NCBI GenBank assembly: GCA_006503475.1
Contig: RSEH01000083.1
Location: forward strand, 1 to 64,000
Reading direction: 5' to 3'
Source of the DNA: Stentor roeselii
Taxonomy: Eukaryota > Ciliophora > Heterotrichea > Heterotrichida > Stentoridae
DNA length: 64,000 nucleotides
The notes beneath the pieces are model-generated. The model saw only the letters and a list, made by a program, of their open reading frames with translations, made no database searches and was not told the DNA's origin. The position numbers and the translations under genes were made by a program. Position 1 is the first letter of the stretch, and the number at the start of each line of letters is the position of its first letter. This document shows positions 1 to 64,000 of this stretch, one piece after another.

Positions 1-213
1 CTCCACCTGGTTTAAATTTATCTCCACCTGGTTTAAATTTATCTCCACCTGGTTTAAATTTACCTCCACCTGGTTTATCTTTACCTCCACCTGGTTTAAA
101 TTTATCTCCACCTGGTTTAAATTTATCTCCACCTGGTTTAAATTTATCTCCACCTGGTTTAAATTTATCTCCACCTGGTTTAAATTTATCTCCACCTGGT
201 TTACCTTTACCAC
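1..213 (+). repeat. 21-bp tandem repeat encoding PPGLNLS
   Basis: About nine near-identical 21-bp units (cca cct ggt tta aat tta tct) in frame with the copy 1 gene, degenerating after about 200 into PPTGL and PPGPGL variants. The repeat is coding, not intergenic, and continues to the window edge. Confidence 0.9.
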
Positions 214-1616
214 CAACTGGTTTACCTTTATCACCAACTGATTCACCTATACCACCACTTGGTTTACATTTACCTCCACCTGGTCCTGGTTTACATTTAC
301 CTCCACCTGGTCCTGGTTTACCTTCACCTCCACCTTGTTTACCCTCACCTCCTGGTTTACATTTACCTCCTCCTGGTATACCTTATCCTTATTCAAGTTT
401 ACCTTATCCTTATTCTGGTTTAGCTTATCCTTATTCAGGTTTACCTTATCCTAGTTTAGGTTTACCTCATCCTTATTCAGGTTTACCTTATCCTTATTCA
501 GGATTACCTTATCCTTATTCTGTTTTACCTTATCCTTATTCTGTTTTACCTTATCCTTATTCAGGATTACCTTATCCTTATTCAGGTTTACCTTATCCTT
601 ATACTGGTTTACCTTATCCTTATTCTGGTTTACCTTTACCGTCAAATATTGGAATGCCTGCAATTGGGATGCCTGCAATGGGAGGACCTAAAATTCCAGT
701 AAATCGAAGTGGAGCATTTGAAATGGGAGGACCTGGAATGGGAGGAATCGGAATGGGAGGACCTGGAATGGGAGGACCTGGAATGGGAGGACCTGGAATG
801 GGAGGAATCGGAATGGGAGGACCTGGAATGGGAGGACCTGGAATGGGAGGAATCGGAATGGGAGGACCTGGAATGGGAACACCTGGAATTGGAACACCTG
901 AAATGGGAACACCTGGAATGGGAGGAATCGGAATGGGAATGCAAGGAATGGGAAGAATTGGAATGGCTGGAAATGGAATTCAAGAACCTAAAACAAATGG
1001 AATGGGAGAAATGCAAGGAATTGGAAGACATGGAATGGGAGAAATGCAAGAAATGGAAGGACTTAGAATGGGAGAGATTCAAGGAATGGTTGGAAATGGA
1101 ATGCAAGGAATTGGACGTGGAAGGGAAGCAGTTGCAATTGGAGGACCAGCATTACCAGGTTATCAACCTTCATTAGAAAATTCATATTCTCAAAATGTTT
1201 CATCTATGCCAACACCTACAACTTTCTCAACACATATCCCTGGGCTTCAAACTTTATCAGCTCCACATTTTCCAGGATCTCAACGTTTATCAGAACTTCC
1301 AGATCAAACAACTAATTCAGTGCCAAAGACTCTTGATTATATGGACATAATTTCTAGTCAATCTAGCAAAGGCTTCTGGATTTATGATGATTTCATTCTC
1401 TTGATTTCTGGACTTTCAGAGATTCCCCAAGATTTTTTGAACTGTTCAGAAAGAAACAATGTATGCTGCACAATCTTAGTTCTTCTCATATTAGAAAAAA
1501 CTTATGAAGAAAAACAAAGTGAATGGATTCTTGTTATGAGAAAGGCAGTGCGTTGGTTAAAAACGCTTGACATCGAGTATCAAGAAATCAAAGAGTCTTT
1601 TCAAAGATTCATCTAG
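1..1616 (+). CDS. VWA5A-like protein, copy 1 (C-terminal part, 5' end outside window)
   Basis: The reading frame is open from the window edge (codons start at base 3) to the TAG ending at 1616, so only the C-terminal 537 residues or so are seen; the ATG at 654 is internal. The visible part is a low-complexity linker (PPGLNLS, then PYPYSGL, then MGGPG-type repeats) followed by a conserved tail of about 95 residues. That tail matches copies 2 and 3 (SSQSSKGFW, IPQD.LNCSERNN, MRKAVRWLKTLD). In VWA5A and PARP4 families a comparable tail follows VIT and vWA domains, so the missing part should encode those. The 3' flank resembles that of the other copies. The molecular role of these proteins is not established; I infer a cytosolic adhesion- or scaffold-type protein. 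Confidence 0.8.
   Translation, partial: PPGLNLSPPGLNLSPPGLNLPPPGLSLPPPGLNLSPPGLNLSPPGLNLSPPGLNLSPPGLNLSPPGLPLPPTGLPLSPTDSPIPPLGLHLPPPGPGLHLPPPGPGLPSPPPCLPSPPGLHLPPPGIPYPYSSLPYPYSGLAYPYSGLPYPSLGLPHPYSGLPYPYSGLPYPYSVLPYPYSVLPYPYSGLPYPYSGLPYPYTGLPYPYSGLPLPSNIGMPAIGMPAMGGPKIPVNRSGAFEMGGPGMGGIGMGGPGMGGPGMGGPGMGGIGMGGPGMGGPGMGGIGMGGPGMGTPGIGTPEMGTPGMGGIGMGMQGMGRIGMAGNGIQEPKTNGMGEMQGIGRHGMGEMQEMEGLRMGEIQGMVGNGMQGIGRGREAVAIGGPALPGYQPSLENSYSQNVSSMPTPTTFSTHIPGLQTLSAPHFPGSQRLSELPDQTTNSVPKTLDYMDIISSQSSKGFWIYDDFILLISGLSEIPQDFLNCSERNNVCCTILVLLILEKTYEEKQSEWILVMRKAVRWLKTLDIEYQEIKESFQRFI
381..636 (+). repeat. 21-bp tandem repeat encoding PYPYSGL
   Basis: About twelve units reading P-Y-P-Y-S-G-L, with S-S-L, S-V-L and T-G-L variants, in the same frame as copy 1. 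It has the same 21-bp period as the PPGLNLS array upstream but a different sequence. Confidence 0.9.
712..1130 (+). repeat. Met/Gly repeat (GMGGPGMGGIG type)
   Basis: 15-bp units (gga atg gga gga cct / atc) repeated about fifteen times and then degrading into GMGEMQG-like units. Long open frames appear in the other two forward frames and on the reverse strand here, which is expected of a short-period repeat. Confidence 0.85.
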
Positions 1617-2039
1617 TCTTAGTAATAGTAATTTCTCTTAAAAGATGTGATTGAGTTATAGAGTCGTTTTTTAAGAAATTAAATTTCCTTTAAGGGAAAT
1701 ACTTCATGATTGTTTCTTTTGTGAATATTCTTTAAAATCATTATTTATTTCATAAAAGTAGGTCACAGATATCTAATAAATATATCTGAGTTGTTCTTCA
1801 ACTAAAAAATAATCTTTAATTATTGATATAATTAAGATAAGCCTATATTCCCACAAGTATAAATTATGTACAGATTATATCTTTATTTATAATACAACCT
1901 TAATAAAGTTTTGCAATTTCAATGAAAACTAGAGCTTAGTTCTCATAACTTAATGAAAATAAACAATTAATTTAAAATTTTAAAATATTAAATCACTTAA
2001 AACCTAAGAATCCACATTTTAAAAAATACCGAATAATAT
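1617..2039. other. Intergenic stretch, 3' flank of VWA5A copy 1
   Basis: AT-rich with no credible ORF. Its first 30 bases (TTTAGTAAT-like, then TTTCTCT) resemble the sequence after the stop codons of copies 2 and 3. The segment near 1995-2020 resembles 11650-11670 upstream of the intact small gene, so it appears to belong to a duplicated segment. Confidence 0.5.
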
Positions 2040-2560
2040 CTTCCAAATCAATAACTTTCTTCTGACTTTAATAACCTCTAGCTAATAATTTCACTAGAAA
2101 TCAAGCAGAAGAGTATAATCGTTTGCCTATAACATCTTTGAGTCATTTAGAATCTCAATAAAAACTAATCTAGCCTGTATCAATTCAAAGTCTGATAAAC
2201 AAATCATTTAAATTGTTCTTTCTATGAAGTTAAATTTCCAATATAAACAAATCCTCTAAAACATATGAAAATAAACATTACTATAATATTCAGCTCAATA
2301 AAGACAGGACTTTCCAAAAATTTCTCTTCCAAAGTATTTGAATTTTTAAAGTGTTAAACAAAAAGCTAAGAAATTTTAAATGAAAATTCCATAATTTAAA
2401 TAGGTTATCAAATCTCACCAATAAAAAGAAAACAGCAGACTTAAGATTACCAAAAGTCTTTGATAAAAAAGAAGCCTTTTCAAATTTCAGCAAAACTAAA
2501 AAATATTTGAGAATTAATTCGATTTTCATTGAAGTAAAATGTAATCCTAGATGACTATTG
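2040..2560 (+). pseudogene. Decayed copy of the small basic gene at 11773-12426
   Basis: Read by eye, this stretch lines up in order with 11720-12260. The leader (ATAACTTT, TAATTTCA, GCAGAAGAGT at 2050-2115) matches the leader and start of the intact gene. Around 2308-2400 the words CTCTTCCAAA, TGAATTTTT, CAA.AAGCTAA and ATGAAAATTC match 12016-12080. Around 2410-2480 TATCAAA.TCTCACC and CAAAAGTCT match 12100-12160. Many small insertions, deletions and in-frame stops, and the loss of the start codon, leave no usable frame. It sits after VWA5A copy 1 as the intact gene sits after copy 3, which suggests duplication of a two-gene segment followed by loss of this member. The identity is my visual estimate and was not computed. 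Confidence 0.7.
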
Positions 2561-3816
2561 AAAGTTTTAGTGAAATAATGAGTGAGATTGATAAATTTTC
2601 TGTAATGCTTTACTTGAATAATTCGGTGAGTTGAGACATATAGAATTAATCTTAGAAGAATTAAGCTTGATAAGAAACTTATGATTGTTATTAGAATTTA
2701 GAAAATTTTCTACACTGATTAGTTAATTATTTTACTTATATTTACTATGATTTTTATCGAAAATAATTTGCAGCTTTATTGTTTAAATCTTGATTATTTC
2801 TTGTTTTAAAAAAAATTGAAGACCTTTCTTAGATTTTGACTAATTTTTTGTAATAGATTTCTTATTTAAATGAAATTATGTTGTAAGATTCGTAAATAAA
2901 ACATTCAATTTATAAAAAAAATAATAATGTAATAGTAACAGGTTATCTTAGTTTTCAATGTTTGTTGAAAAGCTTCTTTTATCATTAGAACACTGAGTAA
3001 CTTATTATAATTTATTTTAATTTGGCTTTTGAAAGCATTTATAGTAAGAAGAATGATGAAAGAATTAGAAAAATTAGTAAAACATAAGTTTAGGATCTGA
3101 TTAATTTAAGCTAAATTATCAGCTAATACACTAAAGAGTGATGAACTTGAAGGCCTGGAGCAGATGATACTTAGTTGGCCTTTAGTGTTGTGAAAATGAT
3201 TTGAACAAATTTAGGTTTCATATAAATTTTAAAGATCTTTTCTTTAGAGATGATATTTTGAATAAGTTTCAGGTCTTTAATTAGAGGATGAGCCATTAGG
3301 TCTTAGTTTATTCTGAAAAAAATAAATCTTAGTTCAAGAAATAAAAAATTGTTAAATTTACAATTTTTTTCTGCCTTTATGTTGAGAAACTAATAAGCTT
3401 TAACTATTTGGTACTGAAAATGAATTAGATGAAGGTTAGAATAGGGTTTAGTAATTACTAATCTTATGGTTTTTGAATGATTTTATTAAGTATCTTATTT
3501 ATATTGCTTTATTAGGATAGATAAACTGATTTTCAAATATTCATTACATTAGGAAACTCTATTTAGATACTGAAGCAGTGATTTTTATGAGTTTATGATA
3601 ATTCTTACTATGCTACTAACTATTTAAAAAATTAAGTCTACTCTTTATCTGCTCTATGAATCATCAATATATATTACCTTACTTAAAATTAAATTATTTC
3701 AAAAGCAAATCAACCCTAATCCTCTCCTTATTTCTAATCAAACTCTAAAAAAATTTGAGTTCCCCTAACAATGTCTACATTTTCAGCCATTTTTTTGGTG
3801 AAAAAAGTTATCTATA
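2561..3816. other. Intergenic region upstream of VWA5A copy 2, homologous to that of copy 3
   Basis: No credible gene. From about 2930 to the start codon it resembles 7245-8181 upstream of copy 3. Shared words in the same order include AAAAGCTTCTTTTATCATTAGAA / AAAGGCTTCTTTATCATTAGAA, a TTTAGAGAT patch (3245 / 7533) and a TTAAATTT run near 3350 / 7652. The duplication therefore carried about 0.9 kb of 5' DNA. Confidence 0.6.
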
Positions 3817-6800
3817 ATGTTTTCCTATATATATTGCATTACACCTCCTCACAGAAGACCCCCAGGAGTAAACCCAAAACCAAACCAAAGCCTTATCCCG
3901 ATGAAATCAGTTCATTTCTTAGCTCTAGTCGAAAATGCAATAGTCAATCTGTCAGTCACTCAACAATTCATCAATGAGGACTCGAGACCTCTTGAAGTAT
4001 TTTATTCGTTCGCCGTCTTCGAAGACTCAGTTGTTTCAAGTCTCAAGATCCACTTGAAAGATGGCTCGATTCTTACAGCGAAAGTAGAAGATGCTGAAAA
4101 AGCTTCAGAAACTTATCAAGATGCCCTTGCAAGTGGAAATACTGCAGTTATGGGAAAAGTTGAAGAAGATAATAAGACTTTGACTGCTAATATTGGGAAT
4201 CTTGGACCAGGAGACTCGGTGAAGGTTGAGTTTGGATTGAGTTTTCCTTTGGAAGCTCATTTTGATTATTGGAAACTTGAAATACCGAAAATGTTTTTAC
4301 CTGATGATGAAAGAGATGTTGTTTTTAGTGTAAGTGTTGTTATTCATTCTTCTGAGCAGATAAAAAACTTCTCAAGTAGTTTTGAAACTGATTGGGTGTT
4401 AAGTGAGGATAAGCTAGTCCTCCAAGGTGATACAAAAATTAAACTCTTGAGTGACTTCCCTTCAAAAAACATATGGTTCAAGTATCAAGCAGAAGATTCA
4501 AACAAACCCAAGCTTATCTACCAGAAATATAAAAATAAATACTATGGAATGATCGCTTTTGTCCCTTTTGATCAATCTCTCAAATCTTTAGATGACGCCG
4601 AAGGTCAAGGAGAGTACATCTTTCTTCTCGATAGAAGTGGGTCTATGGCTGGTACAAAAATGAAAATTGCAAAGGAAGCAACAGTTCTATTCTTAAAAAG
4701 CCTTCCAGAAGACTCTTATTTCAACATTGTCAGTTTTGGATCCTATTTTACTAAAATGCATCAAAATTCAGTAAAAAGCTCATCTTCAAACATCGACTGG
4801 TCAATACAACAAGTCCAAACATTCTCAGCAATTATGGAAGGAACAAATATTTATTCTCCTTTAGAAGATATTTTTACACAACCTCTTATTGAAGGATATT
4901 CAAAAACATTATTTTTGATCACTGATGGAGAAGTTGATTGCCCTGAGTTCGTTATTGATTTGATTTCATTTTATTCTGGGGTATCAAGACTTCATTCGTT
5001 TGGAATAGGAGACTCTTTCGATAAGAAATTAATTCAAAAGTCTGCAAAGGCTGGAAGAGGAACTGCTAATTTTGTTAATGATGTTGAAGAAATTGGTGGA
5101 AAAGTAATAAGTGCACTTCAGAAAAGCCTTGTGCCTTGTGTGAGTCAATTAAAAATTGGAATGGCTGGGGAACTTTACCCGAGACCTGAAAAACTTGGGA
5201 ATGTTTATTATGGAGAAAGGTATCTTCAATACTTTGAGACTGATGAGATCAGTGAGAATCCTATTTTGTTCAGTTACCATGATGATTTTAGGAAGAAGAA
5301 TGAAGAGTGTCTGATTGGAAATTTGAAAATGATTGAAGGAGATTTTTTGTTTAAATTATGGGCAAAATTCAGGATTGAAAATTTATATGAAAATGTTAAT
5401 GAAAATAAAAATGAGATAAAAAAACTCTCGATCGAAGCGGGGGTTCCATGTGGATTAACAAGCTTTATTTGTGTCAAGGAAAATGATGAGGCTGTGATTG
5501 AAGAATTAAATTCTGTTGAAGTTAAGACTCAAACAGATCCTCTCAATAACATCAGAATGCCAGCTGGCCCTCTAGTAATGCCAGTGGGCCCTCCAGTAAT
5601 AAAGCCTATGACTCCAATAATAAAGCCCATGGCTCCAGGAATCTCAGCTTGCCCTCTAGGATTATCCATGTCAGTTACTCCTCTAGGAATTCTACCTACA
5701 GCTTCATCAATACAAAAGGTGCCTGCTCCTTCAATAACTTTTTTTAAGGCTGCAGGAATATCATGTAAGCCTCCACCAAAGCAATCAGACTCTCAAAAAC
5801 TTGGCTTTCAGAAAGTTGACTCTCAAGGCATGCTATCTTTTTTTGATGCAAAACCTGTGAAAGCAGAAAATTTTAATTTTGGATCTCAAAATCGTGATAA
5901 AGTGTCTAATTCGTATTCAGCGATGCCTAATATCCCTAAGAGTAATCAAGATAAATCAGCGATGCCTTTTTTTTCTAAGACTAATCAAGATAAATCAGCG
6001 ATGCCTTTTTATTCTAAGAGTAATCAAGATAAATCAGAGATAAAAAGTTCGTTAAATTCTTCGTTTTTTGGTTCTAAGAATTTTCTTCCTCAGACTCAGG
6101 CTACACATACACTTGAAGGCCCACCTAAATTAGCAGATCCACCTTCAAAAAAAAGTTTTTTTTTTTCAGATACGCAAACGTCAAAAACTTGTTCAACATC
6201 TTCACTTATGTCAGGGCCTCAACCTTCATCAGCTCAACCATTAACAAAAAATTCATTTTTTTCAGGTTCATCAACATCTAATACTTGCTCAACTTCATCA
6301 CTTATGCCAGGGCCACAACCTTCATCAGTTCAACCTTTAACAAAAAATTCATTTTTTTCAGGTACACAAACTTCTAAAACATTTTCGACATCTTCACTTA
6401 TGTCAGTGCCTCAACCTTTATCAGCACAACCAATGAAAAAAGATTCATTTTTTTCAGGTATGCCAACATCTAAAACATGCTCAACATCTTCACCTATGTC
6501 AGGGCCAAAACCTTCATCAGATCCAATCTTATCAAGTCCACCTTTATCTGTTTCACCTTTATCAGTACCTTTACCCTTATCAGGACCACCATCTTTATCA
6601 GGACCTCCTGTCCAATCAACGAATAACATACCTAAAACTCTTGATTACATGAACATAATTTCAAGTCAATCTAGCAAAGGGCTCTGGGATTACGATGCTT
6701 TTGTTCTGCTTATTCCTGGAATTTCACAGATTCCTCAAGACCACTTAAACTGTTCAGACAGAAATAATGCAATCTGCACAATCTTAGTCCTTCTTCTATT

Positions 6801-6924
6801 GGAAAGAAACTACAAAGAAAAACAAAACGAATGGGTTTTAGTGATGAGGAAGGCAGTGCGTTGGCTGAAAACTCTTGATATCGAGTATCAAGAAATCAAA
6901 GAGTCATTTCAAAGATTCATCTAG
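3817..6924 (+). CDS. VWA5A-like protein with VIT and vWA domains, copy 2
   Basis: 1035 residues. Residues about 1-150 form a VIT domain: a TPP near the N-terminus, MKSVHF, then the family-typical VFYSF, NIGNLGPGDSV and FPLEA. Residues about 262-450 form a vWA domain with an intact MIDAS: DRSGS at 272-276, a GTNIYSP threonine and TDGEV. A Ser/Pro-rich linker with 13- and 32-residue repeats follows, then a conserved tail of about 95 residues ending SFQRFI. This order is that of human VWA5A and of the corresponding part of PARP4. The start at 3817 is preferred because a TATAA-type element abuts it and copy 3 starts at the same place. There is no signal peptide or membrane segment, so I infer a cytosolic metal-dependent binding protein. 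It lies in a tandem array with copies 1 and 3. Confidence 0.9.
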   Translation: MFSYIYCITPPHRRPPGVNPKPNQSLIPMKSVHFLALVENAIVNLSVTQQFINEDSRPLEVFYSFAVFEDSVVSSLKIHLKDGSILTAKVEDAEKASETYQDALASGNTAVMGKVEEDNKTLTANIGNLGPGDSVKVEFGLSFPLEAHFDYWKLEIPKMFLPDDERDVVFSVSVVIHSSEQIKNFSSSFETDWVLSEDKLVLQGDTKIKLLSDFPSKNIWFKYQAEDSNKPKLIYQKYKNKYYGMIAFVPFDQSLKSLDDAEGQGEYIFLLDRSGSMAGTKMKIAKEATVLFLKSLPEDSYFNIVSFGSYFTKMHQNSVKSSSSNIDWSIQQVQTFSAIMEGTNIYSPLEDIFTQPLIEGYSKTLFLITDGEVDCPEFVIDLISFYSGVSRLHSFGIGDSFDKKLIQKSAKAGRGTANFVNDVEEIGGKVISALQKSLVPCVSQLKIGMAGELYPRPEKLGNVYYGERYLQYFETDEISENPILFSYHDDFRKKNEECLIGNLKMIEGDFLFKLWAKFRIENLYENVNENKNEIKKLSIEAGVPCGLTSFICVKENDEAVIEELNSVEVKTQTDPLNNIRMPAGPLVMPVGPPVIKPMTPIIKPMAPGISACPLGLSMSVTPLGILPTASSIQKVPAPSITFFKAAGISCKPPPKQSDSQKLGFQKVDSQGMLSFFDAKPVKAENFNFGSQNRDKVSNSYSAMPNIPKSNQDKSAMPFFSKTNQDKSAMPFYSKSNQDKSEIKSSLNSSFFGSKNFLPQTQATHTLEGPPKLADPPSKKSFFFSDTQTSKTCSTSSLMSGPQPSSAQPLTKNSFFSGSSTSNTCSTSSLMPGPQPSSVQPLTKNSFFSGTQTSKTFSTSSLMSVPQPLSAQPMKKDSFFSGMPTSKTCSTSSPMSGPKPSSDPILSSPPLSVSPLSVPLPLSGPPSLSGPPVQSTNNIPKTLDYMNIISSQSSKGLWDYDAFVLLIPGISQIPQDHLNCSDRNNAICTILVLLLLERNYKEKQNEWVLVMRKAVRWLKTLDIEYQEIKESFQRFI
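5935..6045 (+). repeat. 39-bp repeat encoding NQDKSAMPFFSK(T/S)
   Basis: Three units of 13 codons in the linker of VWA5A copy 2, each beginning AATCAAGATAAATCAG; the last unit diverges after DKSE. Confidence 0.8.
6145..6530 (+). repeat. 96-bp repeat encoding a 32-residue SFFSG...SSLMSGPQPSS unit
   Basis: Four units with a 96-bp period; the conserved nucleotide word TTCATTTTTTTCAGGT recurs at about 6250, 6347 and 6443. The repeat is confined to copy 2 and replaces the Pro/Gly repeats seen in copies 1 and 3. Confidence 0.85.
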
Positions 6925-8181
6925 GTTTAGTAATTAAGATTTCTCTCAAAAATGTAGATAAGTTATTCTGTATATTCAATAATAAATGTTCTAATGGAAA
7001 TTTTCCATTATGGTTTCTTTATTTATCAAAATATATATTTTTTATAATAGTAGACTTTGTATTTAATTTAAAGAATCGAAATAAAAGATTATAATTCTTA
7101 GCTTAAGTGTTCTGATGAACATCTGAATTATCAGGTGGTTGCTTGAAGCTCGAAGCCAGAACATTTTAAAAGCATAAAATCAGAAAATAACTTAAATTTT
7201 AAGCGAATAACTTAATTCATTGAAAAATAAGGATTAGTGTTAAATGAGGAGAGGGTATTATAGTTTTTGATTTTCGTTAAAAGGCTTCTTTATCATTAGA
7301 AATTGAATATCTGATTATTTTAATAATTTAGTTCCTGAAGGGATTATAGTAAAAAAGGAGATCAAATAATCAGAAGATTTCAGAAATTTCAAAAGCTAGG
7401 ACATGCATTATTAAAGTTCAATTTACAATTAATTGGTTAATATTATGTGCTTCAAGGTATATTTAACCTTAACAAATGATATCTAGAATGGATAAGTGCT
7501 TTTGAAGGATTTAAAAAATTTAAAGCTTTAGAGATCTTTTGTTGAAGAGGATATTTATGATCGATTTGAGGGATTAAATATAGAATGAGTAAGAAGGTAT
7601 AGCTAATTCTGTAAATAAATAGATAATCTTTAGTTTCAGAGTTGAAAAATTTTTAAATTTTATAATTCGGATCAATCTGGATGTTTAGAAACTTTTAACC
7701 CTCGAGCTGCTGGGTAATGATTATGAATCAGACAAAGTGAGAGACAGGTTTTAAATTGATTTACTAGTTTTATGGTTTTATGATGATTTTTTTAAGTATT
7801 CTATTTACCTTTTTTATTAAATAAATAAACTATTTTAGAGTAATGTGTGATATTAGTCAAAGTATATATTACTAAAACAGTCATATTAATATATGAGTGA
7901 TTGACGATATTAAGTAAAAAAAATTCATCAAATATTTATAAAATTTCTTCAATTTAAAATTACTATATTTTTTGCTATGTTAATAGCATCAACGTGTAAA
8001 ACTATCTTTAAAATAACATCACTTTTTAGCTGTTAATTGCATTACAATAAACACCAAACTTACTTAAATTAAGATCATTCCAAAACTATTATCAACTTTT
8101 TTCTATTTAAAAACCCTTAAAAATTGAAAATATCTCCAAAGTCACTAAATTCTCAGACATTTTTAAAAAACTTTATCTATA
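6925..8181. other. Intergenic region between VWA5A copies 2 and 3
   Basis: 1.26 kb, AT-rich, no credible gene. The first 40 bases resemble the 3' flanks of copies 1 and 3. From about 7245 on it is a diverged copy of the DNA upstream of copy 2. No remnant of the small gene that follows copy 3 was recognised here. Confidence 0.5.
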
Positions 8182-11100
8182 ATGTTTTCCTGTATGTATT
8201 GCATCATTCCTCCCGACAGAGGACAGCCAGGAATAATCCCAAATCCAAACCAAAGCCTTATCCCGATGAAATCAGTTCATTTCTTAGCTCTAGTCGAAAA
8301 TGCAATAGTCAATCTATCAGTCACCCAAGAATTCATCAATGAGGATTCCAAACCTCTTGAAGTCTTTTACTCATTCCCCGTCTCCGAAGACTCAGTTGTT
8401 TCAAGTCTCAAGATCCACTTGAAAGATGGCTCGATTCTTACAGCGAAAGTAGAAGATGCTGAAAAAGCTTCAGAAACTTATCAAGATGCCCTTGCAAGTG
8501 GAAATACTGCAGTTATGGGAAAAGTCGAAGAAGATAATAAGACTTTGACTGTTAATATTGGGAATCTTGGACCAGGAGACTCAGTGAAGGTTGAGTTTGG
8601 ATTGAGTTTTCCTTTGGAAGCTGATTTGAATGATTGGAAACTGGAAATACCGAAAATGTTTTTCCCTGCTGATGATAGAGATGTTGTTTTTAGTGTTAGT
8701 GTTGTTGTTCATTCTTCGGAACAGATAAAAAAATTTTTGAGTAGTTTTGAAACTGATTGGGTGTTGAGTCAGGATAAGTTAATCCTCCAAGGTGATACAA
8801 GAATTAAACCATTGAGGGACATCCCTTCTAAGAACATCTGGTTCAAATATCAAGCAGAAGATTCAAACAAACCCAAGCTTATCTACCAGAAATATAAAAA
8901 TAAATACTATGGAATGATCGCTTTTGTCCCTTTTGACCATTCTCTCAAATCTTTAGATGATGCCGAAGGTCAAGGAGAGTACATCTTTATTCTCGATAGG
9001 AGTGGGTCTATGGCTGGTAGCAGAATGAACATCGCAAAGCAAGCAACAGTCCTATTCTTAAAAAGCCTTCCAGAAGACTCTTATTTCAACATTGTTAGTT
9101 TCGGATCCTATTTCGCAAAAATGCATCCTTATTCAGTAAAAAGCTCATCTTCAAATATCGACTGGTCAATAGAACAAGTCCAAACATTCTCAGCTGATAT
9201 GAGAGGAACAGACATTTTTTCCCCTTTAGCAGACATTTTGAGAGGACCTCTTATTCAAGGTTATTCAAAAACAATATTTTTGATAACAGATGGAGAAGTC
9301 GATAGCCCTCAGTCCGTTATTGATTTGATTTTACAAAATTCTGGAAAATCAAGAGTTCATTCGTTTGGAATAGGAAACTCTTTCGATCAGATTTTAATTC
9401 AAAAGTCTGCAAAAGCTGGAAAAGGAACTGCTAATTTTGTTAATGATATTGAAGAAATCGGTGGAAAAGTAATAGGCGCACTTCAGAAAAGCCTTGTGCC
9501 TTGTGTGAGTCAAATGAAAATTGGAATGACTGGAGAATTTTATCCTAGACCTGAAAAACTTGGGAATGTTTATTATGGAGAAAGGTATCTTCAATACTTT
9601 GAGACTGATGAGATCAGTGAGGATCCTATTTTGTTCAGTTACCATGATGATTTTAGGAAGAAGAATGAAGAGATTCTGATTGGAAATTTGAAAATGATTG
9701 AAGGAGATTATTTGTTTAAATTATGGGCGAAATTCAGGATTGAACACTTATATGAAAATGTTCATGGAAATAGAAGTGAAATCAAAAAACTCTCGATCGA
9801 AGCAGGGGTTCCTTGTGGATTAACAAGTTTTATTTGTGTCAAGGAAAATGATAAGGCTGTGATTGGAGAATTAAAATCTGTTGAAGTTAGAACTAAAACA
9901 GATGCACTCAATAGAATCGCAGCGCCTATACTTAATCCACCTTTGTATCCTAATTTTGGAATGCCACCTGGCCCTCGATTAATGCCATATAACCCTCCAT
10001 TAAATAATCAAGCAGTGCCACCTCCCCCTAGCATTTCAAGGCCGATTCCTCAAGGAATACCATCTGGCTTTCCAGTGGTTTATGATCAAGCGCCAAGTTC
10101 CCTTGGCTTTCCATCATTTTCGAATATTCCTCTAGCAATGCCTAATATCTCTCGACCAACATTAGCCTACTCTCCAGCAAACAGACCTATGGCTGCAGGA
10201 ATGCCATCTAGCCTCCCAGGAATGCCGTATGTTTCTTCATCAAATATACCTATGACTCCTGGAATGCCATCTCCCTTTGCAGCAATGGGTTCTCAAGCAA
10301 TTCCACCTGGCCCTCCATCAAAGCCTCCTGGGGTGCCTGGTTTTTCAGTTATGCAAGCGAACCCTCCAGGATTTAGAAATATGGCTCCAGCAATGCAACC
10401 TGGTCCTCCAGGAATGTCGATACCAGCTCCGCCTCCTTTAATGTCAAATATACCTTCACCGATGCCAAATAATTATCAAGGTTTTAGTTATGACTTGCAA
10501 GGAGGGTCATCTTTTTTACCACAATCTATGAACTCAGTGACTCTTAGTCATGGGCTTCAAGATCTTGATACAATTCTTAATTTTTCTTTAGAGATGTCTC
10601 CTAGCTCTATGAATGCTCCTCCACCTCCATTAGGAAGTCCACCTGCATTATCAGGTCCACCTGCTTTATCAGGTCCACCTCCATTAGGAGGTCCACCTCC
10701 ATTAGGAGGTCCACCTCCACCTGGATTAGGATATCCACCTGGATTAGGAGGTCCACCTCCACCTCCATTAGGAGGTCCACCTCCACCTGCATTAGGATAT
10801 CCACCTGGATTAGGAGGTCCACCTCCATTACGAGGTGGACCCTCATTAGGATATCCACCTGGATTAGGAGGTCCACCTGCATTAGGAGGTCAACCTGCAT
10901 CATCAGGTCCACCTTTATCAGGGCCTCCACCTATATCTGCACCTCCTAACCAATCAAAGAATAAAGCGCCTAAATCTTTTGATTACATGAACATTATTTC
11001 AAGTCAATCTAGCAAAGGATTCTGGGATTATGATGAGTTTATTCTGCTTATTCCTGGACTTTCACAGATTCCTCAAGACCTTTTGAATTGTTCAGAAAGA

Positions 11101-11262
11101 AATAATGCATGCTGCACAATCTTAATTCTTCTCATATTAGAAAAAACTTACAGCCAAAAGCAAAGCGAATGGGTTCTGGTTATGAGGAAGGCAGTGCGTT
11201 GGCTGAAAACACTTGATGTCGAGTATCAAGAAATCAAAGAATTATTTCAAAGATTCATTTAG
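8182..11262 (+). CDS. VWA5A-like protein with VIT and vWA domains, copy 3
   Basis: 1026 residues with the same order as copy 2: VIT domain (about 1-150), vWA domain (about 262-450, MIDAS DRSGS at 272-276, GTDIFSP, TDGEV), long Pro-rich linker, then the conserved tail of about 95 residues (SSQSSKGFW, MRKAVRWLKTLD). The linker begins with Pro/Met-rich sequence and ends in PPPLGGPP-type repeats, unrelated to the linkers of copies 1 and 2. A 141-bp stretch (8385-8525) is identical to copy 2 (4020-4160) while flanking codons differ, which suggests gene conversion. The start has the same TCTATAATG context as copy 2. The family link to VWA5A is firm on domain order; the cellular role is unknown. Confidence 0.9.
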   Translation: MFSCMYCIIPPDRGQPGIIPNPNQSLIPMKSVHFLALVENAIVNLSVTQEFINEDSKPLEVFYSFPVSEDSVVSSLKIHLKDGSILTAKVEDAEKASETYQDALASGNTAVMGKVEEDNKTLTVNIGNLGPGDSVKVEFGLSFPLEADLNDWKLEIPKMFFPADDRDVVFSVSVVVHSSEQIKKFLSSFETDWVLSQDKLILQGDTRIKPLRDIPSKNIWFKYQAEDSNKPKLIYQKYKNKYYGMIAFVPFDHSLKSLDDAEGQGEYIFILDRSGSMAGSRMNIAKQATVLFLKSLPEDSYFNIVSFGSYFAKMHPYSVKSSSSNIDWSIEQVQTFSADMRGTDIFSPLADILRGPLIQGYSKTIFLITDGEVDSPQSVIDLILQNSGKSRVHSFGIGNSFDQILIQKSAKAGKGTANFVNDIEEIGGKVIGALQKSLVPCVSQMKIGMTGEFYPRPEKLGNVYYGERYLQYFETDEISEDPILFSYHDDFRKKNEEILIGNLKMIEGDYLFKLWAKFRIEHLYENVHGNRSEIKKLSIEAGVPCGLTSFICVKENDKAVIGELKSVEVRTKTDALNRIAAPILNPPLYPNFGMPPGPRLMPYNPPLNNQAVPPPPSISRPIPQGIPSGFPVVYDQAPSSLGFPSFSNIPLAMPNISRPTLAYSPANRPMAAGMPSSLPGMPYVSSSNIPMTPGMPSPFAAMGSQAIPPGPPSKPPGVPGFSVMQANPPGFRNMAPAMQPGPPGMSIPAPPPLMSNIPSPMPNNYQGFSYDLQGGSSFLPQSMNSVTLSHGLQDLDTILNFSLEMSPSSMNAPPPPLGSPPALSGPPALSGPPPLGGPPPLGGPPPPGLGYPPGLGGPPPPPLGGPPPPALGYPPGLGGPPPLRGGPSLGYPPGLGGPPALGGQPASSGPPLSGPPPISAPPNQSKNKAPKSFDYMNIISSQSSKGFWDYDEFILLIPGLSQIPQDLLNCSERNNACCTILILLILEKTYSQKQSEWVLVMRKAVRWLKTLDVEYQEIKELFQRFI
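10605..10930 (+). repeat. Pro/Gly repeat (PPPLGGPP, GYPPGLGG)
   Basis: Short units such as CCA CCT CCA TTA GGA GGT in frame with VWA5A copy 3, giving PPPLGG, PPGLGYPPGLGG and PALSGPP variants. The long reverse-strand frame over it is a by-product of the repeat. Confidence 0.85.
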
Positions 11263-11772
11263 GATTTAGTAATTAAAATTTATCTCAATTGTTGTGGAGA
11301 TTATTAAGATGCTGAGTATTCTATATAAATTCAATTCTAGACTGAAAATCTTCCATGATAACTTCCGAATCTAGAAATTCCTTCAACCAAGATTTTATTA
11401 TACTAGTTAGATTTATATAAAATCACAAAAGCCTACCCCAAAATTTCTTCATTAAATAAGCTTAATCTTCTATACTCAATATCAATTTTCGATAAACCAA
11501 ATATTACCACCTGCTAATTTTTCTAATCCTAAAAAATCCTTAATAAGTTAATATCTTGTGCTAGAATCAACTATCTCTAACTACTAAAAACTAATAAAAA
11601 CATAAACCACTAACCAATAAAACCTCCAAACCCATCTGAAAATCTAAAAAAACCTAAACATCCACATTCCCAACAAAAGACCATCACAGAAAACACATCC
11701 AATCAAATCACTGCAAAACAATAACTTTTTTCTCCCTTTTCCCTAACCTTCAACCAATAATTTCAACAAAAA
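11263..11772. other. Intergenic stretch between VWA5A copy 3 and the small basic gene
   Basis: 510 bp with no ORF. The second half is strikingly rich in A and C on the + strand, a composition that continues into the next gene. Patches resemble 1617-2050 downstream of copy 1. Confidence 0.5.
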
Positions 11773-12426
11773 ATGAACAGAAGAGTCTCCTATTCCTTCG
11801 ACCTAGACCCCTTTCAAGACCATTTAAAAATTCAATCAAAACCAACCCAAACCCGCAGCAAAAGCAACCTTCGACCATCACATCATCCAAAATTTCCAAA
11901 TCCCATAAAGTTACCATTCCTCATCAAAGACCCAAAGCCACTGAAACAAGTAAATTTAAACATTTCCCCAAGATTCACTTCAGTAAAGCCACAAAACAAA
12001 AGCAGTCAAAGACTTTCTCTTCCAAAATCCTTGAATTTTTCATGTCGTCAACAAGAAGCTAAAAAAATCTTTCATGAAAATTCAAGAATTTTCAAAAGAT
12101 TATCAAAGATCTCACCTATAATAAACGTAAAACGACAGAAAGAAGACTATCAAAAGTCTCTAGCTTATAAAAGAACTATTTCCAGAGCAACTTTCAGTAA
12201 AAACATAAAAAAACTATCATTTTTCTGTATAAACTCCAGATTTTCAATACAAGCGAAAAGAGAAAACTTGACATCAATCGACTACCAATCTTTAAAATTC
12301 CCTGTTCCCAACGAAAAAAAGCTCATGAAGAAAAAAAGCGAGACAAGTCTTCTTCAATCTTTAAAAAACGATTCTATTTGCCAGTCAAGTCTAAACCTGA
12401 GCAATTTTCTACTAAGCCTAGAATAG
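11773..12426 (+). CDS. Hypothetical basic Ser/Lys-rich protein
   Basis: 217 residues, not recognised. It starts MNRRVSYSFDLDPF and is rich in Lys, Arg, Ser, Pro and Phe, with no membrane segment, signal peptide or Cys pairs, so it is probably soluble and largely disordered. It converges on the eS25 gene with 30 bp between the stop codons. A decayed copy after VWA5A copy 1 shows that the gene was once part of a duplicated segment, which supports this being a real gene. Confidence 0.65.
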   Translation: MNRRVSYSFDLDPFQDHLKIQSKPTQTRSKSNLRPSHHPKFPNPIKLPFLIKDPKPLKQVNLNISPRFTSVKPQNKSSQRLSLPKSLNFSCRQQEAKKIFHENSRIFKRLSKISPIINVKRQKEDYQKSLAYKRTISRATFSKNIKKLSFFCINSRFSIQAKRENLTSIDYQSLKFPVPNEKKLMKKKSETSLLQSLKNDSICQSSLNLSNFLLSLE

Positions 12427-12456
12427 TTAATCTAAACCTAATCAAAAATCTACTTA

Positions 12457-12819
12457 TTAAGCCAGTACAGCTCTTGTATAAATCTTAAGAGATGAGTGAG
12501 CCTCACCAACTAATGCAATAGTGCCTCGAGTGTGTAGGTCACTTAAGGCTTTTCTAGCAAGAGAAACTCCAATTTTAAGCTTATCAGCGACCACAGCAGG
12601 AGTGATAACTTTGCTCTTTGTAGGTATTTCATTAAGCAACTTATCAAGAGTTTCTTGTTCAAAATAAACAGCACTGTCGAGTTTGTCCTTTACTTTTGAC
12701 TTAGACCATTTCTTTTTCTTTCCCTTTGAATCACCTCCTGCATTTTTCGGCTTGGAAAGAAGACTGACTTTTTTCCCTCCCTTGTCGTCTTTTTTCCCGT
12801 CTGCCTTGCCTTTGGCCAT
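12457..12819 (-). CDS. RPS25: Small ribosomal subunit protein eS25
   Basis: 120 residues, the usual length for eS25. A Lys/Gly-rich N-terminal tail is followed by the winged-helix core with family words KWSKSKVKDKL, VITPAVVADKL, SLARKAL and HTRGTI. It is a 40S head component that contacts tRNA and viral IRESs in other eukaryotes. The start codon directly follows GAATATAA on the coding strand. The stop of the upstream PI31-like gene lies only 20 bp before this start on the same strand. Confidence 0.97.
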   Translation of the reverse strand: MAKGKADGKKDDKGGKKVSLLSKPKNAGGDSKGKKKKWSKSKVKDKLDSAVYFEQETLDKLLNEIPTKSKVITPAVVADKLKIGVSLARKALSDLHTRGTIALVGEAHSSLKIYTRAVLA

Positions 12820-12839
12820 TTATATTCAAGTTAAGCTAA

Positions 12840-13664
12840 CTAAAAGAACCCTGGGTAATATGGGGAAGGATAAAATCCTGAAAAAGTTGGGGTTTCAACT
12901 TTTTTACCTTTTTTTTCTGATTTTTTTAATTGTCGCTCTGATGAAGGGACTACTGGAGGCATTGGGTGGAATGGGTGGGAATAATGGAGTCCGTAGTGAT
13001 AAGGCGGCAGGTAGTAAGGATGTGGGTGGAAAGCAGGATGAGAAGGATAAGAAGGAAGAGGCTGGTGGAAGTAAGGACTTGGGCCTTCATGTACTGAATG
13101 GACATGAATACCTTTCTCTGATAACGGGTGAATTGGTTGGCCGAACGGAACTGAATCGTCTTCTAAAAGACTTTTCTGCCTGGTAAAAGCGTTTAAGTCT
13201 TTAGATTCTTCTTCATCTTTCAGAACCTTCTCATCTCGTGATATCTCCAGGGCAGTCAAGACTTGACTTTCATATTCTCTCAACACCTTCTCAACTAGCT
13301 CTTTGGTAAACTCTTCACCTTGCAGTTGACAGTTGATAACAGTGAGATCAACAGAAAAGTTGATAATCTTATCATTTCGGTCACTGCGAATAGTGTAGAT
13401 ATTGAGTTTTTCTTCATTAATTCTTAAAAACTTCTGGTAAACCTGCAGTTCTCCAGATGAATACCTGAAAGAAAAAAGCTGCTGGTTTAAATTCCAAGCT
13501 TTTGGAAGAATTTCATATCCTTGAGGGTCGTTCTCTGAAAGACCTGTGCATTGAAGATCTCTCGACACGTTAAACAAATGCACAGCAAGGACAACAGCTT
13601 CACTTAAGTCCTTCGGCGACTGACAAAGTCCAGCAAACAAGTCAAAAAACAAGCTCTGCCACAT
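12840..13664 (-). CDS. PI31-like proteasome regulator
   Basis: 274 residues. Residues about 1-140 resemble the N-terminal FP domain of PI31 (PSMF1): a helical start, LPKAWN, LFSFRYSSGE, a beta-rich core and VDLTVIN. The C-terminal half is rich in Pro, His and Tyr, like the disordered proteasome-binding tail of PI31, and the protein ends SPYYPGFF. Human PI31 has a similar length (271). In other eukaryotes PI31 binds the 20S proteasome and F-box proteins. It lies between eS25 and the glutaredoxin on the same strand with 20-33 bp gaps. The assignment rests on remembered motifs; another FP-domain protein is possible. Confidence 0.65.
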   Translation of the reverse strand: MWQSLFFDLFAGLCQSPKDLSEAVVLAVHLFNVSRDLQCTGLSENDPQGYEILPKAWNLNQQLFSFRYSSGELQVYQKFLRINEEKLNIYTIRSDRNDKIINFSVDLTVINCQLQGEEFTKELVEKVLREYESQVLTALEISRDEKVLKDEEESKDLNAFTRQKSLLEDDSVPFGQPIHPLSEKGIHVHSVHEGPSPYFHQPLPSYPSHPAFHPHPYYLPPYHYGLHYSHPFHPMPPVVPSSERQLKKSEKKGKKVETPTFSGFYPSPYYPGFF

Positions 13665-13697
13665 ATTTATCTAATCCTTTTAAATTTTATCTATTTT

Positions 13698-14087
13698 CTA
13701 AAGTTGCCCTGAAATCACCCCGTGTTTTTCTAGCAAAGGCTTCAATGAGTCGCTTAAATGCATTTCTTTCAAGATATCTGCACCACCAATAAACTCTGAA
13801 TCAATATAAAGCTGAGGGTAAGTCGGCCAGTCGGAGTATTTTTTTAATTCCTCACGAATCAAGTTGTCTTCAAAGACATTGAAAAAAGTAAAGTTGTTGA
13901 CTTTGTATTGATTTAACACTTTTACTGCGTATTTGCTGAATCCACATCGAGGAACTTCTGGAGTGCCTTTCATGAATAAAACGACTTTTGAGCTTTTTAG
14001 CAATTCTTCTATCTTCGCCTTGGCTTTTGGGTCAATTGTAGAGTTTGTTGAGAAAAGCCGGGTGAGTCTAGAAAAAGTCCTGAACAT
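13698..14087 (-). CDS. GLRX5: Mitochondrial monothiol glutaredoxin (GLRX5 type)
   Basis: 129 residues. A short Arg/Ser/Phe-rich N-terminus (MFRTFSRLTRLFSTNS) looks like a mitochondrial presequence. The core has VVLFMKGTP, the CGFS active site at Cys48, WPTYPQLY and GGADIL, all hallmarks of the Grx5 class that carries [2Fe-2S] clusters during mitochondrial Fe-S assembly. Length and domain are complete. It is divergent to the DDX3-like gene, with 119 bp between start codons. Confidence 0.95.
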   Translation of the reverse strand: MFRTFSRLTRLFSTNSTIDPKAKAKIEELLKSSKVVLFMKGTPEVPRCGFSKYAVKVLNQYKVNNFTFFNVFEDNLIREELKKYSDWPTYPQLYIDSEFIGGADILKEMHLSDSLKPLLEKHGVISGQL

Positions 14088-14206
14088 ATTTTTATTATTT
14101 TTACTGATTTTTTTTCAACTTTTCAACTTTAAACTTTTTCACTTTTCCTTGATAAAATTTTCTAATCTTTCATTGAATTCGATCCAAACTATGCTGACCT
14201 CATATA

Positions 14207-15676
14207 ATGGAAAACAAGGTTAAAGGAAAATATCTCCCACCTCATAAAAGATTAGCTCAGACTGACACACAACCTTCAAAGTTTGAAGCTTTTTTGAATA
14301 AGAAAAATACTGAACTTGCTGATACACCCTGGGGAAAAAGAGACAAACGCACTGGACTACTTGATTCGAAAGTTTTAGAAGATACGGAAATTTTGTTCAA
14401 ACAGGTTAAGGATGTATCAGAGTTTGATGAAGATTTTCCTGTTGATACTAGTGAAGACTTCCCTGAAATGAGCAATTTTGATGATTGTGAAGTCCATCCG
14501 TGTCTTTTGGCTAATATCAAAAGGTTGAAGTACTCGAAACCTACTCCTATACAGAAGTTCTCGATTCCTGTTTCTTTGCAGAGAAGGGATCTTATGGCTT
14601 GTGCTCAGACGGGCTCTGGGAAAACTGCGGCTTATTTGTTTCCTATTGTTGCGAAGATGTTGAATGACGGTCCTCCGACGTCATCCACCAACATCGACTA
14701 CAGATCAGCGAACCCAATAGGTCTAGTCTTAGCACCAACCCGTGAACTAGGAGTCCAAATCTACGAAGAAGGTTTAAAGTTCACTTACCGAACCGGTATA
14801 AAAGTAGTAGTAGTCTACGGAGGGACCGATCCGAAACTCCAATCAAAAGAACTAGAAAAAGGTGCAGACATAATCGTGGCAACTCCAGGAAGACTAATCG
14901 ATTTCACCAGTCGTGGTCGAATCGGTTTACAAAACGTGAAATACCTAGTTTTAGACGAAGCAGACCGAATGCTCGACATGGGCTTCGAGCCTCAGATCAG
15001 GTTAATCCTTGAAAAACTTCCTGAAAAGCGTGAAACTGGAATGTTTTCAGCGACTTTTCCCCAAACAATCCAGTACCTAGCAGCGGAACTAATGACTAAA
15101 TACGTTTTTCTCTCAGTTGGAAGAGTTGGAAGCACAACAGACAACATCACTCAAGAACTGTTTCAAGTTGATGAAATGGAAAAAAACGACTTGCTTATCA
15201 CGAAATTGAAAGAAATTCAAGGACTTGTCGTTGTTTTCGTTGAAACAAAAAGAAATGCAGAGTTTTTGTCAGAGTTTTTAAAACATCTCGGATTTGCTTG
15301 TACTACTATGCATGGAAATAGGACACAACAAGAGAGGGAAAGGGCTTTAAATGACTTTAAAACAGGAAGGTTTAATGTTTTAGTTGCTACTGATATTGCT
15401 GCAAGAGGATTGGATGTGATGAACATTGGATGCGTTATTAACTATGACATGCCAAGTAATATCAATGATTATGTTCATCGCATTGGAAGGACTGGACGTA
15501 TTGGAAAGAAAGGCCTGGCGATTTCGTTTATTGATGAAAAATGCAGCCATGTTGTTAAGGATTTGTATAGTTTGCTTTGTGAAACTAAGCAAAATATACC
15601 TGAGTGGTTTGAAGATTACTTCAATAATCAGGCTTTTCGCAAAAATAGGAACAAGAGAGGATTTAGACATTATTAG
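14207..15676 (+). CDS. DEAD-box RNA helicase, DDX3/Ded1 type
   Basis: 489 residues. Conserved motifs in order: Q motif (PTPIQKFSIP), motif I AQTGSGKT (about 133-140), PTREL, TPGRL, motif II DEAD (about 250-253) followed by RMLDMGFEPQ, SAT, then ATDIAARGLDV and HRIGRTGR in the second RecA domain. The N-terminal KYLPPHKR is typical of DDX3/Ded1, which unwinds mRNA leaders during translation initiation. The C-terminal tail is short and ends KRGFRHY. The start follows CTCATATA. Wobble composition changes sharply within the gene (T/G, then A/C from about 14690, then T/G from about 15190). Confidence 0.95.
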   Translation: MENKVKGKYLPPHKRLAQTDTQPSKFEAFLNKKNTELADTPWGKRDKRTGLLDSKVLEDTEILFKQVKDVSEFDEDFPVDTSEDFPEMSNFDDCEVHPCLLANIKRLKYSKPTPIQKFSIPVSLQRRDLMACAQTGSGKTAAYLFPIVAKMLNDGPPTSSTNIDYRSANPIGLVLAPTRELGVQIYEEGLKFTYRTGIKVVVVYGGTDPKLQSKELEKGADIIVATPGRLIDFTSRGRIGLQNVKYLVLDEADRMLDMGFEPQIRLILEKLPEKRETGMFSATFPQTIQYLAAELMTKYVFLSVGRVGSTTDNITQELFQVDEMEKNDLLITKLKEIQGLVVVFVETKRNAEFLSEFLKHLGFACTTMHGNRTQQERERALNDFKTGRFNVLVATDIAARGLDVMNIGCVINYDMPSNINDYVHRIGRTGRIGKKGLAISFIDEKCSHVVKDLYSLLCETKQNIPEWFEDYFNNQAFRKNRNKRGFRHY

Positions 15677-15748
15677 GTTATCAGATCTTTAAGTAGAGGG
15701 CCCCTTTTTCCATGGGATTTGGAATTGTTTTGATCATTTCTGGTATAA

Positions 15749-17611
15749 ATGGTGACTACGAGGAAATCTAATCGTAATCAACAGACTAAAAAGGATAGTT
15801 CTTCTAGTGAAGAGGAGGAAAAGAAAAATACTGTCAAGGGAAAGGGTAAGTCTCTTGATGTTCCGAAAAAACGACAGAGGTCTCCTTCTTCTGATGATGA
15901 GCCTGTCAAGTCCACCAAAAAGCCCGGAAGACCAGCGAAGTCGGTCAAACCATCAAACCCAGAAAAATCTTCAAAACCTGAAAAAGTTGAAAAGACAGCC
16001 AAGGCTGAAAAATCCAAGGCAGAAAACTCATCCAAAGAAGAAAAATCAAAACCGGACAAACAATCCAAATCCGCAAAACCACCAAGTCCAATCCAACCAT
16101 CCCCGGCACCCCCTGCACCTGCTTCAGCCCCATCTCAGCCAGCAGATCCAGAGCCAGTGAAGATGGTAAAAGCTTTAAAAAAAGGTCGAGCAGCAGTAGA
16201 TTTTGAATGTTCAAAGTCCTCCGAATGCCACGTTTTCGAAGAGGCCAGCAAGATCTGGTGCTGCACTTTGAACCAAGCAGACCTGAAAGAAAACGCAAAC
16301 AAATTTTACATAATCCAACTTTTAGCTCACGACACAAAAGCCAACTTTTTCTACGTCTGGAATCGATGGGGCCGGGTGGGTTATTCAGGTCAAAACGCTC
16401 TGAAAGGACCTTTTCTCGACGTGGAAAAAGCGAAGGCTGAGTACAACAAAAAGTTCAATGAAAAGACCAGAGGCGGGTATATTGAAGTCCACATCACTTA
16501 TGAAGACGAGCAGGAAGAAACGAAAATTGTTAAAAAAGCTGAAAGGGAAGAAGGGAAACAGGAAGAGTCAAAACTTGATAAAAGGGTTAAGGACTTGATT
16601 AATCTTATTTTTGACTTGAAGACTATTACGAATACTTTGGCTGAAATTGGATATGATGCCAAAAAAATGCCTCTTGGGAAATTATCACAAGAAACTATTA
16701 AGAGGGGTATGGAAGTACTTAAAAGAATTGATGAGGCTTTGGAACAGAACTCGAAGGGATCGCTTAGTGACTTGTCTTCACAGTTTTACTCGCTTATTCC
16801 GCATGATTTTGGATTCAAGCAGATGGCTAGCTTTATTATTAACTCCAAGGAAAGACTTAAGGAAAAAATAGGGATGTTGGAAAATTTAACTGATATGAAA
16901 ATTGCTACTACCATTTTGGAACAGTCTTCGAGTAACTTGAGTCCAGTTGATGAACATTATATTAAATTGAAATGTGGAATCAAACCTCTTGATAGGTCTG
17001 ACCCAGTCTTCCAACTCCTTGAGACTTATGTCATTAACACTCATGCATCTACTCATAACAGCTATTCATTGACTGTCCTGGATATCTTTGATGTTGACAA
17101 GGAAGGTGAAGAACAGCGATTCACCAAAGAAATCGACAATCATATGCTACTATGGCATGGTTCTCGTTTAACCAACTGGGTGGGAATTCTTTCTCAAGGT
17201 TTGAGAATCGCTCCCCCAGAAGCTCCAGTCAGTGGTTACATGTTCGGCAAGGGTGTTTACTTCGCAGACATGGTGAGCAAGTCGGCCAACTACTGTTTCA
17301 CAAGTCGAACCAACAACATCGGAATCCTACTTCTCTGCAAGGTAGCTCTCGGCAACATAAACGAAAAGTTCTACGCAGACTACAACGCAAACAACCTTCC
17401 TCCAAACAAGCACAGCACAAAAGGCTGTGGACGAACAGCCCCTTCAATAACTTCCTACATCGACCATCAAGGCACTAAAGTTCCAATCGGCAAAGGCGAG
17501 ACAGACAGTAACTTCAACGGTTCTCTTTTATACAACGAATACATTGTCTACGACGTGAAGCAAGTCCAAATGAAATATCTGTTCAAGATTCGATTCGACT
17601 ACAAGTATTAG
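15749..17611 (+). CDS. Poly(ADP-ribose) polymerase, PARP1/2 class
   Basis: 620 residues. The N-terminus (about 1-150) is a Lys/Ser/Pro-rich disordered tail without PARP1-type zinc fingers or a BRCT domain, as in PARP2. A WGR domain follows (about 155-255, with WNRWGRVGYSG), then the helical regulatory domain (about 280-410) and the ART domain. The catalytic triad is intact: His470 in WHGSR, Tyr504 in GKGVYFAD and Glu597 in YNEYIVYD, so chain elongation should be possible. Expected role: nuclear sensing of DNA breaks with NAD+ as substrate. It starts directly after GGTATAA. The helicase stop is 72 bp upstream and the next gene starts 39 bp downstream. Confidence 0.95.
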   Translation: MVTTRKSNRNQQTKKDSSSSEEEEKKNTVKGKGKSLDVPKKRQRSPSSDDEPVKSTKKPGRPAKSVKPSNPEKSSKPEKVEKTAKAEKSKAENSSKEEKSKPDKQSKSAKPPSPIQPSPAPPAPASAPSQPADPEPVKMVKALKKGRAAVDFECSKSSECHVFEEASKIWCCTLNQADLKENANKFYIIQLLAHDTKANFFYVWNRWGRVGYSGQNALKGPFLDVEKAKAEYNKKFNEKTRGGYIEVHITYEDEQEETKIVKKAEREEGKQEESKLDKRVKDLINLIFDLKTITNTLAEIGYDAKKMPLGKLSQETIKRGMEVLKRIDEALEQNSKGSLSDLSSQFYSLIPHDFGFKQMASFIINSKERLKEKIGMLENLTDMKIATTILEQSSSNLSPVDEHYIKLKCGIKPLDRSDPVFQLLETYVINTHASTHNSYSLTVLDIFDVDKEGEEQRFTKEIDNHMLLWHGSRLTNWVGILSQGLRIAPPEAPVSGYMFGKGVYFADMVSKSANYCFTSRTNNIGILLLCKVALGNINEKFYADYNANNLPPNKHSTKGCGRTAPSITSYIDHQGTKVPIGKGETDSNFNGSLLYNEYIVYDVKQVQMKYLFKIRFDYKY

Positions 17612-17650
17612 ATTTCTTAGCATTCATATTTTAAATTCGAAATAATCTTT

Positions 17651-18958
17651 ATGGAAAAAGTAAAAAAACCTGGAAATTCCGATGAAGCTAAAAGTTTGAC
17701 TAGATGTTTAGATGATGCACTGGAACTCATTTTTAATAACAAATTTTCACAGAGCTTGGAAATCTTGAAAGGCTTGGAACTAAAATTAGAAACTGGAGTT
17801 AGTAAAGGGAAAGCTGTTGATAAAGACGCGATTTTAGTCACTTTGCATTCTACAGCGCTTTGTTATCAAAGTCTTGGAAACTTTTCTGAGTGCTGCACTT
17901 ATCTAGAAGCTTGCATTTTTAATGTGAAGAGAGGTATCGATAAAGCTAACACCCAAAGTGTTTCACCGGACAAAATAAGAAAAATTAGGTACCTTGCTCT
18001 TTTAAATGCTCTTCTTTCAGATTGCTTGTTTAAACAATCAATGTTCAAATCCGCTGCAGAATCCGCGAAGACTGCCATGAAATATGCTTTATTAGCAGTT
18101 CGACTCTGTCTAAGTGCCTGTACCGAGTTGAAATTTCATAAAAACTCAAAAAATTCTCAAAAATTTCAAGAAACTTGGCAAAATTCTCAAAATGTGCTCC
18201 AAACAGTGTACAATGTCCTAAACGGTAAAAAAGTGAAAAAAGATTCAGTTTTTACCATTCGTAGTTCAATTGGAGTTCAGAAGGTGGCGGACTGGGTGTT
18301 AAATCTGACGTTTGAGAAAATCTTGGAGATCAAGGCGATTACTTTATCTGAAATGAAGTCACCGCATTCACTTACTACTGAACTGAGCAAAGACTTTTTA
18401 TTTGATAAGATCTGCTTATCGGTCACCTGCCTTTACAAGTTGTCCCAAGCTCTCAGCAGGCTCGCCGAAGAAGCCACTAAATCAAAAGTTTACCTTCAAA
18501 GAGGTTTAAAACTTTCTTCTTTCTTTTTCCCAAAAACCTGCCCAATTTTCGTCAGTCTTTCTGAACTTTTCAATCAAAAATTCCTGACATTGAAAAAAGC
18601 GAAGTCACCTCCAAGAAGCACATCTGTTAGATTTTCGCCTAAAATGCAGGAAGTTTTAGAAAAGGCGAAACATTCTGCGTTGAAATTGAAAGTTTCAAGT
18701 AAGACTCATTCTGCCAGGTCTTCTGACACAGAAACTGGAATTTCGAAAAGTTCTCAAACACAAAGTGGGTCGACTATTCATAATTTAAAGTCTTTACCGA
18801 AGTTTGAAAAGACTGAACCTGAGCCTGCTTTAAGTGAAGAAAGTGAAAAAAGAGAAGTTTTAAAGAAATTCGAGATTTCTTCAAAGGAACTTTACGGGAA
18901 CTACTCAGAAGAAGAGGTGGATAAATACGAGTACATGCCATTAAGACGAGACATTTAA
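17651..18958 (+). CDS. Hypothetical helical (TPR-like) protein
   Basis: 435 residues, no family recognised. Residues about 10-300 are predominantly helical with alternating amphipathic segments reminiscent of TPR repeats (ALCYQSLGNFSECCTYLEA, SMFKSAAESAKTAMKYA). The last third is Ser/Lys/Glu-rich and probably disordered. No signal peptide or membrane segment. The next gene starts only 14 nt after its stop. The TPR reading is weak and based on the look of helix pairs. Confidence 0.75.
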   Translation: MEKVKKPGNSDEAKSLTRCLDDALELIFNNKFSQSLEILKGLELKLETGVSKGKAVDKDAILVTLHSTALCYQSLGNFSECCTYLEACIFNVKRGIDKANTQSVSPDKIRKIRYLALLNALLSDCLFKQSMFKSAAESAKTAMKYALLAVRLCLSACTELKFHKNSKNSQKFQETWQNSQNVLQTVYNVLNGKKVKKDSVFTIRSSIGVQKVADWVLNLTFEKILEIKAITLSEMKSPHSLTTELSKDFLFDKICLSVTCLYKLSQALSRLAEEATKSKVYLQRGLKLSSFFFPKTCPIFVSLSELFNQKFLTLKKAKSPPRSTSVRFSPKMQEVLEKAKHSALKLKVSSKTHSARSSDTETGISKSSQTQSGSTIHNLKSLPKFEKTEPEPALSEESEKREVLKKFEISSKELYGNYSEEEVDKYEYMPLRRDI

Positions 18959-18972
18959 TTTGTATAATAAAA

Positions 18973-20163
18973 ATGCAGGATTCTATGAAAAAACTCGGCT
19001 TTTGCTTTGATAACAACCCGAAATGTTCTAAGTTTTTTCATTTGAAGATAGTCCAGTTAGTTCTTCATAGCATCATTGCCTTGGTATCTGGACTGCTCAG
19101 TGTTAATAAAAAAAACAACTGCTCTGTTCCTGTCTCGATTTTTTTGTTGGGAATTTTCGGAACTACGATGAGTGCCGTTGTTTTAAACTTCTTTATGTGC
19201 ACTGGAAGGTGTTGTGAGTACTTCGGCACTGATGACTGTCAAAGGCCTTTCAAACGATACATGCGTGGATTGAACTTGGTTTATTTCCCGCTTTATCTTG
19301 TTTTTTGTATTATTGAGTTTATTTGGTATGTCTTAGGAGCTTATTGGTACTCTCTTGGTGGCGACTGTGATAAAGAGTTCCCTAATGGCTACAATGCTAC
19401 TATTGGACTTGCTGCTTTTTATTTTATTCTCTTGTCGATTTATTTGGTTGGATTCTGTGTGTTTTTATGTTATATCAGAAATACTGAAGTCCCTGAACCG
19501 AAACCTCATGAAGAGCAAAAACCTCCTGAAAACCCTGCAAACCCGGATAATACTGTTGGTCAACCTGGTGAAAATAGACCTGATCAGATTAATAATCAAT
19601 ATGATCCCAGGTATGATCCTCGCAATGACCCCAGGTATGATCCTCGCAATGATCCCAGGTATGATCCTCGCAATGACCCCAGGTATGATCCTCGCAATGA
19701 CCCCAGGTATGACAATCAATTTGGCCCAGGGGCTGATCCTAGGAATGACCCGAGGTTTGACCCTAGGAATGACCCAAGTCTGGATCGGAGGAATGACCCG
19801 AGGCTTGATCCTAGGAATGACTCGAGGTTTGATCCTAGGAATGACCCGAGGCTTGATCCTAGGAATGACTCGAGGTTCGATCCGAGTAATGACCCAAGTC
19901 TGGATCGGAGGAATGACCCCAGGTATAACCCAAGGAATGACCCTGGATATGATCCGAGGAATGACCCAAGGTATGACCCAAGAAATCAACCAAGGAATGA
20001 TCCAAGATATGACCCGGGATATGATCCGAGGAATAATCCACCTCATGATCCAAGATTTGATAATATAAACGACCCGAGAAATGGCCCAGGTAATGGTCAG
20101 AGATATGATGATTATTATAATCATAGAAATCAACCACCTCAGAATTTTAGAAATCAACCATGA
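18973..20163 (+). CDS. Four-TM membrane protein with a long RYDPRNDP repeat tail
   Basis: 396 residues. Four hydrophobic segments lie at about 20-40, 50-72, 95-120 and 140-165, with Cys-rich short loops (CTGRCCEYFG). A hydrophilic tail from about 170 to the end consists largely of tandem 8-residue units RYDPRNDP and variants. The layout resembles MARVEL/tetraspan proteins, but I do not recognise the family. The tail alternates Arg and Asp and is Pro-rich, so it is probably cytosolic and could form multivalent contacts. The start lies 14 nt after the upstream stop, with GTATAATAAAA before the ATG. It ends in TGA. Confidence 0.8.
   Translation: MQDSMKKLGFCFDNNPKCSKFFHLKIVQLVLHSIIALVSGLLSVNKKNNCSVPVSIFLLGIFGTTMSAVVLNFFMCTGRCCEYFGTDDCQRPFKRYMRGLNLVYFPLYLVFCIIEFIWYVLGAYWYSLGGDCDKEFPNGYNATIGLAAFYFILLSIYLVGFCVFLCYIRNTEVPEPKPHEEQKPPENPANPDNTVGQPGENRPDQINNQYDPRYDPRNDPRYDPRNDPRYDPRNDPRYDPRNDPRYDNQFGPGADPRNDPRFDPRNDPSLDRRNDPRLDPRNDSRFDPRNDPRLDPRNDSRFDPSNDPSLDRRNDPRYNPRNDPGYDPRNDPRYDPRNQPRNDPRYDPGYDPRNNPPHDPRFDNINDPRNGPGNGQRYDDYYNHRNQPPQNFRNQP
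19597..20060 (+). repeat. 24-bp tandem repeat encoding RYDPRNDP
   Basis: About nineteen units of roughly 24 bp. The first block (19604-19710) is nearly perfect (CCC AGG TAT GAT CCT CGC AAT GAC); later units differ (SLDRRNDP, RLDPRNDS, RFDPRNDP). A higher-order pattern of alternating variants is visible at 19780-19920. Long open frames in other frames and on the reverse strand are by-products. Confidence 0.9.
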
Positions 20164-20431
20164 TGTTATTAATTTACAATATTTTCAAGTATTTTGTTAA
20201 AGATCAACAATCTCTTTGTCTTAATTAGGTTTTTGGTTATAAGATGAAAATCTTTTTTTATTTTCATTCATTTTTTCTTCGAAAGTTCCTCAGATCAAAT
20301 TAACAGAATCCATTTATTTTATCAAGGAATTCTTAAATAAATAAGACTATTTGGCTTCAAAATGGCATTTATTTCAATTAAGTGCTGTTTGAAATCTAGT
20401 AGTTTAGTAAAATTGATGAATGAATATAAAA

Positions 20432-20752
20432 ATGGGCTGCGCTTCTAGTGACCGAAAAGACCCATCTCAATACCATAGGGAAAAAATGCTAATTGAATAT
20501 CTTAATGGTTTACAGAAAAAGACTGTTAAAGAGGTTTCAAATTCTTCTGATAAAAATAGCTGGCATGGACTCATTGAACAGTATGAAGAAGGAGATCTCA
20601 TCTATGCACCTGATGGAAGTTCAGTGAAAATCATTGAAAAGATATCAAACGGGAATATTTTAGTTGAGTGCTTGAATTGTAATTTGAAGTTTCAACATTT
20701 TAAGATGAATGATCACTTAAAATCTACGGTACATATAGAAAATCTATTTTAA
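20432..20752 (+). CDS. Small MGC-type acylated protein with a possible zinc finger
   Basis: 106 residues from the second ATG. This start is chosen because it gives MGCASS, a classic N-myristoylation plus palmitoylation signal, and is directly preceded by AATATAAAA; the ATG at 20420 would add four residues and hide the Gly2. The C-terminus has a C-x2-C-x11-H-x5-H pattern (CLNCNLKFQH...DHLKSTVH), compatible with a C2H2-like zinc finger. I infer a membrane-anchored adaptor. The N-terminus resembles that of the four proteins at 44312-51554, but the rest does not. Confidence 0.7.
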   Translation: MGCASSDRKDPSQYHREKMLIEYLNGLQKKTVKEVSNSSDKNSWHGLIEQYEEGDLIYAPDGSSVKIIEKISNGNILVECLNCNLKFQHFKMNDHLKSTVHIENLF

Positions 20753-20883
20753 TTCAACAATTTTACAGTTTTATCCAATCCAATTTCATTCGATTTCAAC
20801 CAATTTAAAGATATCATATTCTTGTTGTTTTAAGCACAATAGGGCTATAAAATATATAACTCATTCTATCAACTAGCTAAAAA

Positions 20884-21450
20884 ATGGTTTTGGCCCTGCT
20901 TTACCTTCCCTTGTGCTCTGCATTTAACTTTTACAGTCCGGCAAGCAGTGACTTTTGTTTTGGAGAAGATCTTTCTTCTGAAACTCTAGGAGTCTTTGAG
21001 TTAAAAAGTGACCTTCCAGTAACCCTAGACATAATCGATCCAGACTCAGCTCATCTCTACACAAACTTCAACACTTCTCACAAGTTTTCATTTTCAGCAT
21101 TCTCCTCAGGGGTCTACCAGTTCTGCATAAAAAACAGTGCCTCTTCATTAGCAAAGCTCGGAGTTGATTTCAAGACAGGAGTCCGAGCAAAAGACTATTC
21201 AGGTATAGCAAGTTTGAAGAACTTAAAAGAAATCGAGTTGAAGATGCGAAGACTAGAAGACCAGACGAAAGACATCCACAAAAAGATCCAATTTTTAAGA
21301 GAACGAGAAGAACAGATGCGAAGCACGAACAGAACCATTCACGACCGAGTGATAACTTACAGCATTTGCACCCTGTTGATTCTTTTAGCTTTAGCATTGA
21401 TTCAGATCTTATACCTGAAAAACTTCTTCAGAGCTAAGAAAATGATTTAG
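20884..21450 (+). CDS. p24 (TMED/EMP24) family cargo receptor
   Basis: 188 residues with full p24 layout: signal peptide (about 1-14), GOLD domain with two Cys (DFCFGED and YQFCIKN), a coiled-coil region (about 115-150), one TM segment (about 157-178) and a short cytosolic tail KNFFRAKKMI. The tail carries the FF motif for COPII and a KK pair for COPI. These proteins cycle between ER and Golgi and act in vesicle cargo selection. The subfamily is not assigned. CFAP44 starts 32 nt downstream. Confidence 0.9.
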   Translation: MVLALLYLPLCSAFNFYSPASSDFCFGEDLSSETLGVFELKSDLPVTLDIIDPDSAHLYTNFNTSHKFSFSAFSSGVYQFCIKNSASSLAKLGVDFKTGVRAKDYSGIASLKNLKEIELKMRRLEDQTKDIHKKIQFLREREEQMRSTNRTIHDRVITYSICTLLILLALALIQILYLKNFFRAKKMI

Positions 21451-21482
21451 TTAACATGAAAGTAGCCTAGTAACTGCTATAA

Positions 21483-24400
21483 ATGGAAAGTAAAGAAGAG
21501 CCCGCTTTGAATGATGAAGAGGTCCCTGAACAGACCGCGAGAAGACTTGCTGATGACTTCTTTTACCAAGACAATCACAGTGAAAAGCAAATAAAAGACT
21601 CCTCTGTTCCTCAGGCACTTGGCAAGTATCACTGGTGCGCCGGTTTCGACTCATTAAAAAAGAACAACTTGCATTTTCTCGCTGAGGATAAAATTTTATT
21701 CGCAATTGGAAGCACTTATCACATCTACGACATCAACACCCGAGACGATAAAATCTTCTTCAGTAAAGACGGCGACGGCATCGGCGCCTTAGCAGTCCAT
21801 CCAAGTAAATCCTTTTTCGCTGTAGGCGAAAAAGGCGACTTTCCAAATGTTTACATCTACGACTTTCCTGGAACCCGTTTATACCGAATCCTTCGAAAAG
21901 GTACTGAAAAGATGTATGCAAGTATCGCATGGAGTGGAAGTGGAAAAATGCTTGCAACTGTTGGATCGTCTCCGGATTATATGCTTACTGTTTGGGACTG
22001 GCTTGATGAGAAAGTGATTTTAAAAAGTAAAGCCTTCGGGCAAGAAGTTTATCGAGTTACGTTCAGTCCGAAGTATGAACAAGAAATCATTACAAGTGGC
22101 ACGGCGCATATTCGCTTTTGGAAAATGGCGAAGACCTTCACTGGACTTAAGCTTCAAGGAGATATTGGGAAGTTTGGACAGGTTGAGTTAAGTGATATTT
22201 GTGGGTATGTCGAACTTCCTGATGGTAAAGTACTGAGTGGCTCGGAATATGGAAATCTTATCTTGTGGGAAGGAGCACTTATTAAGTCTGTCATGGTCGT
22301 TGATAGTGAAAAAGCCCCTTGTCATGAGGGAGCCATCGAGTGCTTGCTTATGGATGGAGATGAAATTATTAGTGCGGGAACTGATGGGTTTATTAAGTAT
22401 TGGGATGTTAATGAAATCATGCAGGCGGAACCTCAGGATGGATACTTTTCGGTTGTACAGTCTAGGCATACTTTTAATATTGGAGAAAAAACTCAGATTA
22501 ATAACTTGGTCAAAGGATTTAATAGCTGGCTTGCTGTTGATCGCACTGGAAATATTTGGAGACTTTCTGAGGATTTCTTGAATCAGCAGATTTTACTTGA
22601 TTTTCATGCTGGAAAGATTATGGATGTTATTTGCTCTCCTGAAAATAATGCTATTGTTACTCTTGGAGAAGATGGGAAAACGAGACTTTGGGATTTTATT
22701 AATCGGGTTGAAATTTATTCTACTGCATGGCAGGGTAAAGGAACATGCGCCTCTTGGGCACTTCGAACAGGTTACAACCAAGGCAAAGTAATAGCCTGCG
22801 GTTTCAACTCAGGCCTCGTACGTCTTTTATACCTAGGTCCAACATCATTCGAGTTATTATACGCAGTGAAAGTTCACGACGCATCAGTAGTAAAATTACA
22901 ATTTTCCTTAAACGGTAAATACTTAGTAACAGCAGGAGCCGATAACACTTTATTCTTCTTTGAAATCGGTGAAAGTTCATCACTAGACCCAATCGCTTTA
23001 TCCACAGTTTCCGGCCGAATCAACTCTTTAGAATGGGACAGTTCAAGTGACAAGGTCCTCTGCGGTCTTCAAAGTGGAGAAGTCGTTGAACTGATTCGTC
23101 CTGACAAGGACAAAATCGATGTTTCTCATTCTTTCGAAGTCACACTAGCCAAAACGACCTGGAAGTTAAAAATGATGGACTTTCAAAGGAAAAAAGCTTC
23201 AGACGACGATATTTTAGCTCCACCAAGACGCCCTGGAGAAGCCCCTCCTCAAGAAGAAGAATGGCCTGCTGCTCCGATATTTTGCGCAAGTTACTTCGGA
23301 GATACTCAATTTGTGATTTCAGCTGATGCTCCTTATAACGAGTATCTTTATATCTGTGAGTTTTCATCATCTCGACCAGTGAGAGCGATTTCAACTTCCT
23401 CTGCCTTTTGTCAAAGTCTTTTCGTGAGTCCTTCTTTTTTACTCTCCTGTCACAACAACGGGACCTTTTTAGTCTATTCCCGCGAATGTCTTGATCGTTA
23501 CATGGTCGTCGCAAAGCATGATAAACTTGCAAAGTTAAAAAAAGTGATTCTTAACCCAAAAGAAACCTTTGCGATCAGCGTAGCTGAAGACAGCACATTA
23601 TTCATAACTGAAATTTTTCCTAAAGAAATTCACCAAAGCGCTAAAAATAACATCCCTGTGCGACCTTCAGGCGAGGCGAAGTACGAGATGGGCATTGATA
23701 ACTTGAAAGTAAATGAAAAGCCTCCAAGTATCACTCCTCTCTCAGAAGACATAACAGACTTGAATCTCTACTCACTTCAAATGGACAAGCTGAAGACTGA
23801 CGAAGACAAGAAAAAATCTCTTGCTGAGATGAAAAAAGAGAGAAAAAGACAAGAAATTCTTATTCTTCGTGCTGAATTCGAAGACTTGCTACGAGAAAAT
23901 GAAAGTCTTGAGCCGAAGTACCGACTAAGTGAAGAAGAACTACAAGTCGACCCTGAGTACAACGCGCAGCTTTTAGAAAGAAACTCGATCATGCTGGAAG
24001 AAGCACAAAAGGAAGTAGCTTGGCATACAGAGTTCTACAAACTCTGCGTTGAAAAATACAAACAGTACTTTCTTGACACTGTTTCCATCGAACGCTTTAA
24101 AGTAAGAGCCTTGTCCTCTGATAACTTCGTCACGTCCTTCCGAGTCACAAAGGCTTCAGAGTTCCTCATGTCGAACCTCGCAAAGATCCAAGCTTATTTA
24201 GAAGAAGAAGGCCGGAACAAGCAAGGTTCTCTTTTCTCAGAAACTGAAAGTTTGGTCTCTCCTGGAAAGTTTTCTCAACACACTGTTGATCAAAGCGAGT
24301 TGCATGAAGAGGCAAAGGCTGAATTTCGAATCACTTCTCAACAGGTCACAAAAGATGGTAAAAAAAAGTCGAAAGCTCAGGAAGAACGAGAAAGAAGGTC

Positions 24401-26420
24401 ACGACTTAGAGAGGAAAGAAAGGCGAAAATAGAAGCGAAGAAAAAACAGGAACCTCCTGATAACTATAAAGACCCTTCAGACCAAAGAGAGATTGAAACT
24501 GCTGAAGCGACTTTAGGAGACTTTAAACTGAAGACCAGCAGTGACTATGTCGTGCCTAAGAACCTTTGTGTCAATGCCTCGCAAAAAAGACGGCAGATGT
24601 TTCTGCTTATGGAAAGCAGTCATAATCTGAAGATGGAACTCAATAATCGTCTCTTGGCTTTAAGAGAAAATAAAATTCATCTCATTGAGTGGATCAGAAG
24701 CCAAAATCAAATTATTAGAAAAATCAATGCGGAACTTGGAATTAATGAAAATTTGAAAGAACCTAAGTTCATTGATGATGAATGGCCTGAAAATGACTAT
24801 AAAATCACTGATCAAGACTTAGAGGTCTATTCAGCTAAAGGCGCTTTAAGAGCTCCTCACGTTGAAATCGTTCCTGAAGATCCTCCGGAATCAAGAGAAA
24901 AAGCAAGAAAAAAACAAAAACTTCCAACGGAAGCTGAAAAAGCTTATAAAGCTCATCATGACTTGAAGATGATGAATGAGAAAAAGTTCATTCAAGCTGA
25001 GATTAATCAAAAAATTCAGCATTTTGATGAGACTTTGATTACTCAACAAGAGCAGAAGTACCTGTTGGAATCAGATTTGAAGCAAATTGATATGAAATTA
25101 ATTACTTTTTTTCAGGAACTTAACTTACTTGATGCTATGGAACCTGATGATCAGAGACTTACTGCGAAGATTGAGAAACTTAATGAAGATAAGCAGGCAT
25201 TGTTACAGGAAATTTCTGAAATTAATAAACAGTATGAACTTCATCAGCAGGAACAGGAAGAAATTACGATGAAACATAAGGAAATATATGCTCAGTTCAA
25301 TAAGATGGTTGAGGGAAATAATTATGCTAAGGAACTTCAAGCTGTTCTTGATAGGAATATTAAGAGAAAGAAGAAGAAAAAAAATAAAGAAAGTGAAGAA
25401 GAGGAAGATGATGAATCCGAAGAAGAAAGTTCAGATTCTTCCGAAGACTCAGACGAAGACGACGACCAAAACCTTGACATAGTCCCAGGAGACTGTGACC
25501 CTAACCTCTTCGAAGAAGTAGTAAACCTACGAGAAGGCCGTTTAGACCTAGTCGACCGTTCAAACACGAAAAAACTGATAATAAACGACTTAAAAAAGAA
25601 ACAAGAAGAAGTCGAAAAGAAAGAAAAAACAATAACAAGAGCAATCGAAAACACAGAAAAAGAAATCCAAGACTTCCAACGCGACAAAATGCAAAAACTC
25701 AACACAATCCTCATCTCGATCATCCTCTCTCAAGAGCAAATCCAAATAATGAACGGCAACAAGTTGCCCCTGGACCTTGAAAACGAAGTACTTTTCACCA
25801 ACAATGAATTTGAAAAGCTAAAAAATCGCATCGTTGAACTCGCTCGGGAAACTGAATCAGAAAGAAGTCGTGAAGCTGACCTTAAAAAAGAAGAACAAAA
25901 ACTCAATAAAAATTGTGGAAGACATGAAAAAAAAAGAGAAGAAGAAAAAAAGAAGTTCGAAGCTGTTCAAGCTCTTCGATTCGGACATGCTATTAAATTG
26001 GAAAACTTGAAATATGCTGAACCTAGTGATCAGCTTGCGAAATTAAAAAATGATTTCATGAAAGCGGAAAGGGAAAGTGTGAAAAGTATTGAAGATCAGA
26101 AGAAAAGTCTTGCGGAATGTAGAGAAAAGTTCAGAGAAGTCACTAAAATGAATACTTCACTTTTAGATAAAAGGTCTCAGTTGTTTGAGTCTATTATGAA
26201 GAAAAATAAAAACTTGGACTTTGGGTTGAAGGAAATTTTTAAGGATGAGGAGGATAGTAAACAGGGGAATATTACTCAGGAACAGGAAAGTTTGAGAAAT
26301 GTTTTGAATTTGCAGAAAGCGAAAATACAGGAGTTGAAAACTGAAATTAGCTTGTTTAGGAGGAAGGGTGGGCATATTTATACCAAAATCACTGCTAATA
26401 GAAGGGCTAATATGTCTTAG
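21483..26420 (+). CDS. CFAP44: Cilia- and flagella-associated protein 44 (WD40 + coiled coil)
   Basis: 1645 residues, close to the size of animal CFAP44/WDR52. Residues about 50-720 form WD40 repeats, with family-typical words TVWDW, GTAHIRFWKM, FTGLKLQGDIG and LPDGKVLSGSE.GN. Residues about 760-1640 are mainly coiled coil, interrupted near 1290-1340 by a Lys run followed by a long acidic stretch. CFAP44 with CFAP43 forms the tether/tether-head complex of inner arm dynein I1 (f) in cilia. No intron interrupts the frame over 4.9 kb. Wobble composition alternates in blocks, for example T/G at 21900-22740 and A/C at 22750-23200. The start follows GCTATAA. Confidence 0.93.
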   Translation: MESKEEPALNDEEVPEQTARRLADDFFYQDNHSEKQIKDSSVPQALGKYHWCAGFDSLKKNNLHFLAEDKILFAIGSTYHIYDINTRDDKIFFSKDGDGIGALAVHPSKSFFAVGEKGDFPNVYIYDFPGTRLYRILRKGTEKMYASIAWSGSGKMLATVGSSPDYMLTVWDWLDEKVILKSKAFGQEVYRVTFSPKYEQEIITSGTAHIRFWKMAKTFTGLKLQGDIGKFGQVELSDICGYVELPDGKVLSGSEYGNLILWEGALIKSVMVVDSEKAPCHEGAIECLLMDGDEIISAGTDGFIKYWDVNEIMQAEPQDGYFSVVQSRHTFNIGEKTQINNLVKGFNSWLAVDRTGNIWRLSEDFLNQQILLDFHAGKIMDVICSPENNAIVTLGEDGKTRLWDFINRVEIYSTAWQGKGTCASWALRTGYNQGKVIACGFNSGLVRLLYLGPTSFELLYAVKVHDASVVKLQFSLNGKYLVTAGADNTLFFFEIGESSSLDPIALSTVSGRINSLEWDSSSDKVLCGLQSGEVVELIRPDKDKIDVSHSFEVTLAKTTWKLKMMDFQRKKASDDDILAPPRRPGEAPPQEEEWPAAPIFCASYFGDTQFVISADAPYNEYLYICEFSSSRPVRAISTSSAFCQSLFVSPSFLLSCHNNGTFLVYSRECLDRYMVVAKHDKLAKLKKVILNPKETFAISVAEDSTLFITEIFPKEIHQSAKNNIPVRPSGEAKYEMGIDNLKVNEKPPSITPLSEDITDLNLYSLQMDKLKTDEDKKKSLAEMKKERKRQEILILRAEFEDLLRENESLEPKYRLSEEELQVDPEYNAQLLERNSIMLEEAQKEVAWHTEFYKLCVEKYKQYFLDTVSIERFKVRALSSDNFVTSFRVTKASEFLMSNLAKIQAYLEEEGRNKQGSLFSETESLVSPGKFSQHTVDQSELHEEAKAEFRITSQQVTKDGKKKSKAQEERERRSRLREERKAKIEAKKKQEPPDNYKDPSDQREIETAEATLGDFKLKTSSDYVVPKNLCVNASQKRRQMFLLMESSHNLKMELNNRLLALRENKIHLIEWIRSQNQIIRKINAELGINENLKEPKFIDDEWPENDYKITDQDLEVYSAKGALRAPHVEIVPEDPPESREKARKKQKLPTEAEKAYKAHHDLKMMNEKKFIQAEINQKIQHFDETLITQQEQKYLLESDLKQIDMKLITFFQELNLLDAMEPDDQRLTAKIEKLNEDKQALLQEISEINKQYELHQQEQEEITMKHKEIYAQFNKMVEGNNYAKELQAVLDRNIKRKKKKKNKESEEEEDDESEEESSDSSEDSDEDDDQNLDIVPGDCDPNLFEEVVNLREGRLDLVDRSNTKKLIINDLKKKQEEVEKKEKTITRAIENTEKEIQDFQRDKMQKLNTILISIILSQEQIQIMNGNKLPLDLENEVLFTNNEFEKLKNRIVELARETESERSREADLKKEEQKLNKNCGRHEKKREEEKKKFEAVQALRFGHAIKLENLKYAEPSDQLAKLKNDFMKAERESVKSIEDQKKSLAECREKFREVTKMNTSLLDKRSQLFESIMKKNKNLDFGLKEIFKDEEDSKQGNITQEQESLRNVLNLQKAKIQELKTEISLFRRKGGHIYTKITANRRANMS

Positions 26421-26525
26421 TTAGATTTTAACAATTTTAATTGAAGTTTGAATTATTGAATGGATTAACTGATTTATTGGAATGAGAGTTAACAAAAGTC
26501 TAGATGTCATTTTTAGATAATTAAA

Positions 26526-26912
26526 TCATTTCATCTGAAGGATCATCTTCAAAGTTGAGTTTAGCATCACTGCATCTTCAACAACTTTATGGATTCTCTC
26601 TAATTTATTCAATAGAATCGACTGCCTATTTTCCAGTTCTGTCAAAATATTCTCAAACATACCATAAATGGATTCACCAGAAGAAATAATGACCAATTTT
26701 CTCTTCAATAAAACAGTTTCAAGGTCATGCTGTCTTAAAACATTTAGAAAGCTTGATTCTTTGATATTTCCTGTCATGAGAATTTGAAAAAGTTTCTTTT
26801 TCTTAATCTTGATGAAATAACTACCTCGAGAGATAGAAGTACTTTTCGAGTTAAGAATTTTCTGTAATACTTTCATAATTCCACTAAGACTAACACCTGA
26901 TTCAGATGCCAT
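26526..26912 (-). CDS. Hypothetical protein, 128 aa
   Basis: No family recognised. It starts MASESGVSLSGIM; the middle is basic (KIKKKKLF) and the C-terminal half is predicted helical (ILTELENRQSILLNKLERI). It converges with CFAP44 (105 bp between ends) and is divergent to the gene at 27164. The coding case rests on length and on a TATAATTT element about 20 nt before the ATG; it could be spurious. Confidence 0.5.
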   Translation of the reverse strand: MASESGVSLSGIMKVLQKILNSKSTSISRGSYFIKIKKKKLFQILMTGNIKESSFLNVLRQHDLETVLLKRKLVIISSGESIYGMFENILTELENRQSILLNKLERIHKVVEDAVMLNSTLKMILQMK

Positions 26913-27163
26913 TGATCTTTTCTAGAATAAATTATAATTCTTTTCCCTAATTTATATTATTAAATAATGCTGCTATCTATTTAAAACTATTTACTCTAAA
27001 TTCTGTTTCAATATAACCTCCATAATCAAAGTTCTTTTTCATTATCAAATTCCTTCATCTTACAAATTTTCTTCTAAAAACCACTCAATTACCCAAAAAA
27101 ATTCATTAAATAATTCTTTTCTATTCTTTTAACTTTAACCATCTCTCAGCCTGTTTCAAATAA

Positions 27164-27907
27164 ATGCAAAATCCATCAAAACATGGACAATTTTTTCAAA
27201 TAAACGAAAACAGCCATCGTCGGACGTATTCAAACAACATAGAAAACATCAAAGGACTCAAAGCAGGCCATCGTCGAACAATGTCTAACACAGCTTTTGA
27301 CTTCGCAGGTCTCAACATCCAGTCCCCTCCCTTGGCAAGAGACGAGCCTGTTCAACTTTCAAGTTCTTCTCCTCAGAAGTCCTCAGGGAAGAAGAAAAAA
27401 GGTTTTTTAAGTTTGGTCAATGCAGCGATTTCTTATTTCAAGCAAGAAGCAAAATTTCCGATTTCTTTTCCACCTAGTGAAATCGATATGCTGAAGGAAC
27501 AGTTAGAGACTCTTAAAAATACTCAAAAAGAATTGGAAAAAAACAACTTGAAGGTCGTTGATGACTGTGAAAAGTACAGGGTGTTAATGGAAAATCACTC
27601 AAAAACAAAAAAAAACTTGGAAGGACTCATTTTTGAATTGAAGAAAAATAGCCAGATTCTTGAAAATACTTTGAAAAAAATTACTTCTGATGTTAAAAAT
27701 GAACAAAAACGCGGTGAAGAAATGGTTTTTTATATCAGTGAACAAGAAAAAGTTAGATCTAGTCCTCAGCATATGTTTGGAGAAGAAGTTGATAAAAGTA
27801 TTAAAAGGAAACAGTCTGATGTGGAAAAACCTACTCCCAAGCCTATTACTTATAAGCCTTTAACTCAGAGAGGGATGAGAAACTCTCAAAATTTATCTAA
27901 AAAGTGA
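27164..27907 (+). CDS. Hypothetical coiled-coil protein
   Basis: 247 residues, unknown. The N-terminus (about 1-90) is polar with HRRTYSNN and HRRTMSNT, two copies of a short basic motif that could be kinase sites (RRxS/T). Residues about 105-205 form a coiled coil, and the tail is basic and Pro/Lys-rich. It ends in TGA and converges with the AGC-like kinase gene, 72 bp away. Confidence 0.7.
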   Translation: MQNPSKHGQFFQINENSHRRTYSNNIENIKGLKAGHRRTMSNTAFDFAGLNIQSPPLARDEPVQLSSSSPQKSSGKKKKGFLSLVNAAISYFKQEAKFPISFPPSEIDMLKEQLETLKNTQKELEKNNLKVVDDCEKYRVLMENHSKTKKNLEGLIFELKKNSQILENTLKKITSDVKNEQKRGEEMVFYISEQEKVRSSPQHMFGEEVDKSIKRKQSDVEKPTPKPITYKPLTQRGMRNSQNLSKK

Positions 27908-27979
27908 ATGTTAATTAATGAGTAGTTATAGTCTGTTTATGATGCTTGTTGACTAACTAGAATCAAGTAACTAAATTAA

Positions 27980-29302
27980 TTAAAACCCAACAAATTCAAA
28001 GTTGCAACCTCGATTAATAATATTACTTAATTCTTCAACCGAAATAGGAGGCTTAGTTCGTTTTTCAATAACATGTTCCCAGTTCACATCACTAAAAAAC
28101 TTATGTTTTTTTACCTGACTAATAGAAGGTCTAAGTTCAGGTTTTTTATTCATCATTGCAGAAATCAGGTTCCGTGCATTACTTTTGACCTCTTCAGGAA
28201 AAACAATTGATGACTGCGAAATCGCTTTGTAAAGATCATGTAAACTAGACAACTTTTCATAAAAAGGAGTATTTCCAGTGAGAAACTTGAAAAGATTAAC
28301 ACCGAGCAAGTAAATATCAGTTGCTGTATAAGCTCCAGTATTATTTAGAATCTCTGGAGGAAGGTAGGCAGGTGTACCACAAAAAGATATAGCAGGGTTT
28401 TTCTCTGTCACGTTTTCTTTTGCAAGACCAAAGTCAGCAAGTTTTATGTGGCCTTCTTTATCAAGAAGAATGTTAGAAGGTTTTAAATCACGATAAACGA
28501 TATTTTTTGTGTGCAGATATTCAATCGCTAGAATAGTCTCAGCAATGTAAAATTTCGCAACTTTTTCATCCAATTTCTTGAAATGGTCTAAAACAGGTTC
28601 AAAATCGCCAAAAGGGCAGTACTCCATAATCAAGCATATAGAGCTGTTAGTTTGAAAGCACCATTCAAGCGAAATAATAAAAGGATGGTTCATACTTTTC
28701 AAAGTCTTACATTCAGACCAGGCATATTTGATGACTTTATTATTCCTGAGTTTATTTTTATTCAGTTCTTTCATCGCGAAAACCTCTTCACTGTCCTTTT
28801 TCATGACTTTAAAAACAGACCCAAATCCTCCAGCGCCGATATTATCAAGTTTAATAAAAGAGTCCAAATCAATAAGTACCTCAGAGCTCTGTTCTTCTGA
28901 CAAGTCACTCAATCCACTAGTATGAGTTCGACTGTCATCTGACTGTTTAAAGCTTCTAACATCTTTATCCTTCGGGCTGATATGATAGTACTCCAAAGAA
29001 TGTTCTATTTTTGAAAACCATTCAAAGGTAATATCAGGAAATTCTGAATAATAAGTCAAAGTCTTATCAAGAAGTCTTATTGAAAACGACAGGTCTTCAT
29101 TCGGTGCTCTTCTAATTGAATGAAACTCTTGAAGTGTATAAGTGAACTCGCTTGGGTTGTCATCCATGTAGTCCAGTCTATTTGAAAACTGTTTGAATAT
29201 CTTGCTAGTCGTGTCCAGGAGAATGTAAACTCGTCGCCTCTGACCACCTGAACAATAAATGAGTTCGCCTTGGAAACTCAAGGGTGAGTCGAGATTGTCC
29301 AT
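27980..29302 (-). CDS. AGC-like Ser/Thr protein kinase with N-terminal PH-like region
   Basis: 440 residues from the ATG at 29302. A longer frame exists but opens with GTG at 29353, and no in-frame ATG lies upstream. The N-terminal 100 or so residues begin PLSFQGELIYCSGGQRRRVY and look like a PH domain. The kinase core has GAGGFG, the FAMKEL lysine, YRDLKPSN, DFGLA and FCGTPAYLPPEI. The tail has VNWEHVIEKRTKPPI and an aromatic end (FEFVGF), as AGC kinases do. Odd points: the APE motif reads PPE, and the usual D.WS.G reads DIYLLG, losing a conserved Trp. The PH-then-kinase order suggests PDK1/Akt-like lipid-regulated signalling, which is inference. It is divergent to the DYRK gene. Confidence 0.88.
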   Translation of the reverse strand: MDNLDSPLSFQGELIYCSGGQRRRVYILLDTTSKIFKQFSNRLDYMDDNPSEFTYTLQEFHSIRRAPNEDLSFSIRLLDKTLTYYSEFPDITFEWFSKIEHSLEYYHISPKDKDVRSFKQSDDSRTHTSGLSDLSEEQSSEVLIDLDSFIKLDNIGAGGFGSVFKVMKKDSEEVFAMKELNKNKLRNNKVIKYAWSECKTLKSMNHPFIISLEWCFQTNSSICLIMEYCPFGDFEPVLDHFKKLDEKVAKFYIAETILAIEYLHTKNIVYRDLKPSNILLDKEGHIKLADFGLAKENVTEKNPAISFCGTPAYLPPEILNNTGAYTATDIYLLGVNLFKFLTGNTPFYEKLSSLHDLYKAISQSSIVFPEEVKSNARNLISAMMNKKPELRPSISQVKKHKFFSDVNWEHVIEKRTKPPISVEELSNIINRGCNFEFVGF

Positions 29303-29449
29303 ATATGTGTCTGACTTTATATGGCAAAAGACGTTATGATTAAAAAAATTCACCTCATCAACTAAACCATTTATTTTCTCATCCCACTTCTCTTGAATGA
29401 AAACTCTAACCCAATCTTAAAATCCTTCCAATACTCAAACAATATAAAA

Positions 29450-30976
29450 ATGCGAACTCAGGGAGCCTTCCGAAAAATCAGTCCGAACTCTTCAAACATG
29501 CAATCATTGCCCTTTACCTTTCCTTCAGTAAGCAACGACCAGTTACGTCCTCCTAGAAAATTGTGTTTAAACCTGAGTGCAGAGCGCCGTCCTCCCTCAA
29601 TCGACACATCAATCTCCTCCCCTCAGAACTTGAAGAACTTTACAATTACTCCAAAGGACTCATTCGAAAAGGTTTCAAGTCAACTTCGGCCTCACACGAC
29701 GAAATTCACTCAAAAGACTTTTGATATGAGCAGTCGTCGGAAACGTTCATGGGACGAGATGAAGCTTCCTGTTAATCCAAGTACAGTGGTCAAGCTTTTC
29801 TCACATCTTCTTGCGGACTGGGAAAAGGAGGAGATAGTGAAATACACGAGCGTTTTTTATATTGGAGACCTTGCGAAAAGTAATGACCATGTCTTGGATG
29901 ATGACTCGGGATATCTGAATGTCTCGGTTCATGATCATGTCTGTTTTAGATATGAAGTCGTTAAAATACTTGGAAAAGGAACTTTTGGACAAGTGGTCGA
30001 AGTTTATGACCATGCAAGTAAAAGGACCCTGGCAATGAAAATCATCAAAAATCATCGAGAGTTTTATGAACAGGCTTTAGAGGAAATAGAAATTCTGAAA
30101 ATACTTAAAGAAAATGATAGGAACTTGCAGGCGAATATTGTTCATTTGGAGGAAAACTTCATGTTTAGAAATCATATGGTAAGTTTTAAGTAGTGCATTA
30201 CTTTTGAACTGCTTAGTATCAATCTTTATGATTTGCTGAAAAAAAATCAGTTTCATGGAATAAGCCCTACACTTATCAAGCGGTTTTCTATTCAGATTCT
30301 GCAGGCTTTGGCTTTTATTAAAAGATTTCGCATTATTCATTGTGACTTGAAACCGGAAAATATTCTTTTGGTTCATATTTCAAGGTCTTCTTTAAAGGTT
30401 ATTGATTTTGGATCGTCTAGCTTTGAGAACTCAAGAATTCAGACTTATATTCAGAGTAGGTTTTATAGAGCTCCTGAAGTTATTTTGGGAATTCCTTTGA
30501 CTACTGCTATTGATGTTTGGAGCTTTGGATGCATTTTAGCTGAACTTGCAACTGGAAGTCCTTTGTTTGCTGGAGAGGATGAAAAGGAGCAACTTGCTTG
30601 TATGATGGAAATTTTAGGACCTCCTCCTGTGGAGATTATTCAGATTGCCTCGAAAAGAGATTTTTTCTTTGATAAAGAGTATAACCCTGTTGAAATGGTA
30701 AACAGTCGAGGAAGAAAGCGATATCCCAAAAGCAAAGACCTAAAAACAGTCCTAAAAGGTGCAGACGAGGGTTTAATATCCCTAATCGAGCAGTGCATAA
30801 TATGGAACCCCAAACACCGAATAACTCCCGAATTAGCATTAGAAAATTCCTGGCTTTACGAAAACGTGAAAAAGCCATCAAACGTGCGTTACTCATCCGC
30901 TTCTAGATCCAACAACAACATCCAACAAGAAGACTCAAGATTTGACCCTCGTCGAAGCAAAGTTTCTTATTCTTAA
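29450..30976 (+). CDS. DYRK-family protein kinase (one 15-nt intron)
   Basis: 503 residues after removing the intron at 30179-30193, which restores H-M-C-I-T-F-E-L-L-S, the canonical DYRK sequence before the hinge. The start at 29450 follows AATATAAAA; the frame extends upstream only with a TTG codon. The polar N-terminus is followed by a region like the DYRK-homology box (residues about 100-150), then GKGTFGQVV, the AMKII lysine, HCDLKPENILL, DFGSS and an activation loop with TYIQSRFYRAPEVILG. DYRKs autophosphorylate the second Tyr of YxY in this loop; here that Tyr is kept while the first position is Gln. Closest by eye to class 2 (DYRK2/4), which regulate cell-cycle and cytoskeletal targets. 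Confidence 0.95.
30179..30193 (+). other. 15-nt intron in the DYRK gene
   Basis: Sequence gtaagttttaagtag. Retention gives a premature stop; removal joins CATATG to TGCATTACT and yields an uninterrupted DYRK kinase core. An adenine at intron position 10 is shared with the other three introns. Confidence 0.95.
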
Positions 30977-31035
30977 CCTGTAGAAATTATATAAATTGTT
31001 AACCAATAGACAATCTATGATTTAATATCAAAACA

Positions 31036-33525
31036 ATGGACTCCAAAAGTATTCAAATCATTCGATTCAAGTCTTCAGGCGACTTCGAATTCACCGTTGA
31101 AGGAATTCAGCTTTTTCAAAGTATTCCAGGTCCTTTGGGCATAATCTCAGTTGTCGGTCCTCCTTCTTCAGGAAAGACAACATTTTGCAAAAAGTTGATG
31201 GGTAGTTTAAACGGTGTTCATTCAAGTACTTCAGGCATCTGGGCCTGGCGAGAGACTTTAAAGGTAATTAAAAGAGATGAAGACGGCTCTGAGTATAAAC
31301 TCGACTTGCTCGTCATTGACTGTGAGTCGATCACTGCAAGAGCTGACAAGAACAAAACAAGAGGACTGGAGATACTCGCTTTGGCCTGCTTGATTTCTTC
31401 GCATATTGTTTATTTCACTGATCAAGCGATTCATACTCAGCAATTCACAGATCTTGATATTTTCGCTGAACTTCCTAATTTGATCTCGGTCAGGAAACAT
31501 GTTGATAGCTTTAAAAGTTTACATGAATTTCTACCGGTACTTACTTGGGTCATCTTCGGACCTGATTTAAAAGCGCCTGAAGAAACTGCAGGGTAAAGGA
31601 TACTCAGGAGTTATTTCGAAAAAATGCTTTCTAGTCAAGGAGCTGCGGAATCTGCGAGGATTAAGTCAAGTATTAAATCGTTTTTTAGGAAACGGTTTTG
31701 TTTTAATGCGGTGACAGGGAACAAAGGACAGTACCACAGAATGATTGAATTTATTCAACAAGCAACTACAACTAAAACGACTTTCAACATTTCCTTGACA
31801 GGTCCTATTCTCTGTTCAATGCTTCAGTCATACGTTTCAAAGCTATCGAAAAAGACCCCAGCAGTGATCCAAAGTGCATTCAACCGAGCAGTCGCAACAG
31901 AAGCCAGAAAAAACATTGAAAGACTCTACGTCAGGTACTTGGAACAAATGACAGAACTTGAATCGAAACTTCCTTGCAGCGAAGAAGAACTTTGGATGAC
32001 TCACTCTTCTCAAGTCCTCGAATTAACCTCCAGGTTCGACAGGTCCATGGCTGAATTCACGGAATGTCCTGAAATCTTGCAAGAAAAAAAAACTGTTGTT
32101 CATAGAATGGCTAGTTTTTATGAAGAACTCAAAGAAGCTAATTATAAACAAAGTGAAGAAAAGTCTCGAAAAGCTTTTCTTTGCTTTTTTGAACCGATTA
32201 GGAAAAATGATGAGTTTTTAGAGAATGTTGTGGAAAAAAAACTAGAAATTATTGAAGGCTTTCAGGAATTTTTAAGTCAAACTGCAGGACCTGCTGCTTT
32301 AAAGGTTTTTATTGAAGAGTCTTCACAAGTTGTTAGTTTTTTGTTTGGAGTTATTGAGAATCTTCTGAAATTTAATGAAAACTGCAGAGAAGATCTGGAA
32401 AATCAGGTTGAAGAACTGAAGAAAAACAGGGAAAAAAACAGGATTAATGAGCAGAAAATGCAGAAAATGTTTGAAAATTCTGTAAAAGAACTTGAATCTC
32501 GCCTAGCTGATAAAGAAGTAGCTTTTAATGACATGCAAACAACTTATAACCAGAAACTAACTTTAACAGAAGCAAAAGTAAAAAACTTGACACGTGAAAT
32601 AAAAGCCAAAGACCAAGAAATCGAACATCTACACCTTGAAAAAGAAGCAGTTCTAGAAATGGAAAGAAACCTTTTCGCTAGAAAAGAAGAAGAACTCGAA
32701 GAAATCATCGAAAAACTCAAAGAAAAAATTAACACCCTAGAAAATGAAGGAGAAAAAAAACAGCTTCGACTTGAACAGTCGATTTCAGAAAAAGATGAAG
32801 AAATTCAAGAACTTCGACAAAAGGAAAAATTTTCAGAAAGTGCAACAGAAAGCATTCAAGACTATTCAATGCTTTCAGGACTTCGAAGAGATATCTCTGA
32901 AATGTTTATTCTTCTTGAAACTGAGCAAAATAACAACTCAAGGTTCGTTGCTTTGATGGACAGAATAGCAGCTCTTCAAGCTGAACTTAATAAATGCAGG
33001 TTAAAAGAAATTGAAAATAGAAATCGATTGATTGAAGAGTATGATGAAAAAATTTACGCTTTGAAGGATGAACTTGAAAAAGTTTCTCAGGAATTAAATG
33101 AAAGTAAAACAGGAATGATTAGGAAAAGTGAAGATGTTGCACCGAAGATTGATGATGTTGTTAAAAGTTTAGAAGGAGAAGTAAAACTTAAGGTTGAACA
33201 GAATAACTTGTTGGCTGAAATGATTCGCAAAAGGGATGAACAGATTGAAAGCTTGTATCAGGTTATTGAAACTCATAAGAAACAGTTTGAAGGACTTGAG
33301 CTGGATTTTGATGATAAAGAAACTCAGATGAAGAAGATGAAAAGTGAGTTGATACAGATTCGAGATGATAATGATGTACTTATTGGATTGATGGGGTACT
33401 CTTTAGAAGTGCTTCAAAAGAAACGAAACATTCAAGCAATCAGCTTAGCTCAAATAGGAAGTGTCTCAAACCGAGCTCGGGTGATAAAAATATTCAAAAA
33501 ATTCGGAATCCCATTTGAACAGTAA
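31036..33525 (+). CDS. GBP/atlastin-like large GTPase with long coiled coil (one 15-nt intron)
   Basis: 824 residues after removing 31593-31607. The N-terminal domain (about 1-200) has the P-loop GPPSSGKTTF, a switch-like GVHSSTSGIWAW segment as in guanylate-binding proteins and VIDCES in place of the DxxG motif. The usual GBP (T/L)RD guanine-specificity motif is not evident (VIFGPDL at that place). Residues about 200-420 are helical like the GBP middle domain, and about 420-790 are a long coiled coil. GBPs and relatives hydrolyse GTP and remodel or coat membranes. There is no TM segment or CaaX box. The altered G3/G4 motifs make altered nucleotide handling possible. Confidence 0.85.
31593..31607 (+). 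other. 15-nt intron in the GBP-like gene
   Basis: Sequence gtaaaggatactcag. It interrupts a Gly codon (gg|g). Retention gives TAA; removal joins the GTPase part in frame to the helical part (GG GSYFEKMLS reading). Confidence 0.93.
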
Positions 33526-33644
33526 TGTAATCTAATAATTTAATCCAACACTCCCAACCCACAATTCAACCCATTCCCAAGTCTCTTCCTCAAATCCCTA
33601 ATTCTCATAACTTTTCCATAATAAAACCCTCTACTTCCATATAA

Positions 33645-34328
33645 ATGAGTTATTCAATAGCGCACACAATCCCAGAAGAAGACCACGAAAACTACATCAC
33701 AGAAGAAGAAGCCATAAACATGATAAAAGGTTTCAACTTCCACCTAAAAAACCTTTCAATCCAAAGTGACGAGTTAAAAAAGCAAAACTCAAATTTACTT
33801 TTCAAACTTTCAAAAGAAAAAGAAAGAAACGAGTCCTTTCGAGCTTCAATAGTCGATTCTCGCAAGACTTTGCAAGAACTTGAAGAACAAACTCAGTCAA
33901 GTTGCGCCTTTCTCAGTCAATTAGAGCAAAAAATCGCGAATGAAGAGTCAAAAGTTCTTTCTTCTGGATTGATTGACTTGGAAAGTTATGAGTCTGAAGA
34001 TATGAGTGAGAAGGGAATGAATTATTTGGAAGAACTTTTAAATTATTATGAAAAACTTGAGACTTATTCTATTATTTTAACTACTCAAGATGACCTTTTG
34101 AGGAAAAAAATTAATGATAAAAGAAATCAGCTTTACTCGGAGTTGAAGTGTGTTAATTGTAGGGAAAGGTATGTACCTGCGAGGAATAGTGATAAGGCTT
34201 GTGCTTATCATCCTGGAAAATTAAGGTATTTCTCTTGTCGAGGATGTGGAGCTGATGCTTATTATGATTGTTGTATTCGGTGTAAGGACTGCAGTAAAGG
34301 ATGCAAAGTCTCACATCATACCAGTTAA
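33645..34328 (+). CDS. Hypothetical coiled-coil protein with C-terminal Cys/His-rich domain
   Basis: 227 residues. Coiled coil at about 25-165, then a compact C-terminal domain: C-x2-C (CVNC), CAYHPG, CRGC, CC, CKDC and a final HH. The C-x2-C...YHPG...C-x2-C arrangement looks zinc-binding and recalls CHORD-like fingers, but I cannot name a family. The start follows CATATAA. It converges on U1-70K with 50 bp between ends. Confidence 0.75.
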   Translation: MSYSIAHTIPEEDHENYITEEEAINMIKGFNFHLKNLSIQSDELKKQNSNLLFKLSKEKERNESFRASIVDSRKTLQELEEQTQSSCAFLSQLEQKIANEESKVLSSGLIDLESYESEDMSEKGMNYLEELLNYYEKLETYSIILTTQDDLLRKKINDKRNQLYSELKCVNCRERYVPARNSDKACAYHPGKLRYFSCRGCGADAYYDCCIRCKDCSKGCKVSHHTS

Positions 34329-34378
34329 CTTTAACCCTAAAAACTAATACCTCAGAGTGTTGAATGAAGCTAAAATAA

Positions 34379-35206
34379 TTACCTATTCTTAGATCCTTCA
34401 TTTCTGCGGTTTTCATATTTACGATCATTTCTTTTATCATTAAAAGGTTTTCTTTCACTTTTCTTGGATCTAGACCTAGAGCGTGAAGTGACAGGTTTGT
34501 ATCCTCTGTTAATATCATATATAGTTTCAATATCTTCTTTAGCAACATACTCCCCTTTTTGTCTAGTCGCTCGGGAGTTACCTTTGCCCCCTCCAAGTCT
34601 TCTTGGTTTCCATCCCTTCGTAGTTCTTCCCTGTTCATAGTCAACCATGATCCTTCTTCCATCAATTCTTTTCCCATCAGCATGTTTATAAGCATTTTTA
34701 TACCCTTCCTCATTTTCATACTCAATAAACCCATACCCTCTAGACTTCCCCTGCAAGTCCCTAGCAATTTTAATACTTTTAATAGGACCATAAAGCTCAA
34801 ATTCCTTCTTCAACCTAGCATCAGTAGTCTCATAGCTAATCCTACAAACAAAAATAGTTCTAAAAGGATTCGTATTCAATTCCAGCTCTTTCGGATTATA
34901 ATCCTTCAAATCTTCCTCCATTTTCATCAAATTTTCCTCAATTCTTTTCTTCTTTTCCTTTTCTTTCTTTTCCCTCTTACTTTCAACAGGTTGTCTTTCA
35001 GGTGCTTCACCTTCTTCAAACATATCAACATATTCAGCAAGTCCTGTATAAGCTCTGCACTTCGGTTTAACAGGAGCTTTCAAATACTGCAAAGGCGGGC
35101 GAGGGTTGAACAAAGACTGTAAATGTGGAGGCAGTTCAGGTTTAGGCACGTAAGTCGTAGTCGCAGGGCGAAAGGGTGCCATGCTGGGTCCTCCAGGGAT
35201 GAACAT
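34379..35206 (-). CDS. SNRNP70: U1 small nuclear ribonucleoprotein 70 kDa
   Basis: 275 residues. The N-terminal U1-70K signature (PPHLQSLFNPRPPL and a Tyr/Glu-rich YVDMFEEGE) precedes a basic helix and an RRM with RNP2 (IFVCRI) and RNP1 (SRGYGFIEY). A short RS-like tail (RSRSRSKK) follows. The protein binds stem-loop I of U1 snRNA and helps define 5' splice sites, so it serves the machinery that must recognise the 15-nt introns seen here. It is shorter than the human protein because the tail is reduced. Its start codon lies 16 bp from that of the divergent ferlin gene. Confidence 0.95.
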   Translation of the reverse strand: MFIPGGPSMAPFRPATTTYVPKPELPPHLQSLFNPRPPLQYLKAPVKPKCRAYTGLAEYVDMFEEGEAPERQPVESKREKKEKEKKKRIEENLMKMEEDLKDYNPKELELNTNPFRTIFVCRISYETTDARLKKEFELYGPIKSIKIARDLQGKSRGYGFIEYENEEGYKNAYKHADGKRIDGRRIMVDYEQGRTTKGWKPRRLGGGKGNSRATRQKGEYVAKEDIETIYDINRGYKPVTSRSRSRSKKSERKPFNDKRNDRKYENRRNEGSKNR

Positions 35207-35222
35207 TTATATCCTCATATAA
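35207..35222. promoter_or_regulatory. 16-bp head-to-head spacer between U1-70K and ferlin start codons
   Basis: The whole spacer is ttatatcctcatataa: perfect 6-bp inverted arms (TTATAT / ATATAA) around CCTC. Each strand therefore presents ATATAA directly before an ATG. If both starts are right, both promoters must overlap this element or lie inside the opposite gene. Confidence 0.75.
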
Positions 35223-38200
35223 ATGGCTGAGCTTTCTGGAGATAAGCTGAAAAAGGGAGGGTACTCGGTCCATGTCTACCTCCAGGCAGGACGAGGACTG
35301 TTGTCGGCTGGTGACAAGAACAACGTCGACCCGGTTGTACTGTTTAAGGTCTTCGGAAAGTCGAAATGCACGAAAGCCCAGAAGAAAATCACGACAGGGA
35401 CTCTTGTGAACTGGGACGATCATTATTACTTTGAGAAAGACATCTCGTCTCCTGTGGAACTTGAAAAGGAAAGACTTGTTATTGAGGTCAGGGATGAGAA
35501 GTTCTTGTTGAAGGACTCGTTGATCGGGGTGTATGAATTGGACTTGACTTTTATTTACTACCAGGAAAATCATTGTATTTTAAATAAGTGGGTCGTTTTG
35601 AGTAATCCGGAAAGTGAAGACTTTTCTACTGTTAGAGGGTATTTGAGGATCAGTGCTAGTGTTCTTCATGAAGGGGATAAACATGTGGATCTTACAGTTC
35701 CTTTTAAGGTTAATGAAAAGGAAGATTTGATGATTCCTCCTCAGATTAAATTGCAGACTAAACAACTTAGGATTCAGTTCTTTAAGGCGGAAGCTCTGCC
35801 GATTATGGATACTGGAGGAACTGTCGATGCTTATTGTGTTGCTAGGTTTGGAGGTGTTGAGGGAAAGACTAGCTGGAAAACTGCTGATAAGGCAACTATG
35901 AGTGTTGATTGGAGTGAAGAAATATTACTGCCTGTTGTTATTCCTTCTGTTGGAAATAAACTTAGTATTACTGTGTTTGATTATGATAGACTTTCAAAGG
36001 AAGATGATATGGTCGGAAGCTTTAGCTTTGATTGGAATAAAGTTGCGAAGGGAGAATTTAATAAATTCTTCTGGGTTAACATCTATGGAGGGCCTGAAAA
36101 CTTGAACAATGAGCAAAGCAAATTAATGAACTCAGTCACAGAGTTGGCATCTAACTGGCGAGGAAGAGCTCTGATGAAGATCTTCTTAGAAGACAACCCA
36201 AGAGCAATTCTAAAAACCCAAAAAATAACCCATCAAGAAGACCTCCGAAAATCCCGAGAAGACTACTCAAAAGGTAAAAAGTGGGAAATCAGGGCAAAAA
36301 TATTCAACGCGGTCGCTTTACCCACTGCAGAAAAAGTTTCAATCCTAATAAAATGGGGAGACCTTCTTCTCGAAACCAGTAAAACAACAGGATCAAACGG
36401 CTGCGCAGATTTTTTCGAAGTTCTCGAAAGACAAATCACTGAAATCCCAGAGCCAAACGAACAAAACATCCTTCCAGACGTATTCATTTATCTTCGACGC
36501 GACAAGAAAAACATCTGCTTCGCTCGTTTCCCAGCAAGAGATTTTTTCAACATCGATGCAAAAGACCGTTGGGAGAAGTTCACTCCAGACCGTGCAATAA
36601 ACGAGGTGAAAAACGACTGGGAAGGTGGTTATATAAAGTTCCAGATTTTCATCGGGCTTTACAAAAATACTCCTGTTGAAGAATTCTGGAAGATAAAACC
36701 AGAAAAAAATGAAGGGGAAAGAAGAAAGTTGGTTTGTAATATTTTTCAATGTCGAAGTCTTCCACCTTCTGATGCTTCTGGACTTGCTGACCCTTATGTT
36801 GTTATTTATCATGAAGGACGTACGGTTTCGACTGATAAGAAGGCAAAGGAACAGACTTTGAACCCGATTTGGTATGAAAATTATGTCATGGATATTGACT
36901 TCGTAGGAGTGGAAAAGTCTTCACCTATCATTGTTTATGTCATGGATTATGATATTGTGGGAAGTGATGATATGATGGGCATGACTGTCATTAGACTTGA
37001 TGATAAAAGCTTGGTTAGGATCGATGGAAATCATATTGAAGCACAAAGACCTAGGTGGCTTTATCTTAATATGGGAAGACCTGGAACTGAAGAAGGGGAA
37101 ATTCTTATCAGCTTCAATTTGATTTATGATGGAAGTTTTCCTGAATATGACCTTAGACCGATTACTAGGGATTTTACATTTGAGATTAATGTTCTTGGAT
37201 TGAGGGATTTGAAACCTAGTCTTGGATGGATGCCGGTGAACAAAGCCTACTGCAAGTTCGACTTAAAAAGTCTAGAAATGCCAGGAGAGTCCCAAATGAT
37301 AACAGAGTTAAAAACTCAGCCATTCGAGCCAGGTCCCAACCCAAACATAAACACAGTTCTTTCATTCACAACCAAGATCCCAGTAGACCATTTATTCGCT
37401 CCAGCTCTGACAGTACTTTATATTTAGTGTAACGTTCATGATTACCTGATGATGGGTTTATCCCAACCTCTTCTCGGAACTTTTTACATAAAACTCGGAG
37501 ACATCATCAGAAGTTCCAAAGGACTTGACAGGCCTGAGTCCGAATTGATGAGCATCCAGTACTCAAGGGCCAATCCTTTAATGGACCCGAATGAAAAAAA
37601 TGTTGATGACACTGCAGATGATGGGTTATTTGAAAGAAGAAGTTCTGGAGTTCCTGTTTATTATCGAAAAAGCATGATCGACCCTTTGACTGTCCCTATG
37701 CCGGTTGAAAAGACTGAAAAAGTTTTATCTGGACCTTTGGTTAAAATTATCAGGCTTGAACCCCAGTTCGAGGATGACTCGAGGTTGAGGAGAAAAGTGG
37801 AAATTAATAAACCTGATGATAAATTTTATGTATCGGTTGGGTTCAATAGATTACCTGAAGATGGACTTAAACATTATCGGCATTTTGTTGAGGAGGAACT
37901 TGAAAAAACTGAGTATATTGGCAAGAGTCCTTTTAATATTTATCAGATTCAAAGGGGTCAATCACGAGGACTAGACGACGGTTTCATCAGTTCAGCCGAC
38001 AAAATCGACGAAGGTGGTCAAAAAACAAATTCCCGAGTAGTAGGTATCTTCAAAGGAATGATCCGAGTAGCAGACGAAAACGAAGAAGATCTAAAAAAAT
38101 CCCTTCCCAAGATAATGGGTGAGAACGGTGAAGAAGAAAACGACAAAGAAATCGAAGAAAAAAAGTTCTTCAAAAACATCACAAAACAACTTCTCCTTCG

Positions 38201-39359
38201 AACGGAATGCGTAGTGCGTGTTTACATCTTAAACTGCATAGACCTCGCCCAGCGAGACATCGACTCTCCCTCCGACCCTTACATAATTCTAAAACTCGGC
38301 AAAAAGAAGATAAAAGACCGAGAAAACTACAAACTCGACGACGCAAACCCAGACTTCTACAAAAGCTACGACATCACAACAGTCCTTCCAGGAGACTCAA
38401 TCTTAAAGCTCGAGCTTTGGGACTACGACGAAATCCTTCCAGACTCAAAAATCGGTTCCACTAAAATCGATTTGGAAGACAGATACTTTTCTTATTCTTG
38501 GAATAAACTCGAGCATAAACCAGTTGAAACTCGCAAACTTTTCATAAAATCTTCAAGAGTCCCTCAAGGGTCAGTCAGGATGTGGGTCGAGATCCACCCG
38601 TCGAAAAATCGACCTGATCCGATTGACATAACACCCAAACCTCCTGTTGAGTTTGAAGCGAGACTCATTGTTTGGAAATCGGAAAAAGTCCCGACTAATG
38701 CCATTGAAGGAGTTAGTGACCTTTATTTAAGGGCTTGGATTAATAATCTCACTCCTAAGGAAACTGATACTCATTATCGATGTCAGAGAGGAAGTGCTTC
38801 TTGGAATTGGAGGATTAAGTTTCCGGTTTTACTTGATGGAAAAAGTAATTTTGAACTTATGATGCAACTTTGGGATCGCGACTTCTTCTCGTCTAATGCT
38901 TTTATTGGCGATGCTTCACTTAATTTCACGGATATTGCTAGGGAAGCTTGGGAGTTTGGAACTCGGGTTCAGAAAACGGGAAATATGGACCTTGCTGAAA
39001 GACTTACTAGAAAGGAAACGCCGAAAATTTGGCTGGAATTTAAAAGCTTTGATAAGAATGGAAAGGAAAGTAAAGCTGGAAAGGTTCAGGTTAGCTTTGA
39101 GTTGGTACCTGGGGAAAGGGCTAAAGCTTGTCCTGTTGGAGAAGGTAGGAGTGAACCGAATATTGACCCGCCCTTACCCAAACCAGATGGAAGAATGGAA
39201 TGGTCAATGAATCCAATGAAAATGATGTCCCAAATGTGCGGTCCAGACGTTAGAACTCGTTTTTGCATGTGGATATCTTTGGCACTCTGCATAGTCCTTC
39301 TAATAATGATGTTCCCAATGATAGTCTCAAACGCGATAACAACAGCTATATTTTCATAA
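35223..39359 (+). CDS. Ferlin (multi-C2 tail-anchored membrane protein, one 15-nt intron)
   Basis: 1373 residues after removing 37413-37427. At least five C2 domains are visible. The clearest carry Ca-binding-type aspartates (SDASGLADPYVV with VMDYDIVGSDD near 515-585, and DIDSPSDPYIILKLG with LWDYDEILPDS near 1015-1075). The splice junction restores VHDYLMMGLSQPLLG, typical of ferlin C2 domains. The C-terminus has one TM helix (FCMWISLALCIVLLIMMF) and a very short lumenal end. Ferlins act as Ca-dependent membrane-fusion and wound-repair factors, which is notable for a large cell known for healing, although that link is inference. Wobble composition alternates in blocks of about 500 bp along the gene. 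Confidence 0.95.
37413..37427 (+). other. 15-nt intron in the ferlin gene
   Basis: Sequence gtactttatatttag, lying exactly between codons. Its last three bases are an in-frame TAG. Removal joins ACA to TGT AAC GTT and continues the C2 domain. Confidence 0.95.
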
Positions 39360-39509
39360 TCTAGTTAAGTAGTAGTGGTAATTTATTCTCCACATTTTTA
39401 GACCTGTTTTATTAATTTATTCAACCAAGTGAAAAACCGAGAAAAAACATGTGAAAACCAGAAAACAATGAAAAAATCCATCAAAAACGCGGAAAATCCA
39501 CAAAAGGCT

Positions 39510-40298
39510 TTAGATTAACTCGATAGTGAGCATATCATTTTTTCTCCAGATATAAAGTCTGACGAATCCCAACATTAACCTTGAATCTAGCATCCCTCCA
39601 TCACATGTAACCTCGCCTCGAACATTAACCATTTTGTCAACCAAGTCTTTCAAATCTTTTACTGTGAACTCGGAAGGGACCTCCCAGGCCATTTCTTGCG
39701 ATTTGGTCTTAACTTTAACAACTAGCGTCGAATTGAGATTTAAAAGTAGTCTCTGTTGTTCATCTATCTCTGAATCTGAAAGCATGTCGATAATGCTGAG
39801 CATCCACATTGCCTTTGAATATTTTTTAGATAAACTAGCATTTTCTATTATAACACTACTAGAGTTGCTATCTGGTGCAACGTTTTCCTCGAGGCAATTA
39901 CAATTTTTTTTCATTCTTTCCATTTCCCCAGCACAATCAAAGCAATCTGACTAACCCTTACAAAAACAAGAACAATATTTTCCGGGTTTTCCAGAATTTT
40001 TTCCACATAATCGACAAAGTTCTTTTTCCAAAACCTGAGCCTTTCTTGAGTTCTTTTTAGAGGACTTAGAAGAAGCTAGTTTGGCAGCTTTGCGAGTTTC
40101 AACAAGCAACTCGATGAACTTAGGAGATGAGATAGAAGAGATCCCAGCTGGGGAAAAATGTGAAAAGTCTGAAGAAACTTGAAGAAGGTCTGAAGGAAAC
40201 AGGCTGGGAGAAGGGTGTAAGACAATGATTTCTTCTGACTCTTCACATTCACTTTCAGGTGCAGAGTTAAGGACATCAAAAGAAAAGTACTCATCCAT
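39510..40298 (-). CDS. Hypothetical Cys-cluster (putative zinc-binding) protein, one 15-nt intron
   Basis: 257 residues after removing 39947-39961. The first half is Ser/Glu-rich with a basic stretch. The middle holds CRLCGK, YCSCF, then (after splicing) YCFDC and KNCNC, a compact set of at least eight Cys that looks zinc-binding. The C-terminal 120 residues are mixed alpha/beta and unrecognised. Unspliced, the frame stops right in the middle of the Cys cluster (CSCFCKG then stop), so the intron is essential to the domain. It converges with the ferlin gene, 150 bp away. Confidence 0.75.
39947..39961 (-). other. 15-nt intron inside a Cys-cluster codon
   Basis: On the coding strand gtaagggttagtcag. 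Removal joins TTT T to AT TGC, giving F-Y-C-F-D-C. It fits the same GTA-N5-TA-N2-Y-AG pattern as the other three. Confidence 0.88.
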
Positions 40299-40541
40299 AT
40301 TTACAATCAGATTTATTTCTTCAAGGTTTTCAAGAAGTTCAAAAAAATGAGATTGATTAAAGGATTATTTTGGAAGTGTTTTGATTGAGGGTTTTTTTAG
40401 GGTTTTTTTTGGGATTATGTAAATGGAGTTAAGGTTTATCATGAAGTGGTTTAAGCAATTGTTGAATCTTATCATGGAAAAGAGGAGAGATAATTATCAG
40501 AGATTAAATTATATCTGAAAAAATATGACTTTTTAGCAGGT

Positions 40542-41078
40542 TTAACTCAGTAGGTCAATCATGTCGAATTTTAGAGTTTCAGTCTTGTGACTTGATGACC
40601 TGGGCTTTGAAACAGGGACGGTCAGGTTGTTAAAACTCATTTTTCCTATCAAAACTTTCTTTTTTAAAGGAAATTTCTCTCGAATACCACGAATTTTAGA
40701 AGGAGCTGAAAAAGGTTTGGCGATTTTTTCCCAGCTTGAGAAATCTTGAATGGAAATAATAGGATTTTCTGTTTCTTTTTTTAGAGATTCAAATTTTTTT
40801 CCATTGATTAGAAGATTGAAGTGTTTTCCTTTCGGGTAAAAACTTAGGGTGATGTTTTCATTCAAAATAATGAATTCGGGAAGAAGGGTTTTACCTGAAA
40901 ACCGGATTTCTTCGTTTATTTTTAGAGTTTTTTTGCCTGAGAACTTGCTGAGGTAGAGTTGAATTGAAAAGATCTGGGTTTTTAAGGAAATCGTCCAAAT
41001 ATGTAGCTTTTTGCTTGATTTTATTATTTTTCCTACTGATTTCTGCTGATAAGAGAGAGCTTTTAGATGTTTTTCCAT
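40542..41078 (-). CDS. Hypothetical protein, possibly FAIM-like beta domain
   Basis: 178 residues. The stretch from about 27 to 105 (IWTISLKTQ, FSGKKTLKINEE, ITLSFYPKGK, LLINGKKFESL) has the alternating beta pattern and the SGK/INGK words of FAIM-type domains; this is a weak visual resemblance. The tail is basic and Ser-rich. The start lies 10 nt after the stop of the upstream gene on the same strand. Confidence 0.6.
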   Translation of the reverse strand: MEKHLKALSYQQKSVGKIIKSSKKLHIWTISLKTQIFSIQLYLSKFSGKKTLKINEEIRFSGKTLLPEFIILNENITLSFYPKGKHFNLLINGKKFESLKKETENPIISIQDFSSWEKIAKPFSAPSKIRGIREKFPLKKKVLIGKMSFNNLTVPVSKPRSSSHKTETLKFDMIDLLS

Positions 41079-41088
41079 GATTTGAAGG

Positions 41089-41361
41089 TTATTTATTTAG
41101 GTATCTAAACATTTCGCTGTTTTGACGATTTACAGCTACAATGGCAGCACTAAGACCATCTTGATATGAGATAAGCTCGTCGAGGTAGTCACTTATTTCT
41201 TTTTTAAATGATTCTACTTCGGTTGGAGCCGGGTTTTGATTTTTCCAGATTGATCGGGTTTTTAGGTCAAGTTGTCTTCGACTCATAATGTCTTTATTTG
41301 GATTTACTCGTTCATAAATCTGCTCTAGTTCAGCTTCAGATTTAGCTGAGTAAGGATTCAT
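41089..41361 (-). CDS. Hypothetical small helical protein, 90 aa
   Basis: Unknown. It is rich in charged helical residues with no membrane segment. The start follows GATATAATA directly. Spacing on both sides is minimal: 10 nt to the next gene downstream and 68 bp to the divergent gene at 41430. Confidence 0.6.
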   Translation of the reverse strand: MNPYSAKSEAELEQIYERVNPNKDIMSRRQLDLKTRSIWKNQNPAPTEVESFKKEISDYLDELISYQDGLSAAIVAVNRQNSEMFRYLNK

Positions 41362-41429
41362 TATTATATCCCTTTAACTTTACTTACATTCAACTCACCT
41401 CCAACGTCTCAACTGATAAAAATAAGCCA

Positions 41430-41990
41430 ATGGACTACTCTCCAAGAAAAAGTACAGAAACCTGCAACACCCAATTCCAAGAGTTCGAGTCACCCCTTCT
41501 CCAAGACTCAGATTCAAGTCAAAAATTCTCCGAAAAATATTCAATTCTAAAGCAAAAATACTCTCGTCTTTACAAAGAGCACAACATTTTGCTTAAAACT
41601 CTTGACCTGGGTACTGAAAGTTCAGCCTCTTCCGAAAAAATCCAGAGTTTGAACCATAAGATTTCAGACCAACAACGAGAAATAATGAATCTTCGACAAC
41701 AAATCGACTCTCTTAACAACAAAGTAGAAAAAGGAAGAGTTAAAAGGAGAAACCTCAGCTTGTCAGTTTGTCAAGAGCCTCAAGATTGTTGTGAACAAGT
41801 TTTAAGTCTTGAGATTAGTGCTGATGTTTGTCTTATCAAGTTTTTAATACATCGACTTGTTCTTGGTCAAAAATTTCGAAAGGATGAGTTGTTGAAGTAT
41901 CGAGAAGCTTTGAATAGAATTGAAGAGAAATTTGCGAGGTTGGCTGAGAAGAAGAAGGATGAAATTGTTAGGTTTATGTTTAGGGATTAA
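41430..41990 (+). CDS. Hypothetical coiled-coil protein
   Basis: 186 residues, not recognised. Polar N-terminus, coiled coil at about 30-105 (heptads around SEKIQSLNHKISDQQREI), a hydrophobic stretch near 128-142 too short to be a confident membrane span, then a basic helical end. Confidence 0.7.
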   Translation: MDYSPRKSTETCNTQFQEFESPLLQDSDSSQKFSEKYSILKQKYSRLYKEHNILLKTLDLGTESSASSEKIQSLNHKISDQQREIMNLRQQIDSLNNKVEKGRVKRRNLSLSVCQEPQDCCEQVLSLEISADVCLIKFLIHRLVLGQKFRKDELLKYREALNRIEEKFARLAEKKKDEIVRFMFRD

Positions 41991-42467
41991 TGTGAAAATT
42001 ATAAGGATTTTTAGAAGGATTTTTTTGGTTGGTTTATTGATTCTGAGGGTGAATAGAATTTAGCCTTAATAAATAATCTTATAAGGAAGGATTTTAACAG
42101 AAGTATATTTATCTATCTTTGTAGCTGTTCTTTTGTTGTAAATTAATCTCTTATATCTTCTCTTCTATAATAAATTATTAAGAACTTTATTCAAAAAATT
42201 CCATACAATGAAAATCTTAAAAACTTCTCAGTCTTTTGAAAAATTCAACAAAATCTCATATCAAATAAAAAATGTTGACTCTTAAAATTTTCACGAAATC
42301 CAATCTAGAAATAACATACTTCCTATTATTTCATCCTCATTCCCTCCTAAAAAATAATCTAAATTCAACTCAACTCTAAAATTAAAACAAACTCCAAGTT
42401 AAACTTCTTCAGATCCTTTTCAATCCTTATAACCTGCTCATTAAAATACTCGATAAATTCTACTCAA
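41991..42467. other. Intergenic stretch, nothing recognised
   Basis: 477 bp, AT-rich. The first 70 bases are T/G-rich; from about 42200 on the + strand becomes A/C-rich and stays so into the next gene. No ORF or RNA gene seen. Confidence 0.5.
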
Positions 42468-43292
42468 ATGTCAACAGCCGATAATTCCTTGTTCAGGTCA
42501 TCCAGCAGCGAATCTCGCAAGCTAAGCATCAGCAAGTCACACACTCGTTTGAACGAAGCGTACATAGGAAGATCGAATCAAGAAAAACCTAATCCCCTCA
42601 GCAAAAACATCACAAAAGCCAGTCTAAAGCCGCGAGTAGTCCTTAATGCTCAAATAGAAAAACCTAGTCACAAGCGAGCGATTTCAGACACAGGACAAAA
42701 ACTTTCTCATGAAACGATTCTATTCAAAGAACCTCTTTTTCTCTATCAAAAGTTCCTAGGAAAAGTCAACTTTGAGCAAAACATTGAGAATAAAGTTAAC
42801 CTTTTGATTAGTCTTTTCTTGGACCTTTCGAAAATCTGCCCGATTTTTTCAGATCTGTTTAAAAAAGCTTCGGGTATCATTGATGATTATTCAAAATTCG
42901 TAAAAAGTTTAGACTCTACAAGGACTGATGGACTGGAACCGCAAATCGAAATTAAAAACTCGATTTTTAGAAGTGAGACTAAAAATTTGATTGTTTTGAA
43001 GCCGAAAATCACGAAAAGACTTGTCAATGAGATGAGTTCTGAAAATTATTCAGCTGATTTTTCAAGGGAAAAGGACGGCTTTGTAAAGCAGAGATTATCC
43101 CTAACAAAAATAAAATCAATCGGAAAACTTGAGCGTTTCTCACAATTAAAAAATAAAAGTTTCACGAAATCAATAGTTCCATCAATTCAACTGCTAAGTA
43201 CAGAAAAAGTAGATTTTCATGAAGAATTCATGAGTAAATTCGACGAGTTTTCAGAGTCATGGAGAGAGGAAGCTCTAAAACTAAGAAAGTAA
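42468..43292 (+). CDS. Hypothetical Ser/Lys-rich protein
   Basis: 274 residues, no family recognised. N-terminal 90 residues are Ser/Arg/Lys-rich (SSSESRKLSISKSHTRLN). A short hydrophobic/helical patch around 100-140 (LLISLFLDLSKICPIF) is followed by basic sequence. No signal peptide. The next gene starts 41 nt downstream on the same strand; no 15- or 16-nt intron could join the two. Confidence 0.7.
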   Translation: MSTADNSLFRSSSSESRKLSISKSHTRLNEAYIGRSNQEKPNPLSKNITKASLKPRVVLNAQIEKPSHKRAISDTGQKLSHETILFKEPLFLYQKFLGKVNFEQNIENKVNLLISLFLDLSKICPIFSDLFKKASGIIDDYSKFVKSLDSTRTDGLEPQIEIKNSIFRSETKNLIVLKPKITKRLVNEMSSENYSADFSREKDGFVKQRLSLTKIKSIGKLERFSQLKNKSFTKSIVPSIQLLSTEKVDFHEEFMSKFDEFSESWREEALKLRK

Positions 43293-43333
43293 TTTAAAGT
43301 GATCGAGTTAATAACTTATGAAATAAACTTTCA

Positions 43334-44224
43334 ATGGAAATCGAAGTTGACTTAACCAACATAGAAAAAGGTCTCAAAGAACTATTTACCCAAGCTTTTG
43401 TTTTGAACTGCAACTTGGATGACGAAAGCGTCACCAGCGAAGAGTCAAGGACTTTAGAAGAACTCACCTCTGCTGAAGTTCTTGAAAATTTTAAAGATTT
43501 GATTATTTCGCTGTTAAAGTTTAAAAAAGACTGCAAGGCATCTGATACTGTTGAACTTGTACAGAAAAGTGAACAGTTTGAAAGTATGCTTCAGAAACTG
43601 GAAGCTGAGGTAAGGAATCATATTAGAATTGAACATCAGTTAAAGTTGCATATTGAAAATCATCAGAATAGGATTGATGAATTGGAAAAAACTGGAGCTT
43701 TGGATAAAAACTTGATAAAAGAACTCGAAGAAAAAAACCACTCAAAGAGACCGATTAAAACAGGTGAAATTGAAAGACTAAAAAAAGATCACGAAGATAA
43801 AATCAAAAATCTACTGGAAGTGATCGATAAAAAAGACAAGTACACCCAAAAGATAGATTACGAAAACACTAAACTGCGGAATCTCCTCGAAGAAAAGATC
43901 AGAGACTTCGAGATGGTAAAAAAAGAATTAGTAAAACTTTCAAAAACTCCAAAGTCTAAAGATTTGGCCGGCTCAGCCAGTTCAGACAAGTTAAAACAAA
44001 AGTTTGAATTGAGAAAATTTTGTAATGTTAAAGTCCAAGGATCTAAAAATGAGAGAAAATCGATGGGACAGAACGAGTTAGAGAAATTGAATGTTTCTCC
44101 TATATTGAAGAAAGATTCTAAGAGAGAAGAGGAAAAAAATACTGCGAAGAATTCTTCTAAAGGTCACTTTCGAAGTAATTCTGACCAGAAGCTGTTAATT
44201 AGTAAAAGAACTACATCCAGATAG
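43334..44224 (+). CDS. Hypothetical coiled-coil protein
   Basis: 296 residues. Acidic N-terminus (about 1-60), continuous coiled coil at about 70-205 and a basic Ser/Lys-rich tail with HFRSNSDQK. No named domain. It converges on the MGSYCC gene with 87 bp between ends. Confidence 0.75.
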   Translation: MEIEVDLTNIEKGLKELFTQAFVLNCNLDDESVTSEESRTLEELTSAEVLENFKDLIISLLKFKKDCKASDTVELVQKSEQFESMLQKLEAEVRNHIRIEHQLKLHIENHQNRIDELEKTGALDKNLIKELEEKNHSKRPIKTGEIERLKKDHEDKIKNLLEVIDKKDKYTQKIDYENTKLRNLLEEKIRDFEMVKKELVKLSKTPKSKDLAGSASSDKLKQKFELRKFCNVKVQGSKNERKSMGQNELEKLNVSPILKKDSKREEEKNTAKNSSKGHFRSNSDQKLLISKRTTSR

Positions 44225-44311
44225 AATTCAGTAACTTTTATAACAATCCTCAGATTTCACCTAAACTAAAAAAAACCATCACTAACACCCAAATTTCCAA
44301 AAATAATTACT

Positions 44312-45769
44312 CTAATTAGATGCCCTGAGACATTCACAACAATAGCAAGTGTCAAAGTTATCATAAAAATAAAACCCAACATTAACAACACCTTGACACT
44401 TAACACAACTTTTCTTTTCCCCTTCACCCAAATCCAAAAATCGATACCACTTAATCCATTTTCCTTCCCCAACTTCCTTTCCCACAAACTCTTCAATTCC
44501 AATTTGAAGTCGATCTGCACAAATCAAGCAGATTCTTTGTTCACAAAAAACACATAAAAGTGCATAATTCATTCCAAACTTCAAACACCCAATGCAATAA
44601 GAATCATCTCCGACCTTCAAGTCCTTCACCTGACTGAGTCCCATGGTTTTATGCCGATGAAAGCAACTGATTCCTGGATGTCTGACCATTTCAAGAGTGA
44701 TTTTCAGTCCACATGTTTTGCAGAGAGTGAAAGGGCAATTTTTGCAGAAGTATCCTGCTTCTTTTGTCTGTTTTGAACATTTTTGACATTTGAAAAAAGA
44801 ATCTGGGGATGGGTTTAAAGAAAGAGAATCGGCTTCTGGACATTTTAAAAGGTCGACTGGAGGACTGAAACCTTTTTTAGTTGAACAGCTGATGCATGAG
44901 AAGTAAAGACATTTACGGCAGGTGTATGCTGGCTCTTGGTAAAGCTTTCGGCAGATTGAACAGACTATCACTGGACGGCTTGATTTTGAGGTTTCTAATG
45001 TGTAGGCCCAGGAATCGACTGACCAGCTTAGTTCGTCGTTTCGTGAGCAGAGAAGTAAGGGCTTTTGAAGGTTTCGAGTTGATCCGCATGACTGGCAGAG
45101 GGATATGAAACAAACTGAACATTCAAAGCCCGGCCTTGAAAAATATTTCTGGCAATCAAAACATCTAATAATAGCAGGTCCGGATTCAATCATTTTTCTT
45201 TTCATAAATCTATGAACCAGGTCCTGCCTCCATGTAAAACTATGAACATCAGGACAAACATAATCTTCTTGAACCAATTCCAAGTTATTATTCAAATTCA
45301 GTTCCAAATCATGACTCTCCAATTCATCATTTTTATTTTCATTATTTTCATCCAAGTGATCCTTATGTCTGCTTTTAAATTTCGAATCATTTTCATATTT
45401 AATCATTTTATCTGAGCCTTCATCTTCTTTAAAATCATCAAAAACTCCTTCTTGGGGGTTAAAAACTGCAAAATCTTTATTTCTAGAGAAATGTTTGAAA
45501 GACTCTTCATTTAATCCTTTCGATTTTTCATCATTTTTGGAATTTTCAGAACTTTTGAACTGCTTGGAAGTCGCATCTGGAGAGTTAGAAGAAGCTGATC
45601 CTCTCTTTAAAGGAAGATTGTTGCCGTCTGGGATGTGCTGGGGGACTTTTCTAGAATTAGCTTGCGTGTTAGGACTGCTTGAAGGTAAAGACTCAGAGGT
45701 TATTTCTTTTTCTAGTTTTGGCTGGCAACAGCAAGTACAGCAAGTACAACTACAGCAGTAACTTCCCAT
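44312..45769 (-). CDS. Acylated N-terminus protein with repeated Cys fingers, paralog 1
   Basis: 485 residues. The N-terminus MGSYCCSCTCCTCCC gives Gly2 for myristoylation and ten Cys for palmitoylation. An acidic disordered region (about 20-170) is followed by five Cys-rich units of the form C-x2-C...C-x2-C-x4-C-x2-C (RCFDCQK, VCSICRK, KCQKCSK, YCIGCLK, CVKCQGV), reminiscent of plant DC1/C1-like fingers. Between fingers 1 and 2 lies a motif shared with the two paralogs (C....ELSWS..SWAY). HPGISCFHRHKTMGL is also shared. I infer a membrane-tethered zinc protein that may bind lipid or act as an adaptor. The start follows CCTATAAAA. Confidence 0.85.
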   Translation of the reverse strand: MGSYCCSCTCCTCCCQPKLEKEITSESLPSSSPNTQANSRKVPQHIPDGNNLPLKRGSASSNSPDATSKQFKSSENSKNDEKSKGLNEESFKHFSRNKDFAVFNPQEGVFDDFKEDEGSDKMIKYENDSKFKSRHKDHLDENNENKNDELESHDLELNLNNNLELVQEDYVCPDVHSFTWRQDLVHRFMKRKMIESGPAIIRCFDCQKYFSRPGFECSVCFISLCQSCGSTRNLQKPLLLCSRNDELSWSVDSWAYTLETSKSSRPVIVCSICRKLYQEPAYTCRKCLYFSCISCSTKKGFSPPVDLLKCPEADSLSLNPSPDSFFKCQKCSKQTKEAGYFCKNCPFTLCKTCGLKITLEMVRHPGISCFHRHKTMGLSQVKDLKVGDDSYCIGCLKFGMNYALLCVFCEQRICLICADRLQIGIEEFVGKEVGEGKWIKWYRFLDLGEGEKKSCVKCQGVVNVGFYFYDNFDTCYCCECLRASN

Positions 45770-46107
45770 TTTTATAGGATGTTGTGATTGGAATTAAGAA
45801 TTTAAAGATTTGATTGAGAAATATTTGATTTTAAGAAATTTGAAAAGGTTCTAGAATTATTTTTTTTAATTGCTGCTTTGGAGGGTGAAACTTGAAGAAT
45901 TGGAAAAAGGATGAAATTTTAAGGATTATTTTTGATTTAATTGTTATTTTAGAAATATTGAAATATAAGAAGATAGATAATTATTAAAATAGAAAGAAAT
46001 CTTAGAAATATTCTATGATCATCAAGTTTTAAGACCATTATCAAGAAATTATAACAATTACTTTAAACTCTGAAAATAATTCCTATTAATAAATCTAATA
46101 AAGGTAT
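45770..46107. other. Intergenic stretch, nothing recognised
   Basis: 338 bp between two same-strand paralogs, AT-rich, without ORF or clear element beyond the TATAAAA next to the upstream ATG. Confidence 0.5.
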
Positions 46108-47469
46108 TTAATTTCTCTCATTTAAGCATTTACAACAAATGCTGTTATCATTAGAACTATAAAAATAAATACCTGTGCTGATCTGTTCACTACACAAACA
46201 ACAATCAATAGTTTGACTACTTTCCAAGTCAATATATTTATACCACTGAACATATCCAATCTCATCTAAATTTTTTCCAACATTTTTTTCAATTTGATTT
46301 TGAATATTATCACTGCAATCTAAACAGCACCTATCAAGACAATCAACACAAATCATAGCATGACTAGCAACAGACCCAACACAACTGATACAAAATTGTT
46401 TTTCTCTGTTTTTAATCCCTTTAACATCAGTGAGTCCCATCGTTAAATCACCTTTTCGACATCTAAGTCCAGGATGTCTGACCATCGTAAGTGAAACTTT
46501 AAGTGCACAATTTTTACAAAGTGTTTCATTGCAATTCTTGCAGTTGTAGCAGGTATCATTTGCAGGTCTTCCACATTCTCTACAATTAAAAGGATCTCCT
46601 GTCACCTTAGTTTGAACAAGAGGGTCTCCATCATAGCACACTAGCGCATTTATTGGAGGGTAAAGTCCTTTATTTCTAGAACAAGCCATGCATGAATAGT
46701 AAATACAAGCTCTGCAGATATATGCAGGTTCTTGTAAAGTCTTGCGACAAGTAGAACAAATGAAAGTAGGTCGATTTGACTTCTTTTTCTCTAGTTGATA
46801 TGCCCAGGTATCTATAGACCAAGTGGTTTCATGTCCTCTTGTGCACTTGATGACAGGTTTTGCTAAAGCTTCATTTTCTCCACATGAATTGCATATGATA
46901 TACTCACAATTATTACATTGCCAACTGGGTTTTGAAAATATTTTACGACATCTAAAGCAAGTTATAAGAATAGGCGAATCTTGAAGAGAATGTTTTATCA
47001 TCTCTCTATAAACCAGGTCAGGTTTCCATGAAAATTGATGATCACAACTTCCAGTATCCATAAACTGCATGTTATTCTCAATTTCATGGCAATCAAGGTC
47101 ATCGTCGTTGTTGATTTTACCCTCTTCGATACTTTCATCGTAGTCTTTGCTCAGTTTATTTTCGTATGATGCCAGCCTTTCACGAGAAGAGCTTTCTTTT
47201 GGGGGTAAATCGTTTGTATCTGGTATTGAGTTTTTATCTTCGATTAATGGTGGGTCTTGTGGAAGGATGTTTTCGGTTTTATCTTCATTTGGTGCGAATT
47301 CTGAGGGAATTTTTTGGGTTTCAGGGAATGGGTCTTGCTTTTTAGGGTTGTTTATAGATGATATCGGAAGGATTGGGACTTGAGGAGGCCTTTCTTTCTT
47401 TACATAACCAGAGACAGGTCGTGAAAGTGGGGCGGTTTGAGCAGCCTCTTTACTTGAACAGCAGCCCAT
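46108..47469 (-). CDS. MGCCSS-type acylated protein with repeated Cys fingers, paralog 2
   Basis: 453 residues. N-terminus MGCCSSKEA is a textbook dual acylation signal. A Pro/Glu/Asp-rich linker (about 20-150) leads to five C-x2-C...C-x2-C-x4-C-x2-C units (TCFRCRK, ICSTCRK, NCRECGR, FCISCVG, DCCLCSE). The inter-finger motif IKCTRGHETTWSIDTWAY and HPGLRCRKGDLTMGL align with paralog 1 without gaps. The two genes are adjacent in the same orientation, 338 bp apart, so this is a tandem duplication. Function unknown; DC1-like is the nearest description. Confidence 0.87.
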   Translation of the reverse strand: MGCCSSKEAAQTAPLSRPVSGYVKKERPPQVPILPISSINNPKKQDPFPETQKIPSEFAPNEDKTENILPQDPPLIEDKNSIPDTNDLPPKESSSRERLASYENKLSKDYDESIEEGKINNDDDLDCHEIENNMQFMDTGSCDHQFSWKPDLVYREMIKHSLQDSPILITCFRCRKIFSKPSWQCNNCEYIICNSCGENEALAKPVIKCTRGHETTWSIDTWAYQLEKKKSNRPTFICSTCRKTLQEPAYICRACIYYSCMACSRNKGLYPPINALVCYDGDPLVQTKVTGDPFNCRECGRPANDTCYNCKNCNETLCKNCALKVSLTMVRHPGLRCRKGDLTMGLTDVKGIKNREKQFCISCVGSVASHAMICVDCLDRCCLDCSDNIQNQIEKNVGKNLDEIGYVQWYKYIDLESSQTIDCCLCSEQISTGIYFYSSNDNSICCKCLNERN

Positions 47470-47732
47470 TATTTATTAATCATAAGCCATAGATTGAAAG
47501 GTTAGATTTATTAGTTATTTTGATGTGGAAAAAGCAATCACAAAGCTTTCCAAATAAAGAAAACTTCAGACCTATTAACTAATATCTATAAATTAAATAA
47601 TCTTTAAAAACTAAAATGATTAAATTTCAGAATATTAAATATTTTAGGTTCAAATTAAATCTACTATAAAATTCAGTGATTTCAATAACACCAAACATAA
47701 ATCATCTAAAAGTTCCTCATTTCTATTACTAA

Positions 47733-48914
47733 CTAATACTCAGGAATAAGGTTCCACTGCAAGTACCTATCCCCATGAGGATTTCTATCAGTCAAATAAA
47801 TATTCGGCCCATTACAATGTTCAGGATTTCTTCCATCTAAAAACGCTCCACTAGAAATACTCTTAAAAGCAAAAGCTCCATCAACATTCAGAACATTCCA
47901 CAACAAATAATGATCCCCAACATGATTTCTATTAGTAAGGTACAGATTCGGTCCTCCCACATGTTCCGGTCCCCTTCCATCTAAAAATCCATGACTAGAG
48001 ACACTTTTAACAGCGAAAGAATGATCAGGCTGTCGAATAATCCACCATTGCAAGTAATGATCATGAGTAGGGTCCCGATCAGTTAAGAAAACATTAGGTC
48101 CTCCACAATGTTCAGGGTTTCTTCCATCAATAAGCCCTCCACTGGATACACTTTTAATAGCAAATCTTCCTCCCATAGGTTCAAGAGTCCAATGCAAGTA
48201 CCTATCACCTTCTGGTTGTCTAGCAGTGATAAAAACATTAGGACCTCCTACATGTTCAGGGTTTCTGCCATCAATGAACCCTTCACTAGACACGCTTTGA
48301 ATAGCGACAGTATCATTTCCCATATTAAGGACCCTCCATTGCAAGAAGTGGTCGCCCACTGGGTTCCTGTTGGTTAAAAAAATATTCGGCCCGTTCAAGT
48401 TGCTATGGTCTCGACCGTCCAGGTACCCGTTGCTTGTCACGCTTCTGATGGCGAAGTGGCCGTTTTCCAGCTTGATGAACTGCCAGTGAAGGTAAAAGTC
48501 ATTGAAAGGGTTTCGACCTGTCAGGTAAAGGTTCGCGCCTCCCACGTGCTCCGGCCCACGGCCGTCGAGGTACCCTCCGCTTGAGTGGCTTCGAATCGCG
48601 AAGATGTTGTCTTCGAACGGGTGAGTCCCTAAGACTTGACGCTCTGGAATCTTCTCTGGTTCTACATGATGCTCGATTAGTACAGGGATCGAAGGTACTG
48701 GTTCACATGTTGTCGGCTTTGAAGTTTCAGCCACTTCTTTGTGAGATTCTTTTGGAGTTACTTCGACTATCTTCACTTCTTCGTGATGATTATGGTGATG
48801 ATGATGATGAGAATTTTGATCTACTGGAGATGATTTCGACTCCTCGTGGACTGGAGGTTTAGTTGAACCTGGTTTTTGAGGTAAGGTGCTTGGTTTACTT
48901 TGACAGCAGCCCAT
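47733..48914 (-). CDS. MGCC-type acylated protein with six beta-trefoil-like repeats
   Basis: 393 residues. It starts MGCCQSKPS, a dual acylation signal like its neighbours, then a disordered linker with a His run (about 36-44). From about 103 to the end there are six repeats of about 48 residues. Each reads roughly FAI.SVSSGG.LDGR.PEH.GGPN.(Y/F)LT.RNP.GD.YLQW. The terminal Q/H-x-W recalls the QxW motif of ricin-type trefoils, and six units would make two trefoil domains. I infer carbohydrate or lipid binding at the inner face of a membrane, but the exact family is not known to me. Third of three consecutive minus-strand MGC genes. Confidence 0.82.
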   Translation of the reverse strand: MGCCQSKPSTLPQKPGSTKPPVHEESKSSPVDQNSHHHHHHNHHEEVKIVEVTPKESHKEVAETSKPTTCEPVPSIPVLIEHHVEPEKIPERQVLGTHPFEDNIFAIRSHSSGGYLDGRGPEHVGGANLYLTGRNPFNDFYLHWQFIKLENGHFAIRSVTSNGYLDGRDHSNLNGPNIFLTNRNPVGDHFLQWRVLNMGNDTVAIQSVSSEGFIDGRNPEHVGGPNVFITARQPEGDRYLHWTLEPMGGRFAIKSVSSGGLIDGRNPEHCGGPNVFLTDRDPTHDHYLQWWIIRQPDHSFAVKSVSSHGFLDGRGPEHVGGPNLYLTNRNHVGDHYLLWNVLNVDGAFAFKSISSGAFLDGRNPEHCNGPNIYLTDRNPHGDRYLQWNLIPEY

Positions 48915-49012
48915 TATTTCTAATGTTCATTTTTTGTAGGTACTGATAGGCGTTAATCAGACGATTTAATAATAAAAGTTTCAATTAAACATTAGGAAAA
49001 AATCAAGAATTA

Positions 49013-49975
49013 TCAAAAAGTATCATAAAAATTATTATTAATCTTGCAATAAGCTGCCACTTCTCTAGGCAAAGTTTCAAAATTGAACTTTAAGTCAACA
49101 TGTTTCAAGATATCTTCAGAGTTCTTTAAAATGAATTTTTGGTCTAGTTTAATGCAAGCGTTACTTTTATGCACATTCATTAAAATCTTCGCTGGACTGG
49201 ACTCGTCTTTCGGTACAGCGACGAGACTGAAAGGAAGGAAAAGGTTTTGATGTCCTTGTTTCATTTCTTTATTCCTGCAAATTAAAGATTGAAGTCTGAG
49301 AAACTTTTCAGAAAGATTTTTCAAGTTTTTCATTTTTTCTTGTGTGTTGATCTGAATCTTTCTGATGGGTTGTACGACCTTTGAGTACTTTTTCAGAACG
49401 CCTACAGCGATGAGGACGTTTAAAGCGTCGTAGACTCTTCTTCTGATGTTTTTCTCAGCTTTTAAGTCGATTTCTTCCCGGACTAGACAATCAGCGACTT
49501 CTTGATAAGTACTGCTTCCCAAGCGTTCAACGATTTCTTTTACTTTCCAGCTAAGAGCTTTTAAACCGTTTTTTGACCTGGTTCTTTTCAGGTTGTTTGG
49601 AGAATGTTTTAAAGGGGTTGAGTTAGTTTCTTCGCTTAGATATGAACTCAAACTTTTACTTTCGAATAAATCTTCTTTTGGAAGATCTGCTTCTAGGTCT
49701 GGGTCAAGGTGGAATGGTTCGCTGTCCTTTGAAAAATACTCGTCTATTGGAGGAAAATCGCCGATGTATTCACTTTCGATCAGTCTTCGTACTTGTTTAC
49801 TCCCGATCTGATCTTTATTTGGAAAGTCGAGATCTTGGTAGATCTTCTCGAGGATCGGGTCAGTAATAATCCGACTGTGAAACGACCAAAGCAGTTTATC
49901 TGCAATTTCACTAGACTCAAGTCCTCTCAACATTTCAATGATATGTGATGGGTAAAAATTACTTGGTTCCATCAT
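49013..49975 (-). CDS. DP-family (TFDP) transcription factor
   Basis: 320 residues from the ATG at 49975, which follows ATATAATTTTT; the longer frame opens only with GTG. The DNA-binding winged helix (about 140-215) has GLKALSWKVKEIV, TYQEVADCLV and KNIRRRVYDALNVL, the RRRVYDALNVL being diagnostic of E2F/DP. The following coiled coil and C-terminal domain (LSEKFLRLQSLICRN, PFSLVAVP, KILMNVHKSNACIKL) fit DP rather than E2F. DP proteins pair with E2F to control S-phase genes. The partner E2F is not in this window. Confidence 0.92.
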   Translation of the reverse strand: MMEPSNFYPSHIIEMLRGLESSEIADKLLWSFHSRIITDPILEKIYQDLDFPNKDQIGSKQVRRLIESEYIGDFPPIDEYFSKDSEPFHLDPDLEADLPKEDLFESKSLSSYLSEETNSTPLKHSPNNLKRTRSKNGLKALSWKVKEIVERLGSSTYQEVADCLVREEIDLKAEKNIRRRVYDALNVLIAVGVLKKYSKVVQPIRKIQINTQEKMKNLKNLSEKFLRLQSLICRNKEMKQGHQNLFLPFSLVAVPKDESSPAKILMNVHKSNACIKLDQKFILKNSEDILKHVDLKFNFETLPREVAAYCKINNNFYDTF

Positions 49976-50339
49976 AAAAATTATATTTTTTTCGCACTTC
50001 ACGAATGGAAATTTGAATCATTTGTTTACATCAATTTTTAGTTTATCGATTTTGAGTCTGAATCGAATGATCTTGATAGACCTTACTTGTTCTTTTGAAA
50101 GTATCCTCGAATCACGACGGGATCGGATTTTAATTTTTATGATTTGAATTTGGAAATCGGTAAAGAATGGGAAGGCTTTCAGAAAAGGTGGGAAGTAGAA
50201 ATATGAATTAAGGTACGGATTTTTAGGGTTTAACGGAATATTTTGCGAATAATTTATATGAATTTAAGCAATAGGGAACTGAGTTTGGAAATATTGGGTT
50301 TTGGGTTATTTTAAAGAATTTGATGAAGGTTTTAATAAA
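49976..50339. promoter_or_regulatory. Divergent intergenic region between DP and MGCCSSHP genes
   Basis: 364 bp between two divergent starts. A TATAAT-like word lies 6-11 nt before the DP ATG and a TAATAAA precedes the other. No additional ORF or exon could be supported. Confidence 0.4.
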
Positions 50340-51554
50340 ATGGGCTGCTGTTCGTCTCATCCAGTCAACTCGCTATCATCAGCATCAAAACTATCAGAAA
50401 AGTACTTCAACAAACCCGAAAACCTAAAAATAATATCATCCTTCGACGACTCAAGTTTCTTATCAATAATAAAAATCCCAAAGAAAGATCACTCTCTATC
50501 AAATGCAAGAAATTCAATATCTCTTTCACTAGACGAGAGTGAAATCCTCCTTCAACTTCCTCACAAGCCGACTCAAACCAATCCAAAAAAGTTAAATTTC
50601 TTATCAAATTCCTTAAAATGCGAAAAAAACCACAAAATGTTCTGGTCAAGTAAAATTTTAAACTCATTCGACTCCCCATCTCTCCCTTTAAACAACTGCT
50701 TTCAATGTCAAGTCCAAAGCGCGGACTCCAGCTGGTCTTGCGAGTCCTGCCAAGTGACTCTCTGCGAGTCTTGCGGTGACTTAAAAGGAGAAAGTGCTCC
50801 TCACCTAAGATGCCGAGAAGGCCACATATTATTTTGGTCTCCACAAACAGTCTGGCTTTATCATCGACCTCAAGAACCTGCTGTCTTCGCTTGTGACAAC
50901 TGCGAAAAAGTCAAACATGAACCGAGTTGGCACTGCCCTGAATGCGAGTTCGACCTTTGCCTGACATGCGGGGAAAGTTTCAATCTCAAGCCTTTGCAAG
51001 AAGGACTTTCTTGTTCAGAAGGACATCATCGCCTTGGGTATGTTAAACTTGAAGTCGATATAAGTGAAAGTCAAGCTTTTGGAATTGAATGCTTTTCTTG
51101 TGCGGAGTGGATTGAACCTGGAGATATGCTTTTTCAATGTGATAAACATTTTTTGGATTATTGTTTGGAATGCTTTGATCATCTTTTGAAGAAAATGATT
51201 CCACATCCAGGGTTTAGGTGTAAGGACTGGAAAAAATTGCAGGTTTTTGAGAAGAAAAAGGTTTGTGATGAGATTTGTGATGAAATTGCTTGTGATGTTT
51301 GTAAAGGAATTATGTTTGAATTTTGTTATTTGTGTGATGAATGCTTTCTTTGCTTTTGTATGCCTTGTGCTCAGGTTTTTCATAGAAAAATTAAAAGTTT
51401 TCATCAGATGAAGTGCATGCTTGGCCATACGGTTCAGTTTTTTAAACCTACAGATGAAGGGTTTGAATGTGGGAAGTGTAAAGGATTGTTTATGACTGGG
51501 TCGTTTGGATGCTTAGAGTGTGATGAAAAAATTTGTGTTTTTTGCTTGAGGTGA
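50340..51554 (+). CDS. MGCCSS-type acylated protein with repeated Cys fingers, paralog 3
   Basis: 404 residues. The start is set at 50340 because it exposes MGCCSSHP; the frame is open further upstream only through a TTG at 50301. A polar linker of about 100 residues leads to finger units NCFQCQV, ACDNCEK, CFSCAEW, CDVCKGI and CGKCKGL with internal SWSCESC and SWHCPEC, similar to the two minus-strand paralogs. The shared motif LRCREGHILFWSPQTVWLY is present, as is HPGFRC. It lies on the opposite strand, beyond the trefoil and DP genes, so the family spread by more than simple tandem copying. Ends in TGA. Confidence 0.85.
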   Translation: MGCCSSHPVNSLSSASKLSEKYFNKPENLKIISSFDDSSFLSIIKIPKKDHSLSNARNSISLSLDESEILLQLPHKPTQTNPKKLNFLSNSLKCEKNHKMFWSSKILNSFDSPSLPLNNCFQCQVQSADSSWSCESCQVTLCESCGDLKGESAPHLRCREGHILFWSPQTVWLYHRPQEPAVFACDNCEKVKHEPSWHCPECEFDLCLTCGESFNLKPLQEGLSCSEGHHRLGYVKLEVDISESQAFGIECFSCAEWIEPGDMLFQCDKHFLDYCLECFDHLLKKMIPHPGFRCKDWKKLQVFEKKKVCDEICDEIACDVCKGIMFEFCYLCDECFLCFCMPCAQVFHRKIKSFHQMKCMLGHTVQFFKPTDEGFECGKCKGLFMTGSFGCLECDEKICVFCLR

Positions 51555-51641
51555 GGATTGAGGTTAATTAATGATTGCATTTAGATGGTATCAATAATAT
51601 CATATGAATAAAACTAATGTATTAGATGAAAATCGGATTAG

Positions 51642-51662
51642 GAGCCACCCTTCTTGTGGCTT
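51642..51662 (+). other. GC-rich hairpin in AT-rich intergenic DNA
   Basis: gagccac / gtggctt can pair over 7 bp (one G-T) around the 7-nt loop ccttctt, followed by TTTGCC. It lies about 90 bp after a TGA stop. It could be a 3'-end element or chance; no known RNA family recognised. Confidence 0.35.
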
Positions 51663-51762
51663 TTGCCTTGAATTATTAAATTTAAACTCTTAAATCAAAA
51701 ATTTTATAAACTTAAATGCACTTAGCAAAAATTCCTCAGAAGAGTTAATAACCTAAATATTA

Positions 51763-52944
51763 ATGATTTTTTCAGATAATATTACACAACCTCAAAATCC
51801 AAACTCTCTTGTTCTTATTCCAACATTTGAAAACTCACTTAGAGACCAGATCATCATGAAAAAGCTAGAATTTCAATTAGATCCAACAATTCAAGAATCC
51901 GAGGTTTTCAAAACAGATGAATTAAAAGATGACAAACCTGAAAACCAAACCTCAGAGCCAAAATGCGAAAATGTTATAAATCTTCCATCAAACCCTCTTC
52001 AAATCAAACTACGGCCGAAATTCCGTCAAAAATTTGACTTTGACCAACAAAAAATTGTGATAGAGCGAATTTTGTTATCCGGCCAACAAAAAGCAGCTGA
52101 AGAAGTGATCCGAGTGAAAAACCAAACAAAAAAAGAACTTTTTCCAGCAGTTAAAGAAACAGTTCAAGGTATTCAAAAGGACTTGGTTTCTATTCATGAA
52201 CAAACTTTTATCTTGAAGGAAAAACTCGTGATGGCTCAGCATGAGTTAATAAAAATCGAAAAAGTGCTGAAAATACAGTGCAAAGCTGCTTCGAAGATCG
52301 ATTTTTACTCAAACTTTATAAAACCTTACAAAAAACCGAAAAAGCCAAAAAAAAACGATATGTTTAATGAATATATTTCTATGAGGGAGCAACTGGGTTG
52401 CTTGAAGGTTTTGGCTTCCGAGTACCAAAGAGACTCAGAATTCGCTTTACAAGGAGTCGTTCAAGTAAAAAACGAGATCCTAGCTTTAAACGAGTTACAT
52501 TCCACACGAATATCCAAATTAAAAGCTATCTACGAAGACCAAGAGTTAACAGTACTCGATGAGTGCAGAAAGATCAGGTCAGAGTTCAGAAGATTCAAAG
52601 AATTCGCTCAAATCGAGTTAGAAGCGAGAGAAATCCTAAATAAACGACAATCCGATTTCATAACAAAGCTTTACCAAGAACTAGGAAACACGAAGTTTAT
52701 AATCCAGAACCCAAGACTTCGAACTCAATATCACCGAAAAGTGACTGGAAAGGCAGAAAAGAAAGAAAATCCAAGAAATGAAAACTTTTCTCTTACACTT
52801 AAACCTCCTGAAACTCCTGAAAGTTTCAGCCTCGCCCAAACACGGCCTGTTACAAATGATTTGAAATTTATGAAAGATGAAGATGAATGTTTTTCCATAA
52901 GGTTAGTGACAAGATTCCGAAACTCATCAACCCCATTCAAATAA
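51763..52944 (+). CDS. Hypothetical coiled-coil protein
   Basis: 393 residues, not recognised. Polar N-terminus to about 80, helical/coiled-coil core at about 90-320 with a basic PYKKPKKPKK stretch near 187, and a Ser/Pro tail. The PEX10 gene starts 18 nt after its stop. Confidence 0.75.
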   Translation: MIFSDNITQPQNPNSLVLIPTFENSLRDQIIMKKLEFQLDPTIQESEVFKTDELKDDKPENQTSEPKCENVINLPSNPLQIKLRPKFRQKFDFDQQKIVIERILLSGQQKAAEEVIRVKNQTKKELFPAVKETVQGIQKDLVSIHEQTFILKEKLVMAQHELIKIEKVLKIQCKAASKIDFYSNFIKPYKKPKKPKKNDMFNEYISMREQLGCLKVLASEYQRDSEFALQGVVQVKNEILALNELHSTRISKLKAIYEDQELTVLDECRKIRSEFRRFKEFAQIELEAREILNKRQSDFITKLYQELGNTKFIIQNPRLRTQYHRKVTGKAEKKENPRNENFSLTLKPPETPESFSLAQTRPVTNDLKFMKDEDECFSIRLVTRFRNSSTPFK

Positions 52945-52962
52945 CTGGAAAAGTAATTTTTA

Positions 52963-53847
52963 ATGTTTTTAATAAATCTTTATAAAGAAATGAATCTTTT
53001 GTCATCTCAACTCGAGTACATCAGAGCAAAAGACAAAGACAATGAAATTATTTCTACTTTAAAGTTATCAGTTCAGACAATTCTTAGAAGTTTTTCAAAT
53101 GCTCAGTACTTGTCAGAAGTTTCAGCTTTTATCGAAATTCTTTACCTTTCTTTATCGTATTTTTCGAGGACACCCAGGCAGACTCTTGGACAAGAACTCA
53201 CTGCTTCGGCCTTGGCAGACTATTCGAAAGTATCGGAAATCAAAAGGGTCCTCGTAAGTAAAAATTATCGAAAGGCTGCGCAGTTGTTTTCGCCTTCATC
53301 GAGAAAAATTTTGGTTTATGTTCTGGCGAAAGTACTTGGTCCTTACTTTTTTAAACGGGTATGGAACTGGATAATTGCTTTCTCTTCTAATCGAGTTTTG
53401 AAGGCCTTGCCTGATGCTCAAGAGGTTATTGATGAGATTTCGAGGATTAATTTTGCTGTGTTTCTTTTGACTGGGTTTTATGATGAGATACCGAAACGGC
53501 TGGTTAATTTCTCATTCACGAAATTGATAAGGCCTAGTGGAAGTCTTCTTCCTTTGAAACGTCTTGGGTACCTAGTCCTAATCCAGTCATTTTTTTCAAT
53601 ATTATCCCTATCACGAGTATTTTTCGAGAAACTAAAAGAAAAGCCAAAAACCAACGAAAACTTTTCATCAGACTTTGAAAGCACCGAATGCGTTCTCTGC
53701 TTAAGCATGCTAAGAAGTCCTACCTGCCCTCCATGTGGCCATGTTTTTTGCTGGGATTGCATCCAAAGAGCATCACAAGAAGGTATTTGCCCAGTTTGTC
53801 GATCAGGATTTCAAGGCCGTTCACTTTTACAGCTGAGGAATTATTAA
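52963..53847 (+). CDS. PEX10: Peroxisome biogenesis E3 ligase PEX10
   Basis: 294 residues. The N-terminal Pex2/10/12 domain includes the PEX10-typical TLGQE (near 74) and several hydrophobic helices. The C-terminal RING (about 244-284) reads CVLCLS...CGHVFCWDCI...CPVC, a complete C3HC4 set. PEX10 with PEX2 and PEX12 ubiquitinates the import receptor PEX5 at the peroxisome membrane. A second ATG at 52990 is an alternative start. It ends only 5 nt before the next start codon. Confidence 0.93.
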   Translation: MFLINLYKEMNLLSSQLEYIRAKDKDNEIISTLKLSVQTILRSFSNAQYLSEVSAFIEILYLSLSYFSRTPRQTLGQELTASALADYSKVSEIKRVLVSKNYRKAAQLFSPSSRKILVYVLAKVLGPYFFKRVWNWIIAFSSNRVLKALPDAQEVIDEISRINFAVFLLTGFYDEIPKRLVNFSFTKLIRPSGSLLPLKRLGYLVLIQSFFSILSLSRVFFEKLKEKPKTNENFSSDFESTECVLCLSMLRSPTCPPCGHVFCWDCIQRASQEGICPVCRSGFQGRSLLQLRNY

Positions 53848-53852
53848 TAATC

Positions 53853-54539
53853 ATGAAGTTTTTAGGAGAAGATGCAAAAAGATTAGTCTTCGAAGCTCCA
53901 GACTCGACAAGAAGAACGAGTATCTTTCTGCTAGTCTCTCTTCTTTTATTATCTGGGGGTCTTTACCTAACCTTCAAAGGAATCGGTGATACCTGGACCT
54001 GCGAGTTGGACTCGTCTCAAGAGAACTTTGCCTTTATTTGCAGGGACCTTAGAAGTCTTTTGGGCTGTCGAAATATATCAGGACCAGTAAAAGCCGAGAT
54101 TCTCCTAAACGTAAAAGGTGAAGTCCGAGCAAGTGCCTCAGTTGAATGTTCCTGGGACCACGCAATATCCGAGATTCGAGTCTGCTTCCTGCTAACTTCC
54201 TCCCTTGCAGTGATACTAGGTCTAAACGCTTTATTTTACAACAAAAGAAAAAACGCTGACGTATTTATCCAATCGAGTTACTTTTTCGTCTTTCTTCTAA
54301 TAATGATGAGTACATTCGACCTATTCGCAGTAAGAGACGCTTCCAACAACAACCAAGACGTATGTACTTTATCCGGTGCATTTGAGATGGCAAAGGGAAT
54401 CGAAGGAGAGCGTCTTGAGTGCAACTACGACTTTTTCAAAATGACTGCTCTTTACGGGTACATCTGTGCTTTTTCATTGGTCGTCAGCGGACTGCAGGTA
54501 AAGCATTGGCTGGCCACTTCGGATCTAGATGATTTTTAG
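53853..54539 (+). CDS. Hypothetical four-TM protein
   Basis: 228 residues. The first ATG compatible with the whole N-terminal helix is at 53853; the frame is open further upstream but overlaps PEX10 in another frame. Hydrophobic segments at about 22-43, 109-130, 142-160 and 200-218. The first extracellular loop has four Cys and the second two, as in tetraspan/claudin-like proteins, but no family signature is seen. The start codon lies 5 nt after the PEX10 stop, the tightest same-strand spacing in the window. Confidence 0.75.
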   Translation: MKFLGEDAKRLVFEAPDSTRRTSIFLLVSLLLLSGGLYLTFKGIGDTWTCELDSSQENFAFICRDLRSLLGCRNISGPVKAEILLNVKGEVRASASVECSWDHAISEIRVCFLLTSSLAVILGLNALFYNKRKNADVFIQSSYFFVFLLIMMSTFDLFAVRDASNNNQDVCTLSGAFEMAKGIEGERLECNYDFFKMTALYGYICAFSLVVSGLQVKHWLATSDLDDF

Positions 54540-54561
54540 TTATCGGCTTAAGTTATGAACA

Positions 54562-55920
54562 TTACTCGTTTACTTGGTAAAACTCCATCGTCTCTGGGTC
54601 GTAGTAACACTGCATCACTGGGTCGTATACTAATTCAACTTCTTCTTCTTCTTCGGCTGGCTCTAACTTTGTGGAGACGTTCTTCATACTTGATAAACCT
54701 GCGAATGGAGGAGTGAATGGACGGTATTGGGTCGCTTGGTTTATACCGGATGTGAAAAATGTCGGCTTTGGACCGGTCTCTCTTTGCTCTTCGTGCGGGA
54801 AGTAGTGGTGCTCAGGGGCAGTGAAGATTTCAGCTGGGAAATCTTGAAGTTCTCCTGGACTTGGGTCTACCTCGATTTCTTCTTCGATGCTGTTGCTTAA
54901 AACATCTTCAGCATTTCGATAATTAGTAAGATGCAAAAAATCATGATTTTTTGACTCTTCTTCACAATCATCTTCAAGCGGATTTTCACTAAATTCTTCT
55001 TCTTTAGTTTCTTTTTCTTCTTCAATGTTTCCATATCTATTAGAACCAGCAGTGCCAATCCTTGGCTCCGCTTTTGGAACTACTGGAGCAGGAGGCTTCA
55101 CATCTTTGCCCCGAGGAGAAAGAGCACCATTTTGTTTTCTTTGAAAAAAAGTAGTTGTTGTATTTCCTTGTTTTTTATTCACAGAAGATGTTCGCAACCC
55201 TGTCCTTTTTAGTTTTTCTAAAGGCGCAGTTGGCAGGGGTGCCCGAGTTTCTGGCTTTTTTGGAGTGAGTTTCACTTCTTTGGTCTCGACGTTTGGGAAT
55301 AAAATTTCTGGAGTGATTAGTTGATTCGTGTAAGAAACACCTCCTGGGAAGTCAAGATTCTTCGGTATAATTTCACTAATATCAGTCCTAACATTCGAGT
55401 CAGTCGTATCCATCAAAGCAGCTCTCATAGTAAAAACTCTTCTAACCTTGCAAAAGCAGCTGATAGAAATCGAGTCTAAAGATCTAAAAGTAGAATGACC
55501 AAAGCAGGCAAGCATACACCGAGAGATATCAATTGAAATATTCGCCCAAGTCCCTCTAACGAATGCCGAGTTGGGTACCCGGGCATGCATTGGATTGACA
55601 GTCATATCTTTAGACGCTGATGAAAAGACTATTCGACGCTTTGTGTTCGAAATGTCAGTCGTCGCGATTTCCAAGGTAAAAGGCTGCGCTGGTAGAATAA
55701 AAATTTGAAGGACGAGAAAAGGTTGGACTAAGGCAAGTGTTTGCTTGTCTGAACCTGGAATTTGAAGTTTTGTGTTGTTTGAGTCTACTAAAATCACGTA
55801 GCCTTTCACGGCTTTGTCGTAAAACTTCCAGTTTGACTTGTTTATCGACCACCCTGGACTCTTGTCGCATGAGTATAGAACTTCTACTGATGCACCGGAT
55901 TGAAATGCATTTTGGAACAT
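54562..55920 (-). CDS. CFAP20-domain protein (CFAP20DC-like)
   Basis: 452 residues. Residues 1 to about 185 match the CFA20 domain: it begins MFQNAFQSG as CFAP20 begins MFKNTFQSG, then LQIPG, FLVLQIFI, RRIVFSSAS, WANISIDIS and CKVRRVF. The rest is disordered, Pro/Glu-rich, with poly-acidic stretches. This domain-plus-long-tail plan is that of CFAP20DC (C3orf67) rather than the short axonemal CFAP20. Likely microtubule- or cilium-associated. The start follows GCTATAAAA. It converges with the four-TM gene, 22 bp between stops. Confidence 0.88.
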   Translation of the reverse strand: MFQNAFQSGASVEVLYSCDKSPGWSINKSNWKFYDKAVKGYVILVDSNNTKLQIPGSDKQTLALVQPFLVLQIFILPAQPFTLEIATTDISNTKRRIVFSSASKDMTVNPMHARVPNSAFVRGTWANISIDISRCMLACFGHSTFRSLDSISISCFCKVRRVFTMRAALMDTTDSNVRTDISEIIPKNLDFPGGVSYTNQLITPEILFPNVETKEVKLTPKKPETRAPLPTAPLEKLKRTGLRTSSVNKKQGNTTTTFFQRKQNGALSPRGKDVKPPAPVVPKAEPRIGTAGSNRYGNIEEEKETKEEEFSENPLEDDCEEESKNHDFLHLTNYRNAEDVLSNSIEEEIEVDPSPGELQDFPAEIFTAPEHHYFPHEEQRETGPKPTFFTSGINQATQYRPFTPPFAGLSSMKNVSTKLEPAEEEEEVELVYDPVMQCYYDPETMEFYQVNE

Positions 55921-56157
55921 TTTTATAGCGAGTTTTTTAGAATTGGATTAGAAGGTTTTTTATGTTTTTTGGAGATTATTTTTAGTTTTAAGGGGCTTGG
56001 GATTATTGAGGTTTTGGAATTCGGTTTTTTAGGAGAAGGATTATTTTTATTGAAAGATTTTATGTTTTGAAGTAGATTAGTGAAGAGATTGTTATGGAAA
56101 TTATAGTGGATTTTTTTTTGAAGAGGTTGAAGATTATTCTAAATACAATACCTACCC

Positions 56158-56883
56158 TTAATCATCTTCCTTAATCCCCAAATCCTTCATAATATTTTTA
56201 GCCTCTTCAATTTCAAGTTTCAACTGCTGTGTCTGTTCATCAATAATAAATTCTTCAATCAAATACTCTTCAATCTGTTTCTCCATCATTTTCCCCTGTC
56301 CCTGCAACAACTCAAATTCTTTTTGCAAAACATCCTGTGTATCAATTTCTTCCTGCATTTTTTCTCTAACCTTCTTCATCTTATTCGAAATTTTCTTCAA
56401 TTCCTTCGAAATAAAAACATACTGATCTTGAATTTCATTTAAATCCGCTTTAAAAACCCAGCTTTCCGAGTCATTACACTGCAAAAAAATAAGTCTTACC
56501 AAGTTTTGAGCATCATTTTTGGTTAATTGAATTTCACTTTTTTCAAAAAGTTTCTGAAGAAGGTCTTCCTGAGAGTTTTCAATGTCTTGAAAATTTTTAA
56601 TTGATTCTAAAGAACTTCGTAAATCCATCGAGTTTCGGTTTGTTCGGGTGTTAAAAAGAAGCTGGCTTAGGTCTCGAGCCATTTCGGTTTTTTGAGTCAG
56701 GTCTAAATGGGTGAGTTTCGGCATGTAAAATAAAAACTCGTCTTGGTTACCGTTACTGAATTCTAATGATATTGATTTGCTTAGGTTTTCTATTAGTTTT
56801 CCTAGAAGTGCATCGAATATTTCTTCTGAAAAGGGGTCATCCGGTCGAGTGGAAAAATTAGTTGATTCAGGAATGCTTTTCAT
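56158..56883 (-). CDS. Hypothetical coiled-coil protein
   Basis: 241 residues, unknown. N-terminal half is globular and polar; about 145-235 form a coiled coil ending in an acidic EDD. The start follows AACTATAATTT. Confidence 0.7.
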   Translation of the reverse strand: MKSIPESTNFSTRPDDPFSEEIFDALLGKLIENLSKSISLEFSNGNQDEFLFYMPKLTHLDLTQKTEMARDLSQLLFNTRTNRNSMDLRSSLESIKNFQDIENSQEDLLQKLFEKSEIQLTKNDAQNLVRLIFLQCNDSESWVFKADLNEIQDQYVFISKELKKISNKMKKVREKMQEEIDTQDVLQKEFELLQGQGKMMEKQIEEYLIEEFIIDEQTQQLKLEIEEAKNIMKDLGIKEDD

Positions 56884-57139
56884 AAATTATAGTTAGTGAA
56901 TTTAAAAGATATTGCAATTAAACACTGAGGAAACTATTTTTTTTATCAAGTAACAGATAGATTGAGTAGAATCTTTATTTAAAATAATGCTCGATATCTT
57001 TACTAATACTTTTAAATTCTAATATTTTTAAAATTCTCATCACTCGACCTACACATAAACAAAGTACCTCCAAAAATCATGTGAAAAAACCAATTAATAA
57101 AACTATAAATCAATCCCCAACACTCTAACCTAAATTACA

Positions 57140-58282
57140 TTACTTCTTGTTCGGAAAATTTCCCGTTATTTTATTAACTTGATCCTTGTTAAAGATATTG
57201 GTCGGTATATAAAGATAATTCTCACAATTCTGATCCTGACTTAAACTTTTCCTAGTAATCTGGCATGGCGACACCGAAAGTTCATTCGGTGTCAAAGTAT
57301 TTTCCCTATTTTTCTTTTTCCTTCTCTTGTTAATAACAAACCAATGTCGACATTCATAAAAACTAATAAACTCCTGATGCACAAGGTTTTCCAAATCATC
57401 TTCACAATAATTCATCACATCCAACAAGAACTGCAAAACTTTTTCACAACTTGCGAAATCAGCATCAGCCACCCAAGCCCAGGCCTTATTAACCATTTCG
57501 ACTTCACCTTCAAAACATTCAAGACTTTCATCATTTCTAATAAAATTGAGTTCAATCAAGACCCAGCAGAATTCATCGAATTCAAATTCAGACTTTTCTT
57601 CAGTGAACTGTTTTAAAACAACATCAAAAAATTCTGATTTGAACTTTTCAGCTAAGACACTGTCAGAATAATTTAATTGATGAGGAAGACTTATCCGGTC
57701 TATATCGGAATTTTTTGACTTTTCCCAGGGTTTTTTTAGGATTTTTCTTTCTATGTAAAGCTTTTCATGGACTCCTGTTGGTTTACTTCGGACTTCTTTT
57801 AAATTTTCTCCTTTGTTTTGCTTGAACCGCATGTTGACCAGTTTTTTGTCTTTGGAGATTTCGAAGTTTTTCATTTCTGCTAGGAATTCGTTTAGGTTAC
57901 GAGAGGATCGCTTGTTGTTTAGAAGCTGGGGACGGAAGGGACAGTCTTTTTTACGTAGTTCTTCTTGGTCTTGAGCCATTTTCTCGATTTTTGCTTTTAC
58001 TTTAGCCTTGTATTCGAAACATCGCTGGTTTATGTCGCAGGATTGGATTATTGGAGACTTGGATTCTGTGAAGAGGTCGGAAAGTTTAGTGTTTAGCTTT
58101 CCTGGCCTTAGAAAATTTGGGGAATTGGAAGACTTTTTCTTTTTTTTTAAGTTTTGGGGTTTGTTGTTTAAGATCCCTAAGAATTGTGCTTGTGTTGAAC
58201 TTTTTACAATCTGAACTGAAACATCTTCTTTTATCTCACTTAAGTCGCAATCTGCATCACTACTGAAGTCTAATTTTGACAT
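57140..58282 (-). CDS. Hypothetical protein with CPFRP motif
   Basis: 380 residues, not identified. Basic disordered N-terminus with a Lys run (about 45-50), then KKDCPFRPQLLNN near 110, a (C/T)xFxPxL-type motif that recurs in many ciliate cytoskeletal-type proteins in my recollection. A helical acidic region (about 215-320) could be EF-hand-like, but no loop is complete. The start follows CTTATA. Confidence 0.7.
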   Translation of the reverse strand: MSKLDFSSDADCDLSEIKEDVSVQIVKSSTQAQFLGILNNKPQNLKKKKKSSNSPNFLRPGKLNTKLSDLFTESKSPIIQSCDINQRCFEYKAKVKAKIEKMAQDQEELRKKDCPFRPQLLNNKRSSRNLNEFLAEMKNFEISKDKKLVNMRFKQNKGENLKEVRSKPTGVHEKLYIERKILKKPWEKSKNSDIDRISLPHQLNYSDSVLAEKFKSEFFDVVLKQFTEEKSEFEFDEFCWVLIELNFIRNDESLECFEGEVEMVNKAWAWVADADFASCEKVLQFLLDVMNYCEDDLENLVHQEFISFYECRHWFVINKRRKKKNRENTLTPNELSVSPCQITRKSLSQDQNCENYLYIPTNIFNKDQVNKITGNFPNKK

Positions 58283-58828
58283 TATAAGAAAGTTTAAAGT
58301 AGTATCAAACTGAAAAAATCAAATATTTTAAGTCTGAAGGTTATTATTTACATTTAGTATGATTTGTGCAGCATGAAAGATCAAATAGATTGATTATATT
58401 TAATTTGATTGCTTTTAACACTAGCTAAATAATTATTATTTAATCAATTCTGCCCGCAAGTTCTTGCAATGTGAACTGCAGAAATTTGCAAATAAAACTA
58501 TAATTAAATAACATCTAGCAACCAGATCAATTCAGTCTCTAATCCATAAAAATTTTAAAATTCCCTAACAATATAAATCCTTTTCATTACATCGAAAACG
58601 AGCGAAATTCAAAATTATTCGTTAAATATGCATAAACAAGCGTTTCAGCCCAGCTCATCTAATTGCAAAAGATTCATAATCTTCACTCAAAGCTCTAAAA
58701 ATACCATCAAAGAAAAAAATCAAAAAAAAATCCTAAACAAAATCTAAAAAAACCACCAAAAACCCAAAACTTTCCAATTTTTCCATCCCAATAAAAACCT
58801 ATCTACCTAGAACAAAAATTAATTTAAA
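58283..58828. other. Intergenic stretch, nothing recognised
   Basis: 546 bp. A locally GC-richer patch at 58450-58485 contains GCAAG-TT-CTTGC, a possible short hairpin. From about 58500 the + strand is A/C-rich, the expected 3' flank of the minus-strand microprotein gene. No RNA family recognised. Confidence 0.4.
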
Positions 58829-59002
58829 TTAACTTTGCTCTGAGATTTGAAACCACTCTCTTGGAGGTAACGGAAAGGTCTTCGGGTCTGGCTCCATTTC
58901 ACCAGGTGCACTGAACAAGGTTCCTGTGAAAATCGTTTTAGGTGGCCTCGAGTAAATGAATTTGTTGGCATATTTCTGGTTTTGTCTATTTCTGTTGAGC
59001 AT
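58829..59002 (-). CDS. 57-aa microprotein with PNRC/EDC1-like proline motif
   Basis: An ATG-to-TAA frame of 58 codons, starting MLNRNRQNQKYANKF and ending WFQISEQS. Its base composition is clearly higher in G+C than the flanks, and a TATAAT lies about 16 nt before the ATG. The end contains FTGTLFSAPG and EPDPKTFPLPPREWF. The shape F.G..F followed by P.P...LP.PP..W resembles the short linear motif of PNRC and yeast Edc1 that binds the DCP1 EVH1 domain and activates mRNA decapping. No other domain. The gene is too short for normal gene finders; both its reality and its function are inference. Confidence 0.55.
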   Translation of the reverse strand: MLNRNRQNQKYANKFIYSRPPKTIFTGTLFSAPGEMEPDPKTFPLPPREWFQISEQS

Positions 59003-59341
59003 AGAAAAAAATATTATATTGGATTCATTTGATTTAAGAATAAATGTCAGGATAGACTTGAGGGAAAGATTGATTTGATCTGCTGGGTTTTGAGTCTTGT
59101 ATTTGATTCGGTATTAGATTTGTGAAAATTTTCGTGTTCTTTTGGGTTTTTGGTTAAGTTTGAACTGGGCTTGTCTGATGTTGAACCTTATTCAAAAGTT
59201 GTTTTTTTGAAGGAGTTGAAAGATTAATGTTTTCATTATAAGGATGATGGGGGAGTTTTAGTTAATATCTTTAATGTGAACATATTTAAAGCTTTTCGAT
59301 AGATATATATGGGGAATAGCTTTGTATTATTGAACTAATTA
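59003..59341. other. Intergenic stretch, nothing recognised
   Basis: 339 bp, strongly T/G-rich on the + strand, between two minus-strand genes. No ORF or repeat seen. Confidence 0.45.
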
Positions 59342-61261
59342 TTACTGCATTTCTTGCTCTTTTATGGCTACTTCGAGGAGTTTGTCTTTTTTTGGAGGTG
59401 GTGATCTTCCCAGAACTAGCTTCAGTAAATTTCCGAATGGCGCCTCGATCAGAGTATAAACCAACATACCAGCTATAACTGAGACCAGCCCTATCGACAA
59501 AAAGTCAATAATGATGCTGTGAAATGAGTATATATAAGGCAACTGTTCATTTGCCATAAAAACTCGAATAAGCGACATATGAAGAAAATAAATGCAAAAC
59601 GAAGCCTTAGCAATCGGAACCCAAAAAGTCCAAGCTAAAACAGCAGAAACAACAGGAAAAGCATCATACAAAAGTGGTAAAAACATCAAGAAATAGCTAA
59701 TCCCAGCAGCAAAGCTATAAAATCCCATAAAAAAAACATTGAATTCTCTGCTATATCCCATGTAATCATTTTTGTGATCTGACCAAGCTTTGGTCGGTAG
59801 CCAAAAAATCAAGTTAAAAAGAACCAGGCCAATTAAGTACAAACTTAAGGCCTTTACTCTTGAAGAAAGCGTTTTATGAAAGAATTTAACGAAAGGATCA
59901 GTGGACTTTTGGTATTTCTTGTAATTATAAACAAGTCCAGCGAGTATTCCAAGTAAATATGGAGTGACTCTTGATATTCCATTTGTGTGGATTCTGTTGT
60001 AATCATCGTTGTTCACCTTGCTATTCAATAAACACATGTTCACGTTGTAGTGATCTGCAATTATCAGTCTATAGGTCACGGAAGCTGTGCAAAGGAATGT
60101 GATTAGCAACCAGAAGTACTTTTTAGAGACTTTTAGGTAAAAAATCATCAATGGAATGCTAAGGAGATAAAATTGCATATCTGCTGCTACGTACCAGCTT
60201 TGTCCAACACAATTATTCCCATGATAGTCCGGCACATAATTATTTACAAACAAGAAGTTCGTCCACCAATACTTATCACAACTTGCCTGAGCTTTTTCTT
60301 TTATATGATAGCTTTTTGGACCACTCCCCCAGTTGGTTATCAAAAAGTTAACGAATACCATCGCGAATATATAAACTGGAAGAATTCGCAGTAAACGGCC
60401 AAGGATTGATAGACCCCAATTGATCTTTCCTTTTGATTTCTCGTTTTCTTGGACTACAAGGTAGCCTATAAGGAAACCTGAGAGCCAGAAGAATGTATCT
60501 ACACTTAATGTTGGCGAATAACCTACTGTTGCGAGAGGCTTTTCGAAGTGATAGGGCAAGTCTTCGAGGTTTTTTATCACATCCATTAACCTTAATAGGT
60601 AAATGTGACCGTAAATCACCCATAATGTTGAGATGGCTCGGATTCCATCAAATATTTGACTAGAGTCACTAATACTTCTCTCAAACAAAGTCGCCCAGTT
60701 CTTACTAAAAGAGAAGCACTGTAAGTACAAAACTGATTTTGACACCTTCTTAGATGATTCCGGCAGTGTCTTGCGATTCATCTTATAAGTCTGAAAAGTG
60801 CTATAAGCAACAATGACCAAAAGCAATCCCACTCCAATCCAACTGACATACCCGCCAACAGTGAGTTCCAGGTCTTTCGGTTCATAAATCTCAACCTTCA
60901 AACCATTCCCTGCCTGCAAATTTTTTTTTCCAGGGAAATGAGAACTGGTAATCAATTCCTCAATTTCATCCTTTGTACATTCTTCAGGTACACAAAGGCC
61001 AATCTTGATCGGAATGACTCTTAAATTAAAGTCAACAACCAAATATCTCGAATTTTTTGTTCGTTGGCAAGCGTCAAAATGTCCAAAGTCGTTCAGTTCT
61101 TTCCCTCCGAACTTGATTTGACTTACGGCTTCATGCTGGAGATCATTGTTAGATTTGTCTCCAAGGATCAACTGGATGATAGACTGTCCTTCTTTACTTA
61201 TAGCAGACTTACATTTACTCGCAGAAGCGAAGCAAATGACGAGAAAGGCTAAAATTTTCAT
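59342..61261 (-). CDS. NRF-6-type membrane acyltransferase (acyltransferase 3 family)
   Basis: 639 residues. Signal peptide (about 1-16), then a Cys-containing lumenal NRF domain (FDACQ near 66-70 and LCVPEECTKDEI near 94). A TM segment lies at about 135-157. Acyltransferase 3 region from about 205 on: FDGIRAISTLWVIYGH with the catalytic-type His, then about ten TM helices. This is the plan of C. elegans NRF-6 and relatives, proposed to modify or transport lipids and small molecules. Substrate unknown. The tail is short and cytosolic. Confidence 0.9.
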   Translation of the reverse strand: MKILAFLVICFASASKCKSAISKEGQSIIQLILGDKSNNDLQHEAVSQIKFGGKELNDFGHFDACQRTKNSRYLVVDFNLRVIPIKIGLCVPEECTKDEIEELITSSHFPGKKNLQAGNGLKVEIYEPKDLELTVGGYVSWIGVGLLLVIVAYSTFQTYKMNRKTLPESSKKVSKSVLYLQCFSFSKNWATLFERSISDSSQIFDGIRAISTLWVIYGHIYLLRLMDVIKNLEDLPYHFEKPLATVGYSPTLSVDTFFWLSGFLIGYLVVQENEKSKGKINWGLSILGRLLRILPVYIFAMVFVNFLITNWGSGPKSYHIKEKAQASCDKYWWTNFLFVNNYVPDYHGNNCVGQSWYVAADMQFYLLSIPLMIFYLKVSKKYFWLLITFLCTASVTYRLIIADHYNVNMCLLNSKVNNDDYNRIHTNGISRVTPYLLGILAGLVYNYKKYQKSTDPFVKFFHKTLSSRVKALSLYLIGLVLFNLIFWLPTKAWSDHKNDYMGYSREFNVFFMGFYSFAAGISYFLMFLPLLYDAFPVVSAVLAWTFWVPIAKASFCIYFLHMSLIRVFMANEQLPYIYSFHSIIIDFLSIGLVSVIAGMLVYTLIEAPFGNLLKLVLGRSPPPKKDKLLEVAIKEQEMQ

Positions 61262-61428
61262 TTATTCTACAACCTTGAATTAATCATAAAAACTTCTAGA
61301 AATGTCGATTATTTGAAAAAGAAAACATGAGAAGTTCAGCTAGAATTCGAAATTTATAAATTTCTTCAATCATAACTTCAATCATTTAATCCTCTCCTAA
61401 AGTTACATTCCAAATCAATAATCCCTGA

Positions 61429-63258
61429 ATGGAGCCAAGTCACTTTAAAACAGTTCTAAAACTCAAGCCAGTCCACATCGAAAATCCGCTTTTTTCAATC
61501 AAATCGGACTCAATCGTCATCCAGGACCTGGCCGAGTTTAAATTTGACAGAATCTTCGAAAATGACTCAACAAATGCCTTGTCTTTTGACTTCTTGAAGC
61601 CTTTCTTTTCCCTGTGTTTCAAAGGCGTCAATTTGACTGTTCTGGCTTATGGTGAAAAACATTCTGGAAAGACTTTTACCATCTTCGGCAATCAATTCGC
61701 CCCGGGTCTTGCTCAATTAACTCTGGGTCACTTGTTTTCTCTTGGTTTCAGAGAAAGTTTCACCATTTCTTGCTCGATGCTCGCAGTTTCGAATGACCGG
61801 CTTATTGATTTGTTGCAGGAAAATTACGATAAACCTAGACTGAAAATCAAAAAAGACGTGAAAAATACTATTTTTGTTGAAAATCTTGCAGAAATTATTG
61901 CGGAAAAAGAAGAAGATTGCCTTTTTCTTTTGAAAAAAGGACTTAGGGTGAAGAGGGGATTGAAAAATCCTGTGGATTTGATTTTTCAGTTGAGTATTGA
62001 GTCTTTGAAGGCGGATAATAAAGGACTGATTTACTCATCTAGGGTGAATTTTGTTGATTTATCAAATGAAAAAAGCAGGAATTTACAGTCATTAAATTCG
62101 GTTTTGACATGTCTGAGTAATAATGTTTCAGTTCCATATCGAGACTCAAATTTAACTAAAATACTTTCAGATACACTTAACCCTGTCTCGAACACAGTGA
62201 TTTTTTCCACCTTTACTGATCTGAATCCATACTCTTTAGATGTTCTTTCTTTAATTTCCTCCTGTCGACAAATCCAAGTTTTTCCGAAAAAAAATGAATT
62301 TGTGCCGACAGGTTTTCATGTCTTAAAAAAACTTCATAGTGAAATTTCGAAACTTAAGAATAAATTGAAGGCGAAAAAAGGAGGGAAAAGTCTTACTGAT
62401 GAAGTGAATTTAATGAAAAAAGAAACTGAAAAGTTGAAAGATATTCTTAATGAACAGACAACAGTTCAAGAAGTTGAAGAATTGATTAAGCATAATAAAT
62501 TGCTTAAGTGTCAATTAGAGGATTTGGTTGGAAGGCCAACTGCTGATAATGATGTTGAGTTGCCTGATTCTGTCGTGATGCTTCAACAAGCATTGGTACT
62601 TACGGAAGATATGATTAAAAAAAGAAAACTGGTTTTGGCTGATCAAGAAATGAAAGAAAAGCTTAGAATCCAGGGTAGATGTACTATTTGCACTTTGAAG
62701 GTTCCTTGTAAACACTCATCAGCAACTTCAACTTCAGTAACAAGTCCAAATAGAAAAGTTAACAGCTCCCAAGAGTTTTTCAATCCAAGACAAAAAAACC
62801 GCCCTTTGACCCCAGGTTTGAATGAAAAGTTCATTCAAAGAACAGAAAGAAAAATAAAAGTCCTAAGTCAAATTGAAGCTTATCACGAACAAAAAGTTTT
62901 AAAGGAACTTGAACGAGTTGAAAATGAAAAAAAAACAATTCTTGAAATCGAGAAGAAAAAAGCGAAAGATGAAGAAAAAAGGAAAAAATATTTGATGAAA
63001 AATAAGGAAAAACTGAAGGTTTATAAAATTTTTAAGGAAAAAAAAGCGGAAAGTGAAAGGAAACTAGTGAAAAAAATGAAGGTTAAAGGAAAAGATAGGA
63101 CTCCTGTTAGAGGGATCTCGAACTATGAGGAAAAGAGGAAATCGATTTCGGATATACTTAGGGCTCAGTCTAAGTTTTTTAAGGTTAGGCATGTCAGAGC
63201 TAGTAGTGTGTCGTATATTGAATCAGATTATGAGTCTTTTAGTCCTTTGAAAAAATGA
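61429..63258 (+). CDS. Divergent kinesin-like protein with degenerate motor
   Basis: 609 residues. Motor-like region at about 1-285: FKFDRIFEND, P-loop GEKHSGKTFT (the GxxxxGKT pattern is kept), then VPYRDSNLTKILSDTL, the best conserved kinesin word. Switch I (NxxSSRSH) is absent and replaced around LKNPVDLIF; switch II DLAGSE reads DLSNEK. The motor is therefore recognisable but probably a poor or inactive ATPase. A coiled coil follows (about 300-345), then a small CTICTLKVPCKH Cys/His cluster near 413 and a Lys-rich helical tail (about 465-570). I infer a microtubule-binding structural role. No clear TATAA next to the ATG. Confidence 0.88.
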   Translation: MEPSHFKTVLKLKPVHIENPLFSIKSDSIVIQDLAEFKFDRIFENDSTNALSFDFLKPFFSLCFKGVNLTVLAYGEKHSGKTFTIFGNQFAPGLAQLTLGHLFSLGFRESFTISCSMLAVSNDRLIDLLQENYDKPRLKIKKDVKNTIFVENLAEIIAEKEEDCLFLLKKGLRVKRGLKNPVDLIFQLSIESLKADNKGLIYSSRVNFVDLSNEKSRNLQSLNSVLTCLSNNVSVPYRDSNLTKILSDTLNPVSNTVIFSTFTDLNPYSLDVLSLISSCRQIQVFPKKNEFVPTGFHVLKKLHSEISKLKNKLKAKKGGKSLTDEVNLMKKETEKLKDILNEQTTVQEVEELIKHNKLLKCQLEDLVGRPTADNDVELPDSVVMLQQALVLTEDMIKKRKLVLADQEMKEKLRIQGRCTICTLKVPCKHSSATSTSVTSPNRKVNSSQEFFNPRQKNRPLTPGLNEKFIQRTERKIKVLSQIEAYHEQKVLKELERVENEKKTILEIEKKKAKDEEKRKKYLMKNKEKLKVYKIFKEKKAESERKLVKKMKVKGKDRTPVRGISNYEEKRKSISDILRAQSKFFKVRHVRASSVSYIESDYESFSPLKK

Positions 63259-63725
63259 TTTGCTTATTTATAATAATTTAGGTTTTTAGATCGACAATAT
63301 CTTTATGATATGAATTAATATTCAGGTTTCTCGCTAAAGTTTAAGGATTATTTGATTTATTATTTATATAGTTTGAATGATTTTGAAAATTTTAATGAAT
63401 GTAAAATGGTTAATTTTAGAAAATTTTTAAGATGTTGTTGAATGAAACTATTTGAATTAATTTAATAAATATTCAGATGACTGAAAATTAATAAAATAAG
63501 AGATATAAAAAATATTCAGATGTTTATTAATTGCTGGTTTAAATATTAGTAAAATACTACTAATAATTTTTTTGTAAATAATTAGATCTGAATTTCCAAA
63601 CAAACATGATCTATAAATCACAATTATAAAAAAGCTACTTCTATAAAATCTCTTAAATCAATCTCAATCATCAAAAAATAACAATTGATTCAATTAACCA
63701 ACACATTCCTATCAACTTTATTAAT
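63259..63725. other. Intergenic stretch between convergent genes
   Basis: 467 bp, very AT-rich. The + strand switches from T/G-rich (to about 63560) to A/C-rich (63590 on) without a gene start. No ORF. Confidence 0.45.
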
Positions 63726-64000
63726 TTATTTAAAAGTATATCCACTGGCTCTTAACCTCTTCAAAAATAATTCCTCTTCATCTAAACTTTCATCATCCTG
63801 CCTCTGCCTGCTATTTTGCGAATCAATCATTTCCTGTCGTCTCCAAATTTCTTCCATTTGATTAACAAGTTCCTTAACCCTTCCCGAGTTAACTTCCCTT
63901 TCACTACAAAACTTTTCATTTTCATTTCTCAACTCAGCGACTTCTCTTTTAAGTCTTTCGATTTCCTTTTCCTTTTGTGTGACACTTCTAGTTAAATCTT
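63726..64000 (-). CDS. C-terminal end of a coiled-coil protein (5' end outside window)
   Basis: The frame is open from the window edge to the TAA at 63726-63728, giving 90 residues; there is no in-frame ATG, so this is the end of a longer gene. The sequence is charged and heptad-like (KEKEIERLKREVAELRNE), then EELFLKRLRASGYTFK at the C-terminus. Family not identifiable. Confidence 0.7.
   Translation of the reverse strand, partial: DLTRSVTQKEKEIERLKREVAELRNENEKFCSEREVNSGRVKELVNQMEEIWRRQEMIDSQNSRQRQDDESLDEEELFLKRLRASGYTFK

Follow-up and report, generated by a model that had tools for sequence, protein, structure and literature searches.

Keto/amino alternation within and beyond the window

In the sampled somatic DNA, which includes the window (the whole 64,000-nucleotide stretch analysed here), base composition swaps between the strands at intervals of about half a kilobase. 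The swaps occur even within genes and look as though the DNA had been recurrently cut at fixed points and left single-stranded over evolutionary time. A preliminary description had reported that wobble positions switch between keto (T/G-ending) and amino (A/C-ending) blocks along single genes. Third-position keto averages 0.488 over all analysed genes; within the boundaries first proposed for the ferlin gene, the eight successive blocks give 118/165, 57/190, 109/165, 22/65, 75/115, 31/164, 108/160 and 16/54 (0.72, 0.30, 0.66, 0.34, 0.65, 0.19, 0.68 and 0.30), which bears out the switching. Block fractions likewise agree with the proposed switches in the DDX3 (0.64/0.28/0.61), DYRK (0.43/0.66/0.30) and PARP (0.41/0.59/0.38) genes. 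They also follow in CFAP44 (0.36/0.66/0.47/0.23/0.67) and in the GBP-like gene (0.48/0.58/0.26/0.60/0.29), except where long blocks contain additional switches.

Switches were called with a two-state HMM initialised on the keto/amino contrast. Most coordinates proposed earlier fall within tens of bases of the HMM switches, but a few amino-to-keto edges are off by 100-160 bp. The abrupt points, which have no strand, and the ferlin features are as follows, with contrast scores and HMM switches in parentheses.

14671, abrupt keto/amino point in the DDX3-like helicase gene with DEAD and Helicase_C domains (score 54; switch 14668)
15907, abrupt keto/amino point in the PARP gene with PARP, PARP_reg and WGR domains (score 34; switch 15904)
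22736, abrupt keto/amino point in the WD40/CFAP gene (score 59, the highest listed in the window; switch 22733)
25440, abrupt keto/amino point in the WD40/CFAP gene (score 48; switch 25415)
30697, abrupt keto/amino point in the DYRK-like kinase gene with a Pkinase domain (score 41; switch 30694)
33411, abrupt keto/amino point in the GBP-like gene (score 34; switch 33402)
36098, abrupt keto/amino point in ferlin (score 39; switch 36077)
36078-36695, plus strand, amino (A/C-ending) block in ferlin by HMM (keto third positions 57/190 in 36090-36680)
36696-37235, plus strand, keto (T/G-ending) block in ferlin by HMM (keto third positions 109/165 in 36690-37210)
37238, abrupt keto/amino point in ferlin (score 54; switch 37235)
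37410-37424, plus strand, putative 15-nt intron inside an amino block of ferlin (sequence, scan and gene model)
37958, abrupt keto/amino point in ferlin (score 47; switch 37952)
39167, abrupt keto/amino point in ferlin (score 37; switch 39170)
45111, abrupt keto/amino point inside the minus-strand gene 44312-45769, beyond the range first described (score 42)
50361, abrupt keto/amino point, also beyond that range (score 51)

The other HMM switches lie at 15166 (DDX3), 16495 and 17095 (PARP), 21914 and 25841 (CFAP44), 29803 (DYRK), 32061, 32526 and 32742 (GBP-like), and 36695, 37571 and about 38500 (ferlin). A Pfam search of the GBP-like open reading frame (ORF; 31597-33522) at 1e-5 gave no match.

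The preliminary description had also proposed comparing the autocorrelation of the signal with that of shuffled codons. For 30 ORFs of the window (15,593 codons), third-position keto/amino autocorrelation starts at +0.076 for lags of 16-30 codons (z 32), falls to -0.039 at 181-210 (z -24) and recovers to +0.023 at 361-420 (z 12.5). These values lie far outside those of 200 within-gene synonymous shuffles and give a rough period of about 1.1 kb. In the same autocorrelation of these ORFs, purine/pyrimidine and strong/weak third-position signals are without comparable oscillation. The median length of complete internal blocks is 513 bp for keto blocks (n 57) and 531 bp for amino blocks (n 46). 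The alternation at third positions is real and extends beyond the window within the sampled parts of the somatic DNA.

The interval 14207-39360 is not special: the same alternation is found in the remainder of its contig (C508) and in pieces of C37, C339 and C59, where the second positive autocorrelation peak is absent. Among the papers listed in literature searches, none is described as showing such a pattern, which may nonetheless have been published.

Abrupt and gradual edges

Whichever strand is followed 5' to 3', composition changes abruptly from keto to amino but gradually, along ramps, from amino to keto, a sawtooth with reverse-complement symmetry. The edges had been described as fairly sharp, which holds for the first type and fails for the second; the difference between the two, missed at that stage, is the main clue to mechanism. 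Derivative skewness at 40 codons is -0.38 +/- 0.06, its sign identical in plus-strand (-0.45) and minus-strand (-0.27) genes. When edges were called on half of the codons and the profile was drawn from the other half, the keto-to-amino flip occurred within about 7 codons and the amino-to-keto ramp ran from about -40 to +60 codons. The best edge sd is 8 codons (about 24 bp) for 158 keto-to-amino edges and 16 codons for 279 amino-to-keto edges, and the position error of the edges has a median posterior sd of 4.9 codons.

Keto-to-amino points scoring at least 30 number 102, against 8.8 in shuffles. Point spacing varies with the score threshold: its median is 762 bp at 14, where 345 edges against 311 in shuffles are hardly above chance and edge-based intergenic fractions and spacings were left unused, and 1045 bp at 20, from which score upwards chance may account for roughly 4 in 10 edges. 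In a three-state HMM, only just over half of the exits from keto lead directly to amino (0.0044, versus 0.0034 for the intermediate state). When a ladder HMM with free emissions was fitted across contigs, the reverse direction came out slightly ahead (-144,799 versus -144,905), with states that resisted interpretation.

A probable mutation signature at the DNA level

Keto blocks and complemented amino blocks have a common trinucleotide context table (r 0.948 and 0.914); with amino blocks read on the coding strand the correlation is 0.216 and -0.008. Codon positions 1 and 2 shift too, with G up and C down, and with Ser, Pro and Thr down and Val, Gly and Ala up. Non-coding flanks correlate with the adjoining gene edges in four classes (r 0.36-0.52, n 44-51 per class). 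Because codon positions 1 and 2 and the non-coding flanks follow the blocks, and because the context table is common to opposite strands, the alternation does not reflect codon selection. Strand-asymmetric mutation with closely spaced switch points, which the preliminary description had put forward, is well supported by these same observations.

The asymmetry is strongest before G for every preceding base (3.29 for A, 2.86 for C, 1.29 for G and 2.15 for T), values that describe equilibrium composition and not observed mutations. It is reversed in the G[C/T]T context (-1.0), which is unexplained. Continuity is near zero between opposite-strand neighbours separated by less than 80 bp (r 0.09 in 30-codon and -0.01 in 50-codon windows, n 34); for tandem pairs r is 0.36 and 0.30 in the same windows (n 48), and within genes at 30-60 bp it is 0.40-0.49. 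The near-zero values, from small samples, do not help a strand-only model.

Decay of the bias around the points

A tract of finite length, about 300-500 bp (Gaussian width best at 400-500 bp), fits better than either a constant bias reaching to a mid-segment origin or a scaled shape. It does so in 200/200 bootstraps for each of four settings (148, 41, 105 and 41 segments, with 150 bp beside the points left out), although undetected points within long segments would favour the same outcome, and the chance share of edges from score 20 upwards is a further caveat. In segments shorter than 1.7 kb the midpoint zero crossing is forced by construction, and a flat middle could appear only in the 24 segments of 1.7-3 kb. 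By this comparison the bias has a fixed reach around each point, whatever the spacing between points. Since the finite tract fits better than a constant bias to a mid-segment origin, replication polarity is disfavoured, and repair polarity fits best among the causes listed in the preliminary description.

The keto/amino sign at the abrupt points matches mutation on the 3'-ended strand. The blocks could be an imprint left in the course of evolution by strand-asymmetric mutation around fixed points that lie about 1 kb from one another. DNA of the inherited (germline) copy would break recurrently at each point, and 5'-to-3' resection would leave the 3'-ended strand single-stranded on both sides of the break. 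Through this exposure, or through error-prone gap filling, that strand would gain C-to-T and A-to-G changes, turning the top strand keto-rich to the left of the point and amino-rich to the right. The step would be sharp at the break and the bias would decay over some hundreds of bases into ramps between points. Since somatic breaks are not inherited, a germline source would have to exist. Double-strand breaks with 3' tails, and their occurrence in the germline nucleus, are inferred. Recurrent breaks of this kind at fixed points, taken to be junctions of internal eliminated sequences (IESs) or, with lower likelihood, ordinary meiotic hotspots, are the reading tentatively preferred here, one that falls a little short of probable. 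In its favour, a TP6A_N match of Spo11/Top6A type and 12 Piwi matches are encoded. Against it count the near-zero continuity across opposite-strand neighbours, the three-state and ladder HMM results, the reversed asymmetry in the G[C/T]T context, the lack of a GC peak at the points and a motif search that gave only weak short k-mers.

The polarity of the sawtooth is the one expected if recurrent breaks exposed 3' single-stranded tails to C-to-T and A-to-G change, as reported for human meiotic breaks (PMC7615360, in excerpt). At those human breaks the forward strand carries C>N and A>N changes, and C>T is elevated at CpG. Both systems share the sign, the targeting of C and A on the 3'-ended strand, the excess of C>T at CpG, and a bias reaching hundreds of bases or more from the point. 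In the excerpted human account, however, new mutations extend over about 2 kb at separate hotspots, whereas here base composition itself is shifted about every kilobase; the human central +/-100 bp lacks asymmetry, whereas the central blur here is narrower (sd about 24 bp).

Identity of the points

Excerpted accounts of the heterotrich ciliate Blepharisma stoltei (PMC9942856, PMC9942806) give about 40,000 IESs in a macronuclear genome of 41 Mb, near one per kb, with 70% intragenic where genes cover 77%. The points described here match that density and the mostly genic location, and their similar spacing suggests that they may mark germline IES sites; strand bias goes unmentioned in those excerpts. 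It is possible, though on the doubtful side, that the macronuclear sequence is a fossil map of the germline, with every abrupt point an IES junction at which germline chromosomes undergo repeated cutting and resection. If so, macronuclear sequence by itself would suffice to predict IES positions, and much synonymous variation in this species would depend on how far a site lies from the nearest cut.

When 144 points were searched for shared k-mers, short and weak ones appeared but no more extended motif, and the edge error hides a 2-bp motif such as TA. The best 7-mer, TGGAGGA, occurs at 7 points against 0.8 expected, out of thousands tested; TGAC/GTCA occurs at 51 against 30.6 expected, an excess that edge placement between keto and amino letters may favour. 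PiggyBac transposase is the IES excisase in other ciliates; a search for its domain gave no match, and as the control was silent too, this is no sign of absence. One ferlin block searched against the somatic assembly matches only itself.

Spo11-type meiotic hotspots in open chromatin would involve the same chemistry at other sites. A Spo11/Top6A-type domain is encoded (the TP6A_N match), and among edges scoring at least 26 the intergenic ones are 26/145 keto-to-amino and 2/95 amino-to-keto, a signal that UTR composition may mimic. The other 119 of these 145 points lie within genes, the edges are narrow, and GC does not rise at the points (0.36, versus 0.38 at 400 bp), all of which makes ordinary hotspots unlikely.

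Other sources of asymmetry

Convergent non-coding transcription ending at the points, for example germline transcription feeding scnRNAs, would expose a non-template strand that is keto-rich on both sides. It has the right sign, and the points are related to the ends of genes: of 160 genes, 72% are amino-biased over their first 60 codons and 64% keto-biased over their last 60. Several flips within single genes mean that ordinary gene transcription cannot cause the bias, and sharp termination with diffuse initiation would be required each kilobase; this explanation is quite unlikely.

Slightly less credible still are very short replicons, in which forks would converge at the abrupt points, with dispersed initiation between them and a keto-rich lagging template. 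They predict the right sign, keto/amino at termination, and a strand-symmetric pattern, but need units of about 1 kb whose termini are sharp and whose origins are diffuse, contrary to how replicons usually behave, and the constant bias that they imply loses to the finite tract, to which missed points could contribute. Bacterial and mitochondrial replication asymmetry resembles the present case in its third-position keto/amino skew and in ramps where exposure time varies; it differs in extending over far longer distances with one or few switch points.

A scrambled germline, in which neighbouring somatic segments are alternately inverted and inherit opposite replication bias, would account for the alternation and for a context spectrum common to opposite strands. 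Such segments should have equally sharp edges; derivative skewness, the split profile and edge sd all show amino-to-keto edges to be ramps, and the idea is very improbable.

Codon-level selection for two codon dialects (tRNA sets, co-translational pausing or protein domains) can hardly be the explanation. In its favour, blocks are about as long as domains, Lys and Glu codons barely change and Gly moves in the opposite direction. The odd codons fit DNA context on the keto-like strand, however, and the shifts, which selection would confine to synonymous sites and align with the coding strand, extend to codon positions 1 and 2 and the flanks and have a context table common to opposite strands. 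Of six older paralog pairs (41-63% identity), five share blocks no more than shifted controls, at low power. Three give r 0.09, 0.08 and -0.70, within their nulls (shift-null sd 0.64, 0.30 and 0.52); the ferlin pairs give 0.37 at 63% identity (null sd 0.17), 0.18 at 44% and 0.08 at 41%. The close tandem paralogs 3817-6924 and 8194-11262 share blocks (r 0.83), uninformatively, as 83% of their same-amino-acid codons are identical.

Genomic context and significance

Under the preferred reading of recurrent germline breaks, strand flips about every kilobase would shape codon and amino-acid usage in a nuclear genome, and finished sequence would reveal recurrent germline breakage and permit testing of how IESs affect the inherited copy. 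It would also caution against taking such codon variation for selection.

The genome looks like a heterotrich ciliate macronucleus. CCCTAACA telomere repeats give 547 matches against 0 in the reversed control; among the matches listed are the starts of C26, C40, C48 and C56 and the last 75 bases of the 248,360-bp C59. Frame-keeping GT..AG 15-mers such as 37410-37424 are present as putative introns, the scan and gene finder having admitted 15-16 nt only. The excerpts on Blepharisma stoltei (PMC9942856, PMC9942806) report 15-16 bp introns and the same CCCTAACA telomere repeat. Blepharisma reads UGA as Trp, whereas ORFs here also end in TGA.

Third-position keto/amino content alternates within genes

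Keto (T/G-ending) and amino (A/C-ending) codons alternate in blocks along the forward strand within single genes. The blocks that a preliminary description had reported in the ferlin gene are real, with third-position keto contents of 0.19 to 0.34 against 0.65 to 0.72. They also differ from shuffled synonymous codons, the outcome that would have refuted the description not being seen: compared with 200 synonymous shuffles within 30 ORFs of the window (15,593 codons), keto/amino autocorrelation lies far outside the shuffled range. It is positive to about 90 codons, negative over lags of 91 to 300 (z as low as -24) and again positive at 361 to 420 (z = 12.5), a rough period of 1.1 kb. The purine/pyrimidine and strong/weak signals of the same ORFs, with the same shuffles, lack this oscillation. 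In a sample from other contigs of the assembly (C37, five pieces of C339 and one of C59; 66 ORFs, 32,938 codons, 60 shuffles), the alternation has the same strength at short lags (z = 41 at 16 to 30 codons) and at middle ones (z = -26 at 181 to 210), and the later positive return is not seen in these 66 ORFs. The sequence sampled amounts to about 294 kb out of 44.39 Mb, so that calling the pattern genome-wide is an extrapolation. Median lengths of complete blocks are 513 and 531 bp; thus, the keto-to-amino edges are about 1 kb apart.

Keto-to-amino edges are abrupt and amino-to-keto edges are gradual

The preliminary description had called the edges fairly sharp. Split-half profiles, in which edges were taken from one half of the codons and the profile from the other (174 genes, each 100 codons or longer), bear this out for keto-to-amino edges, hereafter points, whereas amino-to-keto edges are gradual ramps (167 and 263 edges, respectively, with the halves pooled so that one edge may count twice). 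At points, two-fold pyrimidine codons go from +0.15 to -0.16 within 7 codons either side, while the ramp extends from about -40 to +60 codons; the fitted edge standard deviations are 8 codons (158 keto-to-amino edges) and 16 codons (279 amino-to-keto edges). By eye, codon families in the 174 genes are apparently out of phase, NCN and GGN being slightly ahead of two-fold pyrimidine codons and AGR behind.

Skewness of the keto-track derivative is negative (-0.38 +/- 0.06 at 40 codons), in genes of the forward (-0.45) as well as the reverse strand (-0.27). On 35 held-out genes, hidden Markov models (HMMs) with one to four states reach log-likelihoods of -10,840, -10,242, about -10,140 and about -10,100. 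With three states, every route from amino to keto leads through the intermediate state, and slightly more than half of the exits from keto go straight to amino (0.0044 versus 0.0034). Contrary to this sawtooth, a free ladder HMM fits better in the reverse direction, by 106 log units. An abrupt keto-to-amino and a gradual amino-to-keto edge are invariant under reverse complement, and therefore fit a strand-symmetric DNA process.

One process acts on alternate strands

A two-state HMM of 108 ORFs splits the blocks with a log-likelihood of -46,709, versus -48,862 with one state. Relative to amino blocks (21,362 codons), keto blocks (22,564 codons) have less C and more G at positions 1 and 2, fewer Ser, Pro and Thr, and more Val, Gly and Ala; Leu moves to TTR and Arg to AGR. 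Non-coding flanks of 60 bp track the adjoining gene edge (r = 0.52, 0.36, 0.47 and 0.36; n = 48, 44, 51 and 47). Codon selection is suggested by Lys and Glu codons, which are nearly unresponsive, and by Gly codons, which respond in the opposite direction, but it is countered by the context tables shared on the keto-like strand. When third positions and their neighbours are read on that strand (16 contexts), the correlation between keto blocks and complemented amino blocks is r = 0.948 (pyrimidines) and 0.914 (purines), with blocks called from the other codon half, though with HMM parameters trained on mostly the same genes; amino blocks read on the coding strand give 0.216 and -0.008. Keto and amino blocks reflect a single process, which acts on opposite strands in the two. 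Among six older paralog pairs (41 to 63% identity), a comparison of low power, block sharing exceeds shifted controls only for the ferlin pair with 63% identity (r = 0.37, null standard deviation 0.17).

Location and reach of the points

Edges were scored by 150-bp contrast against 10 shuffles. At scores of at least 26 there are 145 keto-to-amino and 95 amino-to-keto edges, versus 23.6 and 16.9 in shuffles, and at scores of at least 30 there are 102 and 42, versus 8.8 and 5.4; a threshold of 14 was dropped because its edge count was near chance (345 versus 311). At the 26 threshold, 26 of the 145 keto-to-amino edges are intergenic versus 2 of the 95 amino-to-keto edges, the non-coding share of the sequence being 22.4%. 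Amino bias marks the 5' end in 72% of 160 genes, and keto bias the 3' end in 64%. Points seem to occur in intergenic regions and ramps only rarely, although UTR composition may contribute. Two results count against the reading of the points proposed below: GC shows no rise there, and continuity is near zero between opposite-strand neighbours separated by under 80 bp (r = 0.09 or -0.01 in 30- or 50-codon windows, n = 34), compared with r = 0.36 or 0.30 in tandem pairs (n = 48) and 0.40 to 0.49 within genes.

Bias is about 0.19 beside points scoring at least 22, and for the first 450 bp it falls alike whether the segment measures 0.9-1.2, 1.2-1.7 or 1.7-3 kb; in the 24 longest segments it is near zero at 600 to 1100 bp from the point. 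With the 150 bp beside points excluded, a finite tract (Gaussian width 400 to 500 bp, or exponential 300 bp) fitted best in 200 of 200 bootstraps under all four settings, its mean lead being 82 to 212 log units over constant bias to a mid-segment origin and 49 to 128 over a segment-scaled shape, in a test blurred by chance edges and by missed points, the latter favouring the finite tract.

Possible origin of the points

Keto gain corresponds to C-to-T and A-to-G change on one strand. A break followed by 5'-to-3' resection would leave the top strand single-stranded at the left and the bottom strand at the right, and so could produce a sharp keto|amino step with fading flanks; the sign of this geometry matches that observed. 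Human meiotic breaks are reported to have the same geometry, with forward-strand C>N and A>N and with C>T raised at CpG (PMC7615360). Similarly, the asymmetry here peaks before G (3.29, 2.86, 1.29 and 2.15 after A, C, G and T, respectively); contrary to the general sign, it is reversed in G[C/T]T (-1.0).

Somatic breaks are not heritable, so cutting or fork collapse in the germline nucleus would be required. A search of the somatic sequence at 144 points gave no longer motif, although position error would hide one of 2 bp. Fixed, narrow points of this kind would be natural if their determinant were DNA removed from the soma, and we infer that points may be sites of such internal eliminated sequences (IESs). 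For Blepharisma, whose genome is 41 Mb, about 40,000 IESs are reported, 70% of them intragenic (PMC9942856, PMC9942806), hence about one per kb, a spacing like that of the points. The genome encodes a Spo11/Top6A-type domain and 12 Piwi matches; a PiggyBac domain search gave no match, its control being equally silent. Literature searches on strand asymmetry in ciliates, on codon blocks within genes and on skew at breaks or IESs listed no description of the pattern, which may nevertheless have been published already.

Genome and genes of the window

The genome (44.39 Mb, 522 contigs) was examined on its own; the window is C508:1-64000. It contains 547 matches to CCCTAACA repeats (reversed control, 0), among those listed several contig starts and the final 75 bases of C59; the same repeat is reported from the Blepharisma macronucleus (PMC9942806). 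TAA, TAG and TGA all serve as ORF ends, and in intron scans with length preset to 15-16 nt some ORFs stay in frame through a 15-nt GT..AG stretch, a putative intron (for example, 37410-37424). These features suggest that this is the macronuclear genome of a heterotrich ciliate using the standard code. The first 10 kb of contig C339 is a contig end, repeat-like at its start, with just 282 codons called; window positions 1-300 are a minisatellite of CTCCACCTGGTTTAAATTTAT-like units of about 21 bp.

Pfam matches include DEAD-box helicase, PARP, kinase and ferlin, as well as a WD40 protein with a weak Cfap43 coiled-coil match; the GBP-like gene, a large ORF at 31597-33522, has no Pfam match at 1e-5. 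The ferlin family has six paralog places (E below 1e-100, open frames of 1308-1449 codons) besides weaker matches, on C508 (the contig of the window), C178, C371, C502, C495 and C472 (two places). The tandem duplicates at 3817-6924 and 8194-11262 share keto/amino blocks over 984 aligned codons (68% amino-acid identity), with 83% identical codons at shared amino acids.
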